Below, one piece after another: positions 1 to 64,000 of a stretch of DNA of 64,000 nucleotides; the first letter of the stretch is position 1, and every line of letters starts with the position of its first letter. Origin of the DNA: Anaerocolumna cellulosilytica (GTDB taxonomy: Bacteria; Bacillota; Clostridia; Lachnospirales; Lachnospiraceae). Both the position numbers and the translations under genes were made by a program. The stretch lies in the NCBI RefSeq assembly GCF_014218335.1, contig NZ_AP023367.1:4583501-4647500 (forward strand), read 5' to 3'. The notes below the pieces were generated by a model. That model was not told the DNA's origin and did not search any database. It worked only from the letters and a program-made list of their open reading frames with translations.

Positions 1-164
1 CTACGGCACCTACTACAAGAAGAATCTATACACTGATGCATGATCCTGTATACCGTTTAGGTGTTGCCTGGCAGAATGTGGCTTACAACCAACCGCCACA
101 TACAAGCTTTTTCCTTGGAAACGGCATGTCCAATCCACCGACTCCAACTATTTATCTTAAATAA
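1..164 (+). CDS. Rhamnogalacturonan lyase (PL11), C-terminal end only
   Basis: Only the last 53 codons are present; the first complete codon is at position 3 and the stop TAA is at 162-164. The reading contains TRRIYTLMHDPVYR, then VAWQNVAYNQPPHTSFFLG and GM. From family knowledge this is the conserved end of the beta-propeller of polysaccharide lyase family 11 (YesW/YesX type), which cleaves the rhamnogalacturonan I backbone of pectin by beta-elimination. Such enzymes are usually secreted or act on imported oligomers; the upstream part that would tell is outside the window. It is convergent with purA. Identification rests on a short but distinctive stretch. Confidence 0.75.
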   Translation, partial: TAPTTRRIYTLMHDPVYRLGVAWQNVAYNQPPHTSFFLGNGMSNPPTPTIYLK

Positions 165-210
165 TTCATTGTTATAAACTAGAAACAAAAGAGGTAAACC
201 TACTAAGAAA

Positions 211-240
211 GGCAGACACAATTTAGTTTCTGTGTCTGCC
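211..240 (-). terminator. Terminator after purA, possibly bidirectional
   Basis: Perfect 10-bp inverted repeat, GGCAGACACA (211-220) and TGTGTCTGCC (231-240), with a 10-nt loop. Read on the minus strand it is followed by TTTCTT. It lies between the convergent purA stop (273) and the lyase stop (164), so it could serve both genes. Confidence 0.6.
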
Positions 241-272
241 ACTTGGTACTGTTTACCCCTTTTGCTTAGGAA

Positions 273-1553
273 TTACTTGTTACGAAAAATAATCTCTTCT
301 CTTCCAGGTCCATTGGAAATCATAGTAATAGGTACTTCCAGTTCTTTTTCGATAAATTCAATGTATTTTCTGCAATTTTTGGGAAGCTCTTCATACTTTG
401 TAATTCCCCTGATTTCTTCCATCCAGCCTGGCAAGATTTCATAAACCGGTTTTGCCTTTGCCAATTTTACCGTGGTAGGGAAATCTTTTGTTATTACACC
501 ATCTATTTCATAGCCTACGCAGATTGGAAGTTCTTTAAGATAACCTAAAACATCCAGAACAGTTAAAGCAACTTCTGTCGCACCCTGCATACGGCATCCG
601 TATCTGGTTGCAACTGCATCAAACCAACCCATGCGTCTTGGTCTTCCAGTGGTTGCACCGAATTCGCCGCCATCACCGCCTCGTTTTCTTAGCTCGTCTG
701 CTTCTTCACCAAATATTTCACTTACAAATTCTCCTGCACCCACTGCACTGGAATAGGCTTTGGCAACCGCTACCACCTTCTTAATTTCATAAGCAGGAAT
801 ACCAGCACCAATTGCACCGTAGGAAGCAAGGGTTGATGAAGATGTAACCATTGGATAAATACCAAAATCAGGATCTTTTAAAGCACCTAGCTGGCCTTCT
901 AATAAGATATTTTTGTCTTCTTGTAATGCCTGGTGAAGGTATGCTGCAACATCACATACATAAGGCTTAACCATATCCCTGTACTTTAAAAGTGTGTTAA
1001 ACAGCTCCACAGAATCGATTTTTGGCTTATGATACATGTGTTCTAATAATATATTTTTCATTTCACATACATGGTTAACCTTTTCTTTTAATACTTCTTC
1101 ATCAAAAAGTTCAGAAACCTGAAAACCAATTTTTGCATATTTATCTGAATAAAATGGAGCAATTCCGGATTTTGTAGAACCAAAGGACTTTCCTCCAAGT
1201 CGTTCCTCTTCATATTGATCAAATAGTATATGGTATGGCATCATAATTTGTGCCCTGTCAGATACTAAAATCTTAGGAGCGGGTACTCCTCTGTCTACAA
1301 TGGATTTAATTTCCTGAAATAAATAAGGTATATTCAGTGCTACTCCATTCCCTATAATACTGGTGGTGTGGTCATAAAAAACACCGGATGGCAGTAAATG
1401 AAGTGCAAACTTTCCATACTTGTTGATAATTGTATGTCCAGCATTACTTCCTCCCTGATATCTTACGATAATGTCTGCTTCCTGTCCAAGCATGTCCGTA
1501 ATCTTACCTTTACCTTCATCGCCCCAATTGGCGCCTACGATTGCTTTTACCAT
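273..1553 (-). CDS. purA: Adenylosuccinate synthetase
   Basis: Converts IMP, aspartate and GTP to adenylosuccinate, the first committed step from IMP to AMP. The 426-residue length matches the family. The N-terminal GTP loop reads GANWGDEGKGK with the catalytic Asp at about residue 12; the SNAGHT block supplies the catalytic His at about 40. TTGRPRRMGWFDA near residue 300 is the IMP/GTP-binding signature. The residue 130 region reads GSTKSGIAPFYSDK instead of the more usual GTTGRGIGPAY, a variant form. An AGGAGG site lies 7-8 nt before the ATG. The gene stands alone behind a hairpin terminator (1609-1642). The next AMP-branch enzyme, purB, is 10 kb away with its own leader. Confidence 0.95.
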   Translation of the reverse strand: MVKAIVGANWGDEGKGKITDMLGQEADIIVRYQGGSNAGHTIINKYGKFALHLLPSGVFYDHTTSIIGNGVALNIPYLFQEIKSIVDRGVPAPKILVSDRAQIMMPYHILFDQYEEERLGGKSFGSTKSGIAPFYSDKYAKIGFQVSELFDEEVLKEKVNHVCEMKNILLEHMYHKPKIDSVELFNTLLKYRDMVKPYVCDVAAYLHQALQEDKNILLEGQLGALKDPDFGIYPMVTSSSTLASYGAIGAGIPAYEIKKVVAVAKAYSSAVGAGEFVSEIFGEEADELRKRGGDGGEFGATTGRPRRMGWFDAVATRYGCRMQGATEVALTVLDVLGYLKELPICVGYEIDGVITKDFPTTVKLAKAKPVYEILPGWMEEIRGITKYEELPKNCRKYIEFIEKELEVPITMISNGPGREEIIFRNK

Positions 1554-1608
1554 ACCAAAAACCTCCTGTTTTTTGAATTGAACGAATAGTATTCATTCCT
1601 TTCTTTCG

Positions 1609-1642
1609 AAAAAAATGGCATTGTAACAAATGCTACAATGCC
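1609..1642 (-). terminator. Terminator or attenuator upstream of purA
   Basis: GGCATTGTA (1617-1625) and TACAATGCC (1634-1642) form a perfect 9-bp stem with an 8-nt loop. On the minus strand it is followed by a run of seven T. It lies 56 bp before the purA start and 109 bp after the DUF523 stop. It probably ends transcription from the DUF523 gene; attenuation of purA is possible, but I see no recognisable aptamer. Confidence 0.6.
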
Positions 1643-1750
1643 TTATTACTTATTTATTATAGTTTATATTAATCCATAAGTAAAATCAATATTATTTATA
1701 TACTACATAACTTTCACTTATGTTTTCAAAATGCAATCACACCTATTTAT

Positions 1751-2188
1751 TTATTTTAACCCAACTAATTCTTTTAATTCATGCTCCGTATAAACTTTAA
1801 TGCCATTCTCCTTTAATAGAGCCGCTGTTAATCCATTTCCCTCAATCAGCACTCCCTGAAAAGTTCCGTCATATATTTTAGCAGAGCCGCAGGATGGACT
1901 ATTACTCTTTAATATTGCCGCATCACATCGGTATAATCTGGCAAGCTTAAGTGTCTCTATCGCACCTTTTTGAAACTCCTCTGTTACATCCAGGCCTTCT
2001 TTTGTTACTGCTCTTCCATCCGTTAATTCCACCGGCTTTCTCGGTGTGGGAAGTCCCCCTAACTGTTCCGGACAGACCGGTATTAATGTATGCTTATTCA
2101 TAAGCTTTACAATGTCTTCCTGCAATACTCCATAGCCATTATATCTGCATTCTACTCCTAATAGACATGCACTTACCAGAATATTCAT
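1751..2188 (-). CDS. DUF523 family protein
   Basis: A small cytoplasmic protein of 145 residues with the conserved cysteine pattern of DUF523. SACLLGVECRYNG is at the N-terminus (Cys8 and Cys14), CPEQLGGLPTPR around residue 40, and LKSNSPSCGSAKIYDG around residue 95. The pattern suggests a metal or Fe-S site, but the family's biochemical role is not established and none is assigned here. The start is supported by GGAAGG about 6 nt before the ATG. It is transcribed alone, 130 bp downstream of dut. Confidence 0.85.
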   Translation of the reverse strand: MNILVSACLLGVECRYNGYGVLQEDIVKLMNKHTLIPVCPEQLGGLPTPRKPVELTDGRAVTKEGLDVTEEFQKGAIETLKLARLYRCDAAILKSNSPSCGSAKIYDGTFQGVLIEGNGLTAALLKENGIKVYTEHELKELVGLK

Positions 2189-2318
2189 TGTGTGCCTTCC
2201 ACTCTCTTAATTTTATGATTCCATCGATTATCTTCAATCAAAATCAACTTAATTATATAACTTTATCAAACCTCAGATAGAATTCCCTCTTATAACAGAA
2301 CAATCTATACTTATTTCA

Positions 2319-2831
2319 TTATTTCGTAGTACTTCCAAAGCCACCATTTCTCTTATTCGTTGCATCATCATCAAAAGTGATACCATATTCCACAAAGATC
2401 CCCTGCATGAAACCGGTTCCTGTTTTAAGTTCTAAGGTTTTTCCTTCATTGCTGTCATTTGTAATTTTAGCAAAGATATGTCCTTCATTGTCAGAATAAA
2501 AATAGTCGCTGTCAATAATACCAACTGTATTATTCATTTGCAGGCGGAATTTAAAGCCAAGCCCACTTCTTGGATAACACTTTAATACCCAGTTGTCTTC
2601 CATCTCCACTCTTATACCTGTAGGTATTTTTATTGTCTCCCCAGGTGCAAGAATAAAACTTAGGGGACTGTAAAAATCATATCCGGCAGACCCTGCGGTA
2701 GCTCGTTTCGGAAGTTCTATTCCTTCATACACCTGTTCCGCTGTCTCCGCTGCATCCTTTGGAAAGGTATCAAGCCAGTCCTGCTTAAATTGTTCTAAAC
2801 TAACTTTGTGAAACTTTGCTATTCTTTTCAT
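2319..2831 (-). CDS. dut: dUTPase (dUTP diphosphatase)
   Basis: Hydrolyses dUTP to dUMP and PPi, keeping uracil out of DNA and feeding dTMP synthesis. Trimeric dUTPase motifs are visible in order: AGSAGYDFYS (motif 1, about residue 47), YPRSGLGFK (motif 2), NTVGIIDSDY (motif 3), a motif-4 region around GTGFMQGIF, and RNGGFGSTTK at the C-terminus (motif 5). It is 170 residues long with an N-terminal extension of about 35, so slightly longer than typical. It stands alone behind one of the repeated hairpin leaders (2832-2916). The start follows the leader's TGAAATGG block by 7 nt. Confidence 0.9.
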   Translation of the reverse strand: MKRIAKFHKVSLEQFKQDWLDTFPKDAAETAEQVYEGIELPKRATAGSAGYDFYSPLSFILAPGETIKIPTGIRVEMEDNWVLKCYPRSGLGFKFRLQMNNTVGIIDSDYFYSDNEGHIFAKITNDSNEGKTLELKTGTGFMQGIFVEYGITFDDDATNKRNGGFGSTTK

Positions 2832-2916
2832 GTTTAAACCATTTCATAACCTATTAGTATTTTCTATTAGGTTACTGCTGCAAACAGAATCATTAAGATT
2901 CTTGCAGCACCTTTCT
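2832..2916 (-). promoter_or_regulatory. Two-hairpin translation leader of dut (recurrent element)
   Basis: Minus-strand order: AGAAAGG (2910-2916); hairpin 1 with arms TGCTGCAA and TTGCAGCA plus an inner GAATC/GATTC stem; one G; hairpin 2 with arms TAACCTA and TAGGTTA; TGAAATGG; 7 nt; ATG. The arm sequence GCTGCA/TGCAGC differs from the GCCACA/TGTGGC of other copies but pairing is kept, as expected for a selected RNA structure. Family assignment unknown. Confidence 0.6.
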
Positions 2917-2960
2917 TTTCCTATTGTATTTAGGTAATTGTTAAACGTAGATTACCTATC

Positions 2961-3854
2961 TTATATTAAATCTTGCCCCATCATTTTTAATAATTCTTTT
3001 GCAGCCGTTGATATTGGATTGGTTCCGCCTGTGATAAGGCAAAAAGATCTATCTGAAATCTCTCTTTGAAACTTTAATTCAAATAATTCTCCTGAATCTA
3101 TATACTTCTCTGCAAAATTTCGGACCACAGATCCGATTCCTAAGTTTCTAAGTGTAAATTGTACAATCATATCACTGGTTGCCAATTCAAATTCCGGCTT
3201 TAATACCACACCATTATTCTTTAGGATTTCATCTACATAGGTTCTGGTACTTGTTATGCCTTCCAAACATACAATTGGTAATTTCTCTAAATCAGAGAAT
3301 ATTAACGTTTTTCCTTCCAGATGGCGAAATCTGCTGCCGGCTACAAAAACATCTTTGATTTTTTTTACTTCGGTTACGGTTACATCCGGCTTTGCCCGAA
3401 AAGGACTGCTTACAATTCCAAAATCTATTCTTCCGTCATAGAGATATTCCAAGGTTTCTGGTGTTGGAGCATTTGTAACCGTTACCTTAATACCCGGATA
3501 TTTTAAATGAAATTCTTCCAGATAGGATAAAAGATAGTATTGAAGAGTCATATCGCTGGCGCCAATGCGAATCTCACCATTTTCTAAATCTATCATCTTC
3601 TTGAATTTTGTTTCACCTAATAAAATATTTTCATACCCTCTTGCAATATAAGTATATAGCACTTCCCCTTCCGGCGTCAGCTTTACTCCTTTTTGGGTAC
3701 GTATAAACAGCCTGCTGCCAAGATTATTTTCCAAAAGCTTTATTCCTTGACTTACAGCCGGTTGGGATATACATAATTCTTCTGCAGCTCCGGTAAAACT
3801 TCCGTGCTTTATTACATAATAAAATATTTTATAGTATTCAAGATTTATATTCAT
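2961..3854 (-). CDS. LysR-family transcriptional regulator
   Basis: A 297-residue LysR-type regulator. The N-terminal winged helix-turn-helix covers about residues 1-60, with GSFTGAAEELCISQPAVSQ as the recognition region. The C-terminal part (about 88-295) is a periplasmic-binding-protein-like effector domain. The effector is unknown. AGAAAGG lies 5 nt before the ATG. The gene is the third of a probable minus-strand operon, 24 bp downstream of an ArsC-like gene and a small acetyltransferase. The co-transcription is inferred from spacing only, and this arrangement differs from the usual divergent LysR layout. Confidence 0.85.
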   Translation of the reverse strand: MNINLEYYKIFYYVIKHGSFTGAAEELCISQPAVSQGIKLLENNLGSRLFIRTQKGVKLTPEGEVLYTYIARGYENILLGETKFKKMIDLENGEIRIGASDMTLQYYLLSYLEEFHLKYPGIKVTVTNAPTPETLEYLYDGRIDFGIVSSPFRAKPDVTVTEVKKIKDVFVAGSRFRHLEGKTLIFSDLEKLPIVCLEGITSTRTYVDEILKNNGVVLKPEFELATSDMIVQFTLRNLGIGSVVRNFAEKYIDSGELFELKFQREISDRSFCLITGGTNPISTAAKELLKMMGQDLI

Positions 3855-3878
3855 ATGTGCCTTTCTATCCGACTGCTT

Positions 3879-4220
3879 TTATGCCCATTCCTTCCAAACC
3901 TCAGGTTTATAGCCTACTGTTGCAAGCTTTCCATTCCTTACAATTGGTGTCTGAAACATTTTCGGATGCTCCAATAGCTTCTCTTCCTTATCCGCATCAT
4001 CAGAAAGATACTTCACATAATTATCTTCGTATTCTTTGGATTTTGTATCCATAAGAAAGTCCATGCCGCCAACTGCTGCTTTTACTGCTTTATATTCGCC
4101 AAGACTCATACCGTATTTTCCCAAGTCGATGAGTTGATATTTTATTCTTCTTTCTTTAAAATAACGTTCCGCTTTCTTTGTATCAAAGCATTTTGCTTTC
4201 CCAAAAATCTGTATATTCAT
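3879..4220 (-). CDS. ArsC/Spx-family thioredoxin-fold protein
   Basis: A 113-residue protein of the ArsC/Spx/YffB family (PF03960). The active-site loop reads KCFDTKKAERYF with one Cys at about residue 11 and no second Cys in CXXC spacing, as in ArsC-type reductases rather than redox-switch Spx. The region LLEHPKMFQTPIVRNGK carries the cis-Pro segment of the fold, followed by GYKPEVW. It could reduce arsenate or another small oxidant with glutathione or an equivalent thiol, or be a regulator; no arsenic genes lie nearby. It starts 6 bp after the acetyltransferase and is followed by the LysR gene. Confidence 0.75.
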   Translation of the reverse strand: MNIQIFGKAKCFDTKKAERYFKERRIKYQLIDLGKYGMSLGEYKAVKAAVGGMDFLMDTKSKEYEDNYVKYLSDDADKEEKLLEHPKMFQTPIVRNGKLATVGYKPEVWKEWA

Positions 4221-4226
4221 ATAACT

Positions 4227-4511
4227 TTACTTGCTTCCCTCCCAGATAAGCCCCTTATACTGTTCATTTTTTCCAAACCAGAGTATAGCATAGGAACAAG
4301 TCAAAACTGCCTTTTTATTATTCTCTCTTAAGAAAACAACAACCTCCTCCATCAACTTACCGGCTATCCCTTGTCCTCGCAGGGAATCATCCACGAAGGT
4401 ATGGTTAATATCTACGACATCATCTGTTACCTTTGGAAAGGTTACTTCTGCTAAGAGCTTTCCATCTTCATTGATTGCGTAAATCCGATTACTATCCCTT
4501 GTAAATTCCAT
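4227..4511 (-). CDS. Small GNAT-type acetyltransferase (YjdJ-like)
   Basis: A 94-residue protein starting MEFTRDSNRIYA. It belongs to the short GCN5-related family (PF14542) containing only the acetyl-CoA-binding core. The signature is VDDSLRGQGIAGKLMEEVV, with the RGQGIAGKL pyrophosphate loop at about residues 50-58. The substrate is unknown. I chose this start because AAGGGAG lies 8 nt upstream; an in-frame ATG 36 bp further up has no good ribosome site. It is the first gene of the operon with the ArsC-like protein and LysR regulator. Confidence 0.75.
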   Translation of the reverse strand: MEFTRDSNRIYAINEDGKLLAEVTFPKVTDDVVDINHTFVDDSLRGQGIAGKLMEEVVVFLRENNKKAVLTCSYAILWFGKNEQYKGLIWEGSK

Positions 4512-4583
4512 ACTGTTGTCTCCCTTCTTAAAATCTTCACTTACCATATAGTATATTATATAGTATTCATTTCCTACATTGAC

Positions 4584-4611
4584 AGTATACCATGAAATGT
4601 TCTTCTGTCAA
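4584..4611 (-). promoter_or_regulatory. Promoter of the acetyltransferase-ArsC-LysR operon
   Basis: Minus strand: TTGACA (-35, 4606-4611), 16 bp, TATACT (-10, 4584-4589). The promoter lies inside a 7-bp inverted repeat (TTGACAG/CTGTCAA, 4579-4611) that could also be an operator. Confidence 0.5.
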
Positions 4612-4691
4612 TGTAAAGAAAAGTGTAAAACTTCATTTTGTACAGCAAATACGTGTTCAAAAGTCTTTCTAAGGAATAGCATTAAAACATC

Positions 4692-4724
4692 AAAAAACGG
4701 ACAATAACCTAAGTTATTAGTCCG
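4692..4724 (-). terminator. Terminator of the chemoreceptor/SpoIIAA-like unit
   Basis: On the minus strand CGGACTAATAAC and GTTATTGTCCG form a stem with one mismatch and a 4-nt loop, followed by six T. It lies 22 bp after the SpoIIAA-like gene stop. Confidence 0.8.
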
Positions 4725-4745
4725 CCTTTTCTCTTTCTTGTTGAA

Positions 4746-5132
4746 TTAAAAACCTTTGGATTTTAACCATTCATCCGCTTCTTGTTCATTTAAAAATGCC
4801 TGCTGAGGAATTTTACCGCCTACCGCTCTATTCATCTGCATTTTTACAATTGCACTATCTACAATAATTGCAGCATATTGAACTTTGTTTTCATTTAACC
4901 ATTCTGTATGTTTTGCAATAACATCACCTAAATCAGAGATTTTATATTTTCTAACGTCAGTGCAAACTGCCCATGTTTGTCCACCAACAGCAGGACCGAT
5001 TTTATTTACATACTGAGAATGATAATCTGCATAATCTTCTTTTGTCCAAAGACCTACAGGTGCGTCGTATGCTACCCTTCTGGCTGAATCGTATTTAATT
5101 GTGTAAAGTCCCTTTGGATGTGTAATTAACAT
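4746..5132 (-). CDS. SpoIIAA-like/STAS-type small protein
   Basis: A 128-residue protein starting MLITHPKGLYTIKYDSARR. The alternating beta/alpha pattern, with a central WAVCTDVRKYKISDLGD and YAAIIVDSAIV, resembles the SpoIIAA-like fold (PF11964). I see no clear phosphorylatable Ser motif, so an anti-anti-sigma role is not claimed. The start is set by AGGAGG 7 nt before this ATG; a further upstream in-frame start would read through that site. It lies 68 bp downstream of the chemoreceptor with a terminator only after it, so both probably form one transcript under the c-di-GMP riboswitch. A role as cytoplasmic partner of the receptor is inference. Confidence 0.55.
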   Translation of the reverse strand: MLITHPKGLYTIKYDSARRVAYDAPVGLWTKEDYADYHSQYVNKIGPAVGGQTWAVCTDVRKYKISDLGDVIAKHTEWLNENKVQYAAIIVDSAIVKMQMNRAVGGKIPQQAFLNEQEADEWLKSKGF

Positions 5133-5200
5133 GTTATTTTCCTCCTGATTTTTATATTTGAAATGGAGCTTAACTCCCATTCAATCATTTGTAAAAATTT

Positions 5201-6502
5201 CTAATATCTATCTAGTCTTTCTTTTAAACCTTCTGCAATGGAATACAATTCATTGGAGCAATCTGCAATTAACTGTATTAAACTATTCTGTTCCTCTACA
5301 GATGCAGATGCCTCTTCTGTGCCGGCTGCCGTTTCCTCTGATATACTTGCTATGGTGGCAATCATATCTTCTGCTTCTTTTGCATCTTCCGTCAGGGACT
5401 CCGTTGCACCAGAAACCGCCTTAACTTTTGTAGCAATAGATTCTACCTTATTAGAGATATCTCCTATTGCCTGTACCGTCTGGTTAAGGGCACTTTCCTG
5501 TTCAGTTGACAATACTTCAACTTTCTCTATTTGTATAACCGTGTTCTCGATTCCTCTTTGTACATCATTAATAATTTCTGTAATCTGCTTGCTAGATTCG
5601 CTGGACTGTTCCGCTAACTTTCGAATTTCTTCTGATACAACTGCAAAACCTTTACCATGTTCCCCTGCTCTGGCAGCTTCAATTGCTGCATTCAATGCTA
5701 AAAGATTGGTTTGTTCTGCAACACCTTTAATAACTTGTAATATTTTACCGATTTCTTTTGACTTATCCATTAAATCTGTAACTGCTTCACCAACCCGACC
5801 GGAAATCTCTTTGTTTTCTTCCATCTTTTCTTCCTGATATCGGATGGAATTACGTACAGAATCCATAGCGCCGATGGCTGCCTCTGCTAATTGCTCAGAA
5901 GCCGTCATATCCTGAGCAATACATCCTATCATTTCGGCAATATTATTTATTCTCACACTTCCACTTTCTGTTGATTCCGCCTGCTGTGTCGCTCCCTCTG
6001 CTAACTGAGATATGGACTGTGTTACTCTGGTCGAAATCTCACTCATCTCAGCAGAAGATTGCTTCATCTCACTGGATGCATAAGTAATCATTTCTACCGA
6101 TTCTTTTACAGAATGATAAAATTCCATGGACTTTTCCTGTATCTTCTTTAAATACTCCCCGTATTCTGTAAGCTCTTTACTTTGGCTAAAATCAATTTCA
6201 GAACTAGTAATACCTTCAGCCATTGACTTAGCTGCTGTAGCAAGTTGTACAATTGTTTTTAGGTTTTTACGGAAAACCATGATAAATACTGCAAAATATA
6301 CTATTACTAATATTATACTTAATAAAAATAAGTAAATTCCAAAACCACCTTTTGGTTCATAGGCGGCTCCCCCTGCTTCTTTAAGCATAGACTGGACTTT
6401 TAAGTAGATAGCTGCATAAAAGCCTGAGAAACCTAAAATAAATGTTAATAACATGGTAAGTAAATTTTTGTTTTTCAGGATTTTCCCCTTAATTGACTCC
6501 AA
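5201..6502 (-). CDS. Methyl-accepting chemotaxis protein lacking an ectodomain
   Basis: A 433-residue membrane chemoreceptor. Two transmembrane segments (about 14-34 and 54-76) are joined by a loop of under 20 residues, so there is no extracellular sensor domain. A short linker leads to a long coiled-coil signalling domain. Its hairpin tip [19 protein letters not shown], followed by [18 protein letters not shown], is the CheA/CheW contact site. No C-terminal CheR/CheB pentapeptide is seen. Translation starts at TTG, 8 nt after GGAGGTG. Upstream lies a c-di-GMP-I riboswitch with terminator, and downstream the SpoIIAA-like gene. Signal input is therefore probably intracellular or from a partner, with expression set by c-di-GMP. 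Confidence 0.92.
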
Positions 6503-6565
6503 TTTTTTGCACCTCCGATAAATTTTTTATGTATGTATTCTAAAGAGTATTTAAAACAGACCCAT

Positions 6566-6577
6566 TTAGTCGACTAA
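6566..6577. promoter_or_regulatory. 12-bp perfect palindrome upstream of the chemoreceptor
   Basis: TTAGTCGACTAA lies about 65 bp before the receptor start, downstream of the structured RNA region. It could be a protein-binding site or a hairpin extension. No regulator is assigned. Confidence 0.3.
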
Positions 6578-6582
6578 TCCCC

Positions 6583-6688
6583 ATGCAGTACCGTAAACTT
6601 GACTGCGTTACTCCTTAAATAGAAGGATTAACGCTCACTGCATACCGCGTCTGCTTACAGATATGGCACTGCCACCAAGCAAGCGGCA
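6583..6688 (-). ncRNA. Structured leader segment of unknown type
   Basis: Between the riboswitch terminator and the receptor, the minus strand can fold into nested helices. GCGTTA/TAACGC (6629-6634 with 6605-6610) encloses TCCTT/AAGGA. Outside it ATGCAGT/ACTGCAT (6637-6643 with 6583-6589) closes a larger domain. Upstream are GCCGC/GTGGC and TGCTT/AAGCA helices. I find no match to a riboswitch consensus I know. It may be a second regulatory element in the receptor leader. Confidence 0.4.
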
Positions 6689-6736
6689 TTTTACACTAAC
6701 TGACTCTTTTTTTGCTCCTGTAGCAACTTTTATAAC

Positions 6737-6772
6737 AAAAAAAGCCAAGCGTAGTCTTCACCACACCTGGCT
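6737..6772 (-). terminator. Riboswitch expression-platform terminator
   Basis: On the minus strand AGCCAG and CTTGGCT enclose GGTGAAGACTAC, followed by seven T. It sits directly 3' of the c-di-GMP aptamer and about 235 bp before the receptor start, the usual layout of a transcriptional riboswitch. Confidence 0.8.
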
Positions 6773-6782
6773 ATATTAACTA

Positions 6783-6861
6783 CTGCAACTCGACCATCAT
6801 AGCTCTTATGCCTTAGACTCGTAGCTTTGCGTCCCCACTTTTCAATGAGTTTGCCTTTATA
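6783..6861 (-). ncRNA. c-di-GMP-I (GEMM-I) riboswitch
   Basis: Read on the minus strand, the aptamer has GGCAAACTCATTGAAA, then GTGGGGACGCAAAGC, then TACGAGTCTAAGG, and closes with GGTCGAGTTGCAG. GACGCAAAGC and the flanking GAAA tetraloop helix are hallmarks of the GEMM-I class that binds cyclic di-GMP. A terminator follows at 6772-6737. It controls the chemoreceptor at 5201-6502 and probably the SpoIIAA-like gene, linking motility or chemosensing to c-di-GMP. Confidence 0.88.
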
Positions 6862-7078
6862 AAGTTAAATTCCATATTTTTATCATAAGTACTCTGTAAT
6901 CTTACTGCAACTATAATTGTATCGTTCAATATGCTTGCAAAATTACTGATAATGTAGATTATTGTCTCATTTTGTCTAGTTTTATTATAACTCAAAATTT
7001 AGAAAAGTCAATTACAAAACACCATTTTTTTATAGATTTGTGCTGTATTTGTAATTTCTAAATATTAGAAAATTTATA

Positions 7079-7816
7079 TTATAGTGCCAGTCCCCCATCT
7101 ATTACAATATTCTGCCCAACTATATATCTAGAGACATCCTGACTTAGAAAATAAGCCAGTTCTGCAACTTCCTCCGGATCGCAAAATCGCTTTGCCGGAA
7201 TTTGACTCTTATAGTATTCTGCTGCGTCTCCTAAGCTGTCGAGCATATCCGTAATAATAATTCCTGGTGCTATCGCATTGACGTTGATATTATTTGCAAT
7301 TAACTCTGCACTAAGAACACGTGTAAAGGCAGCCACACCTGCTTTGGTAGCTGTATAGCCATAGGAAGCGGGAAGATTCATAACGGATGCTAAAGAACTA
7401 ATGTTAATAATCTTACCATAATTTTGTTTAATCATGTGAGGAGCAACTAACTGACACAAGTTAAACATACCAGTTAAGTTTGTATTCACCACGTCATTCC
7501 AATCATTCTGACTCATGTCAGTGATCGTACCATATCTTACGATACCGGCATTATTAACCAGGATATCAACTTTACCAAAGTTTTCAACTGTGAAATCCAC
7601 CATTTTTTCCAAGGCACTTCGTTCTGCTATATCTGCCTGAAAGGTTAGGGCTTTTCTGCCTAATTTGGTTATCTCTGCTTTTACTTCTTCTGCTGCAGAA
7701 GTACTGCTTACATAATTAATTACTACATCTGCTCCGTGTTCTGCCAATTTTAAGGCGATTGCCTTACCAATACCTCTTGATGCTCCTGTTACTAATGCAA
7801 CTTTTCCTTTTAGCAT
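7079..7816 (-). CDS. Short-chain dehydrogenase/reductase (FabG-like)
   Basis: A 245-residue classical SDR. TGASRGIGKA at about residues 10-19 binds NAD(P). NNAG near residue 88, Ser in NISSLAS near 139, and YGYTATKAG near 152 give the Asn-Ser-Tyr-Lys catalytic set. The C-terminus YIVGQNIVIDGGLAL is typical of FabG-like oxidoreductases. The substrate is not evident. It lies 54 bp after a ThDP-dependent enzyme that probably makes a 2-hydroxyketone or aldehyde, so reduction of that product is a reasonable inference. A dedicated fatty-acid role is less likely because no fab genes are nearby. Confidence 0.85.
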   Translation of the reverse strand: MLKGKVALVTGASRGIGKAIALKLAEHGADVVINYVSSTSAAEEVKAEITKLGRKALTFQADIAERSALEKMVDFTVENFGKVDILVNNAGIVRYGTITDMSQNDWNDVVNTNLTGMFNLCQLVAPHMIKQNYGKIINISSLASVMNLPASYGYTATKAGVAAFTRVLSAELIANNINVNAIAPGIIITDMLDSLGDAAEYYKSQIPAKRFCDPEEVAELAYFLSQDVSRYIVGQNIVIDGGLAL

Positions 7817-7870
7817 AACATTCCTCCTTATTCAATCCTGTATCTTTCAAAAGTCCCGCTATAAAAGCCT

Positions 7871-9496
7871 CTAGTGTTTTTGAAGAGCCTTTAACCGGTC
7901 ACCGTTCGGTGCTGCTTCACTGCCGTCTGTTATAATTTCAATTACAACAGGTCCTTTTCTATTTTCTATAAAGCCTTCAATATCTTTTAAGTCATCAAGG
8001 TTTGATAGCTGCATGGAGGGAATCCCTGCCGCATTCATCATATCTGAAATATTTATTCTTTCTTGCTTAAAGCCATCTACCACTCTGCCGAATAAATATT
8101 GATGTCCATGTTCGACAAAGCCTAACATGGCATTATTGATAATAAAATAAATAACCGGCAGATTAAATTCTTTTGCAGTTAGTATTTCAGTTCCATTCAT
8201 AAAGAAACTGCCGTCTCCGGCAAATACTGCAACAGGTCGTAAAGGATATGCTGCTTGTACTCCCAGGGAACCTGCTATACCAGAACCCATGGCAGCATAA
8301 TTTAAGTTAATTTCAAAATCACCGCCCTCAGGGATTGATAAATACTTAAAGATAAAGTTCATAAATTCCCCTAAGTCAGATACATAGTACGTATCCTTAG
8401 GAAGATATTTAGGTATCTTCTCCATCAATTCCTTTAGGCTTATTCCTGTATTATTAGCGGTAACCGGATGATTGAAAGGCTTTCTTTGATAACGATCTTC
8501 TATATTTTTATCGGTGTTCTCAATAAGGTAAGGTATAACCTTGTTCATATCTCCGTGTATTGTAATATCCGTAGGAAAAACCTTGTTAAGTTCTCTTTTA
8601 TCCCAATCGATATGAATGGTCTTCTTACCTCCAAATAATGCCGGACTAAAATTGCTGGTAGCATTCTCACCAAGACTAGTACCTATAACAATCAGGCATT
8701 CCGGTTCAGAACTGGCAACATATTCTGACGCCGCATCCGTACTGGCAAAACCGTAATTTCCTAGATTAAGAGGAAATTCAGAAGAAACAACTCCTTTTCC
8801 TTCAGGTGTGGTAATTACCGGCCACTGTAAGTGTTCACTTAATCCCTTCACTAGCTCTGTTTTATGACGGCAGCCCTTTCCAGCTAAGATTAATCCATTT
8901 TTGGCTGAATTAATCATTTGGCAGGCCTCATTAAGTATGTTGGTATCCAGAATTAAATCACCCAGATTAAGAGAAACCGGAGAAGGAATCACTGACTCGC
9001 AATCCATTAATTGAATGTCAATTGGTATAGACAGATGGACAGGTCCCATAGGAATTGTGTACGCAAGCTCCACCGCTTTTAAAAGTTCACTTAGCACGAG
9101 AGTTTCATCTAATATTGTCTTACTGTATTTCGTAATTGGTCGTAAAATATCCTGCGTATCCAGTTCCTGAATCGCGCCCTTACCAATCTGCCAGCGATGC
9201 ACGTAACCGGTTATTACAAGCATGGGAGCTTTTGCACGCATAGCATCAGCAATCCCATTAATCATATTATTTGCACCAACTCCACCGGCTCCCATACAAA
9301 CAGACAAAGAACCTGTAACACTTGCATACCTTGCCGCCATATAAGCAGCTCCACCTTCATTTTTTGCAATAATGGGCTGAATATCCACATCATTTAATGC
9401 GTCAAAAAGGGGGCTTACAGTGCCGGCCGGTATCCCAAAAATATATTTCACCTGATTCGACTTTAAAAATTCTAATATCGCCTTAGCATATTTCAT
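7871..9496 (-). CDS. Thiamine-diphosphate enzyme, acetolactate synthase/decarboxylase superfamily
   Basis: A 541-residue protein starting MKYAKAILEFLKSNQ. It has the three-domain POX/ALS architecture: Pyr domain with the activating Glu in AKNEGGAAYMA (about residue 53), a central Rossmann-like domain, and a C-terminal PP domain with AGDGSFFMNGTE and INNAMLG, the ThDP/Mg site. Candidate reactions are 2-oxoacid decarboxylation or carboligation such as acetolactate formation; the sequence alone does not decide. No small regulatory subunit or ilv genes are adjacent, so biosynthetic AHAS is less likely. The start follows GGGAG by 8 nt; an upstream in-frame start lacks a site. It lies in a GAF-ThDP-SDR operon. 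Confidence 0.85.
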   Translation of the reverse strand: MKYAKAILEFLKSNQVKYIFGIPAGTVSPLFDALNDVDIQPIIAKNEGGAAYMAARYASVTGSLSVCMGAGGVGANNMINGIADAMRAKAPMLVITGYVHRWQIGKGAIQELDTQDILRPITKYSKTILDETLVLSELLKAVELAYTIPMGPVHLSIPIDIQLMDCESVIPSPVSLNLGDLILDTNILNEACQMINSAKNGLILAGKGCRHKTELVKGLSEHLQWPVITTPEGKGVVSSEFPLNLGNYGFASTDAASEYVASSEPECLIVIGTSLGENATSNFSPALFGGKKTIHIDWDKRELNKVFPTDITIHGDMNKVIPYLIENTDKNIEDRYQRKPFNHPVTANNTGISLKELMEKIPKYLPKDTYYVSDLGEFMNFIFKYLSIPEGGDFEINLNYAAMGSGIAGSLGVQAAYPLRPVAVFAGDGSFFMNGTEILTAKEFNLPVIYFIINNAMLGFVEHGHQYLFGRVVDGFKQERINISDMMNAAGIPSMQLSNLDDLKDIEGFIENRKGPVVIEIITDGSEAAPNGDRLKALQKH

Positions 9497-9577
9497 TCGT
9501 ATAACTCCCTTTCCACTCAAAAGCATAACTATTTTTAATTTATATTCTGTACAAAGTATTTGCTTAAAAACATTAAC

Positions 9578-10024
9578 CTATGAAAAAATAAAATCTTTGG
9601 TGTACTCCTGTACCAATTGACTGCACTTATCAATCTCAGCTTCTGTAAATTGATGCAGTCTGCCTATAGCAACAATACAAATAATTGCTTTCACTTCATC
9701 CGAACGGATGATAGGTACAATGAGAATACTATCTACACCAAAAAGAAAAAAAGCACCTGCTGACCTACTATCATTCTTCGTGTCATAAATTTCAACCGGC
9801 TGCTTTTTCTGTATAACTTCCTGTAATATAAATGTATCCTTTACATATACCGGATTTTGACCATGTACTGTTTTCCAATGTTCAATTCCCAAAGCATCTG
9901 TCTGGGTCTTATGAACCGGCTTTAACCTTCCATCAGCAACTTCATGCAATCCGATATCTTCCATTGTTGTAACCTCTGTAATTTTTGCAAATAACTCATT
10001 AAGAACTACCTGATTCATCTGCAT
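9578..10024 (-). CDS. GAF-domain protein
   Basis: A 148-residue protein consisting essentially of one GAF domain. The core GVDSILIVPIIRSDEVKAII is typical, followed by a C-terminal helix. No enzymatic or DNA-binding part is present. It probably senses a small molecule or redox state and acts through a partner. The start (MQMNQVVL) is set by GGGAGG about 4 nt upstream; a longer frame reads through that site. It is first in the operon, 81 bp before the ThDP enzyme, so it may regulate or allosterically serve that enzyme (inference). Confidence 0.7.
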   Translation of the reverse strand: MQMNQVVLNELFAKITEVTTMEDIGLHEVADGRLKPVHKTQTDALGIEHWKTVHGQNPVYVKDTFILQEVIQKKQPVEIYDTKNDSRSAGAFFLFGVDSILIVPIIRSDEVKAIICIVAIGRLHQFTEAEIDKCSQLVQEYTKDFIFS

Positions 10025-10350
10025 TATACCTCCCTTCCTATAGTATATTTTACAAAATAATTTCTTATTATACATAAAATACCATTTTTGGACATTATTG
10101 TATATAAACTACTAGGATACTTTAACATATTTACTGACAAATGTAAAGACTTTACTTGACCTATGTGTTACTTTGCACAAATTTTACATTTTATCCCATG
10201 TTGTTTTTTGTCGATAGGGTAAATGCGTAAACTATTTCGACATTATGCGATAAAATGCTGCACAACTTTCGTAATATTTTACAATACCTTCCTTCTTTTT
10301 TGATAAAAAAAGCAAAAATTTAGGTAATTTTTACTTTCAAATATATTAAA
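10025..10350 (-). other. Upstream region of the GAF-ThDP-SDR operon
   Basis: No coding sequence is supported here. The minus strand carries TATAAT about 45 bp before the GAF start, but the -35 region is weak (ATGTCC at 17 bp). GTAAAGACTTTAC at about 10142-10154 is a small palindrome that could be an operator. No RNA element is recognised. Confidence 0.35.
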
Positions 10351-10388
10351 ACAGCCACCATACCGTTTTTTCTGGTATGATGGCTGTT
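10351..10388 (-). terminator. Terminator of the aldehyde dehydrogenase gene
   Basis: On the minus strand ACAGCCATCATACC pairs with GGTATGGTGGCTGT across a 10-nt loop, with one wobble, followed by TTTTAATA. It lies 17 bp beyond the stop at 10405. Confidence 0.8.
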
Positions 10389-10404
10389 TAATGAATACTC
10401 TTTA

Positions 10405-11766
10405 TTATTTTAAAAAGAAGCGAATGACTGCTTCCTTTGCCTTTGTATATGGATGATACCGCATAGGCAAATCAATCCAATATGCTTTTTTTACAATACT
10501 TTTTTTATGACTAAATGTATCAAAACTATGACTGCCATGATAGCTTCCCATACCACTTTCTCCTACACCGCCAAATCCCATATAAGGTGTCGCCAGATGA
10601 ATAATGGTATCATTAATACAGCCCCCGCCAAACGATATTTTATTTAAGATTTCCTGTTCCACTTTCTTACTTCTGGTAAATAAATAAAGGGCCAGTGGCT
10701 TAGGGCAGCCTGTAACATAATCCGTAACCTCTGATAGTTGTCTGAAGGTTAGTATTGGCAGTATTGGACCAAAAATCTCTTCCTGCATAATTTTTGATTC
10801 TTTATTAATTCCCTCTAAGAGGGTTGGTACAATCTGGTTTCCGTTTCCTGTTCCGCCAGTGATTATCTTTTCACCTTCTATTAGACCAAGCAGCCTATTA
10901 TAATGTTTTTCATTTACTATTTTAGGATAATCCGGATTCTTAAGAGGATTTGTACCAAAGAATTCTAAAATATACTGCTTCATATAGCTTATCAATAAAT
11001 CCTTGACCTCCTCCTGGACATAAAGATAGTCTGGGGCCACACAGGTCTGTCCTGCATTTAAGAATTTTCCAAATACAATTCTTTTTGCTGCCAATTTTAA
11101 GTTAGCAGTCTTTTCAACAATACAGGGGCTTTTTCCACCCAGTTCAAGACTTACAGGTGTTAAATGTTTCGCCGCCTTTTCCATCACCTGTCTTCCTACC
11201 TCTCCACCGCCAGTAAAGAAGATATAATCGAATTTTTGTTCTAAAAGTTTCTGGTTTTCCTGTCTTCCACCTTGAATAACTGTTACATATTTAGACGGAA
11301 AGGCCTGCTTTATTATGTCTGCTACTATGGCGGATACATTCGGAGTATATGCAGAGGGTTTTACTACTACACAATTTCCTGCTGCGATTGCCCCGGCTAA
11401 GGGTGCGATACTTAGTTGAAAAGGATAGTTCCAGGGAGACATAACTAAAACCACACCATAAGGCTCAGGCTGTACAAAACTCAAGGATGCAAACTGGGCA
11501 AGTGGTGTTCTGACATACTTTCTTCCTGCCCAGGCCGGCGTATGCTTTATCAGATTTTTGATTTCATCCAGAACAAAACCAATCTCTGTCATGTAGCTTT
11601 CAAAACCAGATTTGTTCAAATCCTTCTTTAAGGCTTCTGCAATCCTGTCTTCATTCTTTATAATGGTATAACGCAGCCTTTTCAGTGCTTTCAAACGGAA
11701 ATCAACTGATTTAGTCTTACCTGTCTGAAAGAATTCTCTTTGTCTAGTTACAACATCTTTTATCAT
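10405..11766 (-). CDS. Aldehyde dehydrogenase (YwdH/class 3-like)
   Basis: A 453-residue NAD(P)-dependent aldehyde dehydrogenase. SPWNYPF (about 110) and FTGGGEVGR (about 187) bind cofactor. LELGGKSP carries the catalytic Glu and NAGQTCVAPD the nucleophilic Cys (about 241). EEIFGPILPIL follows near 332. The length and hydrophobic C-terminal tail (ending VIRFFLK) fit the class 3 or fatty-aldehyde group rather than the CoA-acylating AdhE type. I set the start at MIKDVVTRQ, where GGGAG lies 6 nt upstream, not at the further ATG that has no ribosome site. It is a single-gene unit between two terminators. Confidence 0.88.
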   Translation of the reverse strand: MIKDVVTRQREFFQTGKTKSVDFRLKALKRLRYTIIKNEDRIAEALKKDLNKSGFESYMTEIGFVLDEIKNLIKHTPAWAGRKYVRTPLAQFASLSFVQPEPYGVVLVMSPWNYPFQLSIAPLAGAIAAGNCVVVKPSAYTPNVSAIVADIIKQAFPSKYVTVIQGGRQENQKLLEQKFDYIFFTGGGEVGRQVMEKAAKHLTPVSLELGGKSPCIVEKTANLKLAAKRIVFGKFLNAGQTCVAPDYLYVQEEVKDLLISYMKQYILEFFGTNPLKNPDYPKIVNEKHYNRLLGLIEGEKIITGGTGNGNQIVPTLLEGINKESKIMQEEIFGPILPILTFRQLSEVTDYVTGCPKPLALYLFTRSKKVEQEILNKISFGGGCINDTIIHLATPYMGFGGVGESGMGSYHGSHSFDTFSHKKSIVKKAYWIDLPMRYHPYTKAKEAVIRFFLK

Positions 11767-11867
11767 ATTAAACTCCCATCTGCGTGTGTTAGCACGCATT
11801 TAAATAAGGATGTTGAAAAAATGCTTTTTGTTTTTTTCAACCTAAACTCCCATCATAAAGCCTCAAA

Positions 11868-11901
11868 GGGGTTATTGCAATTATTATTATGCAACAACCC
11901 C
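11868..11901 (-). terminator. Terminator of purB (GGGGYTGTTGCA family, copy A)
   Basis: Arms GGGGTTATTGCA (11868-11879) and TGCAACAACCCC (11890-11901). The single A/C mismatch seen on the plus strand becomes a G-U pair in minus-strand RNA, so the functional transcript is minus. Nine bp after purB's stop. Two related copies lie at 15068 and 24315. Confidence 0.8.
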
Positions 11902-11909
11902 TTGATATA

Positions 11910-13343
11910 TTATACTGTTATGTCAGCTTTTAAACCTAGTAAAGCTTCATTTTCTTTTAATATTGGCTGTATTACTTCCTCAACAAATTCTTCAACCTGT
12001 TCTTTGGAACGACCGGTGTATTTTGAAGGCTCCATGGAATTTCTCAAATCCTCTAATGTCATGTTAAAAGACGGGTCTGCTGCTATTAATTCCAATAAGT
12101 TATTATCAAGACCTCTTTCTTTTACATTTTTTCCTGCTTCCATAGAAAGAGTTCGTATTTTCTCATGGAGTTCCTGTCTGTCACCACCCGCTTTTACAGC
12201 ATCCATCATAATATTTTCTGTAGCCATAAAAGGCAGCTCAGCCATTAAATGTTTCTCAATTACTTTAGGATATACTACCAGACCATCAACTACATTTAAA
12301 TATAAATCCAAAATTCCGTCCACTGCCAAAAAAGCCTCCGGCACACTAATTCGTTTGTTGGCCGAATCATCCAGCGTTCTTTCAAACCACTGCGTAGAAG
12401 AAGTAATGGCAGGATTTAAGGCATCTACCATAACATAATTAGCCAGAGAAGCTATTCTTTCACTTCTCATTGGATTTCTTTTATATGCCATTGCAGAAGA
12501 ACCAATCTGATTTTTTTCAAAGGGCTCTTCAATTTCTTTTAAATGTTGCAGTAGTCTGATATCATTGGAGAACTTGTGGGCACTTGCAGCAATTCCGGCA
12601 AGCACATTAAGTACTCTTGTATCTACCTTACGGGAGTAAGTCTGTCCTGAGACAGGATAACAATCCACATACCCCATCTTCCTTGCGATTCTTTTATCAA
12701 GCTCTTTGATACGTTCATGGTCTCCGTCAAACAATTCCAAAAAGCTGGCCTGTGTACCGGTTGTACCTTTGGAACCTAATAGTCTCATTCCATCTAATAA
12801 ATACTCAATATCATCATAATCTAATTTCAATTCCATAAGCCAAAGAGCCGCTCTCTTACCAACCGTAGTTGGCTGAGCCGGTTGGAAATGGGTAAAGCCT
12901 AAGGTTGGCAGTGCTCTGTATTCCATGGCAAACTTAGCGAGTTCACCCATTACATTAACTAACTTTTTCTTTACCAATCTTAAAGCTTCTGTCATAACAA
13001 TAATATCTGTATTGTCTCCGACGTAACAGGAGGTGGCTCCTAAATGAATAATTCCTTTTGCATTTGGGCATTGTACCCCATAAGCATATACATGAGACAT
13101 TACATCATGACGCACCAGTGCTTCTCTTTCCTTTGCAACATCATAATTAATATCTTCACTGAATTGCTTTAATTCCTCTATCTGCTCCTGGGTAATATTA
13201 AGTCCAAGTTCCTTCTCAGCTTCTGCCAGGGCAATCCATAACTTTCTCCAGGTTTTAAATTTCATATCAGGAGAAAATATATACTGCATATCCTTGCTGG
13301 CATAGCGTTCTGACATAGGGCTTACATACTTATCATAACTCAT
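11910..13343 (-). CDS. purB: Adenylosuccinate lyase
   Basis: Cleaves SAICAR to AICAR in IMP synthesis and adenylosuccinate to AMP, releasing fumarate. The 477-residue length fits the longer PurB group. The fumarase/aspartase-superfamily signature GSSAMAYKRNPMRSERI lies at about residue 288, with the catalytic Ser loop. THFQPAQPTT near 155 supplies the His region, and HLGATSCYVGDN near 100 is substrate-binding. The start MSYDKYVSP follows GTGGAG by 6 nt inside a recurrent leader (13344-13424). It lies 220 bp downstream of purF and ends at a family terminator. Possible read-through from purF is not excluded. Confidence 0.95.
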   Translation of the reverse strand: MSYDKYVSPMSERYASKDMQYIFSPDMKFKTWRKLWIALAEAEKELGLNITQEQIEELKQFSEDINYDVAKEREALVRHDVMSHVYAYGVQCPNAKGIIHLGATSCYVGDNTDIIVMTEALRLVKKKLVNVMGELAKFAMEYRALPTLGFTHFQPAQPTTVGKRAALWLMELKLDYDDIEYLLDGMRLLGSKGTTGTQASFLELFDGDHERIKELDKRIARKMGYVDCYPVSGQTYSRKVDTRVLNVLAGIAASAHKFSNDIRLLQHLKEIEEPFEKNQIGSSAMAYKRNPMRSERIASLANYVMVDALNPAITSSTQWFERTLDDSANKRISVPEAFLAVDGILDLYLNVVDGLVVYPKVIEKHLMAELPFMATENIMMDAVKAGGDRQELHEKIRTLSMEAGKNVKERGLDNNLLELIAADPSFNMTLEDLRNSMEPSKYTGRSKEQVEEFVEEVIQPILKENEALLGLKADITV

Positions 13344-13424
13344 TGTTCACTCCACTTACTAATCAGGTCTATCCCGATTAATGCCACGAATGTATGTTGA
13401 AAGAATTCTGTGTGGCTTCCTTCT
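13344..13424 (-). promoter_or_regulatory. Two-hairpin translation leader of purB (recurrent element)
   Basis: Minus-strand order: AGAAGG (13419-13424); hairpin 1 with GCCAC and GTGGC arms around AGAATTCTTTCAACA; then after one nucleotide hairpin 2, TAATCGGG pairing with CCTGATTA; then AAGTGG, 8 nt, ATG. Just upstream (13461-13484) lies a separate interrupted hairpin with CATGC/GCATG and GCAA/TTGC arms. Confidence 0.6.
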
Positions 13425-13563
13425 ATATCGTATTTTCTTTCCAACTTTCATACTAACGTCCATGCAGGCAACTTTGCTCGCATGTCTAAACTCAACACGT
13501 GAAATTGATTTGACTTCACATTATTTATTATTATAGATTTTGCTATGAAAATCAAGGGAAATA

Positions 13564-15006
13564 TTATTTTTCATAATCTCCGCGGATATCCTCTTTTGGC
13601 GGTTCAATTGGATAATTCCCGGTAAAGCAGGCATCACAAAATCCCTTATCCCCTCCTATTAGTTCGCTCAATCTGTCAACACTAAGATATCCCAGAGAAT
13701 CTGCACCAATTACCTCACATATCTGTTCTACTGTATTGTTATGAGCAATCAATTGGTCACCGGTAGGAACATCGGTTCCAAAATAACAGGGATGTAAAAA
13801 GGGAGGCGAACTGATTCTTACATGAACTTCTGTTGCACCTGCATTCTTTAACATTCTGACAATTCGTTCACTGGTCGTTCCTCGGACAATAGAATCATCA
13901 ATCATAATAATACGTTTTCCTTTTACGACATCCTTTAAAACATTTAATTTAATTCTGACACTGGATTCTCTCATAGACTGTTTAGGCTTAATAAAAGTAC
14001 GCCCAACATAACTGTTTTTTACAAAGGCTGTGGCATACTGGATGCCTGACTCAAAGGAATAACCCATAGCAGCAGCATTCCCTGAATCCGGAACACCCAC
14101 CACTAAATCTGCATCTACCGGATGTGTCTGTGCTAATATTCTGCCAGCCATAATTCTTGAATTGTAAACACTTACTGAGTCCAGACAACTATCCGGTCTT
14201 GCAAAATAGATATATTCAAAAATACATTTAGCAACCTTAGGCTGAGCCATGGATTTGTCGGAATGAATCCCTTTTTCGTTAATCATAACAACTTCACCGG
14301 GCTCTACATCCCTGATAAATTCTGCATCAACCGCATCTAAAGCGGAGCTTTCAGACGCCAGGACATAAGTATTGTCTCTTCTCCCAATACATAAAGGCCG
14401 AAAGCCAAAGGGATCTCTGGCACCAATCAGTTTTCTCGGGCTCATAATTACTAATGAATAAGCACCGCTAAGCTTCACCATGGCATTTTTAACTGCTTCT
14501 TCAACACTTCCGGTCTGCAAACGCTCTCTGGCAATTAAATAAGCGATAACCTCAGAGTCAATGGTGGTCTGAAAAATTGCACCCGTATAAGCTAGTTGTT
14601 CTTTTAACTCCATCGCATTGATCAAATTACCATTGTGAGCCAATGCCAGAGTACCTTTTACATAATTTAATACAAGCGGCTGGGTATTCTCTCTGTTACT
14701 GGCACCTGCTGTAGAATAACGAACATGTCCCACTCCGATATTTCCATGCAGGTCTTCTAAGCTTTCCGGAGTAAATACTTCATTCACAAGTCCCATTCCC
14801 TTATGAGATCTTACACTTCCTTTGGGACCACTGGTATCACTGACAGCAATACCGCAGCTCTCCTGCCCTCTGTGCTGCAGAGCAAATAAGCCGTAATAGA
14901 TAGAGGATGCTACATCCTTACCATCAAAATTATATATACCAAATACGCCACATTCTTCATGGATTTCGTCTGAAATATAGCTGTCAACTGGATTAATGTT
15001 ATTCAT
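13564..15006 (-). CDS. purF: Amidophosphoribosyltransferase
   Basis: Catalyses the first committed step of purine synthesis, PRPP plus glutamine to phosphoribosylamine. A propeptide of 18 residues ends before Cys19 in EECGVFGIY, the N-terminal nucleophile exposed by autoprocessing. GVGHVRYST and AHNGNLINA are glutaminase motifs. IIMIDDSIVRGTTS near residue 360 is the PRPP loop. Cysteines in KCIFEYIYFARPD and FCDACF, with others, fit the [4Fe-4S] type found in Bacillus and Clostridia. The 480-residue length is normal. AGAAAGGA lies 6 nt before the ATG. It is between purC and purB on the same strand, separated from purC by a terminator. Confidence 0.96.
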   Translation of the reverse strand: MNNINPVDSYISDEIHEECGVFGIYNFDGKDVASSIYYGLFALQHRGQESCGIAVSDTSGPKGSVRSHKGMGLVNEVFTPESLEDLHGNIGVGHVRYSTAGASNRENTQPLVLNYVKGTLALAHNGNLINAMELKEQLAYTGAIFQTTIDSEVIAYLIARERLQTGSVEEAVKNAMVKLSGAYSLVIMSPRKLIGARDPFGFRPLCIGRRDNTYVLASESSALDAVDAEFIRDVEPGEVVMINEKGIHSDKSMAQPKVAKCIFEYIYFARPDSCLDSVSVYNSRIMAGRILAQTHPVDADLVVGVPDSGNAAAMGYSFESGIQYATAFVKNSYVGRTFIKPKQSMRESSVRIKLNVLKDVVKGKRIIMIDDSIVRGTTSERIVRMLKNAGATEVHVRISSPPFLHPCYFGTDVPTGDQLIAHNNTVEQICEVIGADSLGYLSVDRLSELIGGDKGFCDACFTGNYPIEPPKEDIRGDYEK

Positions 15007-15067
15007 GGACGTTCCTTTCTGTATCCGTATTAATAAAAAAACTATTTACATATCCGCAAGTGTAAAA

Positions 15068-15104
15068 GGGGCTGTTGCTAAATAAATTAATTTGCAACAG
15101 CTCC
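15068..15104 (-). terminator. Terminator of purC (GGGGYTGTTGCA family, copy B)
   Basis: GGGGCTGTTGC (15068-15078) pairs with GCAACAGCTCC (15094-15104); an inner AAAT/ATTT extends the stem. On the minus strand it is followed by TTTT. It lies 10 bp after the purC stop and 61 bp before the purF start, separating the two genes. Confidence 0.8.
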
Positions 15105-15113
15105 TCTTGTTTA

Positions 15114-15824
15114 TTATTTCACAAGACCAAGACGTTTCAGTACTTCCTGATAAGCATCTTCTACATTGCCCATATCTCTTCTGAAACGGTCTTTATCTAA
15201 TTTTTCACGGGTATTAATATCCCAAAGTCTACAGGTATCCGGTGAGATTTCATCTGCTAATATAACTTCACCTTTGTGTCTTCCAAATTCTATTTTAAAA
15301 TCGATTAATTCGATTCCACATTCTTTAAAATAATTACATAATACTTCATTAACTTTAAATGTAATTTCCGTAATTTTTTCAATTTCTTCTCTTGTTGCTG
15401 CACCAATGGCAATTGCATAGTAATCATTTATCATTGGATCGCCTAAGCTGTCGTCTTTATAGCTGAATTCCAAGGTAGGACATAATAGTTTAATCCCTTC
15501 TTCCATACCAAGTTTTTTAGCAAAACTACCAGCAGAAACATTACGTACAATTACTTCTAAGGGAACAATTTCAACCCTTTTCACTGCTGTTTCCCTATCG
15601 CTAAGTTCTTCAATATAGTGAGTTGGTACACCTTCTTTTTCAAGAATCTGAAAGATATGATTTGACATTCTGTTATTGATTACACCCTTACCTACAATTG
15701 TCCCCTTTTTTAGGCCATTAAATGCAGTCGCATCATCTTTATACGCAACAATTAATACATCCTCATTCTCTGTTTTAAAAACTTTTTTAGCCTTTCCTTC
15801 ATAAAGCATGTCTAATTTATTCAT
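15114..15824 (-). CDS. purC: SAICAR synthetase
   Basis: Joins CAIR and aspartate with ATP to form SAICAR, step 8 of purine synthesis. The protein is 236 residues, normal for a bacterial Pur[11 protein letters not shown] (residues 6-15) is the ATP loop. [18 protein letters not shown] (about 90) and [30 protein letters not shown] (in two parts, about 180-210) are the family signatures. I place the start at [10 protein letters not shown]. The frame is open 90 bp further upstream, but that part is the recurrent hairpin leader, and the extra residues match no PurC. A terminator follows, then purF. Confidence 0.95.
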
Positions 15825-15908
15825 ATTTACACCACTGCATAACATACCACCAGGCATGTTACCGCCACAATTACATAGGCCGAAAGAAGCTTTTGTGGCA
15901 CCCTTTCT
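15825..15908 (-). promoter_or_regulatory. Two-hairpin translation leader of purC (recurrent element)
   Basis: Minus-strand order: AGAAAGG (15902-15908); hairpin 1 arms GCCACAA and TTGTGGC with an AGCTTCTTTCGGCC loop segment; two G, then hairpin 2 TAACATGCC with GGTATGTTA; TGCAGTGG; 7 nt; ATG. The element also reads as open frame, which would mislead automatic start calling. Confidence 0.65.
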
Positions 15909-16198
15909 TATCAATTATTTTCTTTCAACCCGGCTCTGACTGCGTGTAAAGCGTTAATCTTCAGTCACTGTTCTTTGAAATACTTTGCGATACTACACTC
16001 TTATATTACAACTTATGCGAGGGGTTTCGCAATACTTATTTGTTGTCAAGCCGGGAAATTCTCCTAATCCTATTAATTAGACCTACTTATAATATGAATC
16101 TATTTATAATAATTTTATATTTTTATTAGCTGTCATTATCACACCCATTCTATCTAACTTATCGGTAACCTATCGGTTTTAAGTTGAAAATGATAAAA
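15909..16198. other. Intergenic region upstream of purC
   Basis: No gene is supported. The minus strand has TTGACA at about 16043-16048 and a TAATAT further down, but no well-spaced promoter pair is certain. Short inverted repeats TTGCGA/TCGCAA and TGACTG/CAGTCA occur in this stretch. No purine riboswitch is recognisable. Confidence 0.3.
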
Positions 16199-16234
16199 CA
16201 GCAGAACTTTCTACTGGATCTAAAAGTTCTGCTG
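16199..16234 (-). terminator. Terminator of the GH94 gene
   Basis: CAGCAGAACTTT (16199-16210) and AAAGTTCTGCTG (16223-16234) form a perfect 12-bp stem. On the minus strand it is followed by TTTTATC. It lies 58 bp after the stop. Confidence 0.8.
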
Positions 16235-16291
16235 CCAAATTTGTTTCAGAAACTTGTTACATTATAAAGTCCTTCAAATCTTAAAAACATC

Positions 16292-18685
16292 TTACATGAT
16301 AAGTACTACTTCATTGTTATCCTTTAACTTATTAGCTGGAATATAATTTCTGTCAAGCTTTTCACCATTTATATAAAATTCCTTACAGCCACTCTGTGCT
16401 CCATCCGGATTCTTGACTAAAATCTGCAAGTCTTTCCCACGAAATTTCTTATTGATTGTCATCTCCTTCCAATCACTTGGTATAGAAGGTGCAACTAGTA
16501 ATCCGTCTGCATCCGGACGCATTCCAAGAATACCTTCCACACAGCCTACCATAACTGTGGAAGCTGTACCTGTAAGCCAATGCACATGGGAACGTCCTTC
16601 AAATGGGCTTTCCGTAGCTTCTGTGAATTGTCCGTGTACATATGGCTCAAGTATGCGGGTATCCGCATTATCATTCTGTGCTGCCGGTGAACTTTCCATA
16701 AAATATTCAAAAGCTCTGTTACCATGACCCATTAAGGCTTCCGCCAATATAATCCATCCTTGAGGCTGGGAAAAGATACCGCCGTTTTCTTTCGTAGATG
16801 GATTGAAAAGAATTGCAAGCGCTCCATCAAAGGCATGGTCAACATAAGAAGGAGCCATAACTCTTACTCCATATGGAGTATTTAATTCTCTATGAACTGA
16901 TTCTAAGGCTGTTTCTGCCTGTTCCTTAGTGGCTAAACCACTGATTACTGCCCAGGATTGAGGATTCAGCCACATGTTTGCTTCCGGATCCTTCTTAGAA
17001 CCAATCACCTGACCATCTTCCTTAATACCACGAATATATCTGTCTCCTTCCCAACAAATAGTCTGAATGGTATTACCCAGTTCTTCCTGTACTTTATTAA
17101 GATACCCAATATACTCGGCGTCACCTTTTACTTCTGCAAATCCACGCAGTATGGTCATGGCGTAATATAATTGCAGTGCAACAAAAGTAGATTCTCCTTT
17201 TTTTCCCAAACGCAAACAGTCATTCCAGTCAGCATGCAGACCGGCAGGCATATTGTGGTCTCCCATTCTTTCCATAGAGAAACGGATAGCCCTTTGTAAA
17301 TGGTCATATACACTTCCCTCACCTCCATTAGCATATAGCACTACTTCATCTAAAAATGCTTTATTACCTGTTTCTGCAATATATTTCAGAATCGTAGGGA
17401 AAAGCCATAACGCATCATCAGCGCGGTAAGCAGGATGTCCGGTAGCCTGCACATAAGACATATCATCCGGTGTATCTTCCTTGCCTGCATTGTGATTGAA
17501 TTTTACCAATGGAAGACCTCCACCATTATCAACCTGTGCAGATAACATGAAGCGTATTTTCTCAGCTGCCATATCTGGGTCTAGGTGGATAATTCCCTGA
17601 ATATCCTGTACTGTATCCCGGTATCCATAGCCATTTCTCAAACCGCAGTAGATAAAGGAGGCGGCTCTGGACCAGATAAAGGTAATAAAACACTGATATG
17701 CATTCCATGTATTAATCATACTATTAAATTCTTTGCTTGGTGTATTTATCTGAAGATTTCCTAACTTACCATGCCAATATCCCTTAAGTTGCGCTAGTTC
17801 CTTTTCGACAATTGATAAATCAGAATAGGAATCTAAAATCTCTGAGGACTGTTCATCATTATACTGCCCAAGAACATAAACAATTTCTTTCGTCTCACCG
17901 GGCTGTAATTCCAAAACAGAGTGAAGGGCACCACACCCGTTGGAATTATAATTCAGTACATTATCGCATTTTCCTTCTTCTACTGCTTTGGGATTGCCGT
18001 AACTGCGGTAACGGCCCAAGAAGGAATCCTTATCCCCATTATAAGAAACTACGGGCGCTCCCACACAACCAAAGAAGCGTTCCCTAAAGTTTGTTCCATC
18101 CGCATTCTTTCCGGTATTTTCATTGATCGTTTGTAGAATTTTATTCTCTTTAAAATAAGTTCTGGTTATAAATAATGTATATTGTAAATTAACCTGGTCA
18201 TTCTCATAGTTATTTTCATTGGTAAATTCAATGAAACCAAAGGTAGAGATATTTCTTACCTTATCAGAACTATTAGTAACCTTAAGTCTCCATACCTCAT
18301 AAGTCTTATTCAAAGGCACATAGTACAGTGCTTCTGTCTCTATATCTTTATATTCTGCCTTTATATTGGTATAGGCAGTACCGTGATGGCATTCATTTTT
18401 ATAAACTGCCAAATCTTTTCCGACCGGCTGCCAGGATGCAGACCAGTAATCTCCATTGTCATTATCTCTTAAATAAATATATCTTCCGGGTTTGTCTTCA
18501 CTGTTAAAAATATATCTTGTAATTCTTCCGTTGGCACCGCTTTTTACAAAGCTATATCCTCCGGCGTTATTCGAGATAATTGCACCATATTCCGGTGAAC
18601 CCAGGTAGTTTGCCCAGGGCGCAGGGGTATCCGGTCTGGTAATGACATATTCTTTATTTGTCTCATCAAAATAACCGTAATTCAT
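16292..18685 (-). CDS. GH94 disaccharide phosphorylase, cellobiose phosphorylase-like
   Basis: Phosphorolyses a beta-linked glucosyl disaccharide, most likely cellobiose, to glucose 1-phosphate and glucose, saving ATP in the cytoplasm. The 797-residue size fits the roughly 800-residue cellobiose phosphorylase group. The start MNYGYFDETNKEYVITRPD and the NNAGGYSF segment are typical of that group. The general acid is probably Asp489 in HADWNDCLRLG. YRDTVQDIQG (about 355) and the C-terminal SHVHWLTGTAS (about 720) are conserved active-site parts. No signal peptide is seen. Chitobiose or other GH94 specificities cannot be excluded. AAGGAG lies 8 nt before the ATG; the gene stands alone. Confidence 0.85.
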   Translation of the reverse strand: MNYGYFDETNKEYVITRPDTPAPWANYLGSPEYGAIISNNAGGYSFVKSGANGRITRYIFNSEDKPGRYIYLRDNDNGDYWSASWQPVGKDLAVYKNECHHGTAYTNIKAEYKDIETEALYYVPLNKTYEVWRLKVTNSSDKVRNISTFGFIEFTNENNYENDQVNLQYTLFITRTYFKENKILQTINENTGKNADGTNFRERFFGCVGAPVVSYNGDKDSFLGRYRSYGNPKAVEEGKCDNVLNYNSNGCGALHSVLELQPGETKEIVYVLGQYNDEQSSEILDSYSDLSIVEKELAQLKGYWHGKLGNLQINTPSKEFNSMINTWNAYQCFITFIWSRAASFIYCGLRNGYGYRDTVQDIQGIIHLDPDMAAEKIRFMLSAQVDNGGGLPLVKFNHNAGKEDTPDDMSYVQATGHPAYRADDALWLFPTILKYIAETGNKAFLDEVVLYANGGEGSVYDHLQRAIRFSMERMGDHNMPAGLHADWNDCLRLGKKGESTFVALQLYYAMTILRGFAEVKGDAEYIGYLNKVQEELGNTIQTICWEGDRYIRGIKEDGQVIGSKKDPEANMWLNPQSWAVISGLATKEQAETALESVHRELNTPYGVRVMAPSYVDHAFDGALAILFNPSTKENGGIFSQPQGWIILAEALMGHGNRAFEYFMESSPAAQNDNADTRILEPYVHGQFTEATESPFEGRSHVHWLTGTASTVMVGCVEGILGMRPDADGLLVAPSIPSDWKEMTINKKFRGKDLQILVKNPDGAQSGCKEFYINGEKLDRNYIPANKLKDNNEVVLIM

Positions 18686-18872
18686 TGTCTATTCTCCTTC
18701 ATTTTTGATAGGAAGCTGTATTCGGTACTGTCTGCCCTAATAAATTCATCTCTGTCTTTGCCCCTGCTGTCTGATTTATCACAGATTTCCCTGCATACAA
18801 ATTCTTTATGTTTATACAACTCTAACATGAAGGAAAAGAATGAACAATGTAAAAACTTATAGCCGGTTTGTA

Positions 18873-19751
18873 TTATTTACTTCTCTTTATAATATCTTCC
18901 AAATCATCAATGGTAAATTCATATTGCGTGTTGCAGAAATGACAATTCACCTCAATGGGTTCCTTATCATTAATCATTTCCAGTATTTCTTTGCGTCCGA
19001 TACTAACAATCGCTTTTTCTACCCGTTCTTTGGTACAGTTACAGACAAATTCCGTTGACATTTTATCATGAATATCCAGACCGAATTCGCCCAGTATGTG
19101 TTCAAGAATCATCTCAGGTGTCATATCCTGATCCAAGAGTTTGGTTATAGCAGAAACCTCGCTAATCTTCTTCTCTAATTTATCAATTACTTCTTCCTCA
19201 GCAAAAGGCATTAATTGAATAATAAAACCACCTGCACGTTTTACCGTATTATCCTTATTCATCAGAACTCCCAGCGCAACCGAGGAGGGAATCTGTTCAG
19301 ATGCTGCATAGTAATAAGTTAAATCTTCCGCTATCTCACCGGATACTAAAGACGTCTGCCCCACGTAAGGTTCTTTTAATCCCATATCTTTTATAACACT
19401 TAACATACCTCCGCCTAAAGCACCGCCAACGTCCAGCTTACCAAGAGGACTTGGAGGAAGCATGACCGCAGGGTCATAAACGTAACCTTTAACCATCGCA
19501 TTGGCATCTGCTGTAACCGTGAGCCCTTTAATAGGACCATCACATTTAATCTGAAGAGTTAATAAATCATTAGAGCCCTTCATCATACTGCCCATCATTC
19601 CTCCTGCTGTTAATAACCTTCCAAGAGCGGCTGTTGCCACAGGACTTGTATTGTGCAGGTTTTTAGCATGCTCTACTAAATCTCTGGTAGTTGCTGCAAA
19701 AGCCCTTATCTGATTGTTTGCTGCCGTTGCTCTTATAATATAATCTGTCAT
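18873..19751 (-). CDS. hslO: Hsp33 redox-regulated chaperone
   Basis: A holdase chaperone switched on by oxidation. The C-terminal zinc centre is complete: VCNCTKERVEKA with CxC at about 235, then CHFCNTQY with CxxC about 30 residues later. The N-terminal domain begins MTDYIIRATAANNQIRAFAA and contains GRLLTAGGMMGSMMKG. The product is 292 residues, normal size. I choose MTDYII as start because the recurrent leader places its ATGGG block 8 nt before it; the in-frame ATG four codons earlier lies inside that block. It is monocistronic. Confidence 0.94.
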   Translation of the reverse strand: MTDYIIRATAANNQIRAFAATTRDLVEHAKNLHNTSPVATAALGRLLTAGGMMGSMMKGSNDLLTLQIKCDGPIKGLTVTADANAMVKGYVYDPAVMLPPSPLGKLDVGGALGGGMLSVIKDMGLKEPYVGQTSLVSGEIAEDLTYYYAASEQIPSSVALGVLMNKDNTVKRAGGFIIQLMPFAEEEVIDKLEKKISEVSAITKLLDQDMTPEMILEHILGEFGLDIHDKMSTEFVCNCTKERVEKAIVSIGRKEILEMINDKEPIEVNCHFCNTQYEFTIDDLEDIIKRSK

Positions 19752-19837
19752 ATCTATACCCATTACCTATCACAGGCTCGCCTGAGATACTGCCACAAAT
19801 AAAATAGACCTGATAATCTCTTTGTGGCATCCTTTCT
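19752..19837 (-). promoter_or_regulatory. Two-hairpin translation leader of hslO (recurrent element)
   Basis: Minus-strand order: AGAAAGG (19831-19837); hairpin 1 arms GCCACAAA and TTTGTGGC; after AG, hairpin 2 with TATC-T-CAGGC and GCCTG-T-GATA; then GGTAATGG, 8 nt, ATG. The rest of the gap to 20033 holds no feature I recognise. Confidence 0.6.
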
Positions 19838-20033
19838 GTTGTTCTATGTTTTTCAGTAAGAAGTTAGGAATGAGGTTCCTTGGAATCTTATCCCGGTATT
19901 CTTCCAACATGTGAAGATGCCTCTTCTCATCTACTGTAATTTTTAAAACTAATTTGTTTTATTTATTATAAAAAATATTTATAATTATTTTTACTTTAAC
20001 TTGCTTTTTACTGCCTTACTACCCTATCTCAGA

Positions 20034-21059
20034 TTAAACCCCTGTTACATAACTTTTATTCTCCTGATACTTCTCTCTTGCAATAAAATAAACCCGTTCA
20101 CTCTTTTCATGGGGCTTATCCTGCGTAAAAGCATCGTATACCGTTACAAATTCCATTCCCGCTTTTTCTAGGAGTTCTTTTACCATTTCAATGGAATACG
20201 CTTTTTGATAATGAGTCTCCTGGTAGCGTTCAAATAGCTCACGGTTTTCATCCTCACCGTCTTCTGGGTCATATTCATCTGAAGCTGACCCCTCATCATA
20301 AGAACCAGCAATCTTACTGTCTGTTTCTTCCTCTTCTGAGATTTCTTCTGTATCTTCTAGTTTTATAAATAAAGTAAGATTATATTCATTTAACTTACTT
20401 TCCTCATCATAAAAATTCTCCCAGATAAAGCTGCAATTCTCCCGGTTTTCCGCTATTACCGAATCACCTAGAAGTTTTTTATATTTATATTCGGTGTTCA
20501 TATCAAAGATAAATAAACCGCTAGGGTCAAGATAATTATTGACCAACTTAAAAACCTGTAATAAATCCTCTTCACTGGTTATATAATTCATCCCATCGCA
20601 GATACAAACCACCGCAGAAACCGTACCAAACAGTTCAAACGCTCGCATATCCTGCTGTAAATATAAAATCCCGCTTTCTCTGTCATCATACGCTTCTGTT
20701 CCATCTGCCTTTGTTGCCTGTGTTTTGGTATCCTGTTCTACTATATCATCTGTCTCTAATCCATTTCCGGTCTCTTCTATGTCAAAGCTGCCCAACCGAT
20801 CATACTCGTTTTCTCTTGCAATTTCAAGCATATCTTCTGAATAGTCTATTCCAATCATGTCGTAACCAGTATCAGCTAGCTGTCTTGTGATTTTACCCGT
20901 TCCACAAGCCAGCTCCAGAACAAGACCATCCTTTATACCATACTCCTTTAGTAAACTAACAACATAATCCGCCCATTCTTTATATGGAACATTATCCATA
21001 AATATATCATAAACCTGCGCAAAAGAACTATATATACTACCGTTTTCAGTATTTATCAT
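20034..21059 (-). CDS. SAM-dependent methyltransferase with acidic inserts
   Basis: A 341-residue class I methyltransferase. The SAM motif VLELACGTGKITRQL is at about 47-61 and IGIDYSEDMLEIA at about 69-81. CICDGMNYI (about 152) is the post-II motif and the product resembles the YqeM/Tam-type family. Two long, strongly acidic stretches break the core, at about residues 92-130 and 234-272; the second is almost entirely Glu, Asp, Ser and Gly. The family is usually about 245-260 residues, so these inserts account for the excess. The substrate is unknown. It lies 87 bp downstream of hisA on the same strand and may be co-transcribed. Confidence 0.8.
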   Translation of the reverse strand: MINTENGSIYSSFAQVYDIFMDNVPYKEWADYVVSLLKEYGIKDGLVLELACGTGKITRQLADTGYDMIGIDYSEDMLEIARENEYDRLGSFDIEETGNGLETDDIVEQDTKTQATKADGTEAYDDRESGILYLQQDMRAFELFGTVSAVVCICDGMNYITSEEDLLQVFKLVNNYLDPSGLFIFDMNTEYKYKKLLGDSVIAENRENCSFIWENFYDEESKLNEYNLTLFIKLEDTEEISEEEETDSKIAGSYDEGSASDEYDPEDGEDENRELFERYQETHYQKAYSIEMVKELLEKAGMEFVTVYDAFTQDKPHEKSERVYFIAREKYQENKSYVTGV

Positions 21060-21146
21060 TCTAAAAACCTTCCTTTACAGCTATTGTAATTTTGCTTGTT
21101 TTCACACGGACAATTATACACAGCACCGTACCTTTTGTCCAATATC

Positions 21147-21923
21147 TTATTCCTGCAAACTTGCCAATATCTTACCATACTCCATCTTTCCGCCGAATAA
21201 ATCGAGGGCACTGCCTATGGTTACATCCAGACGGTTTCTTCCTAGGGTTTTTAAATCGTCTAAATCTTTAAAGGTACCAACTCCCCCTGCGTAAGTTATA
21301 GGAATACCTTCCCAGCGTCCCAACAAATCAACAAGCTCTGTTTCAATTCCTGAAGCCTTTCCTTCTACATCCACAGCGTGTACTAAGAATTCATCACAGT
21401 AATCCGCTAGTTTTTTCAAGGTTTCTTCTGAAACAATCTCCTCCGTAAATTTCTGCCAGCGGTCTGTGACAATGTAATATTTACCTTCTTTCTTCCGGCA
21501 GCTTACGTCCAATACAAGACGGTCTTTTCCGGTTACTTTTTGTAGTCTTTCAAGGTTATCATAATGAATCTTTCCATCCTTAAATACAAAGGACGTTACA
21601 ATCACATGGGAGGCACCCATATTAAGAAAGTACATGGAATTCTCATCCGTTACGCCTCCTCCTATCTGTAGCCCCCCAGGATATGCCTGTAAGGCTTTCT
21701 CTGCTTGTTTACAGTCCTCTTCATAATACTCAGTACCGGATGGATTTAATAAAATAATATGACCACCTTTTAGGTTGTCTTTTTTATATAAATTAGCATA
21801 AAAGGCAGCATCCTGTTCAGACACAAAGTTTTCTAAAGCGGCTTCTGTTAGATCAGATAGACTGCCTCCTACGATTTGCTTTACTTTTCCGTTATGGATA
21901 TCAATACAAGGTCTGAATTTCAT
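21147..21923 (-). CDS. hisA: HisA, eukaryotic-type ProFAR isomerase
   Basis: Isomerises ProFAR to PRFAR in histidine synthesis. The 258-residue barrel opens with KFRPCIDIHNGKVKQIVGG, with the first catalytic Asp at residue 8. It continues with LQIGGGVTDENS and ends with ITYAGGVGTFKDLD and RLDVTIGSALDLFGG for phosphate binding. The VKQIVGG opening, the LYKKDNLKGGHII segment and the TDRWQKF region resemble yeast HIS6 rather than ordinary bacterial HisA (family knowledge). No other his gene is in the window, so it is separated from a his operon here. AGGAG lies 11 nt before the ATG. Confidence 0.85.
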   Translation of the reverse strand: MKFRPCIDIHNGKVKQIVGGSLSDLTEAALENFVSEQDAAFYANLYKKDNLKGGHIILLNPSGTEYYEEDCKQAEKALQAYPGGLQIGGGVTDENSMYFLNMGASHVIVTSFVFKDGKIHYDNLERLQKVTGKDRLVLDVSCRKKEGKYYIVTDRWQKFTEEIVSEETLKKLADYCDEFLVHAVDVEGKASGIETELVDLLGRWEGIPITYAGGVGTFKDLDDLKTLGRNRLDVTIGSALDLFGGKMEYGKILASLQE

Positions 21924-21992
21924 AATTAATAAACTCCTATCTGTATACTTGTTTTATATACCAATCCCATCAAATGCAGTAATATCAAAAAG

Positions 21993-22052
21993 AATCCATT
22001 ATTATAAAGCAATGTTTATTATCCTTTAAACATTGCTTTATAATAATGGATT
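21993..22052. repeat. 26-bp perfect inverted repeat
   Basis: Positions 21993-22018 and 22027-22052 are exact reverse complements around an 8-nt spacer; the arms begin AATCCATTATTATAAAGC. It lies 70 bp upstream of hisA. This is too long and AT-rich for an ordinary terminator, and no T-run follows. It may be the scar of a small palindromic mobile element or a very stable transcript barrier. Confidence 0.7.
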
Positions 22053-22317
22053 CATAGTAACATAATTCTTTCTGATACGCAACAAACACCACTTTCAAAT
22101 AGGATGCAAGCTTTCATTCACGTATAACTATAATAACATTAAGCCATTTTCATATTTCCAACGATTTTATTTACTATATATTTTATTATACGCTTATCCT
22201 TAGGTTTAAGCCTTGTGTAATATAAAAACATTTTAAAAATATCGTTTTCACTGTTATTATATAATATGTTTCTTTCAACTAATCTTCTTTTGTAAACTGT
22301 TTGATAATCTATATATA
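22053..22317. other. AT-rich stretch without recognised genes
   Basis: No open frame with a ribosome site and no RNA structure is recognised here. It would have held the missing 5' part of the regulator remnant that follows, but no helix-turn-helix coding is readable in the same frame. Confidence 0.4.
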
Positions 22318-22557
22318 CTAGGAAAACGTAATCTAACAGATAAAAATATTAAAATCATTAGTTCTACTTACAATATAAATGAACACTGGATTCTTACCGG
22401 AGAAGGAGATATTTTTAATTCATCTCCTTATGAAAAAGAATTCTTAGAAATATTTGATAATCTCCATCCAATCACTCAGCAGTATCTCTTAAAGATGGCA
22501 AAGGAATTGCTGGTTACTCAGAATAAATTAATCGAGTCCATAAAAATAAGACCGTAA
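22318..22557 (+). pseudogene. C-terminal remnant of an XRE-type phage-like repressor
   Basis: An open frame ends at TAA 22555-22557 and reads GKRNLTDKNIKIISSTYNI, then NEHWILTGEGDIF, then EKEFLEIFDNLHPITQQYLL and KMAKELLVTQNKL. The NEHWILTGEG block and the LLKMAKELL helix are typical of the region after the HTH in XRE-family regulators from Clostridia and their phages. Upstream in frame there is no start codon with a ribosome site and no HTH sequence, so the DNA-binding half is lost. A strong terminator directly follows. It is probably a relic of a mobile element between hisA and xylB. Confidence 0.7.
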
Positions 22558-22579
22558 TCCGGGAATTGATTACGGTCTT
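22548..22579 (+). terminator. Terminator after the regulator remnant
   Basis: AAGACCGTAATC (22548-22559) and GATTACGGTCTT (22568-22579) form a perfect 12-bp stem with an 8-nt loop, followed by T and CTACC. The left arm overlaps the remnant's last codons. Further on, the gap to 22784 holds two small inverted repeats: ATTAATAAC/GTTATTAAT (22615-22649) and TTAACGAATT/AATTCGTTAA (22660-22688). These are otherwise unexplained. Confidence 0.75.
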
Positions 22580-22784
22580 TCTACCTAGGGAAAATTCATG
22601 AAACCCAAGGATATATTAATAACAACCCAAGGAGGAGTTAGTTATTAATCACAGTAATGTTAACGAATTTTACGAAACAATTCGTTAAAACAATCCTAGT
22701 CTAAAAATAGTGAAATGTCAACAAAAATTTATACATAATCTAGGATGTAGAATACCTTATTCTATTGTTTATTACATATTTATA

Positions 22785-24260
22785 CTATTGTACTGAAATT
22801 CTGTCAAACATGGTCTTTAAGCTTGGATATAAATCTTTAAATACTTCATATTTTTTGTTGTATAATGCAACAACCTCTGAATCCTGTTCTGTGGTTTCTG
22901 TTACCTTTATCAATCTTGAAGCAGCCTCTTCTACTGTATCGTATTCTTCACAGCCCACAGCCGCCAGAATCGCCGCACCAAATGCCGGACCTTCCTCTGA
23001 ATTGATTTTATCCACCTTAACATCCAGTACATTAGCTATAATCTTGCACCAAAGGGGACTCTTGGCACCTCCGCCGTTAATACGAATTCTATCAATTGTA
23101 ACGCCTAATTTTTTAGTAATTTCAAAGGAGTCTCTTAAGGCGAAGGCTACACCTTCTAACACTGCCTGTGTCATCTGCGCTCTAGTTGTGTCCATAGTCA
23201 TTCCGATAAAGGTACCTCTGGCATTCGGATTGTTATGTGGCGTTCTCTCACCCATTAAGTAGGGAAGGAAATATACATTGTTTTTCCCTAATTCATTAAT
23301 ACCTGCCTGCTCTCTTCCATATTCTTTAGTTCCGATGATTTCATCCATCCACCATTTATTAGAAGCTGCTGCTGACAGCATTACTCCCATAAAATGATAC
23401 TTACCGTCCGCATGGGCAAACACATGTAGAGAATTTCCTTCCACCTCGGCATATTCTTTGCTTGCAATGAATACCACCCCTGAAGTTCCAAGAGATACAT
23501 TGCACATCCCATGTCCAACAGTCCCGGTGCCAACAGAAGCTACTGCCTGGTCACCGCCTCCGGCAATTACCTTACAACTTACCGGGAATCCTAGTTCCCT
23601 GGCGATTTCCTCTTTTAAGGTACCTACCACTTCATAGCTTTCATATATTTTAGCTAACTGCTCTTCTTTTAAACCAATGATATCAAGCATTTCTTTTGAC
23701 CAGCATTTGTTCTTCACATCTAAGAGCAGCATACCAGAGGCATCGGATACATCTGTACAGTGTACACCTGACAGCCTGTAAGCTATATAATCCTTTGGAA
23801 GCATGATTTTATGTATTTTTTCAAAATTTTCCGGTTCATTTTTCTTTACCCACAATAATTTAGGTGCTGTAAAACCGGTTAACGCCATATTACCGGTGTA
23901 GGAGGATATTTTATCCCTGCCGATTTCATCATTGAGATAATCACATTCTGCTTGGGTACGCCCATCATTCCATAAGATTGCCGGGCGGATAACTTTATCT
24001 TCTTTATCAAGGATTACCATTCCATGCATCTGTCCACTGAAGCTGATACCGGCAATACTTTCTTTCTTATGGGAGGCTGTCAGTTCTTTCAGCCCCTCCA
24101 TAAGACCCGAAAACCAATCCTCCGGATTTTGTTCTGACCAGCTCGGTTTTGGGAAATATAACGGATATTCTTTTGTAACTATATTTTTTATATCACCAGT
24201 TTCGTCCATTAAAAGTAATTTCACTGAAGATGTTCCTAAATCAACACCAATATAAAGCAT
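22785..24260 (-). CDS. xylB: Xylulokinase
   Basis: Phosphorylates D-xylulose to xylulose 5-phosphate for the pentose phosphate pathway. The 491-residue FGGY kinase opens YIGVDLGTSSVKLLLMD, the first phosphate loop. SGQMHGMV near residue 77 and AILWNDGRTQ near 94 are xylulokinase-specific. GGGDQAVASVGTG near 235 and RINGGGAKSPLWCKI near 395 complete the ATP site. AAGGAG lies 5-6 nt before the ATG. It is second after xylA, with a terminator-like hairpin between, suggesting lower expression than xylA. Confidence 0.95.
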   Translation of the reverse strand: MLYIGVDLGTSSVKLLLMDETGDIKNIVTKEYPLYFPKPSWSEQNPEDWFSGLMEGLKELTASHKKESIAGISFSGQMHGMVILDKEDKVIRPAILWNDGRTQAECDYLNDEIGRDKISSYTGNMALTGFTAPKLLWVKKNEPENFEKIHKIMLPKDYIAYRLSGVHCTDVSDASGMLLLDVKNKCWSKEMLDIIGLKEEQLAKIYESYEVVGTLKEEIARELGFPVSCKVIAGGGDQAVASVGTGTVGHGMCNVSLGTSGVVFIASKEYAEVEGNSLHVFAHADGKYHFMGVMLSAAASNKWWMDEIIGTKEYGREQAGINELGKNNVYFLPYLMGERTPHNNPNARGTFIGMTMDTTRAQMTQAVLEGVAFALRDSFEITKKLGVTIDRIRINGGGAKSPLWCKIIANVLDVKVDKINSEEGPAFGAAILAAVGCEEYDTVEEAASRLIKVTETTEQDSEVVALYNKKYEVFKDLYPSLKTMFDRISVQ

Positions 24261-24314
24261 ACGCTCTCCTTCTTTCCATATATTTTATTGCTAAATGGAT
24301 TGTCATACAACACA

Positions 24315-24368
24315 CTGGGGCTGCTGCAAAATGTTAAATCAACAATTTTTATTTTGCAACAACCCCAG
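24315..24368 (-). terminator. xylA-xylB intercistronic terminator (GGGGYTGTTGCA family, copy C)
   Basis: Arms CTGGGGCTGCTGCAAAAT (24315-24332) and ATTTTGCAACAACCCCAG (24351-24368). The two C/A mismatches of the plus strand become G-U pairs in minus-strand RNA. No T-run follows on the minus strand, so termination may be partial, letting xylB be transcribed at a lower level. Confidence 0.7.
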
Positions 24369-24384
24369 TTACCTTACTGTACTG

Positions 24385-25704
24385 TTATTTTGTTTCCATA
24401 ATATACTGATTCAAAATTGATTCGAGAAGTTCTTGTCTCCCTGAAGTATTCGGTGTAATTCCGTTTTTTAGTGCATACGCTTCTAATTCTTTAAAACCAA
24501 CCTTACCTTCAACAATATCTTTACCAATGCCGTCATTATAGCTTGCGTAACGTCCTGCAATAAAGTTTTCGAATACTTTATCTTCGATTAATTTAGCCGC
24601 CACTTTTAATCCTCTGGCAAAGGTATCCATACCTGCGATATAAGCATAGAATAAATCAGCTTCTTCAAAAGAACCGCGTCTTACTTTAGAGTCAAAGTTT
24701 AGTCCGCCTTTGGTAAATCCACCTGCCAATAAGATTTCATACATAGCTAACGTTGTGTCATATATGTTTGTAGGGAATTGGTCTGTATCCCAGCCAAGCA
24801 TTAAGTCGCCCTGATTGGCATCAACGCTACCAAGTACTCCGTTAATACGGCATTGATTTAATTCATGCTGAAAAGTATGCATTGCTAAAGTAGCATGATT
24901 AGCTTCAATATTTAATTTGAATTTATCTTCTAACCCGTATTTGCGAAGGAATGCCAGAACCGTTGCCGTATCTGTATCGTACTGATGTTTTGTAGGTTCC
25001 TTTGGTTTTGGTTCGATTAAGAACTGACCGGTAAATCCGATCTCTTCTGCATAATCACATGCCATCTTTAATAATCTTGCGAGATTATCAAGTTCTAATG
25101 CAGTATCTGTATTTAAAAGTGTTTCGTAACCTTCTCTTCCGCCCCAGAAAACATAGTTTTCTCCGCCAAGCTCTTTGGTGATTTCCATTGCTTTTTTAAT
25201 CTGTGCAGCAGCATAAGCAAACACTGTAGCATTACAGGAAGTTCCTGCACCATGAACAAATCTCGGATGTCCGAATGCATTGGTAGTACCCCATAAACAC
25301 TTAATTCCCGTACGTGCCATTTCTTCCTTGATAACTGCAACAATCTCATCAAGTCTTGTATTGGTTTCCTCTAAATCTTTACCTTCCGGAGCAATATCTC
25401 TGTCGTGGAAACAGAAGAAAGGTATCTGCGCTTTTTCCATAAATTCAAATGCAACATGTACTCTTTCTTTAGCAATTTCCATGGAACAATCTGAGTTATC
25501 CCACGGTCTTGCCATTGTACCTACGCCAAATGGGTCATTGCCCATGTATGTAAAGGTATGCCAGTAAGACATAGCAAATCTTAACTGCTCCTTCATTGTC
25601 TTGCCCATTACAACTTCTTTTGGATTGTAATACTTAAAAGACAAAGGATTTTTACTCTCAGGTCCTTCATAGTTGATTTTACTAATCCCTTCAAAATACG
25701 CCAT
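24385..25704 (-). CDS. xylA: Xylose isomerase
   Basis: Interconverts D-xylose and D-xylulose in the cytoplasm. The 439-residue length and N-terminal extension place it in the class II family. [12 protein letters not shown] near residue 100 carries the catalytic His and Asp. [16 protein letters not shown] near 230 has the metal-binding Glu and catalytic Lys, and [16 protein letters not shown] near 265 has further metal ligands. [21 protein letters not shown] in two parts near 300 completes the two-metal site. AGGAGG lies 8 nt before the ATG. A strong promoter and XylR-type operator precede it; the regulator is divergent. Confidence 0.97.
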
Positions 25705-25720
25705 TTTAACATCCTCCTAT

Positions 25721-25741
25721 TTAGTTTGTTTACTGAACTAA
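25721..25741. promoter_or_regulatory. XylR-type operator
   Basis: Left part TTAGTTTGTTT with right half AACTAA, separated by four bases. From family knowledge the Firmicutes XylR box is TTAGTTTGTTT followed by AACAAACTAA; the left half is intact and the right half is degenerate. It lies between the xylA -10 and the ribosome site, well placed for repression. Confidence 0.65.
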
Positions 25742-25752
25742 TGTATAGTTTT

Positions 25753-25781
25753 AATATAGCAATAACTTATGCTTTTGTCAA
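25753..25781 (-). promoter_or_regulatory. xylA promoter
   Basis: Minus strand: TTGACA (25776-25781), a 17-bp spacer and TATATT (25753-25758). Near-consensus vegetative promoter, immediately upstream of the operator. Confidence 0.7.
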
Positions 25782-25924
25782 GTTGATTTTCTGCCTAGCT
25801 ATGACCGTAAGTACCAATATCAGTAAAAATCTCTTACCCTTTTCATTTGTAAACATTTATGATACTATTAAAGTAATATTTGCAAAAAACAGACAGCCCG
25901 GCTGTCTTACACGAGGAAGAATAT

Positions 25925-27085
25925 ATGATTACAGGCAGCAAAGAACTTATTCGTGATATAAACAGTACTTTAGTTTTAGAAACTATTATTAACTCTAAGC
26001 CTATCTCCAGAGCCGCCATCTCAAAGCAATTGGGATTAACAAAGGCTACTATTTCAGCCATTGTACAGGATTTAATGAATAGAAATTTGGTAATAGAAAT
26101 CGGAAGTGATGATACAGAACTTGGAAGAAAACCAATACTATTGAGTTTTAATAAAAAGGCCGGTTATGTTATCAGTGTTGACATTGGTGTTGAAACCATT
26201 TCAGCCCTTTTAACAGACCTGCAAGGTGAAGATTGCAGCTTAAAACAAATTAAAACACCCAAAAATAAGAACCAGTTAATAGAAACACTCTATCGTTTCA
26301 TCGAATCCATGAATCCTTTAGGTGCCAAACCCCCTTACGGTCTAGTCGGCATTTCTCTTGGTATCCATGGCGTAGTTCATGATAACAAAGTATCCTTTAC
26401 CCCTTACTACGACTTATCGGGTATAGATCTGGCAACACTTTTAGAAGCCCATTTTCAAACTCCCGTATTTTTAGAGAATGAAGCAAACCTTTCCGTCCTC
26501 GGCGAAAAAACCTTTATGTATGACTACCCCAATATAGCCAACATCAGTGTACATTCAGGTATCGGACTTGGTTTACTGATTGAAAACTCCCTATATACCG
26601 GTTATAACGGACGTGCCGGTGAATTCGGTCATACCATAATCGAGGTGGATGGCAGGTCGTGTCCTTGTGGCAACCATGGCTGTCTGGAGCAATATGTATC
26701 TGAAAGAGCTTTGTTACAGGAGTTTGCTGAGCGTAAACAGCTTCCTGAAGTGAATTTTGATATGGTCGCTTCTATGTATCAGACAGGTGATAAGGATGCC
26801 ATTGAAGTAATTGACCATTTTATTAAGTATATGTCTATCTGTATTAATAATGTTTTAAATACTTATAATCCGGATATTGTGATTATTAACAGTTCTTTTA
26901 CTATCTTTTTCCCGGGACTGACAAAACTTGTTGAGCAATCTTTAAGCAGCCGAATGAACAGTGTAACCAAAGTAGTACCAAGCGCTCTACAGGATTCCTC
27001 TATATTGCTTGGCGGAATCTGTATTGTAATCAAGAACTTTTTAGGGATAAGTACTTTACAGTTACGAAAAACAAAATTAATTTAG
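25925..27085 (+). CDS. xylR: ROK-family xylose repressor
   Basis: A 386-residue ROK regulator starting MITGSKELIRDIN. The N-terminal winged helix (about 10-65) contains ISRAAISKQLGLTKATISAI. The ROK sugar-kinase-like domain follows with VDIGVETISALLTD. The zinc signature is CPCGNHGCLEQYVS near 255. Divergent from xylA, with a matching operator between them, it is most likely XylR, releasing DNA on xylose binding. The start is set by GAGGAAG 7-8 nt upstream; a TTG 45 bp earlier is in frame but would absorb this site. An IS200-type element sits immediately after its stop. Confidence 0.88.
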   Translation: MITGSKELIRDINSTLVLETIINSKPISRAAISKQLGLTKATISAIVQDLMNRNLVIEIGSDDTELGRKPILLSFNKKAGYVISVDIGVETISALLTDLQGEDCSLKQIKTPKNKNQLIETLYRFIESMNPLGAKPPYGLVGISLGIHGVVHDNKVSFTPYYDLSGIDLATLLEAHFQTPVFLENEANLSVLGEKTFMYDYPNIANISVHSGIGLGLLIENSLYTGYNGRAGEFGHTIIEVDGRSCPCGNHGCLEQYVSERALLQEFAERKQLPEVNFDMVASMYQTGDKDAIEVIDHFIKYMSICINNVLNTYNPDIVIINSSFTIFFPGLTKLVEQSLSSRMNSVTKVVPSALQDSSILLGGICIVIKNFLGISTLQLRKTKLI

Positions 27086-27210
27086 TCAGAACCACCGGCT
27101 TAGCCGGTGGCTTGTTCTGCCCCTATAAGGGGCTTTTCCCTGCTTGCGTCTAAAGACGCTCTGAAAAGTCCGCCAGCCGCACTTATTTCCCTGGCAAACC
27201 CTAAAGGGTT

Positions 27211-27684
27211 TTATTTCTTGCCTTCTTTTACTGGCTCACCCGTGAATGGGTCAATATATTCCTTTAGTGACATTTGATCATACTGTAAATCTTCTTGTAT
27301 TTGATTCTGAATATATTCTTGTATTTTCTTTGCATTTTTGCCTACCGTATCTACATAATATCCTCTACACCAGAAATGCCTGTTCCCATACTTATACTTC
27401 AGATTCGCATGCCTTTCAAATATCATAAGCGAACTTTTCCCTTTTAAATAACCCATTATCTGTGAGACACTATACTTTGGTGGTATTCTTACTAACATAT
27501 GTACATGATCTCTACAACACTCTGCTTCAATTATTTCAATACCTTTTCTTTTACATAACATACTCAATATGCTAGCTACATCTTGTTTGATTTTTCCATA
27601 AATTATCTGCCTTCTAAACTTTGGTGCAAAAACAAGATGGTATTTACATTCCCATTTCGTATGTGCTAAACTATTCATATCCAT
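27211..27684 (-). CDS. tnpA: IS200-type Y1 transposase TnpA
   Basis: A 157-residue single-strand DNA transposase. CRDHVHMLVRIPPKYS near residue 58 holds the HUH histidines. YYVDTVGKNAKKIQEYI near 108 carries the catalytic Tyr region. The length is complete and no frameshift is visible, so it may be active. It ends with an extension containing DPFTGEPVKEGKK. AGGAGG lies 9 nt before the ATG, but that site is sequestered in a long hairpin (27691-27750), as known for IS200. Confidence 0.92.
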   Translation of the reverse strand: MDMNSLAHTKWECKYHLVFAPKFRRQIIYGKIKQDVASILSMLCKRKGIEIIEAECCRDHVHMLVRIPPKYSVSQIMGYLKGKSSLMIFERHANLKYKYGNRHFWCRGYYVDTVGKNAKKIQEYIQNQIQEDLQYDQMSLKEYIDPFTGEPVKEGKK

Positions 27685-27690
27685 TTGGAT

Positions 27691-27750
27691 AAACCTCCTA
27701 TGCTTTTTGTGCGGTTGGCGAACCTATACTTATAATAGCATAGGAGGTTT
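27691..27750 (-). promoter_or_regulatory. Hairpin hiding the tnpA ribosome site
   Basis: AAACCTCCTATGCT (27691-27704) and AGCATAGGAGGTTT (27737-27750) form a perfect 14-bp stem with a 32-nt loop. The AGGAGG used by tnpA lies within the 3' arm on the minus strand, so translation should be strongly reduced. Confidence 0.75.
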
Positions 27751-27822
27751 TTAACTTGAAGCTTAAGCTAATTGGGATCCACCTGCATAGCAGGTGGTTT
27801 TATTGTACCGGGATACAAAAAG

Positions 27823-27858
27823 CACCTCATTCAAAGCAATTCTCTTGAGAATGAGGTG
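27823..27858 (-). terminator. Terminator of the spore-protein/lipid-kinase unit
   Basis: CACCTCATTC (27823-27832) and GAATGAGGTG (27849-27858) form a perfect 10-bp stem; on the minus strand a C-T5 run follows. About 75 bp beyond the kinase stop. Confidence 0.75.
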
Positions 27859-27933
27859 TTTCCCCTTATATAATTTATTCCATAAACATACAATAAAACT
27901 CCTAGTACGTATCTAACAACTTTTCCACCATAT

Positions 27934-28851
27934 TTATTTAACACATCTTCCATTTTCAGTATTCCGTATAATAGTGATAGCTTTTTGTAAATTAGTAATA
28001 TTAACTGAATTAAATTCTCCGCCAAATTCACCATCTATGGACCAAGGTACTTTTTCCTCTGAGGTCAGAAGAATTTCTTTTACCGGAAAAGAATAGATAT
28101 GTTCACTGTTTAAATTTCCTTTTAATAAGTCATTGATAACCCCTTGAAAGTCCATTACAGTCTGGGGCATTTTTATAAAGATTCCTTCAAATAATCCATC
28201 ATCTAACAATACATCTTTACCGGTCAACCCTTTAAAACCTCCTACTGAAACCGAATTACTTACCATACCATAGATAAAATTATCAGTAATTACCCGGTCA
28301 TCACAGGTTATCTCCATACGGTAGGATTTCCAATTTGGTAATCTCTTGATTCCCTCCAGAATGTAAGCCATTCTTCCAAGTACATTTTTCGTTGTCTGGG
28401 GTGTTTCATAAGAAGTGTCAGTAAACAATCCAAAGGCGGCGGTATATGTAAAGTATTCTCCATTGATTAAACCAATATCACAGGGGAATGCTTCGCCGCT
28501 TAATACAACCCCGGCTGCTTTCGGTAAATTTTTAGGCAACTTTAAGTTATACGCAAAATCGTTGGTAGTGCCGGAAGGAATATATCCGATTTTGGTTCTG
28601 TTTTCAATATTCATAATACCGCTTATCACTTCATTTAATGTACCGTCACCACCTGAACAGACAACTAACTCATAGTTATCTCTGCTTAAACAATCTAAAA
28701 CTATTTTTTTTGCATCCTTTTTACCGGTAGTGGCATAGGTAACAACCTCAAAATTGTTTCTCACAAAGAATTCAATAATACTTGATAACCATGTCTTTAT
28801 TTTGCTTTTTCCGGCCATTGGATTATAAATAAATAATAGCTTTTTTTTCAT
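27934..28851 (-). CDS. Diacylglycerol kinase-family lipid kinase
   Basis: A 305-residue YegS/BmrU/DgkB-type soluble lipid kinase. FIYNPMAGKSK opens the nucleotide-binding fold. VVCSGGDGTLNEVISGI near residue 60 is the catalytic GGDGT motif. YIPSGTTNDFAYNL near 95 follows. The C-terminal beta domain ends with WSIDGEFGGEF. It probably phosphorylates diacylglycerol or a related lipid at the inner face of the membrane. The ATG overlaps the TGA of the spore-protein gene by 4 bp, so translation is coupled. Confidence 0.85.
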   Translation of the reverse strand: MKKKLLFIYNPMAGKSKIKTWLSSIIEFFVRNNFEVVTYATTGKKDAKKIVLDCLSRDNYELVVCSGGDGTLNEVISGIMNIENRTKIGYIPSGTTNDFAYNLKLPKNLPKAAGVVLSGEAFPCDIGLINGEYFTYTAAFGLFTDTSYETPQTTKNVLGRMAYILEGIKRLPNWKSYRMEITCDDRVITDNFIYGMVSNSVSVGGFKGLTGKDVLLDDGLFEGIFIKMPQTVMDFQGVINDLLKGNLNSEHIYSFPVKEILLTSEEKVPWSIDGEFGGEFNSVNITNLQKAITIIRNTENGRCVK

Positions 28852-29075
28852 GATTTTAAATTGGGCTCCTCCAATCGAATTTGCTTTTTTCGTTTTGTCA
28901 TTAAACCGCCAATCCGTCCTGATTCTTTTGCCGAAAGTGATTTCCAGCCGCTGGTCATTACTTTATCCAAAAGTCCCAGTTCCGTTGCTATCTCATATTT
29001 CAATTTTTCATTTGGTTCTAAATTTTTTATATCCTCAACAGAGACTATCTCTTTTTCTTTTTTATTATTCTTCAT
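28848..29075 (-). CDS. Alpha/beta-type small acid-soluble spore protein
   Basis: A 75-residue protein with an Asn/Lys/Glu-rich N-terminal third, then the SASP domain. KYEIATELGLLDKV contains the Gpr protease site (E before IA), and SAKESGRIGGLMTKR is the second conserved helix. Such proteins coat and protect spore DNA, so the organism can form endospores. AGAAAGG lies 12 nt before the ATG. Its partner in the operon is a lipid kinase, which is unusual for a SASP. Compared with major SASPs the N-terminal extension is longer and charged, so it may be a minor form. Confidence 0.85.
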   Translation of the reverse strand: MKNNKKEKEIVSVEDIKNLEPNEKLKYEIATELGLLDKVMTSGWKSLSAKESGRIGGLMTKRKKQIRLEEPNLKS

Positions 29076-29105
29076 ATATTATACACCCTTTCTAGATTTT
29101 AACAA

Positions 29106-29148
29106 GGGACTGTTTTCATCACTTTAACATTCGTAATGAAACAGTCCC
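29106..29148 (-). terminator. Terminator of the second chemoreceptor gene
   Basis: On the minus strand GGGACTGTTTCAT pairs with ATGAAAACAGTCCC, with one bulged base, followed by TTGTT. It lies 61 bp after the receptor stop. Confidence 0.7.
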
Positions 29149-29209
29149 ATATCCTTTTTCTATATAAAGTGTAGCCCTGATATTAGGGTTTATACCATTT
29201 TATGAGTAT

Positions 29210-31426
29210 TTAATTGATTTTAAATAACTGTATTGCCTTTTCCAAATTCTTCGCATCCTTTGCCAATTCTAAAGCGGCAAGACTTAAACCTTCTACAGAA
29301 CCTATCTGGTTATTAGCGGTTGCACTAACCTCCTCTGATGCAGCAGCTGTCTGCTGTGCTACGGCGGATATATTACGGATTGCATCCATGGTATCTTCCT
29401 TAGCATTTTCAATGCCTTTAACACCGTTTGATATATTATCCAGGTTCGTAACCAAACTGCCAACATGCGTATTGATTTCCTCAAATACTTGTATAGTTTT
29501 CTTTAATGCCTGGGTTTGTGAACTTACTATATTCTCAGCCTGTCTTGCGGATACTACTGTTCCTTGTGTCTTGCCCTGAATTTCCGTAACAATACCCTGT
29601 ATCTGGCCGGCCGCTTTCACAGACTGGTCAGCAAGCTTGCGGATTTCATCCGCTACCACTGCAAAGCCCTTTCCAGCATCCCCGGCTCTTGCTGCTTCTA
29701 TGGAAGCATTCAATGATAAAAGGTTCGTCTGAGCAGCGATTTCATTGATAATTCCTACAAAATTACCTATATTTCTGGATTGAACCTCAAGAGCTTCAAT
29801 ATCTTTTATCACAAGCTGGGTAACATTGGAAGTTGCCGTTGCTTTTTCGTTTAAGTCTCCAATGATCACCAGACCATCTCCTACAACACCCTTAGTATCA
29901 TTGGCAATGCGCTCAATTTCATAAGTGCTGCTATATACCTGATTAATTTTGTCCGATAGATTAGCCATCTGTCCGAGACAGTGATCCGTATCCGCAGCCT
30001 GCTGTACTACACCTTTTTCTATTTCATCGATGGTAAAAGATATTCCCCTGGTAGCATCCAATATTTTTTCAGAAGTTACTGATAGCTCGCCAGAAGAATC
30101 TGTAACCTTACTTCCTACACCGGCAACTTCTCCTATAAGATTACGCATGCCGGCTGTCATTTGGGATAATGATTCCGTCAGAATCATGAATTCATCTTTA
30201 CGCTTGGTATCAAATCTTGTAGTAAGATCACCTTTTGATGCAAGGGTTATAGCCTTCATTAATTTACCAATGGCAGAACCGATTCCCGTTGACATCAGTA
30301 TACCAACCAACAACGCAAAGACAGAGGCCAACGCAACAAAAATTAATGTCATTGATTTTATACTATCTGCCTGCCTTAAGATTGCCGCCTTAGGTATTAA
30401 TGAACATACCATAGCTCCGGTCTTTCCTATCTTACTGTACGTAAATAAATACTCTTCCCCATCGTATGTCTGATAAGAATATCCATGTTTTTCTTCTGTC
30501 TCTGATAACTTCTGAAAATATTCCTTATCTGTAAAAACATTCTGCAATTCCGGGTCCGTTAATGTCTCCCTGCCGTCAGCCGTTACCAAACCATAAATAC
30601 TTCCATCCTTACTATCCATACCTTCTAATACTTCCAGTACCTTTTCCTTAGAAACATCCATAATGATAAACCCATCAATGTTAGACATTTTGCTGACTAT
30701 TGCCATTGCATAGGAATCTTTATTTAATAATAAAATATCATCTAAAGCCTGGTGAGATCCAATCCACATATGGCGCTTGGAATTGTCCATAAAGCTTGCT
30801 GCTTCTTCAGTGGTTATGTATTGGGAAAAAATGTCCTTGGGTGGTGCTACAGAGGTTGACACACCTGAACCTACTTTACCCATAATATGAATTGCTCCAA
30901 TAAATGCATTGGTTTCTTTTACAACCATATTTTGCTGTTGTAATTTTTTCAATGCTTTTATATCATCTATGGTATCCTTTTCGTTGGTTCTTAAGTAATA
31001 ACCACTAATATAATCACTTAATACATACTCAACCGCCTTATCTGATACAGACTGAAAACCGAGTGCCAGATAATCACTCACAGCTTTTAACGTATCTGAT
31101 GTACTTTTTTCGTAACTGCTTATGAGAGCTTTGGAAGATTTATCATAGGAAAATATTCCGAACACGCCCATCAGCAATACCGGAATAAAGAACGCTATCA
31201 GAATCTTAGCACCTATTCCCTTTAATTTTGATATCGTTGCCTTATTCTCTTCAAACTCATTTTTTATTTTCTGCCGCTTTTCTTGTGCCCCTTCTTTTGC
31301 TGCATTCCATTTTCTTTTGTTTTTCTTTACCTTCTCTTCTGTCAAGGTTTTCATTTTGTCAGCTTTTAATAGTTCCTTCAGACTTTTTTTAGCATTCCCC
31401 TTATTAGAACCTTTTCCCATTCTCAT
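29210..31426 (-). CDS. Methyl-accepting chemotaxis protein with Cache-type sensor
   Basis: A 738-residue chemoreceptor. A highly basic, Lys-rich cytoplasmic tail of about 70 residues precedes the first transmembrane segment (about 75-93), which is unusual for the family. An extracellular region of about 260 residues (95-355) with a Cache-like pattern ([25 protein letters not shown]) follows, then a second membrane segment (about 357-378), a HAMP domain and the signalling domain. The tip is [22 protein letters not shown]. No C-terminal pentapeptide is seen. GGAGGAG lies 5 nt before the ATG. It is a single-gene unit. The ligand is unknown, probably a small organic molecule. Confidence 0.92.
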
Positions 31427-31511
31427 TAGTTCTCCTCCTGCATTGGTTTTGCCCTACTGGTAACAACCCACTCAGACTTATATTGCCTTCCACATAGGGA
31501 AACACGCTATA

Positions 31512-31529
31512 TTGTGTAATAATACACAA
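31512..31529. repeat. Small inverted repeat upstream of the second chemoreceptor
   Basis: TTGTGTA (31512-31518) and TACACAA (31523-31529) form a perfect 7-bp repeat around ATAA, about 90 bp before the receptor start. It could be an operator; no regulator is inferred. Confidence 0.3.
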
Positions 31530-31662
31530 ATATATAGTCGTATTATGATATGTTTTGTATATCTTTCATACAATTATACCATATAATTCTACAAAACAAA
31601 ATGTATTTCTACAAAATAAGCATTGTGCACTATAAAATTAAAAAAACTACAGAAAATACCAC

Positions 31663-34600
31663 CTAAATTTGTATTACTTTACTAAGTCCAAACGAGTATA
31701 GTAAGCGTTCTGCTACCTTTTTTCCTGTCAACTGCTCTAAAGCCCTAACATAATAATCCATCTGTACTTTATAACGGCTAATAAGGAGTTTTTCGCCGCT
31801 TCTTCCCTTTACCGCATCTGTTTTATAGTCAAGTAGAATTAGTTTGCCATCCTCCTCAAAATAAACATCAATAATACCTTGGATGAGTACCACTTCATTA
31901 CTGCTCATATTAGAATTTATTTCGTAAGCTTTCATTCCCATGACAAATTGACTTTCCTTATGAAGTGTTCCCTTATTTGCCGCTTTTTTAAGGCGTTTTG
32001 CCAAATCACTTCCAGTAAAAGCTAACAGATTTTTAACGTCTATTACTTCTAAATCCTCTTTCTTTAATTTACCACCTTCGATAAGCCCCTGAATATATTT
32101 TTCCAAGGATTCTTTCGTATAACTCTGCTTAAAATCCATTAACTCAAGTACTTTGTGGTATAGGGTTCCTAAATCAGCACCGATAGTTATTTCTGTAGCT
32201 TTTAGGAATTCCGGCACAGGATAATCGGACATCTTCTTTTCAAGTTCTTTAAGGGGGACAGACAAATCCTCTGCTTCCATCTGTCCTAACTTCTTAAGCT
32301 CTGAGACTGTAACCTTTGTGTGAATGTTCGTTTCATTCTGATATGGGTAGTGGAATTCCAGATAGGTATGGATAGCTTCCCTCACCTCCTCATTATAAAC
32401 AATTTGGTTGTCCCAGTTAAAAAGCATATCTGACCGGATTAACTTATCTGTCTGTTCTTTATATTCATTCCTGGCCAATTCTTCATAGGTACAGATATTA
32501 ACCGTAAAGGCTGCTGCACTCCGATATAAGGAATGTTTATCATCCTGTCTGAATCCTCTTTCCCTTAACAGTTTTTCAAAACAGGAATGCCTTAAGAGAG
32601 CCGGTACTATCCAGTCCAGATAGGTAGCGGCACTGCTTAACTGATAAAAAGTATGCTTTTCTTCCTTACGTTTTATAATACCAGCATACTTATCAATCAA
32701 CTTGTTTATATCCTTAACGGCTCCGGTCATAATAAGCTTTTCCTTTGCTCTGGTTAAGGCTACATATAATACCCTTAACTCTTCCCCCAGATTTTCCAAG
32801 ATTACCTGCTTTTGCATTACTTTCTTAATGAGAGTCGGTGCTTTTACCCGAAGCTGATGATTGATATAATCCGGTCCGATACCAAGGTCAGGGTGTATTA
32901 ATAGCTTGCTTCTAGAATCCTGATTGTTAAAACTTTTTCCCATACCCGCTACAAACACAATAGGAAATTCCAATCCCTTGCTCTTGTGGATACTCATGAT
33001 TTTAACCGTATTATCTCCTTCTCCTGCAAGCTTTGCTTCACCAAAATCCACATCATATTTATGAAGCTTTTCTATATATCTGATAAAATGAAACAAGCCG
33101 CTATAGCTGGTATTTTCAAAGCGAACTGCCCGTTCAACAAGCATATCAATATTTGCCTGACGCTTTTCTCCTGCCGGCATAGCAGATGCGTACTGGTAAT
33201 ACCCTGTGTCTTCAAGTACTTTGCTGAGTAATTCATGAATGGGCAGATGAATTACTAACTTACGATATTGATTTAGTTTACTTAAAAAACTCGATAACTT
33301 AACAGCCAAGTCATCATCTTGCTCCTCAGCGTATGAAACAGCCGCTTCATACATAGTAATTTTACGTTTTGGTATACGGATAACTGCCAGTTCATCGGTT
33401 GTAACTTCTACTATGGGAGACCGTAAAATCGCAGTAAACGGAATGTCCTGTCTGGGATTATCAATAATACGTAATAAATTTAAGACAGTGCGAATTTCCA
33501 ACGTGGAAAAATAACCGGAACGGGTTTCGGTATGCGAAGCAATTCCTTCTGCTGCGAGAGTGTCAGCTATTACCTCTGCCCACCCGCTCATGGTTCGTAG
33601 TAATATAACCATATCACCTAAAGTCGCTCTGCGATATTCCTTTTGCTTTGCCTGGTAAAGTAATAAACCTGTGTCCGGGTCAGTCAGTTCCCTCATACGT
33701 TTTGCTATCGCTTTAGCCTCCAGTTCCCTGGCTGTATAATCCTCTTCCTCATCATTTTCCTTATAAGACACCTTATCTGTATCTTGGGTAATTCCTAATT
33801 GTTCCTTAAGTTCCTCTCTAGGCTCTGTCTCTATAAGCAGTAATTCGGTATCCGAAGAAACCCCTTCTTTTAATTCCCCGAAGTCTGCCCCCGGATATAA
33901 GGCCGCCTGCTTATCATACGTTATATTTCCAAGCTTTTTATCCATAATTTGTTCAAAGATAAAATTAATACTATTTATAACCACTTCTCTGCTTCGAAAG
34001 TTTTTATGAAGATCAATTCTGCAACAATGTATCAGTCCAGTATTTGTCTCCTCCGGTTTTCCTCTATCAGTGATAACCGTTTCTGTCAGAAGCTCTGTCT
34101 CTTCTTTGGAATTTTCCTTAGATTCCTCTGCATTTATGAAAGACGTAGGATATGTCTTAAACTTCTCCATAAAGATTTCAGGTCTGGCAAGCCGGAATTT
34201 ATAGATACTTTGTTTTACATCACCTACCATAAACCGGTTATACCGTCCGCTTCTTTCACCCGATATACTGCTAAGGATGGTTTCCTGTACCAGGTTGCTA
34301 TCTTGATATTCATCAATCATTATTTCCGCATAATGCTCACTCAGCTCTTTGGCTGCTGGTGTTGGTACTGCAATACCTTCTTCCCTTGTAACTAAAATCT
34401 TCAGGGCAAAATGCTCCAAATCATTAAAATCTACGATATTTTTTTCTGCTTTTTTGTCGGCATATTTTTTTCCAAACGCAAAACACAACTCCACCAAAAC
34501 ATCCATGGAAGATTTCATAGCCTGAAGGTCAAGCAGCATTTCATCAACCGGCTGAAAGAAATAGTTTTTATTCATATCACTGATGGCTTTTTTTATTTCC

Positions 34601-35502
34601 TCTCTGATAGCCTTAACCTGATTCTTTTTTTCCTCACTTACACCCTCTTGCTTTTTACCAGACAGCCTCGCAAAGTTAAAAACCTTCAAAGCTTCATAGT
34701 ATTCTTCATAATCCGCTAACTGGCTTAAGGCTTTAAGCTGTGTCCTGTCACTTTCCAAGGCGCTTAGGTACGCTGCAGGTCCATCCCCCTCTTCACAAAC
34801 TTCAATGGCTTCTTTCAGGCGCAGCAATAAATCTCCCGTTATCCGTTGAAGAAAATCAAGTAATAGCTTCATCCATGCTGTTTCTTTCATATCCTCCACT
34901 GATTTTAACATGAATGATTTCTGGTTCTCAAGAAGCCACTCTTTAGGCCAGGGATAACTCATGGAGAATTCATACAGTTTTACAATCAGCTCTTCAATTC
35001 CTCCATCCGTTTTTCCGGTTGAAAAGCTTTCAATAAAGTCAAAGAAATCTTCTCTTTCTTCTTCGTAATACTGCTCTAACAACTCTCCGATAACATCAGA
35101 TTTAAGCAAGGTTAACTCTGCTTCCTCTGCAATGCGAAAGCTTGGGTCTAAGTCAATGGTATTAAAATGATTTCTAATAACTTGCAAGCAAAAGCTGTGA
35201 ATAGTTGTAATCTGCGCACTGTGAATTAAAGTAGCCTGCTTTTGCAGATGGTTATTTTCAGGCATTTCATTCAATTTCTCATCGATTGCCTTACCGATAC
35301 GTTCTCTCATTTCTGCTGCCGCAGCATTCGTAAAGGTTACTATAAGAAGTCTGTCAATATCTATCGGGGATTCCTCTCTGGTTATCATAGTAATAATATG
35401 CTCTACTAAGACCGCAGTTTTACCGGAGCCTGCTGCCGCAGATACCAACAGGTTTTTCCCTTGTACATGAATTACTTCCTGCTGCTCAGTCGTCCAATTC
35501 AC
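31663..35502 (-). CDS. addA: AddA helicase-nuclease subunit
   Basis: The helicase/nuclease subunit of the AddAB double-strand-break resection enzyme. The 1279 residues hold a UvrD-type motor: SAAAGSGKTAVLVEHI (Walker A, about 20), IDEYQDSN (motif II), KSKGLEFPIVFVAGM (motif V region) and LYVALTRAKEKL (motif VI). The C-terminal RecB-family nuclease has LLDYKTDAVKG near residue 1220. With AddB it degrades DNA ends to Chi and loads RecA. Its start overlaps the end of addB by 17 bp, so the subunits are coupled. GGAG-like sequence upstream lies within addB coding. Confidence 0.95.
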   Translation of the reverse strand: MNWTTEQQEVIHVQGKNLLVSAAAGSGKTAVLVEHIITMITREESPIDIDRLLIVTFTNAAAAEMRERIGKAIDEKLNEMPENNHLQKQATLIHSAQITTIHSFCLQVIRNHFNTIDLDPSFRIAEEAELTLLKSDVIGELLEQYYEEEREDFFDFIESFSTGKTDGGIEELIVKLYEFSMSYPWPKEWLLENQKSFMLKSVEDMKETAWMKLLLDFLQRITGDLLLRLKEAIEVCEEGDGPAAYLSALESDRTQLKALSQLADYEEYYEALKVFNFARLSGKKQEGVSEEKKNQVKAIREEIKKAISDMNKNYFFQPVDEMLLDLQAMKSSMDVLVELCFAFGKKYADKKAEKNIVDFNDLEHFALKILVTREEGIAVPTPAAKELSEHYAEIMIDEYQDSNLVQETILSSISGERSGRYNRFMVGDVKQSIYKFRLARPEIFMEKFKTYPTSFINAEESKENSKEETELLTETVITDRGKPEETNTGLIHCCRIDLHKNFRSREVVINSINFIFEQIMDKKLGNITYDKQAALYPGADFGELKEGVSSDTELLLIETEPREELKEQLGITQDTDKVSYKENDEEEDYTARELEAKAIAKRMRELTDPDTGLLLYQAKQKEYRRATLGDMVILLRTMSGWAEVIADTLAAEGIASHTETRSGYFSTLEIRTVLNLLRIIDNPRQDIPFTAILRSPIVEVTTDELAVIRIPKRKITMYEAAVSYAEEQDDDLAVKLSSFLSKLNQYRKLVIHLPIHELLSKVLEDTGYYQYASAMPAGEKRQANIDMLVERAVRFENTSYSGLFHFIRYIEKLHKYDVDFGEAKLAGEGDNTVKIMSIHKSKGLEFPIVFVAGMGKSFNNQDSRSKLLIHPDLGIGPDYINHQLRVKAPTLIKKVMQKQVILENLGEELRVLYVALTRAKEKLIMTGAVKDINKLIDKYAGIIKRKEEKHTFYQLSSAATYLDWIVPALLRHSCFEKLLRERGFRQDDKHSLYRSAAAFTVNICTYEELARNEYKEQTDKLIRSDMLFNWDNQIVYNEEVREAIHTYLEFHYPYQNETNIHTKVTVSELKKLGQMEAEDLSVPLKELEKKMSDYPVPEFLKATEITIGADLGTLYHKVLELMDFKQSYTKESLEKYIQGLIEGGKLKKEDLEVIDVKNLLAFTGSDLAKRLKKAANKGTLHKESQFVMGMKAYEINSNMSSNEVVLIQGIIDVYFEEDGKLILLDYKTDAVKGRSGEKLLISRYKVQMDYYVRALEQLTGKKVAERLLYSFGLSKVIQI

Positions 35503-38500
35503 TTGAATCCCCTCCTTCTTTGTTACCGTTCTTCCGGGTCAGTTTCTCCCACACTTCCTCTGTGGACAAGGAACCTAGATTTCGATAGGCATAACCATTC
35601 AGCTTTGTATCAAAGCCACATACACTTTTATAAGGACAATAATCGCAGGCTGTTCGTTTTCCCATCTGGTAAGGTTTTATATCAGTTTTTCCCTGCAATA
35701 TAGCATCTCCATATTGCTTCACTGTTTTAATAACATAGTCCTCCATACGCTTTAGGCGGCCAGCATCGGCTATGCTAGAGCGCTTGGTGGGAAGGCCATC
35801 CTTGTTAGATTCTACCGGAATGACATCTGACTTTACAGAGGGACGTATCTGCTCGCCCTCTGTCTGAAAGGTTTTATCCAAACGTTTTATTACTTCTGCA
35901 TCACTGTTAACGATTCCATTCATTTTTAATTCTTTTAAAATACTTTCCTCTGCATTACTGCCCTTATCCACAAAAGGATCGTCTATATTATAGTAAAGGA
36001 TTCCGGCAGGTATTACTTCTTTATCCGGGTGTTCCTGTTCCATTAATTCTAATGCCGCACTCATATACACTGCCAGCTGAATCTGAAGTCCATAGTAGAG
36101 TGATAAAAGATCAAAGGAAGTAGTACCGGATTTGTAATCAATTACCCGTACCATAAGCTTGTTTTCTTCTTCACACAAATCCAATCTGTCAATTCGCCCC
36201 TGCAAGCGGATGCCTTTTTCTTTTGATAAATCTATGTTTAAGCTATTAAGACTGCTTTTTTCTGAGAAAAACAATTCGTAAGCTAAGGGTTCAAAATCCC
36301 CTTTCTTAATCTGCTCACTCAAAGCCCATAGCGTCCTTTTAGTGATTCTCTCCACTCTCTTTACCAGATAATTATAACGTTTGGAACTGGAGAAAATGGC
36401 ATTGCCATAGCCCTGTGCTGCCTCCTGCACACATTCTGCTGCCCAAGTATCCCTGATTACATCCGGTATCGTATGCCAGTTATATTCACTTTCACTCATT
36501 TTTCTTGAAAATAACTCAATCGCATTGTGAAACAGGTTTCCGATATCTGGCACAGCCAGACGGTATTCCTGTCTTTCCTGTAGTTCCAGACCATATGTAA
36601 CATAATGGGCAAAGGCACAAGCAGCATACTTTTCAAATCTTGTAACACTGCCGGATAAAATATTTCCATATAATAAACCTGCAATTTGTTTTGATAACCC
36701 CTTATCCTGATTCACATAAGTTGCTGCCTGGGACAATTGTCGTAAAGTATCTCTAAATTCTTCTTTGGAATGATAATAAGAAAACAACTCCTTCCATGTA
36801 TCTGTCTCCTCGAAGACAGAGAGGTTTCTAATTCCCTTAATGAGATAGTCCATTCCATTGTTATCTCCAAGAATGTGCTCTAAATCTTCATTAAAATCCT
36901 CTTCGTCCTGTATCGTAAGTAAAGGAAAAATCTTACGTACCGTATCAATAATGTAGGAGGGACGCACTGCCTTTCCATCCTCTGAAAGTTTAGAGAACGT
37001 AATATAAAGCCTTTCCTGAGGCTTTGTCATAGCAAGATAAAGGTAGAATTTTTCTGTATAAGCAGCCTGCCGTTGGGTCGGAGCCAGCTCAAGGTTCTGC
37101 TCTGACAATGCCTGCCGTTCCATATCTGTCAAGATACCGCCCTTGTCATTGCTTCCCGGAATAATTCCGTCATTAGCTCCCACAAAGAACAAGGCCTTAA
37201 TATCCTTTAATCTAGTTCTTTTAATATCACCAACCATTACCTGATCAAGCCCCGGTGGAATCAACCCTACTTTGGCTTCTTTCAGACCGGCTTCCAGTAT
37301 TTTAATATAATCCTTTAGAGGTATCACTTCCTCGCCTAAAAGTTCTACCAGCTTATCGTATAAATCCATGACAATACCATAGATTTGATCATATTCTCTG
37401 GCTGCTGCCAACAGCTTCTGTTCCCGAAATGCTTCGGCAAATTTCTCTAGCTCCTGAGGAACCTCCATTTTTATGCCAAACTCATACAGTCCCAGGGTAT
37501 ACTCTTTTACGGTTTTGGTTTTGTCTTTTAATATCTGGTATAAAGGAAGAATCTGCTCATATAGAGTTTGCCTTGTTTCATTAATTCTTGTTAAGTCACC
37601 TTCTGATAATCCTTTATAACGCCGTATAAAAGGAGTGCTATAACAGTTAAAGCCACGAATCCCTAAAGCCAGAATATAGTTTTCAAGCAAATCTGTATCA
37701 TCTTGCAAAATTCCGGATAAACCGCTTCTTAGATAGCGAAATATACTTTCATAATCAAAATTTTCCGCCACAATACTAAGTGCAGACCTTAAAAATTCTA
37801 CAAAAGGATTCGATAATATATCTCTCTTATGATCAATAAAACAGGCAATTCCGGCCTTTTCAAATCCTCTTTGAAGTTCCCTGCCATAACCTGCAATATC
37901 CCCAGTTACAACTGCGATATCCTGATAACGGTACCCTTTCTCCCGTACCAGATGTTTTATTTCCCTGATAACCAGATTCACTTCCTGTTTCTTTGCCTTA
38001 GCAGCATGAATACTGATACTGCTTTGTTCCTCTTTAAACTCTCTTACAGGGTAGCGGAAAAGGGATTCCTCTAATGCCGCCAGAGCACGACTTTCTTTGT
38101 AGCGATATGGCGTCCTGCTCTTATAGACATTTTCCATAAATATTGGAGGATCTACCGTTATTTGTTCCATTTCACCTAAATCCATCAGATGTTTTATAGT
38201 CTTCTTACTTAGATGAAACAGTTTGTATTCTAAATCCGGCTTGTCCATTTCATATTTGTCCATAGTTATGGTAATGATTACTTTTTTTGCCCTTTGTATA
38301 AGTAATAAAAGTAATTTGTACTGAGCTGGAGTAAAGCCGGTAAATCCGTCCAAACAGATTATACTCTCAGCAATTAGCTTTGACTTCGGTATTGCTTCAC
38401 ATAGTACATCTAAAATCTCCTCTGCCGTTATATAATTTTCACTTAAGTATTCTCTAAAAGCCTTATATATAACAATGATATCGTGGAGCTTTCCCCGAAG

Positions 38501-38953
38501 CATGGGTTTTCCCTGGGATTTTTGCTCCATTTCCTCTAATTTTTCTATACTGATGCTATACTGGTATATCTCTGAAATCAAGGATTTTAATTCATCTATA
38601 AAACCTTGCTTTTGCACATCATGATTAAATAATTCCAGTTCCTTCCGTCTTGCTGCCACTAACTTTCTAAGTACCATACTTTTTCCGGTATCTTCAAGAA
38701 CTGGTCTGTCATCTTCCCCCACCTCATCAAATATACGGTAAGCAAGACGCATAAAGCTTAGGATGTCTATGTTCATAGTACCCTGTCTGGGGTGCATAGA
38801 TACGATATCCTTTTGTGTTTGCAGGGTAAACTGCTCCGGCACTAAAATCAAATAATTTGTCTTTTCATTTTGAATGGATTTATTAATGATTTCATTATAC
38901 AAATAATATGATTTGCCAGAACCGGATTTACCTAAAACCAATTGCAAAGACAT
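35486..38953 (-). CDS. addB: AddB nuclease subunit
   Basis: Partner of AddA. The 1155-residue protein has LGKSGSGKSYYLYNEI as an N-terminal Walker A, an inactivated-helicase-like middle, and a C-terminal nuclease with RVIDYKSGTTSF near residue 945. The Fe-S cluster staple is formed by an upstream Cys in KYAACAFAHYV (about 785) and TACDYCPYKSVCGF near the C-terminus. This architecture is the Firmicutes AddB. GGGAGG lies 7 nt before the ATG. First gene of the addBA pair; divergent from the small membrane protein gene at 39196. Confidence 0.95.
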   Translation of the reverse strand: MSLQLVLGKSGSGKSYYLYNEIINKSIQNEKTNYLILVPEQFTLQTQKDIVSMHPRQGTMNIDILSFMRLAYRIFDEVGEDDRPVLEDTGKSMVLRKLVAARRKELELFNHDVQKQGFIDELKSLISEIYQYSISIEKLEEMEQKSQGKPMLRGKLHDIIVIYKAFREYLSENYITAEEILDVLCEAIPKSKLIAESIICLDGFTGFTPAQYKLLLLLIQRAKKVIITITMDKYEMDKPDLEYKLFHLSKKTIKHLMDLGEMEQITVDPPIFMENVYKSRTPYRYKESRALAALEESLFRYPVREFKEEQSSISIHAAKAKKQEVNLVIREIKHLVREKGYRYQDIAVVTGDIAGYGRELQRGFEKAGIACFIDHKRDILSNPFVEFLRSALSIVAENFDYESIFRYLRSGLSGILQDDTDLLENYILALGIRGFNCYSTPFIRRYKGLSEGDLTRINETRQTLYEQILPLYQILKDKTKTVKEYTLGLYEFGIKMEVPQELEKFAEAFREQKLLAAAREYDQIYGIVMDLYDKLVELLGEEVIPLKDYIKILEAGLKEAKVGLIPPGLDQVMVGDIKRTRLKDIKALFFVGANDGIIPGSNDKGGILTDMERQALSEQNLELAPTQRQAAYTEKFYLYLAMTKPQERLYITFSKLSEDGKAVRPSYIIDTVRKIFPLLTIQDEEDFNEDLEHILGDNNGMDYLIKGIRNLSVFEETDTWKELFSYYHSKEEFRDTLRQLSQAATYVNQDKGLSKQIAGLLYGNILSGSVTRFEKYAACAFAHYVTYGLELQERQEYRLAVPDIGNLFHNAIELFSRKMSESEYNWHTIPDVIRDTWAAECVQEAAQGYGNAIFSSSKRYNYLVKRVERITKRTLWALSEQIKKGDFEPLAYELFFSEKSSLNSLNIDLSKEKGIRLQGRIDRLDLCEEENKLMVRVIDYKSGTTSFDLLSLYYGLQIQLAVYMSAALELMEQEHPDKEVIPAGILYYNIDDPFVDKGSNAEESILKELKMNGIVNSDAEVIKRLDKTFQTEGEQIRPSVKSDVIPVESNKDGLPTKRSSIADAGRLKRMEDYVIKTVKQYGDAILQGKTDIKPYQMGKRTACDYCPYKSVCGFDTKLNGYAYRNLGSLSTEEVWEKLTRKNGNKEGGDSSELDD

Positions 38954-39195
38954 TTGCTTATCCTCCCTTATTTGTGAGTATTCCAGCTTATTATAGCATA
39001 CTTCCTAGTAATATGTCAGCTATGGGTTTTTGTGAACGCCCTCTCCAAAATTTTACCAGTTCCTTATCATATTTTTTACTTTCTAATAATAAGATATATA
39101 AAGTACACATCTTGTATTACATTTGGTTTAGTTTTGCAAAAGGAATAGTCTGGGTTCCTTCTGTGAAACAGTACCAGGAAAGGCATGGTGAACAT

Positions 39196-39636
39196 ATGTC
39201 AAAGAAAATTGTTGTAATTCACTTAAAGGAAATCATATATACGGCTCTTTTTGCAGGCCTGGGTATACTGCTGATTATTCTTCTGGTTATTATGTTTTTA
39301 AATAAGAATGAAGATACTACCGCGACAATGGCTGATAAATTATACATACCAGGAGTCTGGACTTCGAATCTTGTATTGGGCGATACAGCATTAAACTTAG
39401 AAATCGTGGTAGATGAAGACCATATTAATTCAGTTCGTATTGTAAACATAGATGAGGCCATCACTACTATGTATCCTCTAGTAGAACCTACTCTGGAGGA
39501 AATTGCTGAACAGCTTTATGATGGTGCTGATATCTATACGATTCAAGTTTCCGAAACCAGTAAGTACACCCAGACCCTGCTTTTGGATGCCATCAAAGTT
39601 ACTTTGGCAAAGGCAACACCTCAGTCCGGCGACTAA
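39196..39636 (+). CDS. Single-pass membrane protein of unknown function
   Basis: A 146-residue protein starting MSKKIVVIHLKEIIY. One membrane helix (about 12-35) anchors an extracytoplasmic domain of about 110 residues. That domain, with PGVWTSNLVLGDTALNLEI and SVRIVNIDEAITTMYP, has a beta-rich pattern loosely reminiscent of FMN-binding domains, but I do not recognise the family. The start has AGGAAAGG 12 nt upstream. The frame is open to 38908, but the extra part has no ribosome site and does not look like protein. It is divergent from addB and ends at a terminator shared with degV. Confidence 0.65.
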   Translation: MSKKIVVIHLKEIIYTALFAGLGILLIILLVIMFLNKNEDTTATMADKLYIPGVWTSNLVLGDTALNLEIVVDEDHINSVRIVNIDEAITTMYPLVEPTLEEIAEQLYDGADIYTIQVSETSKYTQTLLLDAIKVTLAKATPQSGD

Positions 39637-39674
39637 ATACTCCTGTATTCAGACACATCTAATAAGGAACAACA

Positions 39675-39715
39675 AAAGCTCTACGATTTTCTAATAGAAA
39701 ATTCATAGAGCTTTT
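39675..39715. terminator. Bidirectional terminator
   Basis: AAAGCTCTA and TAGAGCTTT enclose an inner ATTTTC/GAAAAT stem. T-runs occur on both strands. It lies between the convergent membrane-protein and degV genes. Confidence 0.8.
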
Positions 39716-39747
39716 TATAGTATTCTTTGTTTTATTAACTAATTCTT

Positions 39748-40629
39748 TTATTGCAAATACTTATCATAAGGTGAAGGTGCGTCTAAAAATATAATACCGA
39801 TAATACCGGGACCTGTATGAGCACCAATTGCACAGCCTACATAACTTTCTATAAAGTTTTTACAGCCATATTTATCAGTAAGCAGCTTTTTTACACTCTC
39901 AAGTGTGGGTAAATCATCGCCATGTACCAGTCCAAGAGTCTGGTTTTTAAGTTCTGTACTTCTTTCACCAACTAGCTCTACCAGCCTTTTTAATGATTTC
40001 TGACGTCCTCTTACTTTTTCAAAGGCAGCAAGAGCTCCCTTATCATTCACTTCTATAATGGGTTTTATGTCTAATAATCCTCCGGCTATGGCAGAGGTTC
40101 TGCTAAGTCTTCCGCCTTTATAAAGATACTCCAAAGTCTCTACCGTAAATATATGTTCCATATGGTCGCAGTGATACCGAATGGCCTCTATAACAGTCTC
40201 TTTGGGTACCTGCTTTTCTACCATTCTTAGAGCCTTTTCCACAACAAGTCCAAACCCAAGGGAAGCACATTTAGAATCAACAATTGTTAAATCAAAATCA
40301 GGATACACTTCCAGCAATTCCTCTTTAGCAATGTTGGCAGCATTAAAGGTACCGGCAATGCCTGTGGAAAAGCATATATAAATAACCTGGTCTTTATTTT
40401 TGGCATAAGGTTCAAAGTTTTGCCTGAACATAAAAGAATTGATATGGTACGTTTTAACTTCGGTACCACTTCTTAAGATATTGTAAAATTCCTCGGGCAA
40501 GATAGTATCACCATCAAAATAATCCTTTTCATCTATGACAACCGGTGTCGGTATTACATGTAATTGATACTTTTCCACCAGCCATTTAGGAATATCTGAA
40601 GCAGAATCCGTAATAATTTTTAGTGCCAT
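39748..40629 (-). CDS. DegV-family fatty-acid-binding protein
   Basis: A 293-residue DegV protein starting MALKIITDSASDIP. TDSASDIP (residues 6-13) and the FSTGIAGTFNAA segment near 90 bind a fatty acid carboxylate. TLEYLYKGGRLSRTSA near 160 and the C-terminal HTGPGIIG are family signatures. DegV/FakB proteins hold fatty acids for phosphorylation by FakA; whether this one acts so is inference. I set the start at the ATG with GGAGAG 5 nt upstream. It begins 22 bp after the nadE stop, so the two are probably one operon. Confidence 0.88.
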   Translation of the reverse strand: MALKIITDSASDIPKWLVEKYQLHVIPTPVVIDEKDYFDGDTILPEEFYNILRSGTEVKTYHINSFMFRQNFEPYAKNKDQVIYICFSTGIAGTFNAANIAKEELLEVYPDFDLTIVDSKCASLGFGLVVEKALRMVEKQVPKETVIEAIRYHCDHMEHIFTVETLEYLYKGGRLSRTSAIAGGLLDIKPIIEVNDKGALAAFEKVRGRQKSLKRLVELVGERSTELKNQTLGLVHGDDLPTLESVKKLLTDKYGCKNFIESYVGCAIGAHTGPGIIGIIFLDAPSPYDKYLQ

Positions 40630-40651
40630 GTTACTCTCCATTCCATGTAAC

Positions 40652-42577
40652 TTATCCTTGTATTTTATTAAGCTCATTCAGCCAAAGTGCCGCACTGGCA
40701 TCACTTGGCATACGCAAATCTCCCCTTGGAGAAACTGCAACTGAACCCACCTTAGGGCCATCTGGAAGACAAGAGCGTTTAAATTGCTGCGAAAAGAATC
40801 TTCTATAAAAAGTTTTTAACCATTTTAAGATGGTATCCTTATCATACATTCCATCAAAAGCCGTAACTGCCAGTCTGTATATCTTTGTCGGAGTAAATCC
40901 GAATCTGAGAATATAATACATATAAAAATCATGAAGCTCATAAGGCCCCACGATATCCTCTGTCTTTTGGACAATCTCACCTTCCACCGGCGGTAAAAGT
41001 TCGGGACTTACGGGTGTATCAAGTACATCCAAGAGGACACTTCTTAATTTTTCATCCTCTGTGGTTTCCGCAAAGTATGATACCAGGTACCGTACCAGTG
41101 TTTTTGGTACTGAAGCATTAACCCCGTACATAGACATATGATCACCATTATAAGTTGCCCAACCAAGTGCAAGCTCTGACATATCTCCGGTTCCTATTAC
41201 TAGTCCGTTATATTTATTGGATAAATCCATAATAATTTGTGTTCTTTCTCTTGCCTGAGAATTCTCATAAGTAATATCATGAACATCCTTATCATGTCCA
41301 ATGTCTCTAAAATGAAGTAATACTGCATCCTTAATAGGAATTTCTTTTATATCAGTTCCCAGCTGTTCTGCTAAGGAAAGGGCATTCCTATAGGTTCTGT
41401 CCGTAGTCCCAAAACAGGGCATGGTGACAGTTACAATACCTTTTCGGTCAAGCTTCAATAAATCAAACGCTTTACAGGTTACTAGTAATGCAAGGGTAGA
41501 ATCAAGCCCTCCGGATATGGCAATTACTGCACATTTAAGTCCGGTATGTTCTAATCTCTTTTTAAGCCCATAGGCTTGTATGTTAATAATCTCCTCACAC
41601 CTTCTGTCCCGTTCCTCTTTTCTTCCCGGTACAAAGGGGGCTTTATCAATAAATCTAGTTAATTTTGTTTCAGTGGGTTCGGTAAAGCCATAGCTAAAAT
41701 TAACAAACTCATAACTCTCTGCACCTGAAAAAGAAAAAGTAGTCATTCTTCTTCTTTCATTGGTTAATTTCTGTACATCAAGTTCAGAACAAATAAATTC
41801 ATTCTGAAAACGTTTGGATTCTTTTAATAACAAGCCGTTTTCAGCAATTAGGTTATGACCTGCAAAGACCAGGTCTGTTGTAGATTCCCCTTCACCGGAA
41901 TCTGCATAGATATAGCCACAAACAAGCTTTGCAGACTGCATCTTAATTAAATCACGTCTATATATATCCTTACCCGTGGTTTCATCACTGGCTGAAGGGT
42001 TTAAGATAAGGGTCGCCCCTGCCATAGTATGTCCTACACTTGGAGGCATAGGAACCCATAAATCTTCACAGATTTCTACTCCTATTGTAAGTGCCGGCAG
42101 ATTCGAACAGCTAAACAACAGCTTGGTGCCCAGCGGTACCTTTTGCCCGAATACTGAGATATATTCAACTGTTTCAGGACCCGGCATAAAATATCTCGCT
42201 TCATAAAATTCTGAGTAATTCGGAAGATTTCTTTTTGGTACAAGCCCTAAAAGTTTGCCTTTATGAATAACAGCTGCCGTATTTAGCAATTTACCATTCC
42301 TACAGACAGGAACTCCTAAGGTTACCAAAACCTCCATATCCGAAGTCTCTTTTATGATTCTTTCTAATTGCTGTAAAGCACTTGCTAACAGTGTATCCTG
42401 TAAAAACAATTCTCCACAGGTGTAGCCTGTTATACACAGCTCCGGCAATACTACTACCTTTACCTGATTTTCTTCTGCCTGATGAATAAGCTCCAGTATT
42501 CTGTCTGCATTATATTCACAGTCAGCTACTTTTATCTTTGGTGTTGCCGCTGCAACTTTTATAAATCCGTCTATCAT
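40652..42577 (-). CDS. nadE: Glutamine-dependent NAD+ synthetase
   Basis: Amidates nicotinate adenine dinucleotide to NAD+ using glutamine. The 641-residue protein has an N-terminal nitrilase-type glutaminase with VVLPELCITGYTCGELF (Glu, about 46), KRNLPNYSEFYE (Lys) and TIGVEICEDLWVP (Cys, about 176). The C-terminal synthetase has AISGGLDSTLALL, the PPi loop, near 355 and VIGTGDMSELALGWATYNGD near 460. It has its own hairpin leader (42578-42642) downstream of the 6S RNA terminator. degV follows by 22 bp. Confidence 0.95.
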   Translation of the reverse strand: MIDGFIKVAAATPKIKVADCEYNADRILELIHQAEENQVKVVVLPELCITGYTCGELFLQDTLLASALQQLERIIKETSDMEVLVTLGVPVCRNGKLLNTAAVIHKGKLLGLVPKRNLPNYSEFYEARYFMPGPETVEYISVFGQKVPLGTKLLFSCSNLPALTIGVEICEDLWVPMPPSVGHTMAGATLILNPSASDETTGKDIYRRDLIKMQSAKLVCGYIYADSGEGESTTDLVFAGHNLIAENGLLLKESKRFQNEFICSELDVQKLTNERRRMTTFSFSGAESYEFVNFSYGFTEPTETKLTRFIDKAPFVPGRKEERDRRCEEIINIQAYGLKKRLEHTGLKCAVIAISGGLDSTLALLVTCKAFDLLKLDRKGIVTVTMPCFGTTDRTYRNALSLAEQLGTDIKEIPIKDAVLLHFRDIGHDKDVHDITYENSQARERTQIIMDLSNKYNGLVIGTGDMSELALGWATYNGDHMSMYGVNASVPKTLVRYLVSYFAETTEDEKLRSVLLDVLDTPVSPELLPPVEGEIVQKTEDIVGPYELHDFYMYYILRFGFTPTKIYRLAVTAFDGMYDKDTILKWLKTFYRRFFSQQFKRSCLPDGPKVGSVAVSPRGDLRMPSDASAALWLNELNKIQG

Positions 42578-42642
42578 AGTCTAGTCAAACCTTGCATACC
42601 GCAAATCAATGAACCGGTACTACCACTGCGGCATTCCTTTCC
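42578..42642 (-). promoter_or_regulatory. Single-hairpin translation leader of nadE (recurrent element)
   Basis: Minus-strand order: GGAAAGG (42636-42642); A-T; hairpin 1 with CCGCA and TGCGG arms, containing an inner GGT/ACC; then TATGCAAGG, 12 nt, ATG. The C-to-G change in the arm is compensated on the other side. Hairpin 2 is absent, as in phoU. Confidence 0.5.
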
Positions 42643-42815
42643 TAATCATATATTGAATAGGCAATTGGGAAACAATCAATTGTGTGTGGCACATCCATTA
42701 AAATGCCAATATTTCTCACTAAATAATGAGCTTCGCAATTATCTATCACATATTAAAATAGTCTTTCTTCATTCATGTAAGAAATCTATATCTTATAACT
42801 ATTAATAAATTAAGG

Positions 42816-42840
42816 AAAAAAAAGGCAGCTATTGCTGCCC
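42816..42840 (-). terminator. Terminator of the 6S RNA gene
   Basis: On the minus strand GGGCAGC and GCTGCC form a hairpin with an AATA loop, followed by eight T. It isolates 6S RNA from nadE. Confidence 0.85.
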
Positions 42841-42861
42841 TTTATCTTTTGTCAATGTACC

Positions 42862-43037
42862 CGAAACGCCGTTTCCTGCATTTTGACTCCTAGCCTATGC
42901 TAGGTGGGTTTCCGCATATAAGCCTCTGTCTTCCACTGCAAATGGTGGCCTGACATAATCTTATAAATTAGGAATCCCTTATTAAGTGATGTAGGTTCAA
43001 AATAACAGGAGTGTCGCACATCCCAGGAAATAACTTT
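42862..43037 (-). ncRNA. ssrS: 6S RNA
   Basis: A sigma-70 RNA polymerase-binding regulator made in stationary phase. The minus strand contains TTTCCTGGGATGTGCGACAC, then CCTGTTATTTTGAACCTACATC. This resembles Bacillus 6S-1 RNA, which has CCTGATGTG and TTTTTGAACTTACAC at the same places. The ends pair: TTTCCTG with CAGGAAA and ACTCC with GGAGT, giving the closing stem and bulges of 6S, with a long central duplex containing CCACCATTTGCAGTGG. A near-perfect promoter (43044-43072) and a strong terminator (42816-42840) delimit a transcript of about 220 nt. No protein frame exists here. Exact ends are estimated. Confidence 0.82.
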
Positions 43038-43043
43038 GATATC

Positions 43044-43072
43044 ATTATACCTTATAAAATTACACTTTTCAA
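43044..43072 (-). promoter_or_regulatory. 6S RNA promoter
   Basis: Minus strand: TTGAAA (43067-43072), 17 bp, TATAAT (43044-43049). Predicted start at about 43037. It lies 24 bp after the histidine kinase stop. Confidence 0.75.
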
Positions 43073-43095
43073 GTGCTTTTATCATATATATACTG

Positions 43096-44595
43096 CTAAA
43101 TATCTAATTCTTCTACATAGTTCTCCAAGCATTGGAAGTAAAATATAAATTCTGTGCCTTCTCCTGGTGCACTTTTTACCTTAATTTCACTCTCGTGTTT
43201 TAGCGCAATCTGTCTTGCAATTGCAAGTCCAAGACCGGAACCCTGTTCATTTTGCTTTAATTTTGATTTATAGAACTTATCAAATATACTAGGTAAATCT
43301 TCTTTTGAAATACCGATACCTTCATCTCGTATCGATATCATTAGTTTATCCTGTTTGGCTAAAATTATGTGTATGATGGAATTTTCCTTTGAAAATTTTA
43401 TAGCATTATCTAAAATGATTAAAAACATCTGCTTTAGCCTGTCATAGTCACCCATCATCATGTACGCCGGCTTATCCTTTGTCAATTCAACTTTGATATT
43501 TTTTTCATCACTGATAGCATGGACACTTTTTATCAAATCTTCAAAAATTTGAAGTACATTTACAGGTTCCTTATCTACTTCAAAGTCTGGATTCTGCATC
43601 TTGGAAAGTAAAAGTAAATCACCAACCAGACGTTCCATGCCTTTGCACTCGGAGAGAATTTTTACATAATATTGATAGATTTTTTCCTCATCTGTAATAA
43701 TTCCATCTAACAGGGATTCTGTGTAGGCTCTGATTACAGTAATAGGTGTTCTAAGTTCATGGGATACATTAGCAAAAAAATCAACTCTGACCTGTTCCCT
43801 ATTTTGTCTCTCTATTTCATTTTCCTTTAATTCTACTGCCAAAATATCAATCGTTCTTGCCAAATCACCTATTTCATCCTGCCTCTTAATTTCAGTATGA
43901 CTTTCGTAATCTCCGTCAGCCAATTTTAGTGCAGTTGCTCTCATAAGAGATATCGGATTCGATATTCCTTTTGCAAACACTATAGCTATAATGAAAGAAA
44001 TAAACAAAGAAACACCAACACTTAAATAAATCATACTCATACTATTCTGTATTAATTTTTCCTGCTCTTTAATTTCAGAAACCAACATAACTGCACCAAC
44101 TACTTCATCATTTACCCAAACCGGAACGCCTACAACTGCAGACATACCTCCAAATTCTTCATAATAACCGCTCCGATGTTCAATAAAACCAGCAAATGCC
44201 TTTCTAATAACCTGGGTAAAGTCCTGCGGAAGAATAATATCCTCCCAGCTGGCGGATTCTACACTCTTATCCATAGGATTGACGGCATCCGGATTCGATA
44301 TGGTCCATATATCAGGTTTATCTGTGTCCATTTGTTGCAGCACATTTAAATATTCCAAGAAATTTTCAGTTTCATTATTCTGAATCATTGAAGATAACTG
44401 TTCTGAGATACGGTCAGCTTGATCTTGTAGTCTGCTTTGATAATTATCCATTGAAGTGTTTGTATATAGATTCATAAAAATTAGACCTACCAATATTGCC
44501 GATAGGGTAAGCATTATAGCAAAATTAATATATACCTTAAAAAATATGCGATTGTGAATTCTGACCTTTTTCTTTCTCTCCCTATTCGTACCCAT
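43096..44595 (-). CDS. Sensor histidine kinase
   Basis: A 499-residue membrane kinase. Transmembrane segments at about 18-42 and 187-210 flank an extracellular domain of about 145 residues. A HAMP domain follows (about 210-262), then HisKA with ANVSHELRTPITVIRAY (phospho-His about 276) and HATPase_c with LDNAIKFSK (N box), IRDEGIGI (G1) and GSGLGLAIARQI (G2). The signal is unknown. It is 83 bp downstream of its response regulator, with a hairpin between (44625-44661) that could lower its expression. A 6S RNA gene begins just after it. Confidence 0.93.
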   Translation of the reverse strand: MGTNRERKKKVRIHNRIFFKVYINFAIMLTLSAILVGLIFMNLYTNTSMDNYQSRLQDQADRISEQLSSMIQNNETENFLEYLNVLQQMDTDKPDIWTISNPDAVNPMDKSVESASWEDIILPQDFTQVIRKAFAGFIEHRSGYYEEFGGMSAVVGVPVWVNDEVVGAVMLVSEIKEQEKLIQNSMSMIYLSVGVSLFISFIIAIVFAKGISNPISLMRATALKLADGDYESHTEIKRQDEIGDLARTIDILAVELKENEIERQNREQVRVDFFANVSHELRTPITVIRAYTESLLDGIITDEEKIYQYYVKILSECKGMERLVGDLLLLSKMQNPDFEVDKEPVNVLQIFEDLIKSVHAISDEKNIKVELTKDKPAYMMMGDYDRLKQMFLIILDNAIKFSKENSIIHIILAKQDKLMISIRDEGIGISKEDLPSIFDKFYKSKLKQNEQGSGLGLAIARQIALKHESEIKVKSAPGEGTEFIFYFQCLENYVEELDI

Positions 44596-44624
44596 GCGCT
44601 CTTACTTTCATACTGTAATATACA

Positions 44625-44661
44625 GGGTCGCTGCCTTCTGATTCTATGCCTGCAACGACCC
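44625..44661 (-). promoter_or_regulatory. Intercistronic hairpin between regulator and kinase
   Basis: On the minus strand GGGTCGTTG pairs with CAGCGACCC (one G-U pair) around a 19-nt loop. No T-run follows, so it is more likely a processing or attenuation element than a terminator. Confidence 0.5.
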
Positions 44662-44678
44662 ATTACAATCCTTTTTAT

Positions 44679-45374
44679 TTATTCTTCATCAATTTCAAAT
44701 TTGTAGCCTACACCCCAAATTGTTTTTATGCTCCATTCAGGATGCGGTACCGCATCCAGTTTTGCCCTAAGTCTTTTAATATGGGAATCTACAGTTCTGC
44801 TATCTCCAAAGTAATCAAAGCCCCAAAGGCTGTCTAGTAAATTATCCCTTGTAAAAACTTTATTCGGATTTTTTGCCAGTGTCCACATGGTTTCGATTTC
44901 TTTTTTTGTCAGGGACATCTTATTGCCATTAATATGTAAGGTATACTCATCCAAATTAATTAACAAATTGCAAAGTGAAATCGTGTTGCCTGACTTTATG
45001 TCTTTTTCTGTTCTTGTCATACGCCTTAGTACTGCTCTTATTCTAGCCATCACCTCACTTGGACTGAATGGTTTTACAATATAATCATCTGCTCCGATAT
45101 CCAGCCCCATAATTCTTTCAAAGTCTTCTCCTCTGGCAGTTATTAATATGACGGGCACATTAGATTTAGCCCGTATTTTCCGGCATACCTCATATCCATC
45201 CTCTTTTGGCATCATTACATCCAGCAGCACAGCCACCGGATTATAACGTTCAAACATACGGAAGGCTTCCTCGCCATCACCTGCAACTACTGGTTCCAGC
45301 CCTTCTTTTTTTGAATAGGCAGATAAAACGTCAGTAATATCATTGTTGTCATCGGCGATTAAAATGTATTGCAT
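44679..45374 (-). CDS. OmpR-family response regulator
   Basis: A 231-residue regulator starting MQYILIADDNNDITDVL. The receiver has Asp-Asp at 8-9, phospho-Asp in AVLLDVMMPKEDGY near 52, Thr in VILITARG near 78 and Lys in YIVKPFSP near 101. The C-terminal winged helix has LDSLWGFDYFGDSRTVDSHI. The start follows GGAGG by 7 nt; the frame is open further up but lacks a site. It forms a two-component pair with the downstream kinase. Five TTAAG repeats in the divergent region suggest its own binding site. Confidence 0.93.
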   Translation of the reverse strand: MQYILIADDNNDITDVLSAYSKKEGLEPVVAGDGEEAFRMFERYNPVAVLLDVMMPKEDGYEVCRKIRAKSNVPVILITARGEDFERIMGLDIGADDYIVKPFSPSEVMARIRAVLRRMTRTEKDIKSGNTISLCNLLINLDEYTLHINGNKMSLTKKEIETMWTLAKNPNKVFTRDNLLDSLWGFDYFGDSRTVDSHIKRLRAKLDAVPHPEWSIKTIWGVGYKFEIDEE

Positions 45375-45608
45375 GTCGTTTTCCTCCAAATATTTTAATG
45401 CATTAAGCTTTCGTATCAATTTTCCTTTGCTTATAGATAGACCTAGGGTTACCGCTACATGCAAATAAGATACCACACTCAGCTACCAGCAATTATTTAG
45501 CTGCTATCGTATCCTTTCATGACAGCTTTAAAAATCCCAGGACTTATTTTTAATTTCATAAATTATTATAGTCTATATTACCTTGTAAATACAAGTGGAA
45601 ATAAATTA

Positions 45609-45650
45609 TTAAGTATTAAGTTCTCTTTAAGTTCTTAAGATTTTTTTAAG
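45609..45650. promoter_or_regulatory. TTAAG direct-repeat cluster, candidate response-regulator site
   Basis: TTAAG occurs at 45609, 45616, 45627, 45635 and 45646. Two pairs are spaced 11 bp (45616/45627 and 45635/45646), one helical turn, as typical for OmpR-family dimers. It lies between the regulator gene (minus) and the Big2 protein gene (plus), about 120 bp before the latter. Confidence 0.5.
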
Positions 45651-45767
45651 ATGTTGCCATGTTTCTGACAAAAACTAGTATTATAGTAATTTTATGATAG
45701 GTTAGTGGGAATCATTCTTTGGAATGATGCAATAAATAATGCAAGATTGGAATTGGAGGTCAATGCC

Positions 45768-46415
45768 ATGCGAAAAGGTTTCTTTAATAAGTGTCTTATG
45801 GCACTGGGCATGTGTTTATTTTTTACTGTAATTTTACCAATTCCTGTTGCCGGCACCGTTAAGACTGCAAGCGCAAGTACTATTGAAGAAGGGCAAAATG
45901 ATATTAAGTTAAATGTTAAAAGTAAGTCTCTGGTAAAAGATACCACGTTTACTTTAAAAACTTATAATGTTACCGATAAGCAAAAGGTGTCCTACAAATC
46001 AGGCTCCACTTCAATAGTTACGATTGATGATGCAGGACTTATTACTGCCGTTGATTTCGGAACTACTGTTATCACTGTTACCATAAAGGAAGGAGTCAAA
46101 ACAGTTACATCCTTGGAATGTGAAATAACTGTCGGCCCCCCTGCACTCAGTGTAAAATTAACAAAGTCCGAAATAACTCTGGCTGTTGGTGATAAAACCA
46201 CCCTTTCAGCTATTTTAAAACCAAACAATACAGTAGAAGAAGCGAAATTCTCCAGTAATGACTCTTCCATTGCAAGTGTCAGTATCGGAGGGCGTGTTAC
46301 CGCCAGAACAGTAGGTGTTACCTACATATTTGCATCCATTGGTAACGGTAAATATGATATGTGTAAAGTTACGGTAGTAGAGAAGCTAGAACAGACAGAC
46401 CAGTCAACTGAATAA
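45768..46415 (+). CDS. Secreted protein with bacterial Ig-like (Big2) domains
   Basis: A 215-residue protein with a signal peptide: basic MRKGFFNK, hydrophobic ALGMCLFFTVILPIPV, and a likely cleavage in the GTVKTASAS region. Two Ig-like repeats follow (about 45-120 and 125-205). The second has LTKSEITLAVGDKTTLSA and SSIASVSIGGRVTARTVG, the Big2 pattern. It probably acts outside the cell or on the wall; no sortase motif is present. GGAGG lies 8 nt before the ATG. It is divergent from the two-component genes and probably regulated by them (inference). Confidence 0.8.
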   Translation: MRKGFFNKCLMALGMCLFFTVILPIPVAGTVKTASASTIEEGQNDIKLNVKSKSLVKDTTFTLKTYNVTDKQKVSYKSGSTSIVTIDDAGLITAVDFGTTVITVTIKEGVKTVTSLECEITVGPPALSVKLTKSEITLAVGDKTTLSAILKPNNTVEEAKFSSNDSSIASVSIGGRVTARTVGVTYIFASIGNGKYDMCKVTVVEKLEQTDQSTE

Positions 46416-46436
46416 GGTAATCAGTACAAACCCATG

Positions 46437-46472
46437 AAAATCCCGGGATTCTAGTAAGAATCCCGGGATTTT
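46437..46472. terminator. Bidirectional terminator
   Basis: AAAATCCCGGGATTCT (46437-46452) and AGAATCCCGGGATTTT (46457-46472) form a perfect 16-bp stem with an AGTA loop. It lies between the convergent Big2 and flotillin genes. Confidence 0.88.
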
Positions 46473-46524
46473 ATCTTTACACCAATCTTTAACTTAATTA
46501 AGTACATTTAACAACTGCACATTG

Positions 46525-48006
46525 TCAGTCAACGGTTATATCTTCCTCATTCACTTTTTCTACAGGCATTGTATAGTCTTCTGTGCTTTTTTTAGCTGAC
46601 CCCGACATACCTTCACCTGAGAATTTAGCTTTTACAGCATCCATAAAATTAAAACCCGTCATAGCTTCTATTGTTTCTGGTAACTGGCTGATAATATCGG
46701 TTACATATCCGGATACTTTAGCTGCACCTTTTGCATTACCATCTGCACCGCTGCCATTGTCAATAATAACGATTTTTTCGGTTTTAGCCAAGGGTTCTGC
46801 TACTGAAGCTGCAATATCAGGCAATTTATCAATAATCATCTGTGTTACAGCCGCATTATTATAAAGTTTATAAGCAGCAGCCTTTTTCTCCATGGTCTCA
46901 GCTTCCGCTTTACCCTTTGCCAGAATGGCAGCAGCTTCTGCCTCACCTTTAATTCTTATAGCTTCTGCTTCCGCTTCTGCTTTTACCTTAATGGACATAC
47001 CGAAAGCTTCTGCATCTTTTAATTCTGAGTATTTTTTAGCATCCGCCTGCTTGCTAATCTTGTACATATCTGCATCGGCTTGTTTATTTACAGTTGCAAG
47101 AAGTTCTTTTTCACGTCTGCTTGCTTCTTTTTCCTGGATTTCTGTTTCTTTTTCCTTTTTGGTTAACTCAACTAACATGGCAGTTTCCGTAACCTCTTTG
47201 GCAACCTTGTTTTTCTCTATCTGATAGGCCGAGTCAGCTTTTGCTTTCACAGTTTCCTGTTCTTCACGATATGCCTGAATCTTTAATTCCTTTTCCTTAT
47301 TCGCTTCCGCCACGTGTGTTTCAGCAATAATTTTTGCTTCTTCGCCAAGCCTTTCTGCTTCAGATACCTTGATTTTGGTTTCTTTTAAGGCTTCTGCTTC
47401 TGCAATAGCTGCATTTTTCTTAACTTCTGCAATTCGTGGTTTACCAAGTGCCTCTAAGTATCCATTCTTATCAGATATATCACGAATGGTAAAGGCTTTT
47501 AATTCAAGACCCATACTGGAAAGACCTACTGCTGCTACCTCCTGAACCTGAGAGGCAAATTTTTCACGGTCTTTATAAATTTCTTCAACCGTCATTTTAG
47601 ATATGATTTCACGCAGCTTACCTTCTAATACGTCCTTCGCTGTGTCTTTTATAATGTCAATAGTCTGTTGCTCTTTACCTGTATAGAACTGCTCAACTGC
47701 ATTTAAGATGCTCTCTTTATCGCTTTTTACTTTAATAACTGCGACACCGTCTGCGCGGATATCAACACCTTGTTCTGTTCTGGCACCTTCTGTTCTGATT
47801 TCGATTTTCATATTCTCAAGAGAAATCTTATCGGAACGCTCCAGAAGTGGTATAACGAAACCACCTCCACCAGAGATGACTCTCTTTTTAAGACCTGTAA
47901 CTACCACAGCTTTGTCCTGGGGTACTCTTTTCCACATTGTTGTTATTAACAATACAAAAAGTAGTATCGCACCCACGATGCTTCCTGCAATAATAATTGC
48001 TTCCAT
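46525..48006 (-). CDS. floT: Flotillin-like membrane scaffold
   Basis: A 493-residue SPFH/flotillin protein. The N-terminal membrane segment is at about 5-27. The SPFH domain (about 28-200) begins WKRVPQDKAVVVTGLKKRV and includes GVDIRADGVAVIKVKS. A long Ala/Glu/Lys coiled coil follows (about 195-385), with EAEAIRIKGEAEAAAILAKG. The C-terminal part ends in a charged tail. From family knowledge such proteins organise functional membrane microdomains. AGGAGG lies 8 nt before the ATG. It follows an NfeD-family gene by 108 bp, the usual partner pair. Confidence 0.93.
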   Translation of the reverse strand: MEAIIIAGSIVGAILLFVLLITTMWKRVPQDKAVVVTGLKKRVISGGGGFVIPLLERSDKISLENMKIEIRTEGARTEQGVDIRADGVAVIKVKSDKESILNAVEQFYTGKEQQTIDIIKDTAKDVLEGKLREIISKMTVEEIYKDREKFASQVQEVAAVGLSSMGLELKAFTIRDISDKNGYLEALGKPRIAEVKKNAAIAEAEALKETKIKVSEAERLGEEAKIIAETHVAEANKEKELKIQAYREEQETVKAKADSAYQIEKNKVAKEVTETAMLVELTKKEKETEIQEKEASRREKELLATVNKQADADMYKISKQADAKKYSELKDAEAFGMSIKVKAEAEAEAIRIKGEAEAAAILAKGKAEAETMEKKAAAYKLYNNAAVTQMIIDKLPDIAASVAEPLAKTEKIVIIDNGSGADGNAKGAAKVSGYVTDIISQLPETIEAMTGFNFMDAVKAKFSGEGMSGSAKKSTEDYTMPVEKVNEEDITVD

Positions 48007-48114
48007 ACTTCCATCCTCCTATTGTTATTCCTAATTCCAAAAAACCAAAGCCGTTGTTATGTAAAGTGACTTCTCAAGTATCTTGGAATAATGTATATCT
48101 CGCAGTTGTCTGCG

Positions 48115-48660
48115 TTAGATATCATCAAAACTGGATACATAAAACACATGGTCCTCAATCCAGCATATGGCAACATCCTTACCAACCTTGATTTCAGAAC
48201 CATTGGTGGCTTTTGCGGGTGATACATAACTGTTATCATTTATAATATATCTTATCTCACCAAAGCCATTCTTAAATATGGTTTCTGAAACCACAGCCCT
48301 TAATCCTACCAAATCTTCAGCATTTGGTGTACTAGTATTTTGTGCATTTTTTAAAGGCTTAATCAGAAATCTGCTCATTGTCATACATACCAGAATACCT
48401 GCGGCGAGAGCCGCCAGCAAAATCAATAGTTTGCCAAGAGCAGGAAAATAATCGCTAAATATCCATCCCACTCCACCAAAGACTGTAGAAAACAGTACAA
48501 AAAGAATTGGATTAAATGGTAAGAAAAAAGAGTTTCCTAAAAAATCTATATCCAAATCCAGTCCATCAATTCCAAAAGCTTCAAACAAGCTTCCGAATAG
48601 AAAGGAAATTACTAGTAGTCCGATTCCTGTAAAAAAACACACCTGAAACACCAAAAGCAT
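48115..48660 (-). CDS. NfeD-like membrane protein
   Basis: A 181-residue protein with membrane segments at about 3-25, 48-66 and 73-95, then a soluble C-terminal beta-barrel (about 110-180) of the NfeD/OB type. That domain reads DLVGLRAVVSETIFKNGFG, with the EDLVG.. opening. No protease domain is fused, so it is the short form that partners flotillin. GGGAGG lies 9 nt before the ATG. It is first in a two-gene unit with floT and has a promoter at 48798-48825. Confidence 0.82.
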   Translation of the reverse strand: MLLVFQVCFFTGIGLLVISFLFGSLFEAFGIDGLDLDIDFLGNSFFLPFNPILFVLFSTVFGGVGWIFSDYFPALGKLLILLAALAAGILVCMTMSRFLIKPLKNAQNTSTPNAEDLVGLRAVVSETIFKNGFGEIRYIINDNSYVSPAKATNGSEIKVGKDVAICWIEDHVFYVSSFDDI

Positions 48661-48797
48661 ACTTATACACCTCCCGCTCTAGCCTATTGTTATGTAAGAT
48701 ATTGCTTTATTATATTGTATATCTCCTGCATTAAGTACTTCTTACGCTATTATTAAAATTAGATTAGAAAACGCTCCAAATTTTGTCTGGTACTAAT

Positions 48798-48825
48798 ATT
48801 GTAACATTTTTTCATGTTAAGTCAA
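48798..48825 (-). promoter_or_regulatory. nfeD-floT promoter
   Basis: Minus strand: TTGACT (48820-48825), 16 bp, TACAAT (48798-48803). The 5' untranslated region would be about 130 nt. Confidence 0.55.
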
Positions 48826-48869
48826 CTTTATACTTTTCTTTGACAGTATATTAGTTTTCACTCCAAAGA

Positions 48870-48898
48870 TTGACATTTATTACTATTTGTGATAGATT
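48870..48898 (+). promoter_or_regulatory. Cold-shock gene promoter
   Basis: Plus strand: TTGACA (48870-48875), 17 bp, TAGATT (48893-48898). It gives a leader of about 125 nt before the start at 49030, as usual for cold-shock genes whose 5' region acts as thermosensor. A small inverted repeat TTAGC/GCTAA occurs in it (about 48963-48976). Confidence 0.6.
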
Positions 48899-49029
48899 TA
48901 GACTATCATTATAAGCGTAATCTGTCAACAATCCCTATAAGTGATACAGTACATCTCATCTTATTAGCGGCTAATAGGATAGATTACCCGGATAGTGAAT
49001 AAATATTTTTTAGTACTAGGAGGTTAAGT

Positions 49030-49230
49030 ATGAATAAGGGAACAGTTAAATGGTTCAACGCAAAAAAGGGGTTTGGTTTTATCTCAGATGAAGAAGGCAA
49101 AGATATTTTTGTTCACTTCTCCGCTATAACAATGGACGGCTTTAAGGTTCTTGAAGAAGGACAGGCTGTAGCATTTGATATTGTTAACGGAGAAAAAGGA
49201 CCTCAGGCTGCTAATGTAACAGCCGTGTAA
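49030..49230 (+). CDS. Cold-shock protein (CspA family)
   Basis: A 66-residue single cold-shock domain. [16 protein letters not shown] holds RNP1 (KGFGFI) and DIFVHFSAI holds RNP2 (DIFVHF). It binds single-stranded RNA or DNA and melts structure in mRNA. The length is exactly that of the family. TAGGAGG lies 6-7 nt before the ATG. It is monocistronic with a long leader and a 20-bp perfect terminator after it, shared with convergent purH. Confidence 0.96.
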
Positions 49231-49374
49231 TTTAAACGTATTTCAGTTATAATCAGAAGTCTACGTTATAAACTGCATCTCTGCTTCGTGATACACCAGA
49301 GGTTCAGACGCATATACATAAATGAATACTATTTCATGTACTATAATATAGATTTTACATAAGGGGTTATAACG

Positions 49375-49424
49375 AAAAAGGATAATGCAGATTTTCTTAA
49401 ACGGAAATCTGCATTATCCTTTTT
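49375..49424. terminator. Bidirectional terminator
   Basis: AAAAAGGATAATGCAGATTT (49375-49394) and its exact complement at 49405-49424 form a 20-bp stem with a 10-nt loop. T-runs are within the arms on both strands. It separates the cold-shock gene and purH. Confidence 0.88.
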
Positions 49425-49434
49425 AATCTACTTA

Positions 49435-50988
49435 TTAATGTTTAAAATGTCTCATTCCTGTAAATACCATGGCTATTCCATATTCATTGCACTTATTAAT
49501 GGAATCTTCATCCCTTACAGAGCCACCTGGTTGAATAATGGCAGTAATACCTGCCTGATGAGCAGCCTCCACGCAATCATCAAAAGGGAAGAAAGCATCA
49601 GAAGCTAACACCGCATCTCTTGCTGCGTCTTCACCTATTAACTCACCGGCGTGTTCAATGCTTTGTCTTGTTGCCCACACACGATTTACCTGCCCCGGCC
49701 CAATTCCAATACTTTGTCTGTCCTTTGCAAGTGCAATACCATTGGACTTCACAAACTTAACAACCCTCCAGGCAAATAATAAATCGTTCATTTCTTTTTC
49801 ACTTGGAACACGGGCTGTAACAACCTTCATATCCTCTTCTACTAATAACTTACTATCAATGGTCTGCACAATTAAACCACCATTTACCTTTTTTAAATCA
49901 TATGCATTTTCATTCTGTGGTACTTCAATCTCTGTAAGCTTAAGAACCCTCACATTTTTCTTTGTCTGCAATAATGCCAAAGCTTCTTTTTCATAATCCG
50001 GTGCAACAATCACTTCTAAGAATACCTTAACCATATCCTCCGCCATCTTTAGAGTAACCATACGATTTGCCACTACAATTCCTCCAAAGATAGAAACCTT
50101 GTCGGCTTCATAGGCTTTATTCCAGGCCTCATATATATTCTCACTGCTGCCCACACCACAAGGATTTCCATGTTTGCAGGCAACCACTGTAGGTTCTGTA
50201 AATTCTTTTAGCAATTCAAGTGCGCCGTTAGTATCATTAATATTATTAAAGGATAACTCTTTTCCATTTAACTGTACAGCATCTGCTATAGAACCTGTCA
50301 ACCTGCCAATTTCCCTGTAAAAGGCTGCTTTTTGATGGGGATTTTCTCCATAACGCATGTCCTGAACCTTTTCAAAGGTCATGGTAAGAGTGTCTGGAAG
50401 TTCCGTATCCTTTCTTTCCTTTCGAAGATAGTCTGCAATCATAGTGTCATAGCTTGAAGTGTGCATAAATACCTTTTGCATCAGATAGAATTTCGTGTCT
50501 AAAGATACTGCACCTTCTCCCTTTAGCTCCTTTAAGACCTTGGTATAATCATCAGGGTCAACAACAACTGCAACATCCTGATAGTTTTTTGCAGCACTGC
50601 GAAGCATGGTAGGCCCACCAATATCAATGTTTTCTACTGCCTCTTCTCTGGTAACCCCATCCTTTAATATAGTTGCCTTAAAAGGATACAAATTTACCAC
50701 AACAATATCTATGGTCTCTACTTCAAGCTCCTTTAACTGTTCCATATGTTCTTTCTTGCTTCTCATCGCTAATAACCCGGCATGAACTTTCGGATGCAGT
50801 GTTTTAACTCTGCCATCCAGACATTCCGGAAAACCTGTTACTTCCGAAATTTCTATGGCTGCTATTCCTGCCTCTTTTAACTTACCATAAGTTCCTCCGG
50901 TAGAAATAATTTCTATGCCCATTCCCACTAATTCCTTGGCAAATTCTACAATACCGGTCTTGTCTGATACACTAATTAATGCTCTCAT
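49435..50988 (-). CDS. purH: AICAR transformylase/IMP cyclohydrolase
   Basis: Bifunctional enzyme for the last two steps to IMP. The product is 517 residues. The N-terminal cyclohydrolase domain has [13 protein letters not shown] and [14 protein letters not shown], with [15 protein letters not shown] near 65. The C-terminal transformylase has [15 protein letters not shown] near 207, [11 protein letters not shown] near 265 and DAFFPFDD near 445. I set the start at MRALISVSD, where AAGGAGAG lies 5 nt upstream. An ATG 36 bp earlier is in frame but sits in the riboswitch terminator's T-run. A ZTP riboswitch precedes it. Confidence 0.96.
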
Positions 50989-51014
50989 ACTACTCTCCTT
51001 TTGTATTTTAATAG

Positions 51015-51073
51015 AAAAAACCACCCAGGTAACCGGGTAATATACATACTTATATATGTATCGTTACCTAAGG
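51015..51073 (-). terminator. Terminator of the ZTP riboswitch
   Basis: On the minus strand CCTTAGGTAAC can pair with GTTACCTGGG, followed by GG and six T (51015-51020). An alternative hairpin, GGTAA..TTACC with GATACATA/TATGTATC-like arms, can form within it. Presumably ZTP binding prevents the terminator. Confidence 0.75.
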
Positions 51074-51147
51074 CTGCCCAGGCGGTCGGCTATTATTATT
51101 TTGTACTCCCCGTGGGTAAACTCCCACTTTCCGCCAGTCGTACAAAT
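51074..51147 (-). ncRNA. ZTP (pfl) riboswitch upstream of purH
   Basis: The minus-strand RNA contains TTTGTACGACTGGCGG, then GTGGGAG..ACCCAC hairpin, GGGGAGTACAAAA closing P1, and after a short linker CCGACCGCCTGGGCAG. The ACTGGCG, GGGGAG and CCGCCTGGGCA blocks are the hallmarks of the pfl/ZTP class. CCGCC can form the known pseudoknot with GGCGG. ZTP (or ZMP) accumulates when folate-dependent AICAR transformylation fails, so control of purH is the textbook context. An overlapping terminator follows directly. Confidence 0.9.
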
Positions 51148-51433
51148 CTGCCTATAGTATACCTTACTATATTTATTATTTCAAGTTGTTTTTGCAAGCA
51201 GCTACAACAAGTTAGTTGCCGAGTCTACACTTTAGAAAGTTTTAAGGAATGCTATTTGCTATTTGGTATTTCCTGTTATATAATAAACACCATACAATAC
51301 AAGCTGAATTTATTCAACTTACAATGTTTATATTATATGTCAAATAGAAATCTAAAAATGTAACACAGAAATGTCTAAGAGGCATAAAACAGGGCAGTAT
51401 AAGTAAGAGCTTCCCTGTGAAAGGAGTTTATTT

Positions 51434-52090
51434 GTGAAAAGATTGAAAATGACTGATATTTTGATTGGTATTGTATTTACCTTTCTGTTTATATCTGTTG
51501 GAGTCATTGCAGCTGTCAACTTCCGCTACCTTTATTATTTTGATATTAATTATCTGAAAATCCCCGAACTTTCAGGACTGGATGCGGCTATAATCCGCGA
51601 AAATTATGATGCTTTAATCGATTATAATTCTCCATTTTTTAAAGGTGGGTTAAACTTTCCGACTCTCCCCGCCTCTGCCTCTGGTTTACAACATTTTGAA
51701 GAAGTAAAGAGTATATTTATGTCCTTTTATTTTATTGCTTTTATCAGTTTTGTACTTGCTCTTATCATTATTCTGTACAAAAAAAGAAAGCGTGATTACA
51801 GTTATTTATTTATCTCCTCCCTAACAGTGATTATACTTCCAATCATTGTAGCTATAGGCTGCGCCATAAATTTTGATGCCGCCTTTATATTCTTTCATAA
51901 GATATTTTTTCGAAATGACTATTGGATGTTCGACCCGGTTACCGACCCGGTCATAACCATATTGCCGGACACATTTTTTCTCCATAGCCTGCTGTTTATT
52001 ATTGCCTGTGTTCTATTAGGCAGTATTCTACTATACACTATCTACCGAATACTCATAAATAGAAGGTGGTCTTCTTTAACTTTAAAATAA
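51434..52090 (+). CDS. TIGR01906/DUF1461 integral membrane protein, Lit-like
   Basis: A 218-residue protein with four membrane segments (about 9-30, 93-113, 123-147 and 185-207). A loop of about 60 residues lies outside between the first two. The segment FHKIFFRNDYWMFDPVTDPV near 155 is the family's conserved His-containing motif. From family knowledge some members are Lit, the lipoprotein intramolecular transacylase that moves an acyl chain to the N-terminal Cys of lipoproteins; whether this one does so is inference. It starts at GTG with AAGGAG 7 nt upstream. It is a single-gene unit divergent from purH. Confidence 0.75.
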   Translation: MKRLKMTDILIGIVFTFLFISVGVIAAVNFRYLYYFDINYLKIPELSGLDAAIIRENYDALIDYNSPFFKGGLNFPTLPASASGLQHFEEVKSIFMSFYFIAFISFVLALIIILYKKRKRDYSYLFISSLTVIILPIIVAIGCAINFDAAFIFFHKIFFRNDYWMFDPVTDPVITILPDTFFLHSLLFIIACVLLGSILLYTIYRILINRRWSSLTLK

Positions 52091-52171
52091 GAATTCACAC
52101 TGAATATAGTCTGCTACTATATTCAAAGTACGAACAGCAATAAAGTAAATATATACTCTCGCTTACAAAAT

Positions 52172-52232
52172 AAAATGCTCACTTACCACCTACTGTTTTA
52201 TAGCCAACTGTAGGATGTAAATGAGCATTTTA
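52172..52232. terminator. Bidirectional terminator
   Basis: AAAATGCTCACTTAC and GTAAATGAGCATTTT form a long stem (one mismatch) extended by CCTAC/GTAGG. T-rich ends are found on both strands. It separates the convergent Lit-like gene and phoR. Confidence 0.82.
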
Positions 52233-52299
52233 AATATAAAGTATTATAACTAGCTATTCAACCTATTTAAATGGCATGAACCTATCAAATCAAATGAAC

Positions 52300-54048
52300 T
52301 TATTTGAGTCCTGCCAGGTAGGGAAAGCTGATTTTAAATTCTGTTCCAACGCCTAAGGTACTATCTACCTGAATATTTCCATTATAAAGCTCTACAATAT
52401 GCTTTACTATGGACAAGCCAAGACCAGTCCCGCCTTGCTTTCTGGAACGTCCCCTATCTACCCGGTAGAATCGTTCAAAAATTCTAGCCAGATGTTCTTT
52501 CTCGATTCCAATACCGGTATCCTTAATTTGTACAAACAATGTATTCCCTTCCTCCAGACAATCAACGGAAATAGTTCCTTCCTCCGTATATTTAATAGCA
52601 TTGTCTAGCAGGTTGATAAATAATTGCTTCATACGGTCTGGATTACAGTAAAAGGGTCTTACATAAGGCTTCGGGCAGAAATTTATCTTTACCTTATCGG
52701 TAATCTTTGGCTGAAGCAGCTCAATCACCGCATTAATGGTTTCATTTATATCACAGGGCAAGGATTCATATTCCCTTTTTGATTCAATTTCTGATAATAA
52801 CAATATGTCCTGTATCAGACTATATAACCGTTCCGCTTCTATATCTATAATATCGAGAAAACGGTTTGCTATTGCTTCATCCTTAATTGCTCCGTTTTTT
52901 AGTGTATCAATAAAGCCTCGGATTGAGGTTAATGGTGTCTTCAATTCGTGAGTTACATTGGATACAAAATCTGTACGTATACTTTCTAGTTTTTTAAGCT
53001 GTGTAACATCCTCAATAATCAAAAGTACACCAAAATAATGTTCGCCTTCCAGACCAAGTGGTGTTGCTGTAACTCTGATGTTACGTATTGTTTTCTTTAA
53101 CAGGGTTCCCTCTTTTGTCACACTGCTATTCGTGTCCCTTACCTGATCAATGGCATCAAATACCGCAGCATTTCGTAAGAAATTATATAAGGATACACCC
53201 TGAATTATTTCTTTATCCGGCTTAACCACTTCTAAAAAAGCTTTATTGTAAAATAATATCTCGCTGGTATCTCCAATTGCTACTACGCCGGCTGTCATAC
53301 TGCTCAACATAGCTTCCAATTCAGCATTTCTCTTGGTTAAATTATCAATTGTACCTTTTAGATTAGCAGCCATAATATTAAAAGAATCAGCCAGTTTTCC
53401 TACAACGGATTTGTCCCTTGTATATATCTTAATATTATAATCGCCTTCAGATATACGCCCTGCGGCTCTTGCTACTTCGTTAACAGGCTTTGCCAACAGG
53501 TTCGTAAATACTGCTGCTGCAATTACTGCAAGTATAAAACAAAGTATGATAGCATACACTATGGAATCTGCAAACTGTCTGTTTAAAAATTTAATTTGGG
53601 CTATGGGCAGGGATATTCGCAGTACTCCTTCTAAATCTCCGTTCTTTAGTGGGACAGCACTATAGGAATACTCCTGTCCCATAGTTTTGGAATAACGGTT
53701 AACAGTTACACTGTTACCCCTTAAAGCACCTATAACCTCTTCCCGGCTTTTGTGATTTTCCAGTCTTTCCTCGGTACTAGAGTCTGCCAGCACCTTTCCC
53801 TCTTTATCAATTAAAGTGATACGAAACTTATATTTTACCGAATATTTTAGTACAAAGGTTTCATAATCATTATTGGAATCCATTTCTTCCTCTGAAAAAA
53901 TATCTGCCATCAGTTTTGCCTGATTCAAATAATACTCCTGGCTTTGCTCATAGACATACTCATAGCCTTTATTCCAGAAAATAAATGCAGACATGCCAAT
54001 GGCGAGCAGGATGATAGCAAGGTAACTGAAATATAGTTTCTTATGCAT
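52300..54048 (-). CDS. phoR: Phosphate sensor histidine kinase PhoR
   Basis: A 582-residue kinase. Membrane segments at about 5-25 and 163-185 flank an extracellular domain. A HAMP domain (about 187-240), a PAS domain (about 245-340) and HisKA with SNVTHELKTPLTSIRGF (phospho-His about 360) follow. HATPase_c has LDNAIKYTEEG, KDTGIGI and GGTGLGLSIVKHI. The PAS domain and its place 12 bp after phoB mark it as PhoR. It responds to phosphate limitation through the Pst transporter and PhoU. AGGAGG lies 6 nt before the ATG. It is last in the pst-pho cluster. Confidence 0.93.
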   Translation of the reverse strand: MHKKLYFSYLAIILLAIGMSAFIFWNKGYEYVYEQSQEYYLNQAKLMADIFSEEEMDSNNDYETFVLKYSVKYKFRITLIDKEGKVLADSSTEERLENHKSREEVIGALRGNSVTVNRYSKTMGQEYSYSAVPLKNGDLEGVLRISLPIAQIKFLNRQFADSIVYAIILCFILAVIAAAVFTNLLAKPVNEVARAAGRISEGDYNIKIYTRDKSVVGKLADSFNIMAANLKGTIDNLTKRNAELEAMLSSMTAGVVAIGDTSEILFYNKAFLEVVKPDKEIIQGVSLYNFLRNAAVFDAIDQVRDTNSSVTKEGTLLKKTIRNIRVTATPLGLEGEHYFGVLLIIEDVTQLKKLESIRTDFVSNVTHELKTPLTSIRGFIDTLKNGAIKDEAIANRFLDIIDIEAERLYSLIQDILLLSEIESKREYESLPCDINETINAVIELLQPKITDKVKINFCPKPYVRPFYCNPDRMKQLFINLLDNAIKYTEEGTISVDCLEEGNTLFVQIKDTGIGIEKEHLARIFERFYRVDRGRSRKQGGTGLGLSIVKHIVELYNGNIQVDSTLGVGTEFKISFPYLAGLK

Positions 54049-54060
54049 GAAAAACCTCCT

Positions 54061-54765
54061 TTATGCAAATTTATATCCCATACCTCGTACTGTCTTAATA
54101 TATATCGGATGACTTTCATCCTGTTCAATTTTTTTACGCAAATTACTAACATGAACATCCACAGTCCTGGTTTCTCCAATATAGTCGTAGCCCCATACCT
54201 TTTCAAGTAAGTTATCCCTTGTAAATACGATTCCTCGATTTTTAGCTAAAAGATACAAAAGTTCAAACTCTTTATAAGATAATTCCACTGCTTCACCCCT
54301 TACAGTTACGGTCCGTCTTGACCGGTTAAGCTCCAGATAATCTATAACAATCTTTTCTTCTTTTTCTGCTTCATCTGTCTCAAAGCTGGCCTCACTTCTT
54401 CTAAGAACTGCTTTTATTCTTGCTAAAAGCTCATGCACACCAAACGGTTTTACCAAGTAATCATCGGAGCCAACTTCCAGCCCTACTACCTTACTGATTT
54501 CATCACCTTTTGCAGTGAGGAAAATAACCGGAAGTGTTCTGTGTGGCTTACCTGCCCGGATACGGCGTAAAACTTCAATACCATCAATACCCGGAAGCAT
54601 CCAATCCAGCAATACAATATCGATTTTTTCTTTATCAATCAATTCTAACGCTGTCTCTCCGCTATCTGCCTGTATTACTCGAAAACCATCCCTTTCTAAA
54701 TTGTAGGTCAGCAATTCTAAAATATGTTCTTCATCATCCACTGCTAAAACAGTCTTCATATTCAC
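54061..54765 (-). CDS. phoB: Phosphate regulon response regulator PhoB
   Basis: A 234-residue OmpR-family regulator (PhoB/PhoP type). The receiver has DDEEHILELL at the start (Asp10-Asp11), DIVLLDWMLPGIDG with phospho-Asp near 55, FLTAKGDE and YLVKPFG near 106. The winged helix has LLEKVWGYDYIGETRTVDVH and the C-terminus KTVRGMGYKFA. It is expected to bind the Pho boxes upstream of pstS (59562-59606). GAGG lies 6 nt before the ATG. It sits between phoU (62 bp away) and phoR (12 bp). Confidence 0.94.
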   Translation of the reverse strand: MNMKTVLAVDDEEHILELLTYNLERDGFRVIQADSGETALELIDKEKIDIVLLDWMLPGIDGIEVLRRIRAGKPHRTLPVIFLTAKGDEISKVVGLEVGSDDYLVKPFGVHELLARIKAVLRRSEASFETDEAEKEEKIVIDYLELNRSRRTVTVRGEAVELSYKEFELLYLLAKNRGIVFTRDNLLEKVWGYDYIGETRTVDVHVSNLRKKIEQDESHPIYIKTVRGMGYKFA

Positions 54766-54826
54766 CTCTTATTCCACCTATTGAATCGCGTACATTGCGT
54801 TTTGATCTATAGAGCATCCAGTATTA

Positions 54827-55474
54827 TCATCCAATTACTAAGTCACCCGTTACAATAAAGGTTATCCACTCTGCGATATTTGTTGCATGGTCTGCCATTC
54901 TTTCCAAATATTTTATAATCATCAAGTAACAGATACATTGCGGTACCATATTTGAATCTTTTTGCATGGTTTCTGACAATTCTTCCGTTATTTTTTCAAA
55001 ATAAGTATCAACTTCATCATCTGCCTGAATTACCTTCGTAGCCTTTTCCAGATTGCCTTCTACAAAACTGTCAATGGTACCAATTACCATCTTTTTCATA
55101 GCACTAATCATATCAGACAAATTTTTGGGAGGATTTACTTTGGGCAGTTTACTTAAACGTATAATGTATTCTGATATATCCACACAGTGGTCTGCAATTC
55201 GTTCAATGTCTGTAATAATTTTCATAATAGATGTAATTTTTCTTAAGTCGCTTGCTAACGGCTGCTGCTTTGCAATAATATTAATACAATCCTTTTCAAT
55301 CTGCTGTTCCAATAAATCAATTTCATCATCCCGATCTATTATTTTCTTTGAAATGGCGGTATCCGTATTATCAAGTGCCAATATCATTTCATTTGTTGAT
55401 AGTTCCAGAATACTCCCCATCTTTATTACGTCATTGTTCAGCGCTTCCAGTTGTGCAATAAATGTTTGTCTCAT
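54827..55474 (-). CDS. phoU: Phosphate transport regulator PhoU
   Basis: A 215-residue protein of two PhoU helical repeats (about 15-105 and 115-205). Each has a metal-binding DEIDLLE or DDEVDTYFE motif, and ERIADHCVDISEYI and ERMADHATNIAEWI. It relays Pst transporter state to PhoR. I place the start at MRQTFIAQLEAL; a TTG eight codons earlier is in frame but lies inside the recurrent leader hairpin. It has its own leader although it sits within the pst-pho cluster, 195 bp after pstB. Confidence 0.95.
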   Translation of the reverse strand: MRQTFIAQLEALNNDVIKMGSILELSTNEMILALDNTDTAISKKIIDRDDEIDLLEQQIEKDCINIIAKQQPLASDLRKITSIMKIITDIERIADHCVDISEYIIRLSKLPKVNPPKNLSDMISAMKKMVIGTIDSFVEGNLEKATKVIQADDEVDTYFEKITEELSETMQKDSNMVPQCICYLMIIKYLERMADHATNIAEWITFIVTGDLVIG

Positions 55475-55536
55475 ACTATATACCCATTGCAGCCACAATT
55501 AAAAGGTTGAAAGAATTCTAATGTGGCATCCTTTCT
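55475..55536 (-). promoter_or_regulatory. Single-hairpin translation leader of phoU (recurrent element)
   Basis: Minus-strand order: AGAAAGG (55530-55536); AT; hairpin 1 with arms GCCACA-TTAGAA and TTTTAA-T-TGTGGC; directly TGCAATGG; 9 nt; ATG. Hairpin 2 is absent. The TTCTTTCAAC loop segment is shared with purB. Confidence 0.6.
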
Positions 55537-55669
55537 ATATCAAAATTTTCATTCAACCCTGTGATACCATGTACCACCTTTATTTCATGTCTGTAAATTC
55601 AAATTTCTCAATATTCAGACTTCTTCTACTTTCATATTAAGCAGTAATTTCATAATATGCAAGCTATTT

Positions 55670-56428
55670 TTAACCGAATCTACCCGTAATGTAATCTTCT
55701 GTCTTTTTATTTTTAGGCTTATTAAAAATTTGCTCGGTGTCACCATATTCCACCACTTCACCAGTAAGGAAAAATGCTGTTTTATCAGATATTCTACCAG
55801 CCTGCTGCATGTTATGAGTTACAATAATAATAGAATACTGCTGCTTTAACTCTGTTGCCAAATCTTCTATTTTTAGAGTAGAAATAGGGTCAAGAGCTGA
55901 GGTAGGTTCATCCATTAGAATTACTTCTGGTTCTATGGCTAAGGTTCTTGCAATACAAATTCTTTGCTGCTGCCCACCGGATACGGCCAACGCACTTTTC
56001 TTTAATTTATCTTTTACTTCTTCCCAGATTGCTGCCTGTTTTAAAGAACGCTCTACGATTTCATCCAGTACACTCTTTTTCTTAATTCCATGTATTCTTG
56101 GACCATATGCTACATTATCATATATGCTCATAGGAAATGGATTAGGCTGTTGAAATACCATTCCTACTCTGGTTCTTAATTGAATGGCATCCATGTCCTT
56201 ATAAATATCTACACCATCCATGGTTATACTTCCTGTAATCTTTACACTTTCTATCAAATCATTCATGCGGTTAATGGTCTTTAAAAATGTTGATTTACCA
56301 CAGCCGGAAGGACCGATAAAAGCTGTAATTTTACCTTTATAGATTTCCATATTTATCTTTTTTAGGGCCTGGAAATTACCGTAATACAAGTCCAAATCCT
56401 TTACTGAAAATTTAACTGTATCGTTCAC
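55670..56428 (-). CDS. pstB: Phosphate ABC transporter ATPase PstB
   Basis: A 252-residue ABC ATPase. [19 protein letters not shown] is Walker A and the PstB-specific region (about 38-56), [16 protein letters not shown] the Q-loop, [15 protein letters not shown] the signature and [13 protein letters not shown] Walker B, followed by the H-loop His in IIVTHNM. The product ends with [12 protein letters not shown], typical of PstB. It energises phosphate import through PstCA. GGAGG lies 13 nt before the ATG. It starts 32 bp after pstA in the operon. Confidence 0.97.
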
Positions 56429-56460
56429 CTTACATCCTCCTGTTACTACTTCCTCTTATT

Positions 56461-57636
56461 TTAGTTTGTTCCTTTTTTCCTTAAAAATAACCTGGTAATC
56501 AACTTAGAGGCTACATTCAGGACGATGATTAATATAAGAAGTACCACTGCTATAGAACTGGCAGTACTAAGATCACCGGTCTCTTTAATTAACCAATACA
56601 TCTTTGTTGTAAGAGTTGCCGCCGAGGCCTCTCCGCCCACCAGTGAAATCGGAATCTGCGCTACGGTACCAGCAGTCCAAATTAATGCAGCAGATTCCCC
56701 CACAATCCTGCCGATTCCTAAAATCATGGCAACTAAAATACCTGGAAGTGCTCCTGGCAATATAATTTTTCTGATTGTTTGAAGCTTTGTGGCTCCCAAT
56801 CCAAAGGAGGACTCTCTATAAACCTTGGGAATCTCCTTTAACGCTTCTTCTGTTGCTGAAATAATAGTTGGTAAAAGCATGATACTTAAAGTTAGCGCAC
56901 CTGCTAATATAGAATATTGCATTTTTGCTATTTGAACAAAAACCAGCATACCAAATAAACCATATATAATAGAAGGAATACCTGCTAAATTTTGTATGGC
57001 AAATCGTATTAATCTGAGAACACGACCGGGTTTTGCATACTCATTTAAGTATATTGCAGAACTGATTCCGATAGGACCTGCGATTGCCAGTGTCAATATA
57101 ATAATATAGATAGTTGATATTAACATAGGCATAATACCGCCACCAGGTCTTATTACTTTAAGTCTTATAGCTGCGTCACTGCTTCCCATAATGAGAGCTG
57201 CTACTTCTTCGGCTTTCATCCCTTTGGTATTTTCTGAATCCACCTTAGTGATAATATCTGATTTCTTTAGCTCATAAAGCTGCTCCTTCATATTAAGTGC
57301 TTTTCGTACCGGAGAATTACTTTCTATTTCCTTTATATATACAGTATCGTCCTCATCCTCAAGGGTAATCCCTAAAGAGGGTACATACTTTGGATTGGTA
57401 CTAGCTTCACCAGCTTGTTTATTTACATTTACAAATGTAGTTCTACTATCCCAGTTACGTACTAAAAAGTTAAGGTTTACGCCTGGAATTCCTTTATATA
57501 AAATAAAACCGATAATTACTGCTAATATGGCTACCGTTAAGGCAGTGGATAGGTATATTAACCCTTTTAAAAACCCATCTGACCATTTTCTTTTATTCCA
57601 ATTGCTTTTTTCCATCTGCAAACTCCTATTATCCAT
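56461..57636 (-). CDS. pstA: Phosphate permease PstA with embedded PDZ-like domain
   Basis: Membrane subunit of the Pst transporter, 391 residues against about 280-300 usual. The first membrane segment (about 25-48) is followed by an extra extracytoplasmic region. Residues about 85-164 have a PDZ pattern: SLGITLEDEDDTVYIKEIES, NSPVRKA, SDIITKVDSENTKGM, KAEEVAALIMG and IRLKVIR. The normal permease resumes at GGGIMPMLISTIY, with the EAA loop in EEALKEIPKVYRESSFGLGA. The insert is in frame and without stop. It could bind the C-terminus of a partner protein outside the membrane (inference). The start overlaps the pstC stop by one base. Confidence 0.92.
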   Translation of the reverse strand: MDNRSLQMEKSNWNKRKWSDGFLKGLIYLSTALTVAILAVIIGFILYKGIPGVNLNFLVRNWDSRTTFVNVNKQAGEASTNPKYVPSLGITLEDEDDTVYIKEIESNSPVRKALNMKEQLYELKKSDIITKVDSENTKGMKAEEVAALIMGSSDAAIRLKVIRPGGGIMPMLISTIYIIILTLAIAGPIGISSAIYLNEYAKPGRVLRLIRFAIQNLAGIPSIIYGLFGMLVFVQIAKMQYSILAGALTLSIMLLPTIISATEEALKEIPKVYRESSFGLGATKLQTIRKIILPGALPGILVAMILGIGRIVGESAALIWTAGTVAQIPISLVGGEASAATLTTKMYWLIKETGDLSTASSIAVVLLILIIVLNVASKLITRLFLRKKGTN

Positions 57637-58556
57637 TAACTGCTAGAGCCCTGGCTGCCCAGTCTGCTGGTTAGTTTTATTAGTGTTATGTTAATTACCA
57701 TTATAAAGACAAACAGTATTACTCCGGTTGCAAATAGCATGTCTTGATGCTTGCCAGATGCATAGCCCATTTCCATGGCAATATTAGTAGTAAGAGGTCG
57801 TATTTTTGAAAAGATACTTTTTGGCAGACCTCCAATATTATTACCTGCAATCATCATAACTGCCATGGTTTCACCGATGGCCCTTCCGATACCAAGTACA
57901 GTTGCAGTCAGGATACCTGAACGTGCCGCAGGAATAACTGCTTTAAATATAGTCTGGGTTTTGGATGCACCAAGACCTAAGGAGGCTTCCCTATAAGATT
58001 TTGGAACAGCCCGTATACTACTTTCACTAAGTGATATAATGGTTGGCAGAATCATAATCGTTAATACGCAGATTACGGCCAATAAGGATTCTCCTTGGCC
58101 GGTCGGTGATATCTTATTAATGGCCGGTACTATTACCCCTAAACCAAACGCTCCGTAAATAACAGACGGAATTCCGGCCAACAATTCGATGGCCGGTTTT
58201 ATAATTGCCACTAATTTTTTTGGCGCTATCTCAGCAATGAATACAGCAGTTAATAAACCAATGGGAACCCCGAGCACAATTGCGCCCAGGGTTGCCAGTA
58301 CAGAACCAGCAATCATATAGAATACTCCATATATATCATTGCCGGGATCCCATTTCATTCCGGTTATAAATTTTAAGAAGCTGTATGCATCATCTCCGAA
58401 GAACGGTTTCAAGCCTTTGGAGAACACAAAGAGAATTATGGCGATAACGCTTAGTACACTTGCCAGTGCACATACCAGAAATATTCCGTGAAATAGCTTT
58501 TCTGGAAACTCACTACGTTTGCTTATCTTATTATCTTTGTATGCAATCTTTTTCAT
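57636..58556 (-). CDS. pstC: Phosphate permease PstC
   Basis: The other membrane subunit, 306 residues, with six membrane segments. The extracytoplasmic FFGDDAYSFLKFITGMKWDP segment near 57 is family-typical. The EAA coupling loop reads ESSIRAVPKSYREASLGLGA near 180. GIGRAIGETMAVMMIAGN near 225 is the conserved core helix. ATG and the pstS stop share one base (TAATG), as do the pstC stop and pstA start, indicating tight coupling in the operon pstS-C-A-B. Confidence 0.96.
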   Translation of the reverse strand: MKKIAYKDNKISKRSEFPEKLFHGIFLVCALASVLSVIAIILFVFSKGLKPFFGDDAYSFLKFITGMKWDPGNDIYGVFYMIAGSVLATLGAIVLGVPIGLLTAVFIAEIAPKKLVAIIKPAIELLAGIPSVIYGAFGLGVIVPAINKISPTGQGESLLAVICVLTIMILPTIISLSESSIRAVPKSYREASLGLGASKTQTIFKAVIPAARSGILTATVLGIGRAIGETMAVMMIAGNNIGGLPKSIFSKIRPLTTNIAMEMGYASGKHQDMLFATGVILFVFIMVINITLIKLTSRLGSQGSSS

Positions 58557-59488
58557 TAGTCTACTCTGATGCCTCCGTGATCTTCTACAAATCCCTGACC
58601 GTCTTCACTTACCGCAAATTCTAAGAAAGCTTTTGCCACAGGTGTCTGAGTTGCTTCCATTGATGCGAAAATAAATGGTCTGGATAAGCTATAGGTTCCT
58701 GCCTTTGCATTTTCTGCTGTAGGTTCTACACCACCTACTGTCAAAGCTTTTACTGTTTCATCAATAAAGGAGAAAGATACATAACCAATAGCATTTGCAT
58801 TACCTGCTACAGACTGCTGAACATTACCGTTACCTTCAAGAACCGTAGCATCTTCTACTAACCCGCCTGCGTCTTCTAGCTTAATTAACTCCTCAAACGC
58901 TCCTCTTGTTCCAGAAGCACCTTCTCTGGATACTACAACGATGTTTGCATCACTTCCACCTACCTGGTTCCAGTTGGTGATTTCACCGCTATAAATTTTA
59001 ACTAAATCTTCTAAGGTTATATCTGTTACGGTGTTTGCAGGGTTTACAGCAACTGCAATACCGTCATATGCAAAAATTACTTGTTTTAAACCATCCACTT
59101 TTTCTTCATCCTTTAATTCTCTGGAAGATGCACCGATGTCATTAGAACCTGCTAAAGTGTCTGCTATACCGGCAGAAGAACCGGTTCCTGTATAATTAAT
59201 ATTTACATCTGGATTTAAAGCTGTAAATTCATCAATCATATCCATTAAAATCTTTTCTACGGAAGTGGAGCCTGTTATAGAAATAGTTCCTGATAAGTCT
59301 CCATCCGTTTCGGCAGCTTCTGTTGGCTCTGTTGTTGCTTCCGGTGCCTTAGTTGCCTCCGCAGTGGGTTCTGTTGTCGGCGTTACATCTGTATTTGTTT
59401 CACTGTTACTGTTGCTGGAACATCCACCCAAAGCTCCGATTAGTGCGATGGTTAAAAGTGTAATCAGTATTTTTTTCATTCTCTTCAT
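58556..59488 (-). CDS. pstS: Phosphate-binding lipoprotein PstS
   Basis: A 310-residue lipoprotein. The signal peptide ends with ALGGC; Cys23 is the lipidated residue. A Thr/Glu/Pro-rich linker (about 27-65) follows. The binding domain has ISITGSTSVEKILMDMID and GTGSSAGIADTLAG, the phosphate-binding loops, and REGASGTRGAFEEL near 190. It captures phosphate for PstCAB. AGGAGG lies 6 nt before the ATG. It is first in the operon, behind Pho boxes. Confidence 0.96.
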   Translation of the reverse strand: MKRMKKILITLLTIALIGALGGCSSNSNSETNTDVTPTTEPTAEATKAPEATTEPTEAAETDGDLSGTISITGSTSVEKILMDMIDEFTALNPDVNINYTGTGSSAGIADTLAGSNDIGASSRELKDEEKVDGLKQVIFAYDGIAVAVNPANTVTDITLEDLVKIYSGEITNWNQVGGSDANIVVVSREGASGTRGAFEELIKLEDAGGLVEDATVLEGNGNVQQSVAGNANAIGYVSFSFIDETVKALTVGGVEPTAENAKAGTYSLSRPFIFASMEATQTPVAKAFLEFAVSEDGQGFVEDHGGIRVD

Positions 59489-59561
59489 TTCTTTCCTCCT
59501 GATTTTGGGATCCCCCTATGATTTTTTGTTGCTTGTTTAACTTACAATACGAATTTTATAC

Positions 59562-59606
59562 TGTAAATGTAATACGTGTATTTTTCTAATGTAAAGTCTT
59601 TGTAAA
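59562..59606 (-). promoter_or_regulatory. Pho boxes and -10 of the pst operon
   Basis: On the minus strand TTTACA occurs at 59601-59606 and 59590-59595, exactly 11 bp apart, with further copies or near-copies at 59568-59573 and 59562-59567. TATAAA follows at 59555-59560. This fits a direct-repeat PhoB/PhoP site of Firmicutes. The rest of the 59489-59842 gap shows no other feature. Confidence 0.7.
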
Positions 59607-59842
59607 CTAATAAAACTCTCTATAAATGTATTATTCAATAAAAATGTAGTAAATCTCTGCGATTTTTCCTTATTTTCTTGCATATGCCGCCTTTGGAAGT
59701 AGTTTACCCTGATTACGAATTTACATTCTTTTTTTGATATGCTAAAATGTAAACACATGGATTTACATAATACCTTCTTATAAATGAATAAATTTGAAAG
59801 AAAATAAAATGGGAGTTAAGTTAAAAAACAGGAACGAAAGGA

Positions 59843-60334
59843 ATGAAAGTTAATATGAAAAAACAAGATTATTTGAAATGGGATGAATATTTTATGGGGA
59901 TTGCTCTGTTATCAGCAGAACGCAGTAAAGATCCCAATACCAGCGTTGGTGCTTGTATCGTAAGCGAAGACAATAAGATTCTTTCTGTAGGTTATAACGG
60001 TATGCCCATCGGCTGTTCCGATGATGAATTTCCCTGGGAACGTGACGGGTCTGCTCTGGATACCAAATACGTGTATGTCTGTCACGCCGAAATGAATGCT
60101 ATCTTAAATTACACCGGTACTCATATGAAGGGCGCAAAGGTATATGTAACTTTATTTCCCTGCAATGAATGTACCAAAGCTCTGATACAAAAGGGAATCA
60201 AGGAAATTATTTATCTATCCGATAAATATTCAGAAACAGATGCTGTCAAAGCAGCAAAACGTATGCTTGACGCCACCGGTATCGTATACCGAAAATATAA
60301 TTCAATTAACAGAGATGTGGTTATTCATTTATAA
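59843..60334 (+). CDS. Deoxycytidylate deaminase-type zinc deaminase
   Basis: A 163-residue dCMP deaminase family protein, making dUMP for dTMP synthesis. The zinc site is complete: VCHAEMNAIL (His, Glu) near residue 84 and LFPCNECTKALI (two Cys) near 112. KDPNTSVGACIV near 27 and NGMPIGCSDDEFPW near 53 bind substrate. AAAGGA directly abuts this ATG, so the in-frame ATG at 59855 (12 nt after the site) may be the true start. It is a single gene divergent from pstS. Confidence 0.88.
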   Translation: MKVNMKKQDYLKWDEYFMGIALLSAERSKDPNTSVGACIVSEDNKILSVGYNGMPIGCSDDEFPWERDGSALDTKYVYVCHAEMNAILNYTGTHMKGAKVYVTLFPCNECTKALIQKGIKEIIYLSDKYSETDAVKAAKRMLDATGIVYRKYNSINRDVVIHL

Positions 60335-60521
60335 TATATATAACCCTGCCTTTCTCCTTAATATTCATTCATATTTTCTTAAGACAAAAACAGAAAAATT
60401 TAACGATTCTTTCCTTGAGATTTTTGGTGATTTGTGTAAAAATATAAAGGAATTGAATTTTGCATATATTTAAATATAAACATATACACGAATAACTGTA
60501 GAAAGGCTTGGTCTCTTTTCA

Positions 60522-61205
60522 ATGCTTACAAAAGAACAATGGCTTAAAAGAAAACGCAGAAAAAGGGGCTTTAGATTGCTCGTCTTAACAACTGTTGTGA
60601 TGTTAATCATAGTCTCTGCCGCATATATCGGATTATCCGTTATAAGCTTTAACTCACCCATGTTAACTGGTATCTTTCAGAAAAAGATTACTCTCGAAAG
60701 CCCTATCATACTAAAAGACCTTTTAACACCTAATGATTATTCCAGACCTCAGACTCCGTTACCCAAGGTAAATAGTATCGTTATTCATTATACTGCTAAT
60801 CCTGGTACTAGTGCTGAGGCGAACAGAAACTATTTCGAAAATTTAAAGACGACAAAGACCACCTCCGCCAGCAGCCATTTTATTGTAGGTCTTGAAGGTG
60901 AAATTATTCAATGTATTCCTTTAAATGAGGTTGCCTTTGCTTCAAATGACAGAAATTCTGATACCATCTCCATAGAAAGCTGCCATCCTGATAAAACCGG
61001 CAAGTTTAATGATATCACCTATCAGTCACTGGTACAACTCACTGCCTGGCTATGTGCGAAATACGATTTGAAGCGAGAAGATATCATCAGACATTACGAT
61101 GTTTCAGGAAAGCACTGTCCCATTTACTATGTAGAACATGAAGATGCCTGGGAGCAATTTAAGAATGATGTAATGGCTTACATGAAGGAAAATGCTACTA
61201 AATAA
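60522..61205 (+). CDS. Membrane-anchored N-acetylmuramoyl-L-alanine amidase (Amidase_2)
   Basis: A 227-residue protein with a basic N-terminus and one membrane helix (about 18-42), then an extracytoplasmic Amidase_2 domain (about 80-220). Zinc ligands are seen in SIVIHYTANPG (His about 89), and RHYDVSGKHCP near 190 with His and Cys. SSHFIVGLEGEIIQCIP is the substrate-facing strand. It cleaves the muramoyl-alanine bond of peptidoglycan. AGAAAGG lies 15 nt before the ATG, a long spacing. A 19-bp terminator follows. Confidence 0.88.
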   Translation: MLTKEQWLKRKRRKRGFRLLVLTTVVMLIIVSAAYIGLSVISFNSPMLTGIFQKKITLESPIILKDLLTPNDYSRPQTPLPKVNSIVIHYTANPGTSAEANRNYFENLKTTKTTSASSHFIVGLEGEIIQCIPLNEVAFASNDRNSDTISIESCHPDKTGKFNDITYQSLVQLTAWLCAKYDLKREDIIRHYDVSGKHCPIYYVEHEDAWEQFKNDVMAYMKENATK

Positions 61206-61206
61206 T

Positions 61207-61251
61207 AAAAGGATTTGATAAATTCAGACATTGAATTTATCAAATCCTTTT
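61207..61251. terminator. Bidirectional terminator
   Basis: AAAAGGATTTGATAAATTC (61207-61225) and its exact complement at 61233-61251 form a 19-bp stem with a 7-nt loop, T-rich on both strands. It lies between the convergent amidase and guaB. Confidence 0.88.
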
Positions 61252-61314
61252 GTGTTCAGTAATATGTTATGTTTAGTTGATTAAAAACCGTTTCTGTCAT
61301 GTTTCTAATATCGA

Positions 61315-62832
<1,518 letters not shown>

Positions 62833-62837
62833 TTAAA

Positions 62838-62866
62838 AGTATACCCAATTAAGCATAGGTTGTCAA
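62838..62866 (-). promoter_or_regulatory. guaB promoter
   Basis: Minus strand: TTGACA (62861-62866), 17 bp, TATACT (62838-62843). Near-consensus. Confidence 0.72.
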
Positions 62867-62956
62867 CACCTAAACGAAAAATTTGTCCTTATCATGAGTA
62901 CAAGTTCAAAAATCATTCCGCCACAGGCGCACATTTGTATGCTATATATAAAAATT

Positions 62957-63000
62957 GCCCAGAAAGCAAATATTTTACATAGTAATCTGCTTTTCCGGGC
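62957..63000 (-). terminator. Terminator of the membrane-protein gene
   Basis: On the minus strand GCCCGGAAAAGCA and TGCTTTCTGGGC pair around a 19-nt loop, followed by AATTTTT. It lies 9 bp after the stop at 63010. Confidence 0.75.
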
Positions 63001-63009
63001 ATTCCTTTT

Positions 63010-63540
63010 TTAGTACTGTGCCAGTTTTCTTGGATATTTCATCTTAATACAATTAAGCATTTTTTCATTTGGTTCAAATTTAATCCTTGTGGTCTTCTCA
63101 CCTTCTCTCCAGATAACAACATAAGGCTTGACCTCTTTATCACCGGAAGAAAAATCCTTATCCACACAATTGACATGTGTGTAACCATCTAATGCATGAG
63201 AACCTAAAGGAGCCATTACTTCAACCTGTTCAAAATCAATTTTTAAGGCTGTTTTTCTTTTTGCTTTTCCCATTATTTTATCAAAATCCAACTGACCATC
63301 GCAGAATACGTATTCGTATTCAATACTTAATCTAGGAAAGAAATAAATAATAGCTACAATAAGAATTGCTGAAATAAATAAAAGAATCTGATTCTGAAAG
63401 GTTAACAAAAAAGCCAGAACAGCTGCTACCACCAGTACCACACGCAACGCATACGTACCTAAGGTTTCCTTTCTTTTCACACCGGCTTCTGCATATAATT
63501 CATTCACTAACCTTACCTCCTGATATTGATATTTAGGCAT
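63010..63540 (-). CDS. Two-helix membrane protein of unknown function
   Basis: A 176-residue protein. A charged N-terminus with LVNELYAEAGVKRKETLG precedes two adjacent membrane segments (about 29-46 and 49-67). A C-terminal cytoplasmic domain of about 105 residues follows, with IEYEYVFCDGQLDFDKIMGK and an EKTTRIKFEPNEKML segment of PH-like beta pattern. I do not recognise a characterised family; it resembles conserved Lachnospiraceae proteins. GGAGG lies 8-9 nt before the ATG. It is a single gene between groEL and guaB. Confidence 0.7.
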   Translation of the reverse strand: MPKYQYQEVRLVNELYAEAGVKRKETLGTYALRVVLVVAAVLAFLLTFQNQILLFISAILIVAIIYFFPRLSIEYEYVFCDGQLDFDKIMGKAKRKTALKIDFEQVEVMAPLGSHALDGYTHVNCVDKDFSSGDKEVKPYVVIWREGEKTTRIKFEPNEKMLNCIKMKYPRKLAQY

Positions 63541-63651
63541 ATTTTATTATTAATCAATACTCTACTGCTATTATACTAAATACTACACAAAAGATAAAGT
63601 CACAATGATAAATTTAATCTAATTTTTTTATAAAATGAGATTATACTATAA

Positions 63652-63692
63652 AAGAAGCCCTTTGGCTTCTGTGAGATACCAAAGGGCTTCTT
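63652..63692 (-). terminator. Terminator of the groEL operon
   Basis: AAGAAGCCCTTTGG (63652-63665) and CCAAAGGGCTTCTT (63679-63692) form a perfect 14-bp stem. On the minus strand it is followed by TTATAG. It lies about 60 bp after the groEL stop. Confidence 0.85.
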
Positions 63693-63752
63693 CTATTAAA
63701 TAGGGATATAACCCATGGGGATACTTCTTTTTCAGAATTATCTCCTGTTATA

Positions 63753-64000
63753 TTACATCATTCCCATTCCGCCTGCACCACCTGGCATAGGAGCTGGTTC
63801 GTTGGATTTTATGTTAGCAACAACAGATTCTGTTGTTAATAGTGTAGATGCTACACTTGTTGCATTCTGTAATGCACTTCTAGTAACTTTAGCTGGATCT
63901 AAGATTCCTGCTGTTACCATATCAACATATTCTTCTTTTAAAGCATCAAAACCTACGCCTGCTTCTTTTTCTTTTACTTTGCTGGTTACAACGGAACCTT
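63753..64000 (-). CDS. groL: GroEL chaperonin, C-terminal part
   Basis: Only the last 82 codons are present; the 5' part lies beyond the window end. The reading includes [20 protein letters not shown], then [18 protein letters not shown] and ends [12 protein letters not shown]. The Gly/Met-rich tail and the [10 protein letters not shown] helix are diagnostic of GroEL. With GroES it folds cytoplasmic proteins. A clean terminator follows. Confidence 0.95.

Follow-up and report, generated by a model that had tools for sequence, protein, structure and literature searches.

A recurrent folded leader element with a candidate split Shine-Dalgarno site at start codons of Anaerocolumna cellulosilytica

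RESULTS

Six leaders of common architecture

The window, i.e., the whole stretch of 64,000 nucleotides (nt) of Anaerocolumna cellulosilytica DNA that was analyzed, includes the minus-strand genes dut, purB, purC, hslO, nadE, and phoU, of which the last five score above the NCBIfam cut-off and dut is recognizable but scores below it. As the initial annotation had described, the leaders of all six follow one order (purine block, hairpin 1, optional hairpin 2, TGG/GGTG-like block, 7-12 nt, ATG). We located them as listed below, where P2 and P3 denote hairpins 1 and 2, P1 is a further helix described thereafter, and SD stands for Shine-Dalgarno sequence.

dut copy, 2832..2937, minus strand: AGAAAGG 2910-2916; P2 2903-2908 / 2877-2882 (GCTGCA/TGCAGC); P3 and 3' block 2832-2876; start codon 2829-2831; P1 weak, 5/11 pairs
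purB copy, 13344..13445, minus strand: TAGAAGG 13419-13425; P2 13412-13416 / 13383-13387 (GCCAC/GTGGC); P1 8/11; P3 and 3' block 13344-13382; start codon 13341-13343
purC copy, 15825..15931, minus strand: P1 11/11; AGAAAGG 15902-15908; P2 15894-15899 / 15864-15869; P3 and 3' block 15825-15863; start codon 15822-15824; lies between a decayed old SD and the ATG
hslO copy, 19752..19859, minus strand: AGAAAGG 19831-19837; P2 19823-19828 / 19792-19797; P3 and 3' block 19752-19791; start codon 19749-19751; P1 weak, 6/11
nadE copy, 42578..42659, minus strand: GGAAAGG 42636-42642; P2 42627-42632 / 42598-42603 (GCCGCA/TGCGGT); without P3; 3' block 42578-42597; start codon 42575-42577; P1 weak, 6/11
phoU copy, 55475..55559, minus strand: P1 10/11; AGAAAGG 55530-55536; P2 55522-55527 / 55492-55497; without P3; 3' block TGCAATGGGTATATAGT 55475-55491; start codon 55472-55474

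The element is a folded RNA module of ~100 bases, usually situated just 5' of a gene's first codon, and it comprises, in order, the P1 5' arm, an A-rich linker with AGAAAGG, the P2 5' arm GCCACA, the P1 3' arm in the loop of P2, and the P2 3' arm TGTGGC, followed by an optional P3 hairpin, TGCAATGGGTGTA, and the AUG. The upstream arm of P1 (GGTTGAAAGAA), which had been overlooked in the initial annotation, pairs with the P2 loop to form a pseudoknot, the first loop of which holds AGAAAGG. As the P1 3' arm is internal to the element, the long inverted repeat P1 is not terminal. In the window, P1 of the dut, hslO, and nadE copies pairs at only 5-6 of 11 positions, where ~4 of 11 are expected by chance. 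Judged from its sequence, the CUUUC of the P1 3' arm has a possible alternative partner, the GAAAG of the SD-like block.

The purine block reads AGAAAGG in dut, purC, hslO, and phoU, GGAAAGG in nadE, and TAGAAGG in purB. Covariation of the hairpin 1 arms, as originally proposed, was found in dut (GCTGCA/TGCAGC) and in nadE (CCGCA/TGCGG, with an additional outer G-U pair), but GCCACA/TGTGGC occurs in three leaders rather than four, because the outer A of purB faces a C. Hairpin 2 is variable in sequence yet paired, as had been noted, and is missing in nadE and phoU. Within the window, a covariance model recovered the six copies at E ≤ 6e-4 (next match, 0.41), scores that are partly circular because these copies contributed to the model.

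The element had been said to match no named motif, and Rfam 15 agrees at the thresholds used: its 4227 covariance models, applied to the window at gathering cut-offs, returned only c-di-GMP-I, 6S, and ZMP-ZTP RNAs, none on the element, and likewise none fell on it at 10 further loci (E ≤ 5 or 3). A literature search, with most subscription journals outside its reach, found no description of the element, and neither did a term search of PMC8632094 in its accessible part.

Copies are numerous, sense-oriented, and adjacent to start codons

The A. cellulosilytica genome gave at least 144 model matches (128 at E < 0.01), corresponding to a total of ~150 copies, some of them in head-to-tail arrays. 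The 137 best of the 144 matches were taken, and among the 133 of these that were used, an open reading frame (ORF) was found for 129. At E ≤ 0.01, a later model run without L280 gave 135 matches, and an ORF of ≥60 codons accompanied 130 of these. Under a strict test, 114 of 135 copies were sense-oriented and immediately preceded a start codon, versus 1/135 on the opposite strand and 118/4000 (3%) for random places, and an ORF followed within 90 nt in 20 of 23 unbiased matches. Moreover, GAAAGG-N1-4-GCCACA-N10-40-TGTGGC matched the genome 33 times and the reversed pattern 0 times. Thus, the copies are not random, and they stand upstream of start codons outside the window as well. Some start-codon calls lie within P3 and are probably wrong, so that part of the AGAAAGG-AUG distances given below is distorted.

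The suggested leaning of the target genes toward nucleotide, NAD, and phosphate metabolism did not hold up genome-wide, as the downstream proteins (111 aligned of 127) represent 213 Pfam families, the commonest being present in 5/111. Homology at ATGAAA was considered as an insertion target and set aside: genes with the element begin with ATGAAA slightly more often than background genes (24/130 versus 21/177); the counts for ATGA are 79/130 and 93/177.

Element matches occur in 14 of 15 Anaerocolumna genomes, with copy numbers among congeners ranging from 0 or 1 to >100; these per-genome counts are lower bounds, the candidates scored per genome numbering 107 in one count and 11 in another. The copy-rich genomes G006, G008, and G010 carry at least 81, 81, and 106 copies, respectively. 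Among the matches listed from a scan of one genome per species (at least 120 stretches), Robinsoniella is a second genus rich in copies, and single copies occur elsewhere in Lachnospiraceae. Matches in two Bacteroidetes metagenome-assembled genomes (MAGs) lack P1 and look like chance. One contig from a "Pelosinus" MAG may be mis-binned, as it stems from the same sample series as other positive MAGs. An exact pattern had 0 matches in viral contigs, giving no sign of a phage origin.

Compensatory changes in P1 and P2

In the alignment of 135 copies, 17 of 18 pairs had changed on both sides, and 85.6% of cells were paired, compared with 80.5% after shuffling and 37.6-56.5% after sliding (0/500 shuffles for each measure). 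Consistently, 32 copies taken before any structure fitting were 85.1% paired, with both-side changes at 11 pairs (0-4/500 shuffles). In the purC leader of genome G013, for example, P2 reads ACTGCC/GGCAGT. P1 and P2 are, on the evidence of this alignment, kept by compensatory changes, and the initial proposal of a recurrent structured RNA element with a covarying hairpin 1 is borne out across the 135 copies.

P1 pairs at ≤6/11 positions in 30 of the 135 copies; all five core P2 pairs persist in 29 of these 30, most of which also have AGAAAGG. This conservation is partly ascertained, because the search pattern (R1) includes both features and P2 guided the fitting of the 135-row alignment; the comparison of P1 with P2 carries the same bias.

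Folding energy alone is not convincing. Relative to shuffles, the dut and purB copies gave z scores of -5.2 and -2.6, and the other four window copies gave -1.1 to +0.4; of three copies outside the window, one folds no better than shuffles. A nested fold can hold either P1 or P2 but not both, and hairpin 1 is absent from the nested structure of lowest energy for purB.

Insertion-like presence between SD and AUG

Comparison with other genomes gave its clearest case in purC, where the copy described here stands between a decayed SD and the AUG: of 12 other genomes, 10 lack the element, and each of these has AGGAG 5-6 nt before the ATG. The pseudoknot element is missing before hslO in 12/12 other genomes, two of which have a P1-type hairpin there, and before nadE in 11/11 that are readable at the start; for both genes, some sister genomes have merely a weak or unusual SD. 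Some genes have the element in common between species. In the other genomes, an SD-like pentamer precedes P1 in 50/124 copies versus 9/124 in a control stretch, with a spacing peak at 6-8 nt (124 of the 152 regular-expression copies outside the source genome were counted, the rest having no match to the P1 arm expression). This footprint of an old SD is weak in the source genome (24/130 versus 14 in the control).

On this comparative evidence, the insertion-like behavior of the element is real, and its lineage-specific presence could also arise partly through loss in sister genomes. The alternative originally raised, a miniature inverted-repeat transposable element (MITE) with target duplications, found agreement in the insertion-like behavior; terminal inverted repeats were looked for and none were seen, and inspection by eye of purC and nine other pairs revealed no clear target duplication among the few comparable junctions, the flanks having drifted and several pairs being filled in both genomes. 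A search for a carrier enzyme found none. Four matches to Y1 (IS200/IS605) transposase, the enzyme to be looked for with an IS200/IS605-driven element such as REP or PATE, occur in the source genome, but the enzyme was rejected as mover because G006, G008, and G010 yielded none at E ≤ 0.001.

Two half-sites complementary to the 16S rRNA tail

The 16S rRNA tail was searched for in the source genome and not found; in a congener it reads GGATCACCTCCTTTCT. AGAAAGG and the 3' GGGTG-like block are complementary to adjacent stretches of this tail. AGAAAGG is complete in 84/130 copies (reversed motif, 1/130), and of 15 substitutions at its three inner A's, 14 put a G in place of the A and so preserve pairing with U; the outermost A has no such bias (T 13, G 12, C 4). 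The 3' block pairs in register next to AGAAAGG, with a spacing of 4-8, in 44/130 copies, compared with a shuffled mean of 2.8 and maximum of 8 (300 shuffles), whereas 86/130 copies fail this test. Pairing length of the 3' block by itself is little above shuffled (≥5 nt in 49/130 versus ~41).

With P2 and P3 folded, the median distance separating AGAAAGG and AUG drops from 80 to 18 nt (71 copies with P3 ≥7 bp; 5-95% range, 14-31), and the 3' block lies ~5 nt from the AUG. The earlier idea of an SD split by hairpins fits the register (44/130), the spacing (80 to 18 nt), and the substitution pattern (14/15 A to G), and the element apparently supplies its own folded ribosome-binding site.

DISCUSSION

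We consider it probable, from these patterns and by analogy with phage T4 gene 25, that the element is a spreading cassette which enters SD-AUG junctions and there reinstates initiation by means of an SD split by hairpins. AGAAAGG on the mRNA would pair with CCUUUCU of the 16S tail and GGGUG with the adjacent CACCU, while P2 and P3 would fold out of the way, so that the two half-sites could together function as a single SD, normally spaced from the AUG. P1 would then serve spread or tuning rather than basal initiation, because P1-decayed copies keep P2 and AGAAAGG.

In T4 genes 25 and 38, the SD stands too far from the AUG, a gap that an intervening RNA helix bridges, and destabilizing that helix lowers translation (PMC3014915, accessible in part). 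The long linear SD-AUG distance of the element is similarly shortened by intervening helices. The residual spacing in the split initiation regions of T4 is 5 and 11 nt (PMC3014915), which the 18 nt of the folded element exceed, so that the second half-site must contribute. The two T4 genes have a simple structure with the whole SD upstream, according to the same part of that source, whereas the element combines a pseudoknot and a hairpin with putative half-sites on both sides, and has an insertion-like spread over ~150 unrelated genes.

We put forward more tentatively, as somewhat short of an even chance, that this is a new mobile or self-copying element that targets the translation initiation site: its cassettes would lodge in the gap from SD to AUG, accumulate in head-to-tail stacks, and persist because each supplies a folded, split ribosome-binding site, from which translation of the host gene continues as the old SD decays, with P1 serving copying. 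If true, well over 100 genes of one bacterium would be translated from ribosome-binding sites of an invading RNA-structured repeat, a route for the wholesale rewriting of initiation signals. The copies would provide ~150 natural replicates for testing hairpin-split SD sites, making the tolerance of SD-anti-SD pairing to inserted structure directly testable, and they would raise the question of which machinery inserts DNA with such precision between an SD and its start codon.

It is possible, although unlikely, that the element is instead a cis-regulatory RNA (a riboswitch, thermosensor, or protein-binding site) whose P1/P2 pseudoknot would respond to a signal by exposing or hiding AGAAAGG, the ~150 genes being one large regulon. 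The strong covariation of the pseudoknot, the ribosome-site motif in its first loop, the tandem copies, the mutual exclusion of P1 and P2, and the possible CUUUC/GAAAG pairing all suit such a switch. They are set against the absence of a common downstream function, the 30 copies with decayed P1 that keep P2 and mostly AGAAAGG, differences in element presence between orthologous genes, and the lack of an Rfam match. As in preQ1-type translational riboswitches, a compact 5'-leader pseudoknot has the ribosome site inside or adjoining it (PMC9410914, accessible in part); unlike them, the element has far more copies, decayed P1 in many of these, and neither a common pathway nor a sign of a ligand. 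A metabolite riboswitch was rejected on gene function, since the downstream genes have no link to one metabolite.

Less plausible still is an ordinary MITE- or repetitive extragenic palindrome (REP)-like repeat, or a side effect of recombination among leaders of similar sequence, tolerated near starts and resembling an SD by A/G-rich coincidence. MITE, REP, and BOX repeats are typically intergenic, occur in either orientation, and often have terminal inverted repeats or target duplications. The element resembles them in being short, non-coding, dispersed, folded, and variable in copy number, and its lineage-specific presence, tandem arrays, range of congener copy numbers (0 or 1 to >100, as lower bounds), and old SD left upstream would fit such a repeat. 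Tolerance accounts poorly, however, for copies in the sense orientation at the AUG (114/135 versus 1/135 antisense), for compensatory changes after insertion, and for the A-to-G bias within the SD-like block, and it sits uneasily with the internal P1 3' arm and with the lack of terminal inverted repeats.

A small leader gene, in which the xTG of P1 (TTG/GTG AAA GAA AAT) would start a short peptide ending near the AUG and couple its translation to the main gene, is very improbable, since, although many copies (consensus-like ones included) can be read as a ~34-codon frame and an SD-like pentamer often precedes the xTG by 6-8 nt, the frame is not kept (xTG-GCCACA offset modulo 3 = 69/37/21 in 127 of 169 copies counted), many frames stop after 3-12 codons, and the changes follow pairing.

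Returning to the split-SD cassette, a further parallel is offered by the TAACTGA direct repeats of Beggiatoaceae, Cyanobacteria, and some Bacteroidetes, which, like the element, occur in many copies just upstream of starts (within nucleotides) without a functional theme, and for which a translational role was suggested with the SD mostly missing (PMC4679880, accessible in part). These are heptamer arrays of little SD character, and in that part of their description neither a pseudoknot nor a split SD appears (PMC4679880). Besides the pseudoknot type, at least two more cassette types occur within Anaerocolumna, and several of the types are alike in beginning with xTTGAAA at the 5' end and finishing with an SD-like sequence at the 3' end.

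Predicted pseudoknot in the leaders of six genes

Inspection of the sequence bore out the initial annotation in that dut, purB, purC, hslO, nadE and phoU are each preceded by a minus-strand leader with the part order it had proposed (i.e., an AGAAAGG purine block, hairpin 1, an optional hairpin 2, a 3' block and the start codon). Both hairpins stood, but an upstream arm had been overlooked, which was revealed by alignment: this arm (P1; consensus GGTTGAAAGAA) is complementary to TTCTTTCAACC in the hairpin-1 loop. Together, P1 and hairpin 1 (P2; GCCACA/TGTGGC) are predicted to make an H-type pseudoknot with AGAAAGG in its first loop, and in some copies the third loop contains a further hairpin. 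Five of the six downstream genes have NCBIfam matches above cut-off (the dut match is below it). None of the six leaders matched Rfam 15 at gathering cut-offs in a scan of the whole window, in which the matches were two riboswitches and 6S RNA, listed here with a transposase domain:

6781-6865, minus strand, c-di-GMP-I riboswitch (Rfam 15)
27301-27657, minus strand, Y1 (IS200-like) transposase domain (the genome has four)
42854-43032, minus strand, 6S RNA gene, directly upstream of the nadE leader
51069-51151, minus strand, ZMP-ZTP riboswitch (Rfam 15)

The folding-energy z-scores of the six leaders were -5.2, -2.6, -0.9, -1.1, +0.4 and 0.0; the family would not be recognisable from folding energies alone.

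A first alignment of 32 copies was fitted to no structure, and the search pattern had largely fixed P2 in it. Its cells are paired in 85.1% of cases, and 11 of the 18 pairs vary on both sides; 0 to 4 of 500 shuffles reached these measures. In 135 copies aligned with a model that includes P2 and not P1, 85.6% of 2369 cells are paired and both-side changes occur in 17 of the 18 P1 and P2 pairs, confirming the covariation reported for hairpin 1; none of 500 shuffles attained any of five measures, and sliding the pairing partners gave 37.6-56.5% paired. Hairpin 2 (P3), which starts mostly 0-5 nt past P2, is variable yet paired, as had been described: among 97 tails of 25 nt or longer, 71 contain a stem of 7 bp or more (shuffling the tails gives ~14), and the 84 arms that reach 6 bp include 80 distinct sequences.

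P1 is weak (at most 6 of 11 pairs) in 30 copies, 29 of which have all five core P2 pairs intact, and 27 of 29 retain the purine block; among copies with at least 9 P1 pairs, the five core P2 pairs are kept in 86 of 92. Because weak-P1 copies retain P2 and the purine block, P1 is dispensable for keeping the remaining parts, subject to the bias of the model towards P2. One copy (sequence stretch L355:1662-1772) has P1 and the P2 3' arm intact, lacks the P2 5' arm and contains a AGAAAGGAGGT run; no gene start was found behind it, and it is possibly a relic.

Family size and distribution

That these copies constitute a real RNA family is practically certain. In the genome of A. cellulosilytica (5,430,627 bases, one contig), the pattern GAAAGG-N1-4-GCCACA-N10-40-TGTGGC has 33 matches versus 0 for the reversed pattern, and the palindromic GCCACA-N16-46-TGTGGC alone, every place of which is listed on both strands, occurs at 44 places versus 4. 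A covariance model (R1) built from the 32 copies (alignment A2) gave at least 144 matches at E<=1 and at least 128 at E<0.01, from the 150 candidates scored out of 5853. Scaling up the 11 matches at E<0.01 in 400 kb sampled at even spacing gives ~150 for the genome.

Matches at E<=1e-5 were present in 14 of 15 genus genomes (from at least 1 to at least 106 each) and in 0 of 26 genomes from other genera and families of the order. Across the family, with 11 candidates scored per genome, the model matched at least 9 of 396 genomes, in 6 genera; among the matches listed from a one-genome-per-species scan were Anaerocolumna, Robinsoniella peoriensis, Clostridium sp. KNHs205, a Herbinix MAG and other MAGs. 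The exact pattern matched 11 of 397 family genomes and the reversed pattern about as many; six of the 11 have single hits without the P1 arm, which look like chance. Single copies in other genera precede dnaA, dapB (P2 being GCCATAT/ATATGGC) and a transcription regulator, as read from translations. Viral contigs had no match to the exact pattern, and full-text searches of open-access papers turned up no description of the element.

Position at start codons

An ORF of at least 60 codons begins within 130 nt of 129 of the 133 copies with fetched flanks. Under stricter criteria, which asked for an ATG 4-75 nt past P2 opening a frame of at least 100 codons that is closed upstream, 114 of 135 copies passed, versus 1 of 135 on the opposite strand and 118 of 4000 random places. 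Start adjacency is not an artefact of copy finding, because the model stops before the start codon. In evenly spaced samples from three genomes, 20 of 23 hits were followed within 90 nt by an ORF that opens with ATG and runs for 50 codons or more; the exceptions were the L355 copy and two adjacent copies in L346, behind which lies a P1-type hairpin of another kind.

A metabolic theme is absent among the downstream genes: Pfam matches of the 111 proteins scanned span 213 families, none in more than 5 proteins (ABC transporter being the commonest), and the lean towards nucleotide, NAD and phosphate metabolism suggested earlier was not supported. NCBIfam matches among 20 proteins include queA, pgm, eutC, pepT and the window genes above cut-off, and a cysteine desulfurase, a nitrogenase-type protein, a response regulator and a glycosyltransferase below it.

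A candidate hairpin-split Shine-Dalgarno sequence

Of 130 copies, 84 have a complete AGAAAGG and 1 has the reversed motif. The outermost A of AGAAAGG is replaced by T in 13, G in 12 and C in 4 copies, and 14 of 15 changes at the three inner A's are to G, which keeps a wobble pair since the 16S rRNA of a congener ends GGATCACCTCCTTTCT. The G's of the 3' block lie at -10 to -8. The longest pairing run of this block, where it reaches 4 nt, falls in 44 of 130 copies on the 16S bases adjoining those of AGAAAGG, at a spacing of 4-8 (mean 2.8 and maximum 8 in 300 shuffles); the pairing length of the block alone is barely above shuffled. Folding of P2 and P3 would shorten the distance between AGAAAGG and AUG from 80 nt to 18 nt (quartiles 17-20) in 71 copies; the 29 copies counted as lacking P3, several with misassigned starts, gave 6-23 nt (phoU 19, nadE 23).

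AGAAAGG and the 3' block would constitute a Shine-Dalgarno (SD) sequence split by hairpins and reunited by folding of P2 and P3. Register, substitutions and folded spacing fit such an arrangement, and it is plausible, on balance, that the element functions as a split-SD initiation module. An experimental precedent exists in bacteriophage T4, at genes 25 and 38 (PMC3014915).

Probable gain between an SD and its start codon

Among 13 genomes read at purC, 10 lack the element and have AGGAG 5-6 nt before ATG. In A. cellulosilytica, ...CACGCAGTCAGAGCCG is followed by the element and then ATG, where sister genomes have CACGCAGATAGGAGCC..ATG; of two other genus genomes, G013 has the element with compensatory changes in P2, and the copy in G002 is short and degenerate. 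Wherever the start could be read in the other genomes, the pseudoknot element is absent (hslO, 12 of 12; nadE, 11 of 11); AGGAG, GGGAG, TGGAG or a similar SD precedes most of these starts, and some have only a weak one. At hslO of G012 and G014 (stretches L310 and L309), AGAAAGGTTAGGTATAGA.A or nearly so precedes ATG, with the purine blocks AGAAAGG and GGTATA side by side and the hairpins absent; this leader may be ancestral, or the product of deletion or chance.

In other genomes, an SD-like pentamer stands 4-20 nt before P1 in 50 of 124 copies (control stretch, 9 of 124), mostly 6-8 nt ahead of the xTG of P1. The old-SD footprint in A. cellulosilytica itself is weak (24 of 130 copies versus 14 in the control), i.e., 15 versus 5 in the better-scoring half and 9 versus 9 in the other. 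Insertion of the element between an SD and its AUG is probable, being well supported at purC and by the footprints elsewhere. Copies also occur in tandem, two, three or at least four together, repeating every 105-107 nt, and each further unit begins at the place a start codon would occupy. Head-to-tail arrays were seen in L090, L120, L100, L040 and L346; P3 is common to both units in L100, and P1 and the loop differ. Several genes carry the element in two or three species, and older copies have therefore been kept. The Y1 transposase had no match in three copy-rich genomes.

Other cassette types

A second type in A. cellulosilytica consists of 70- or 78-nt units, in which a GTTGAAA...TTTCAAC hairpin is joined by another hairpin and by ATGGGAGTTAA. 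A relative stands before hslO of G013. Arrays of the second and of a third type are as follows:

L368:2823-2982, two units of the second type, ending directly at a start codon
L361, about 2464-3051, reverse complement, nine units of the second type, not ending at a start codon (nearest same-direction ORF ~280 nt further on)
L387 (genome G009), about 12846-13133, reverse complement, three units (~93 nt) of the third type, ending at the ATG of an 84-codon ORF

All cassette types have xTTGAAA at their start, immediately after an SD-like run; their sequences suggest a general process in the genus, wider than the pseudoknot element. P1-type hairpins also occur near hslO starts (G009, G013) and the nadE start of G009, there upstream of the SD (L311, L306, L325). 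In L099, L114, L091, L084 and L167, a recurrent leader upstream of P1 comprises a hairpin and a CATGTTTGGAAG-like block, and is perhaps a further cassette type.
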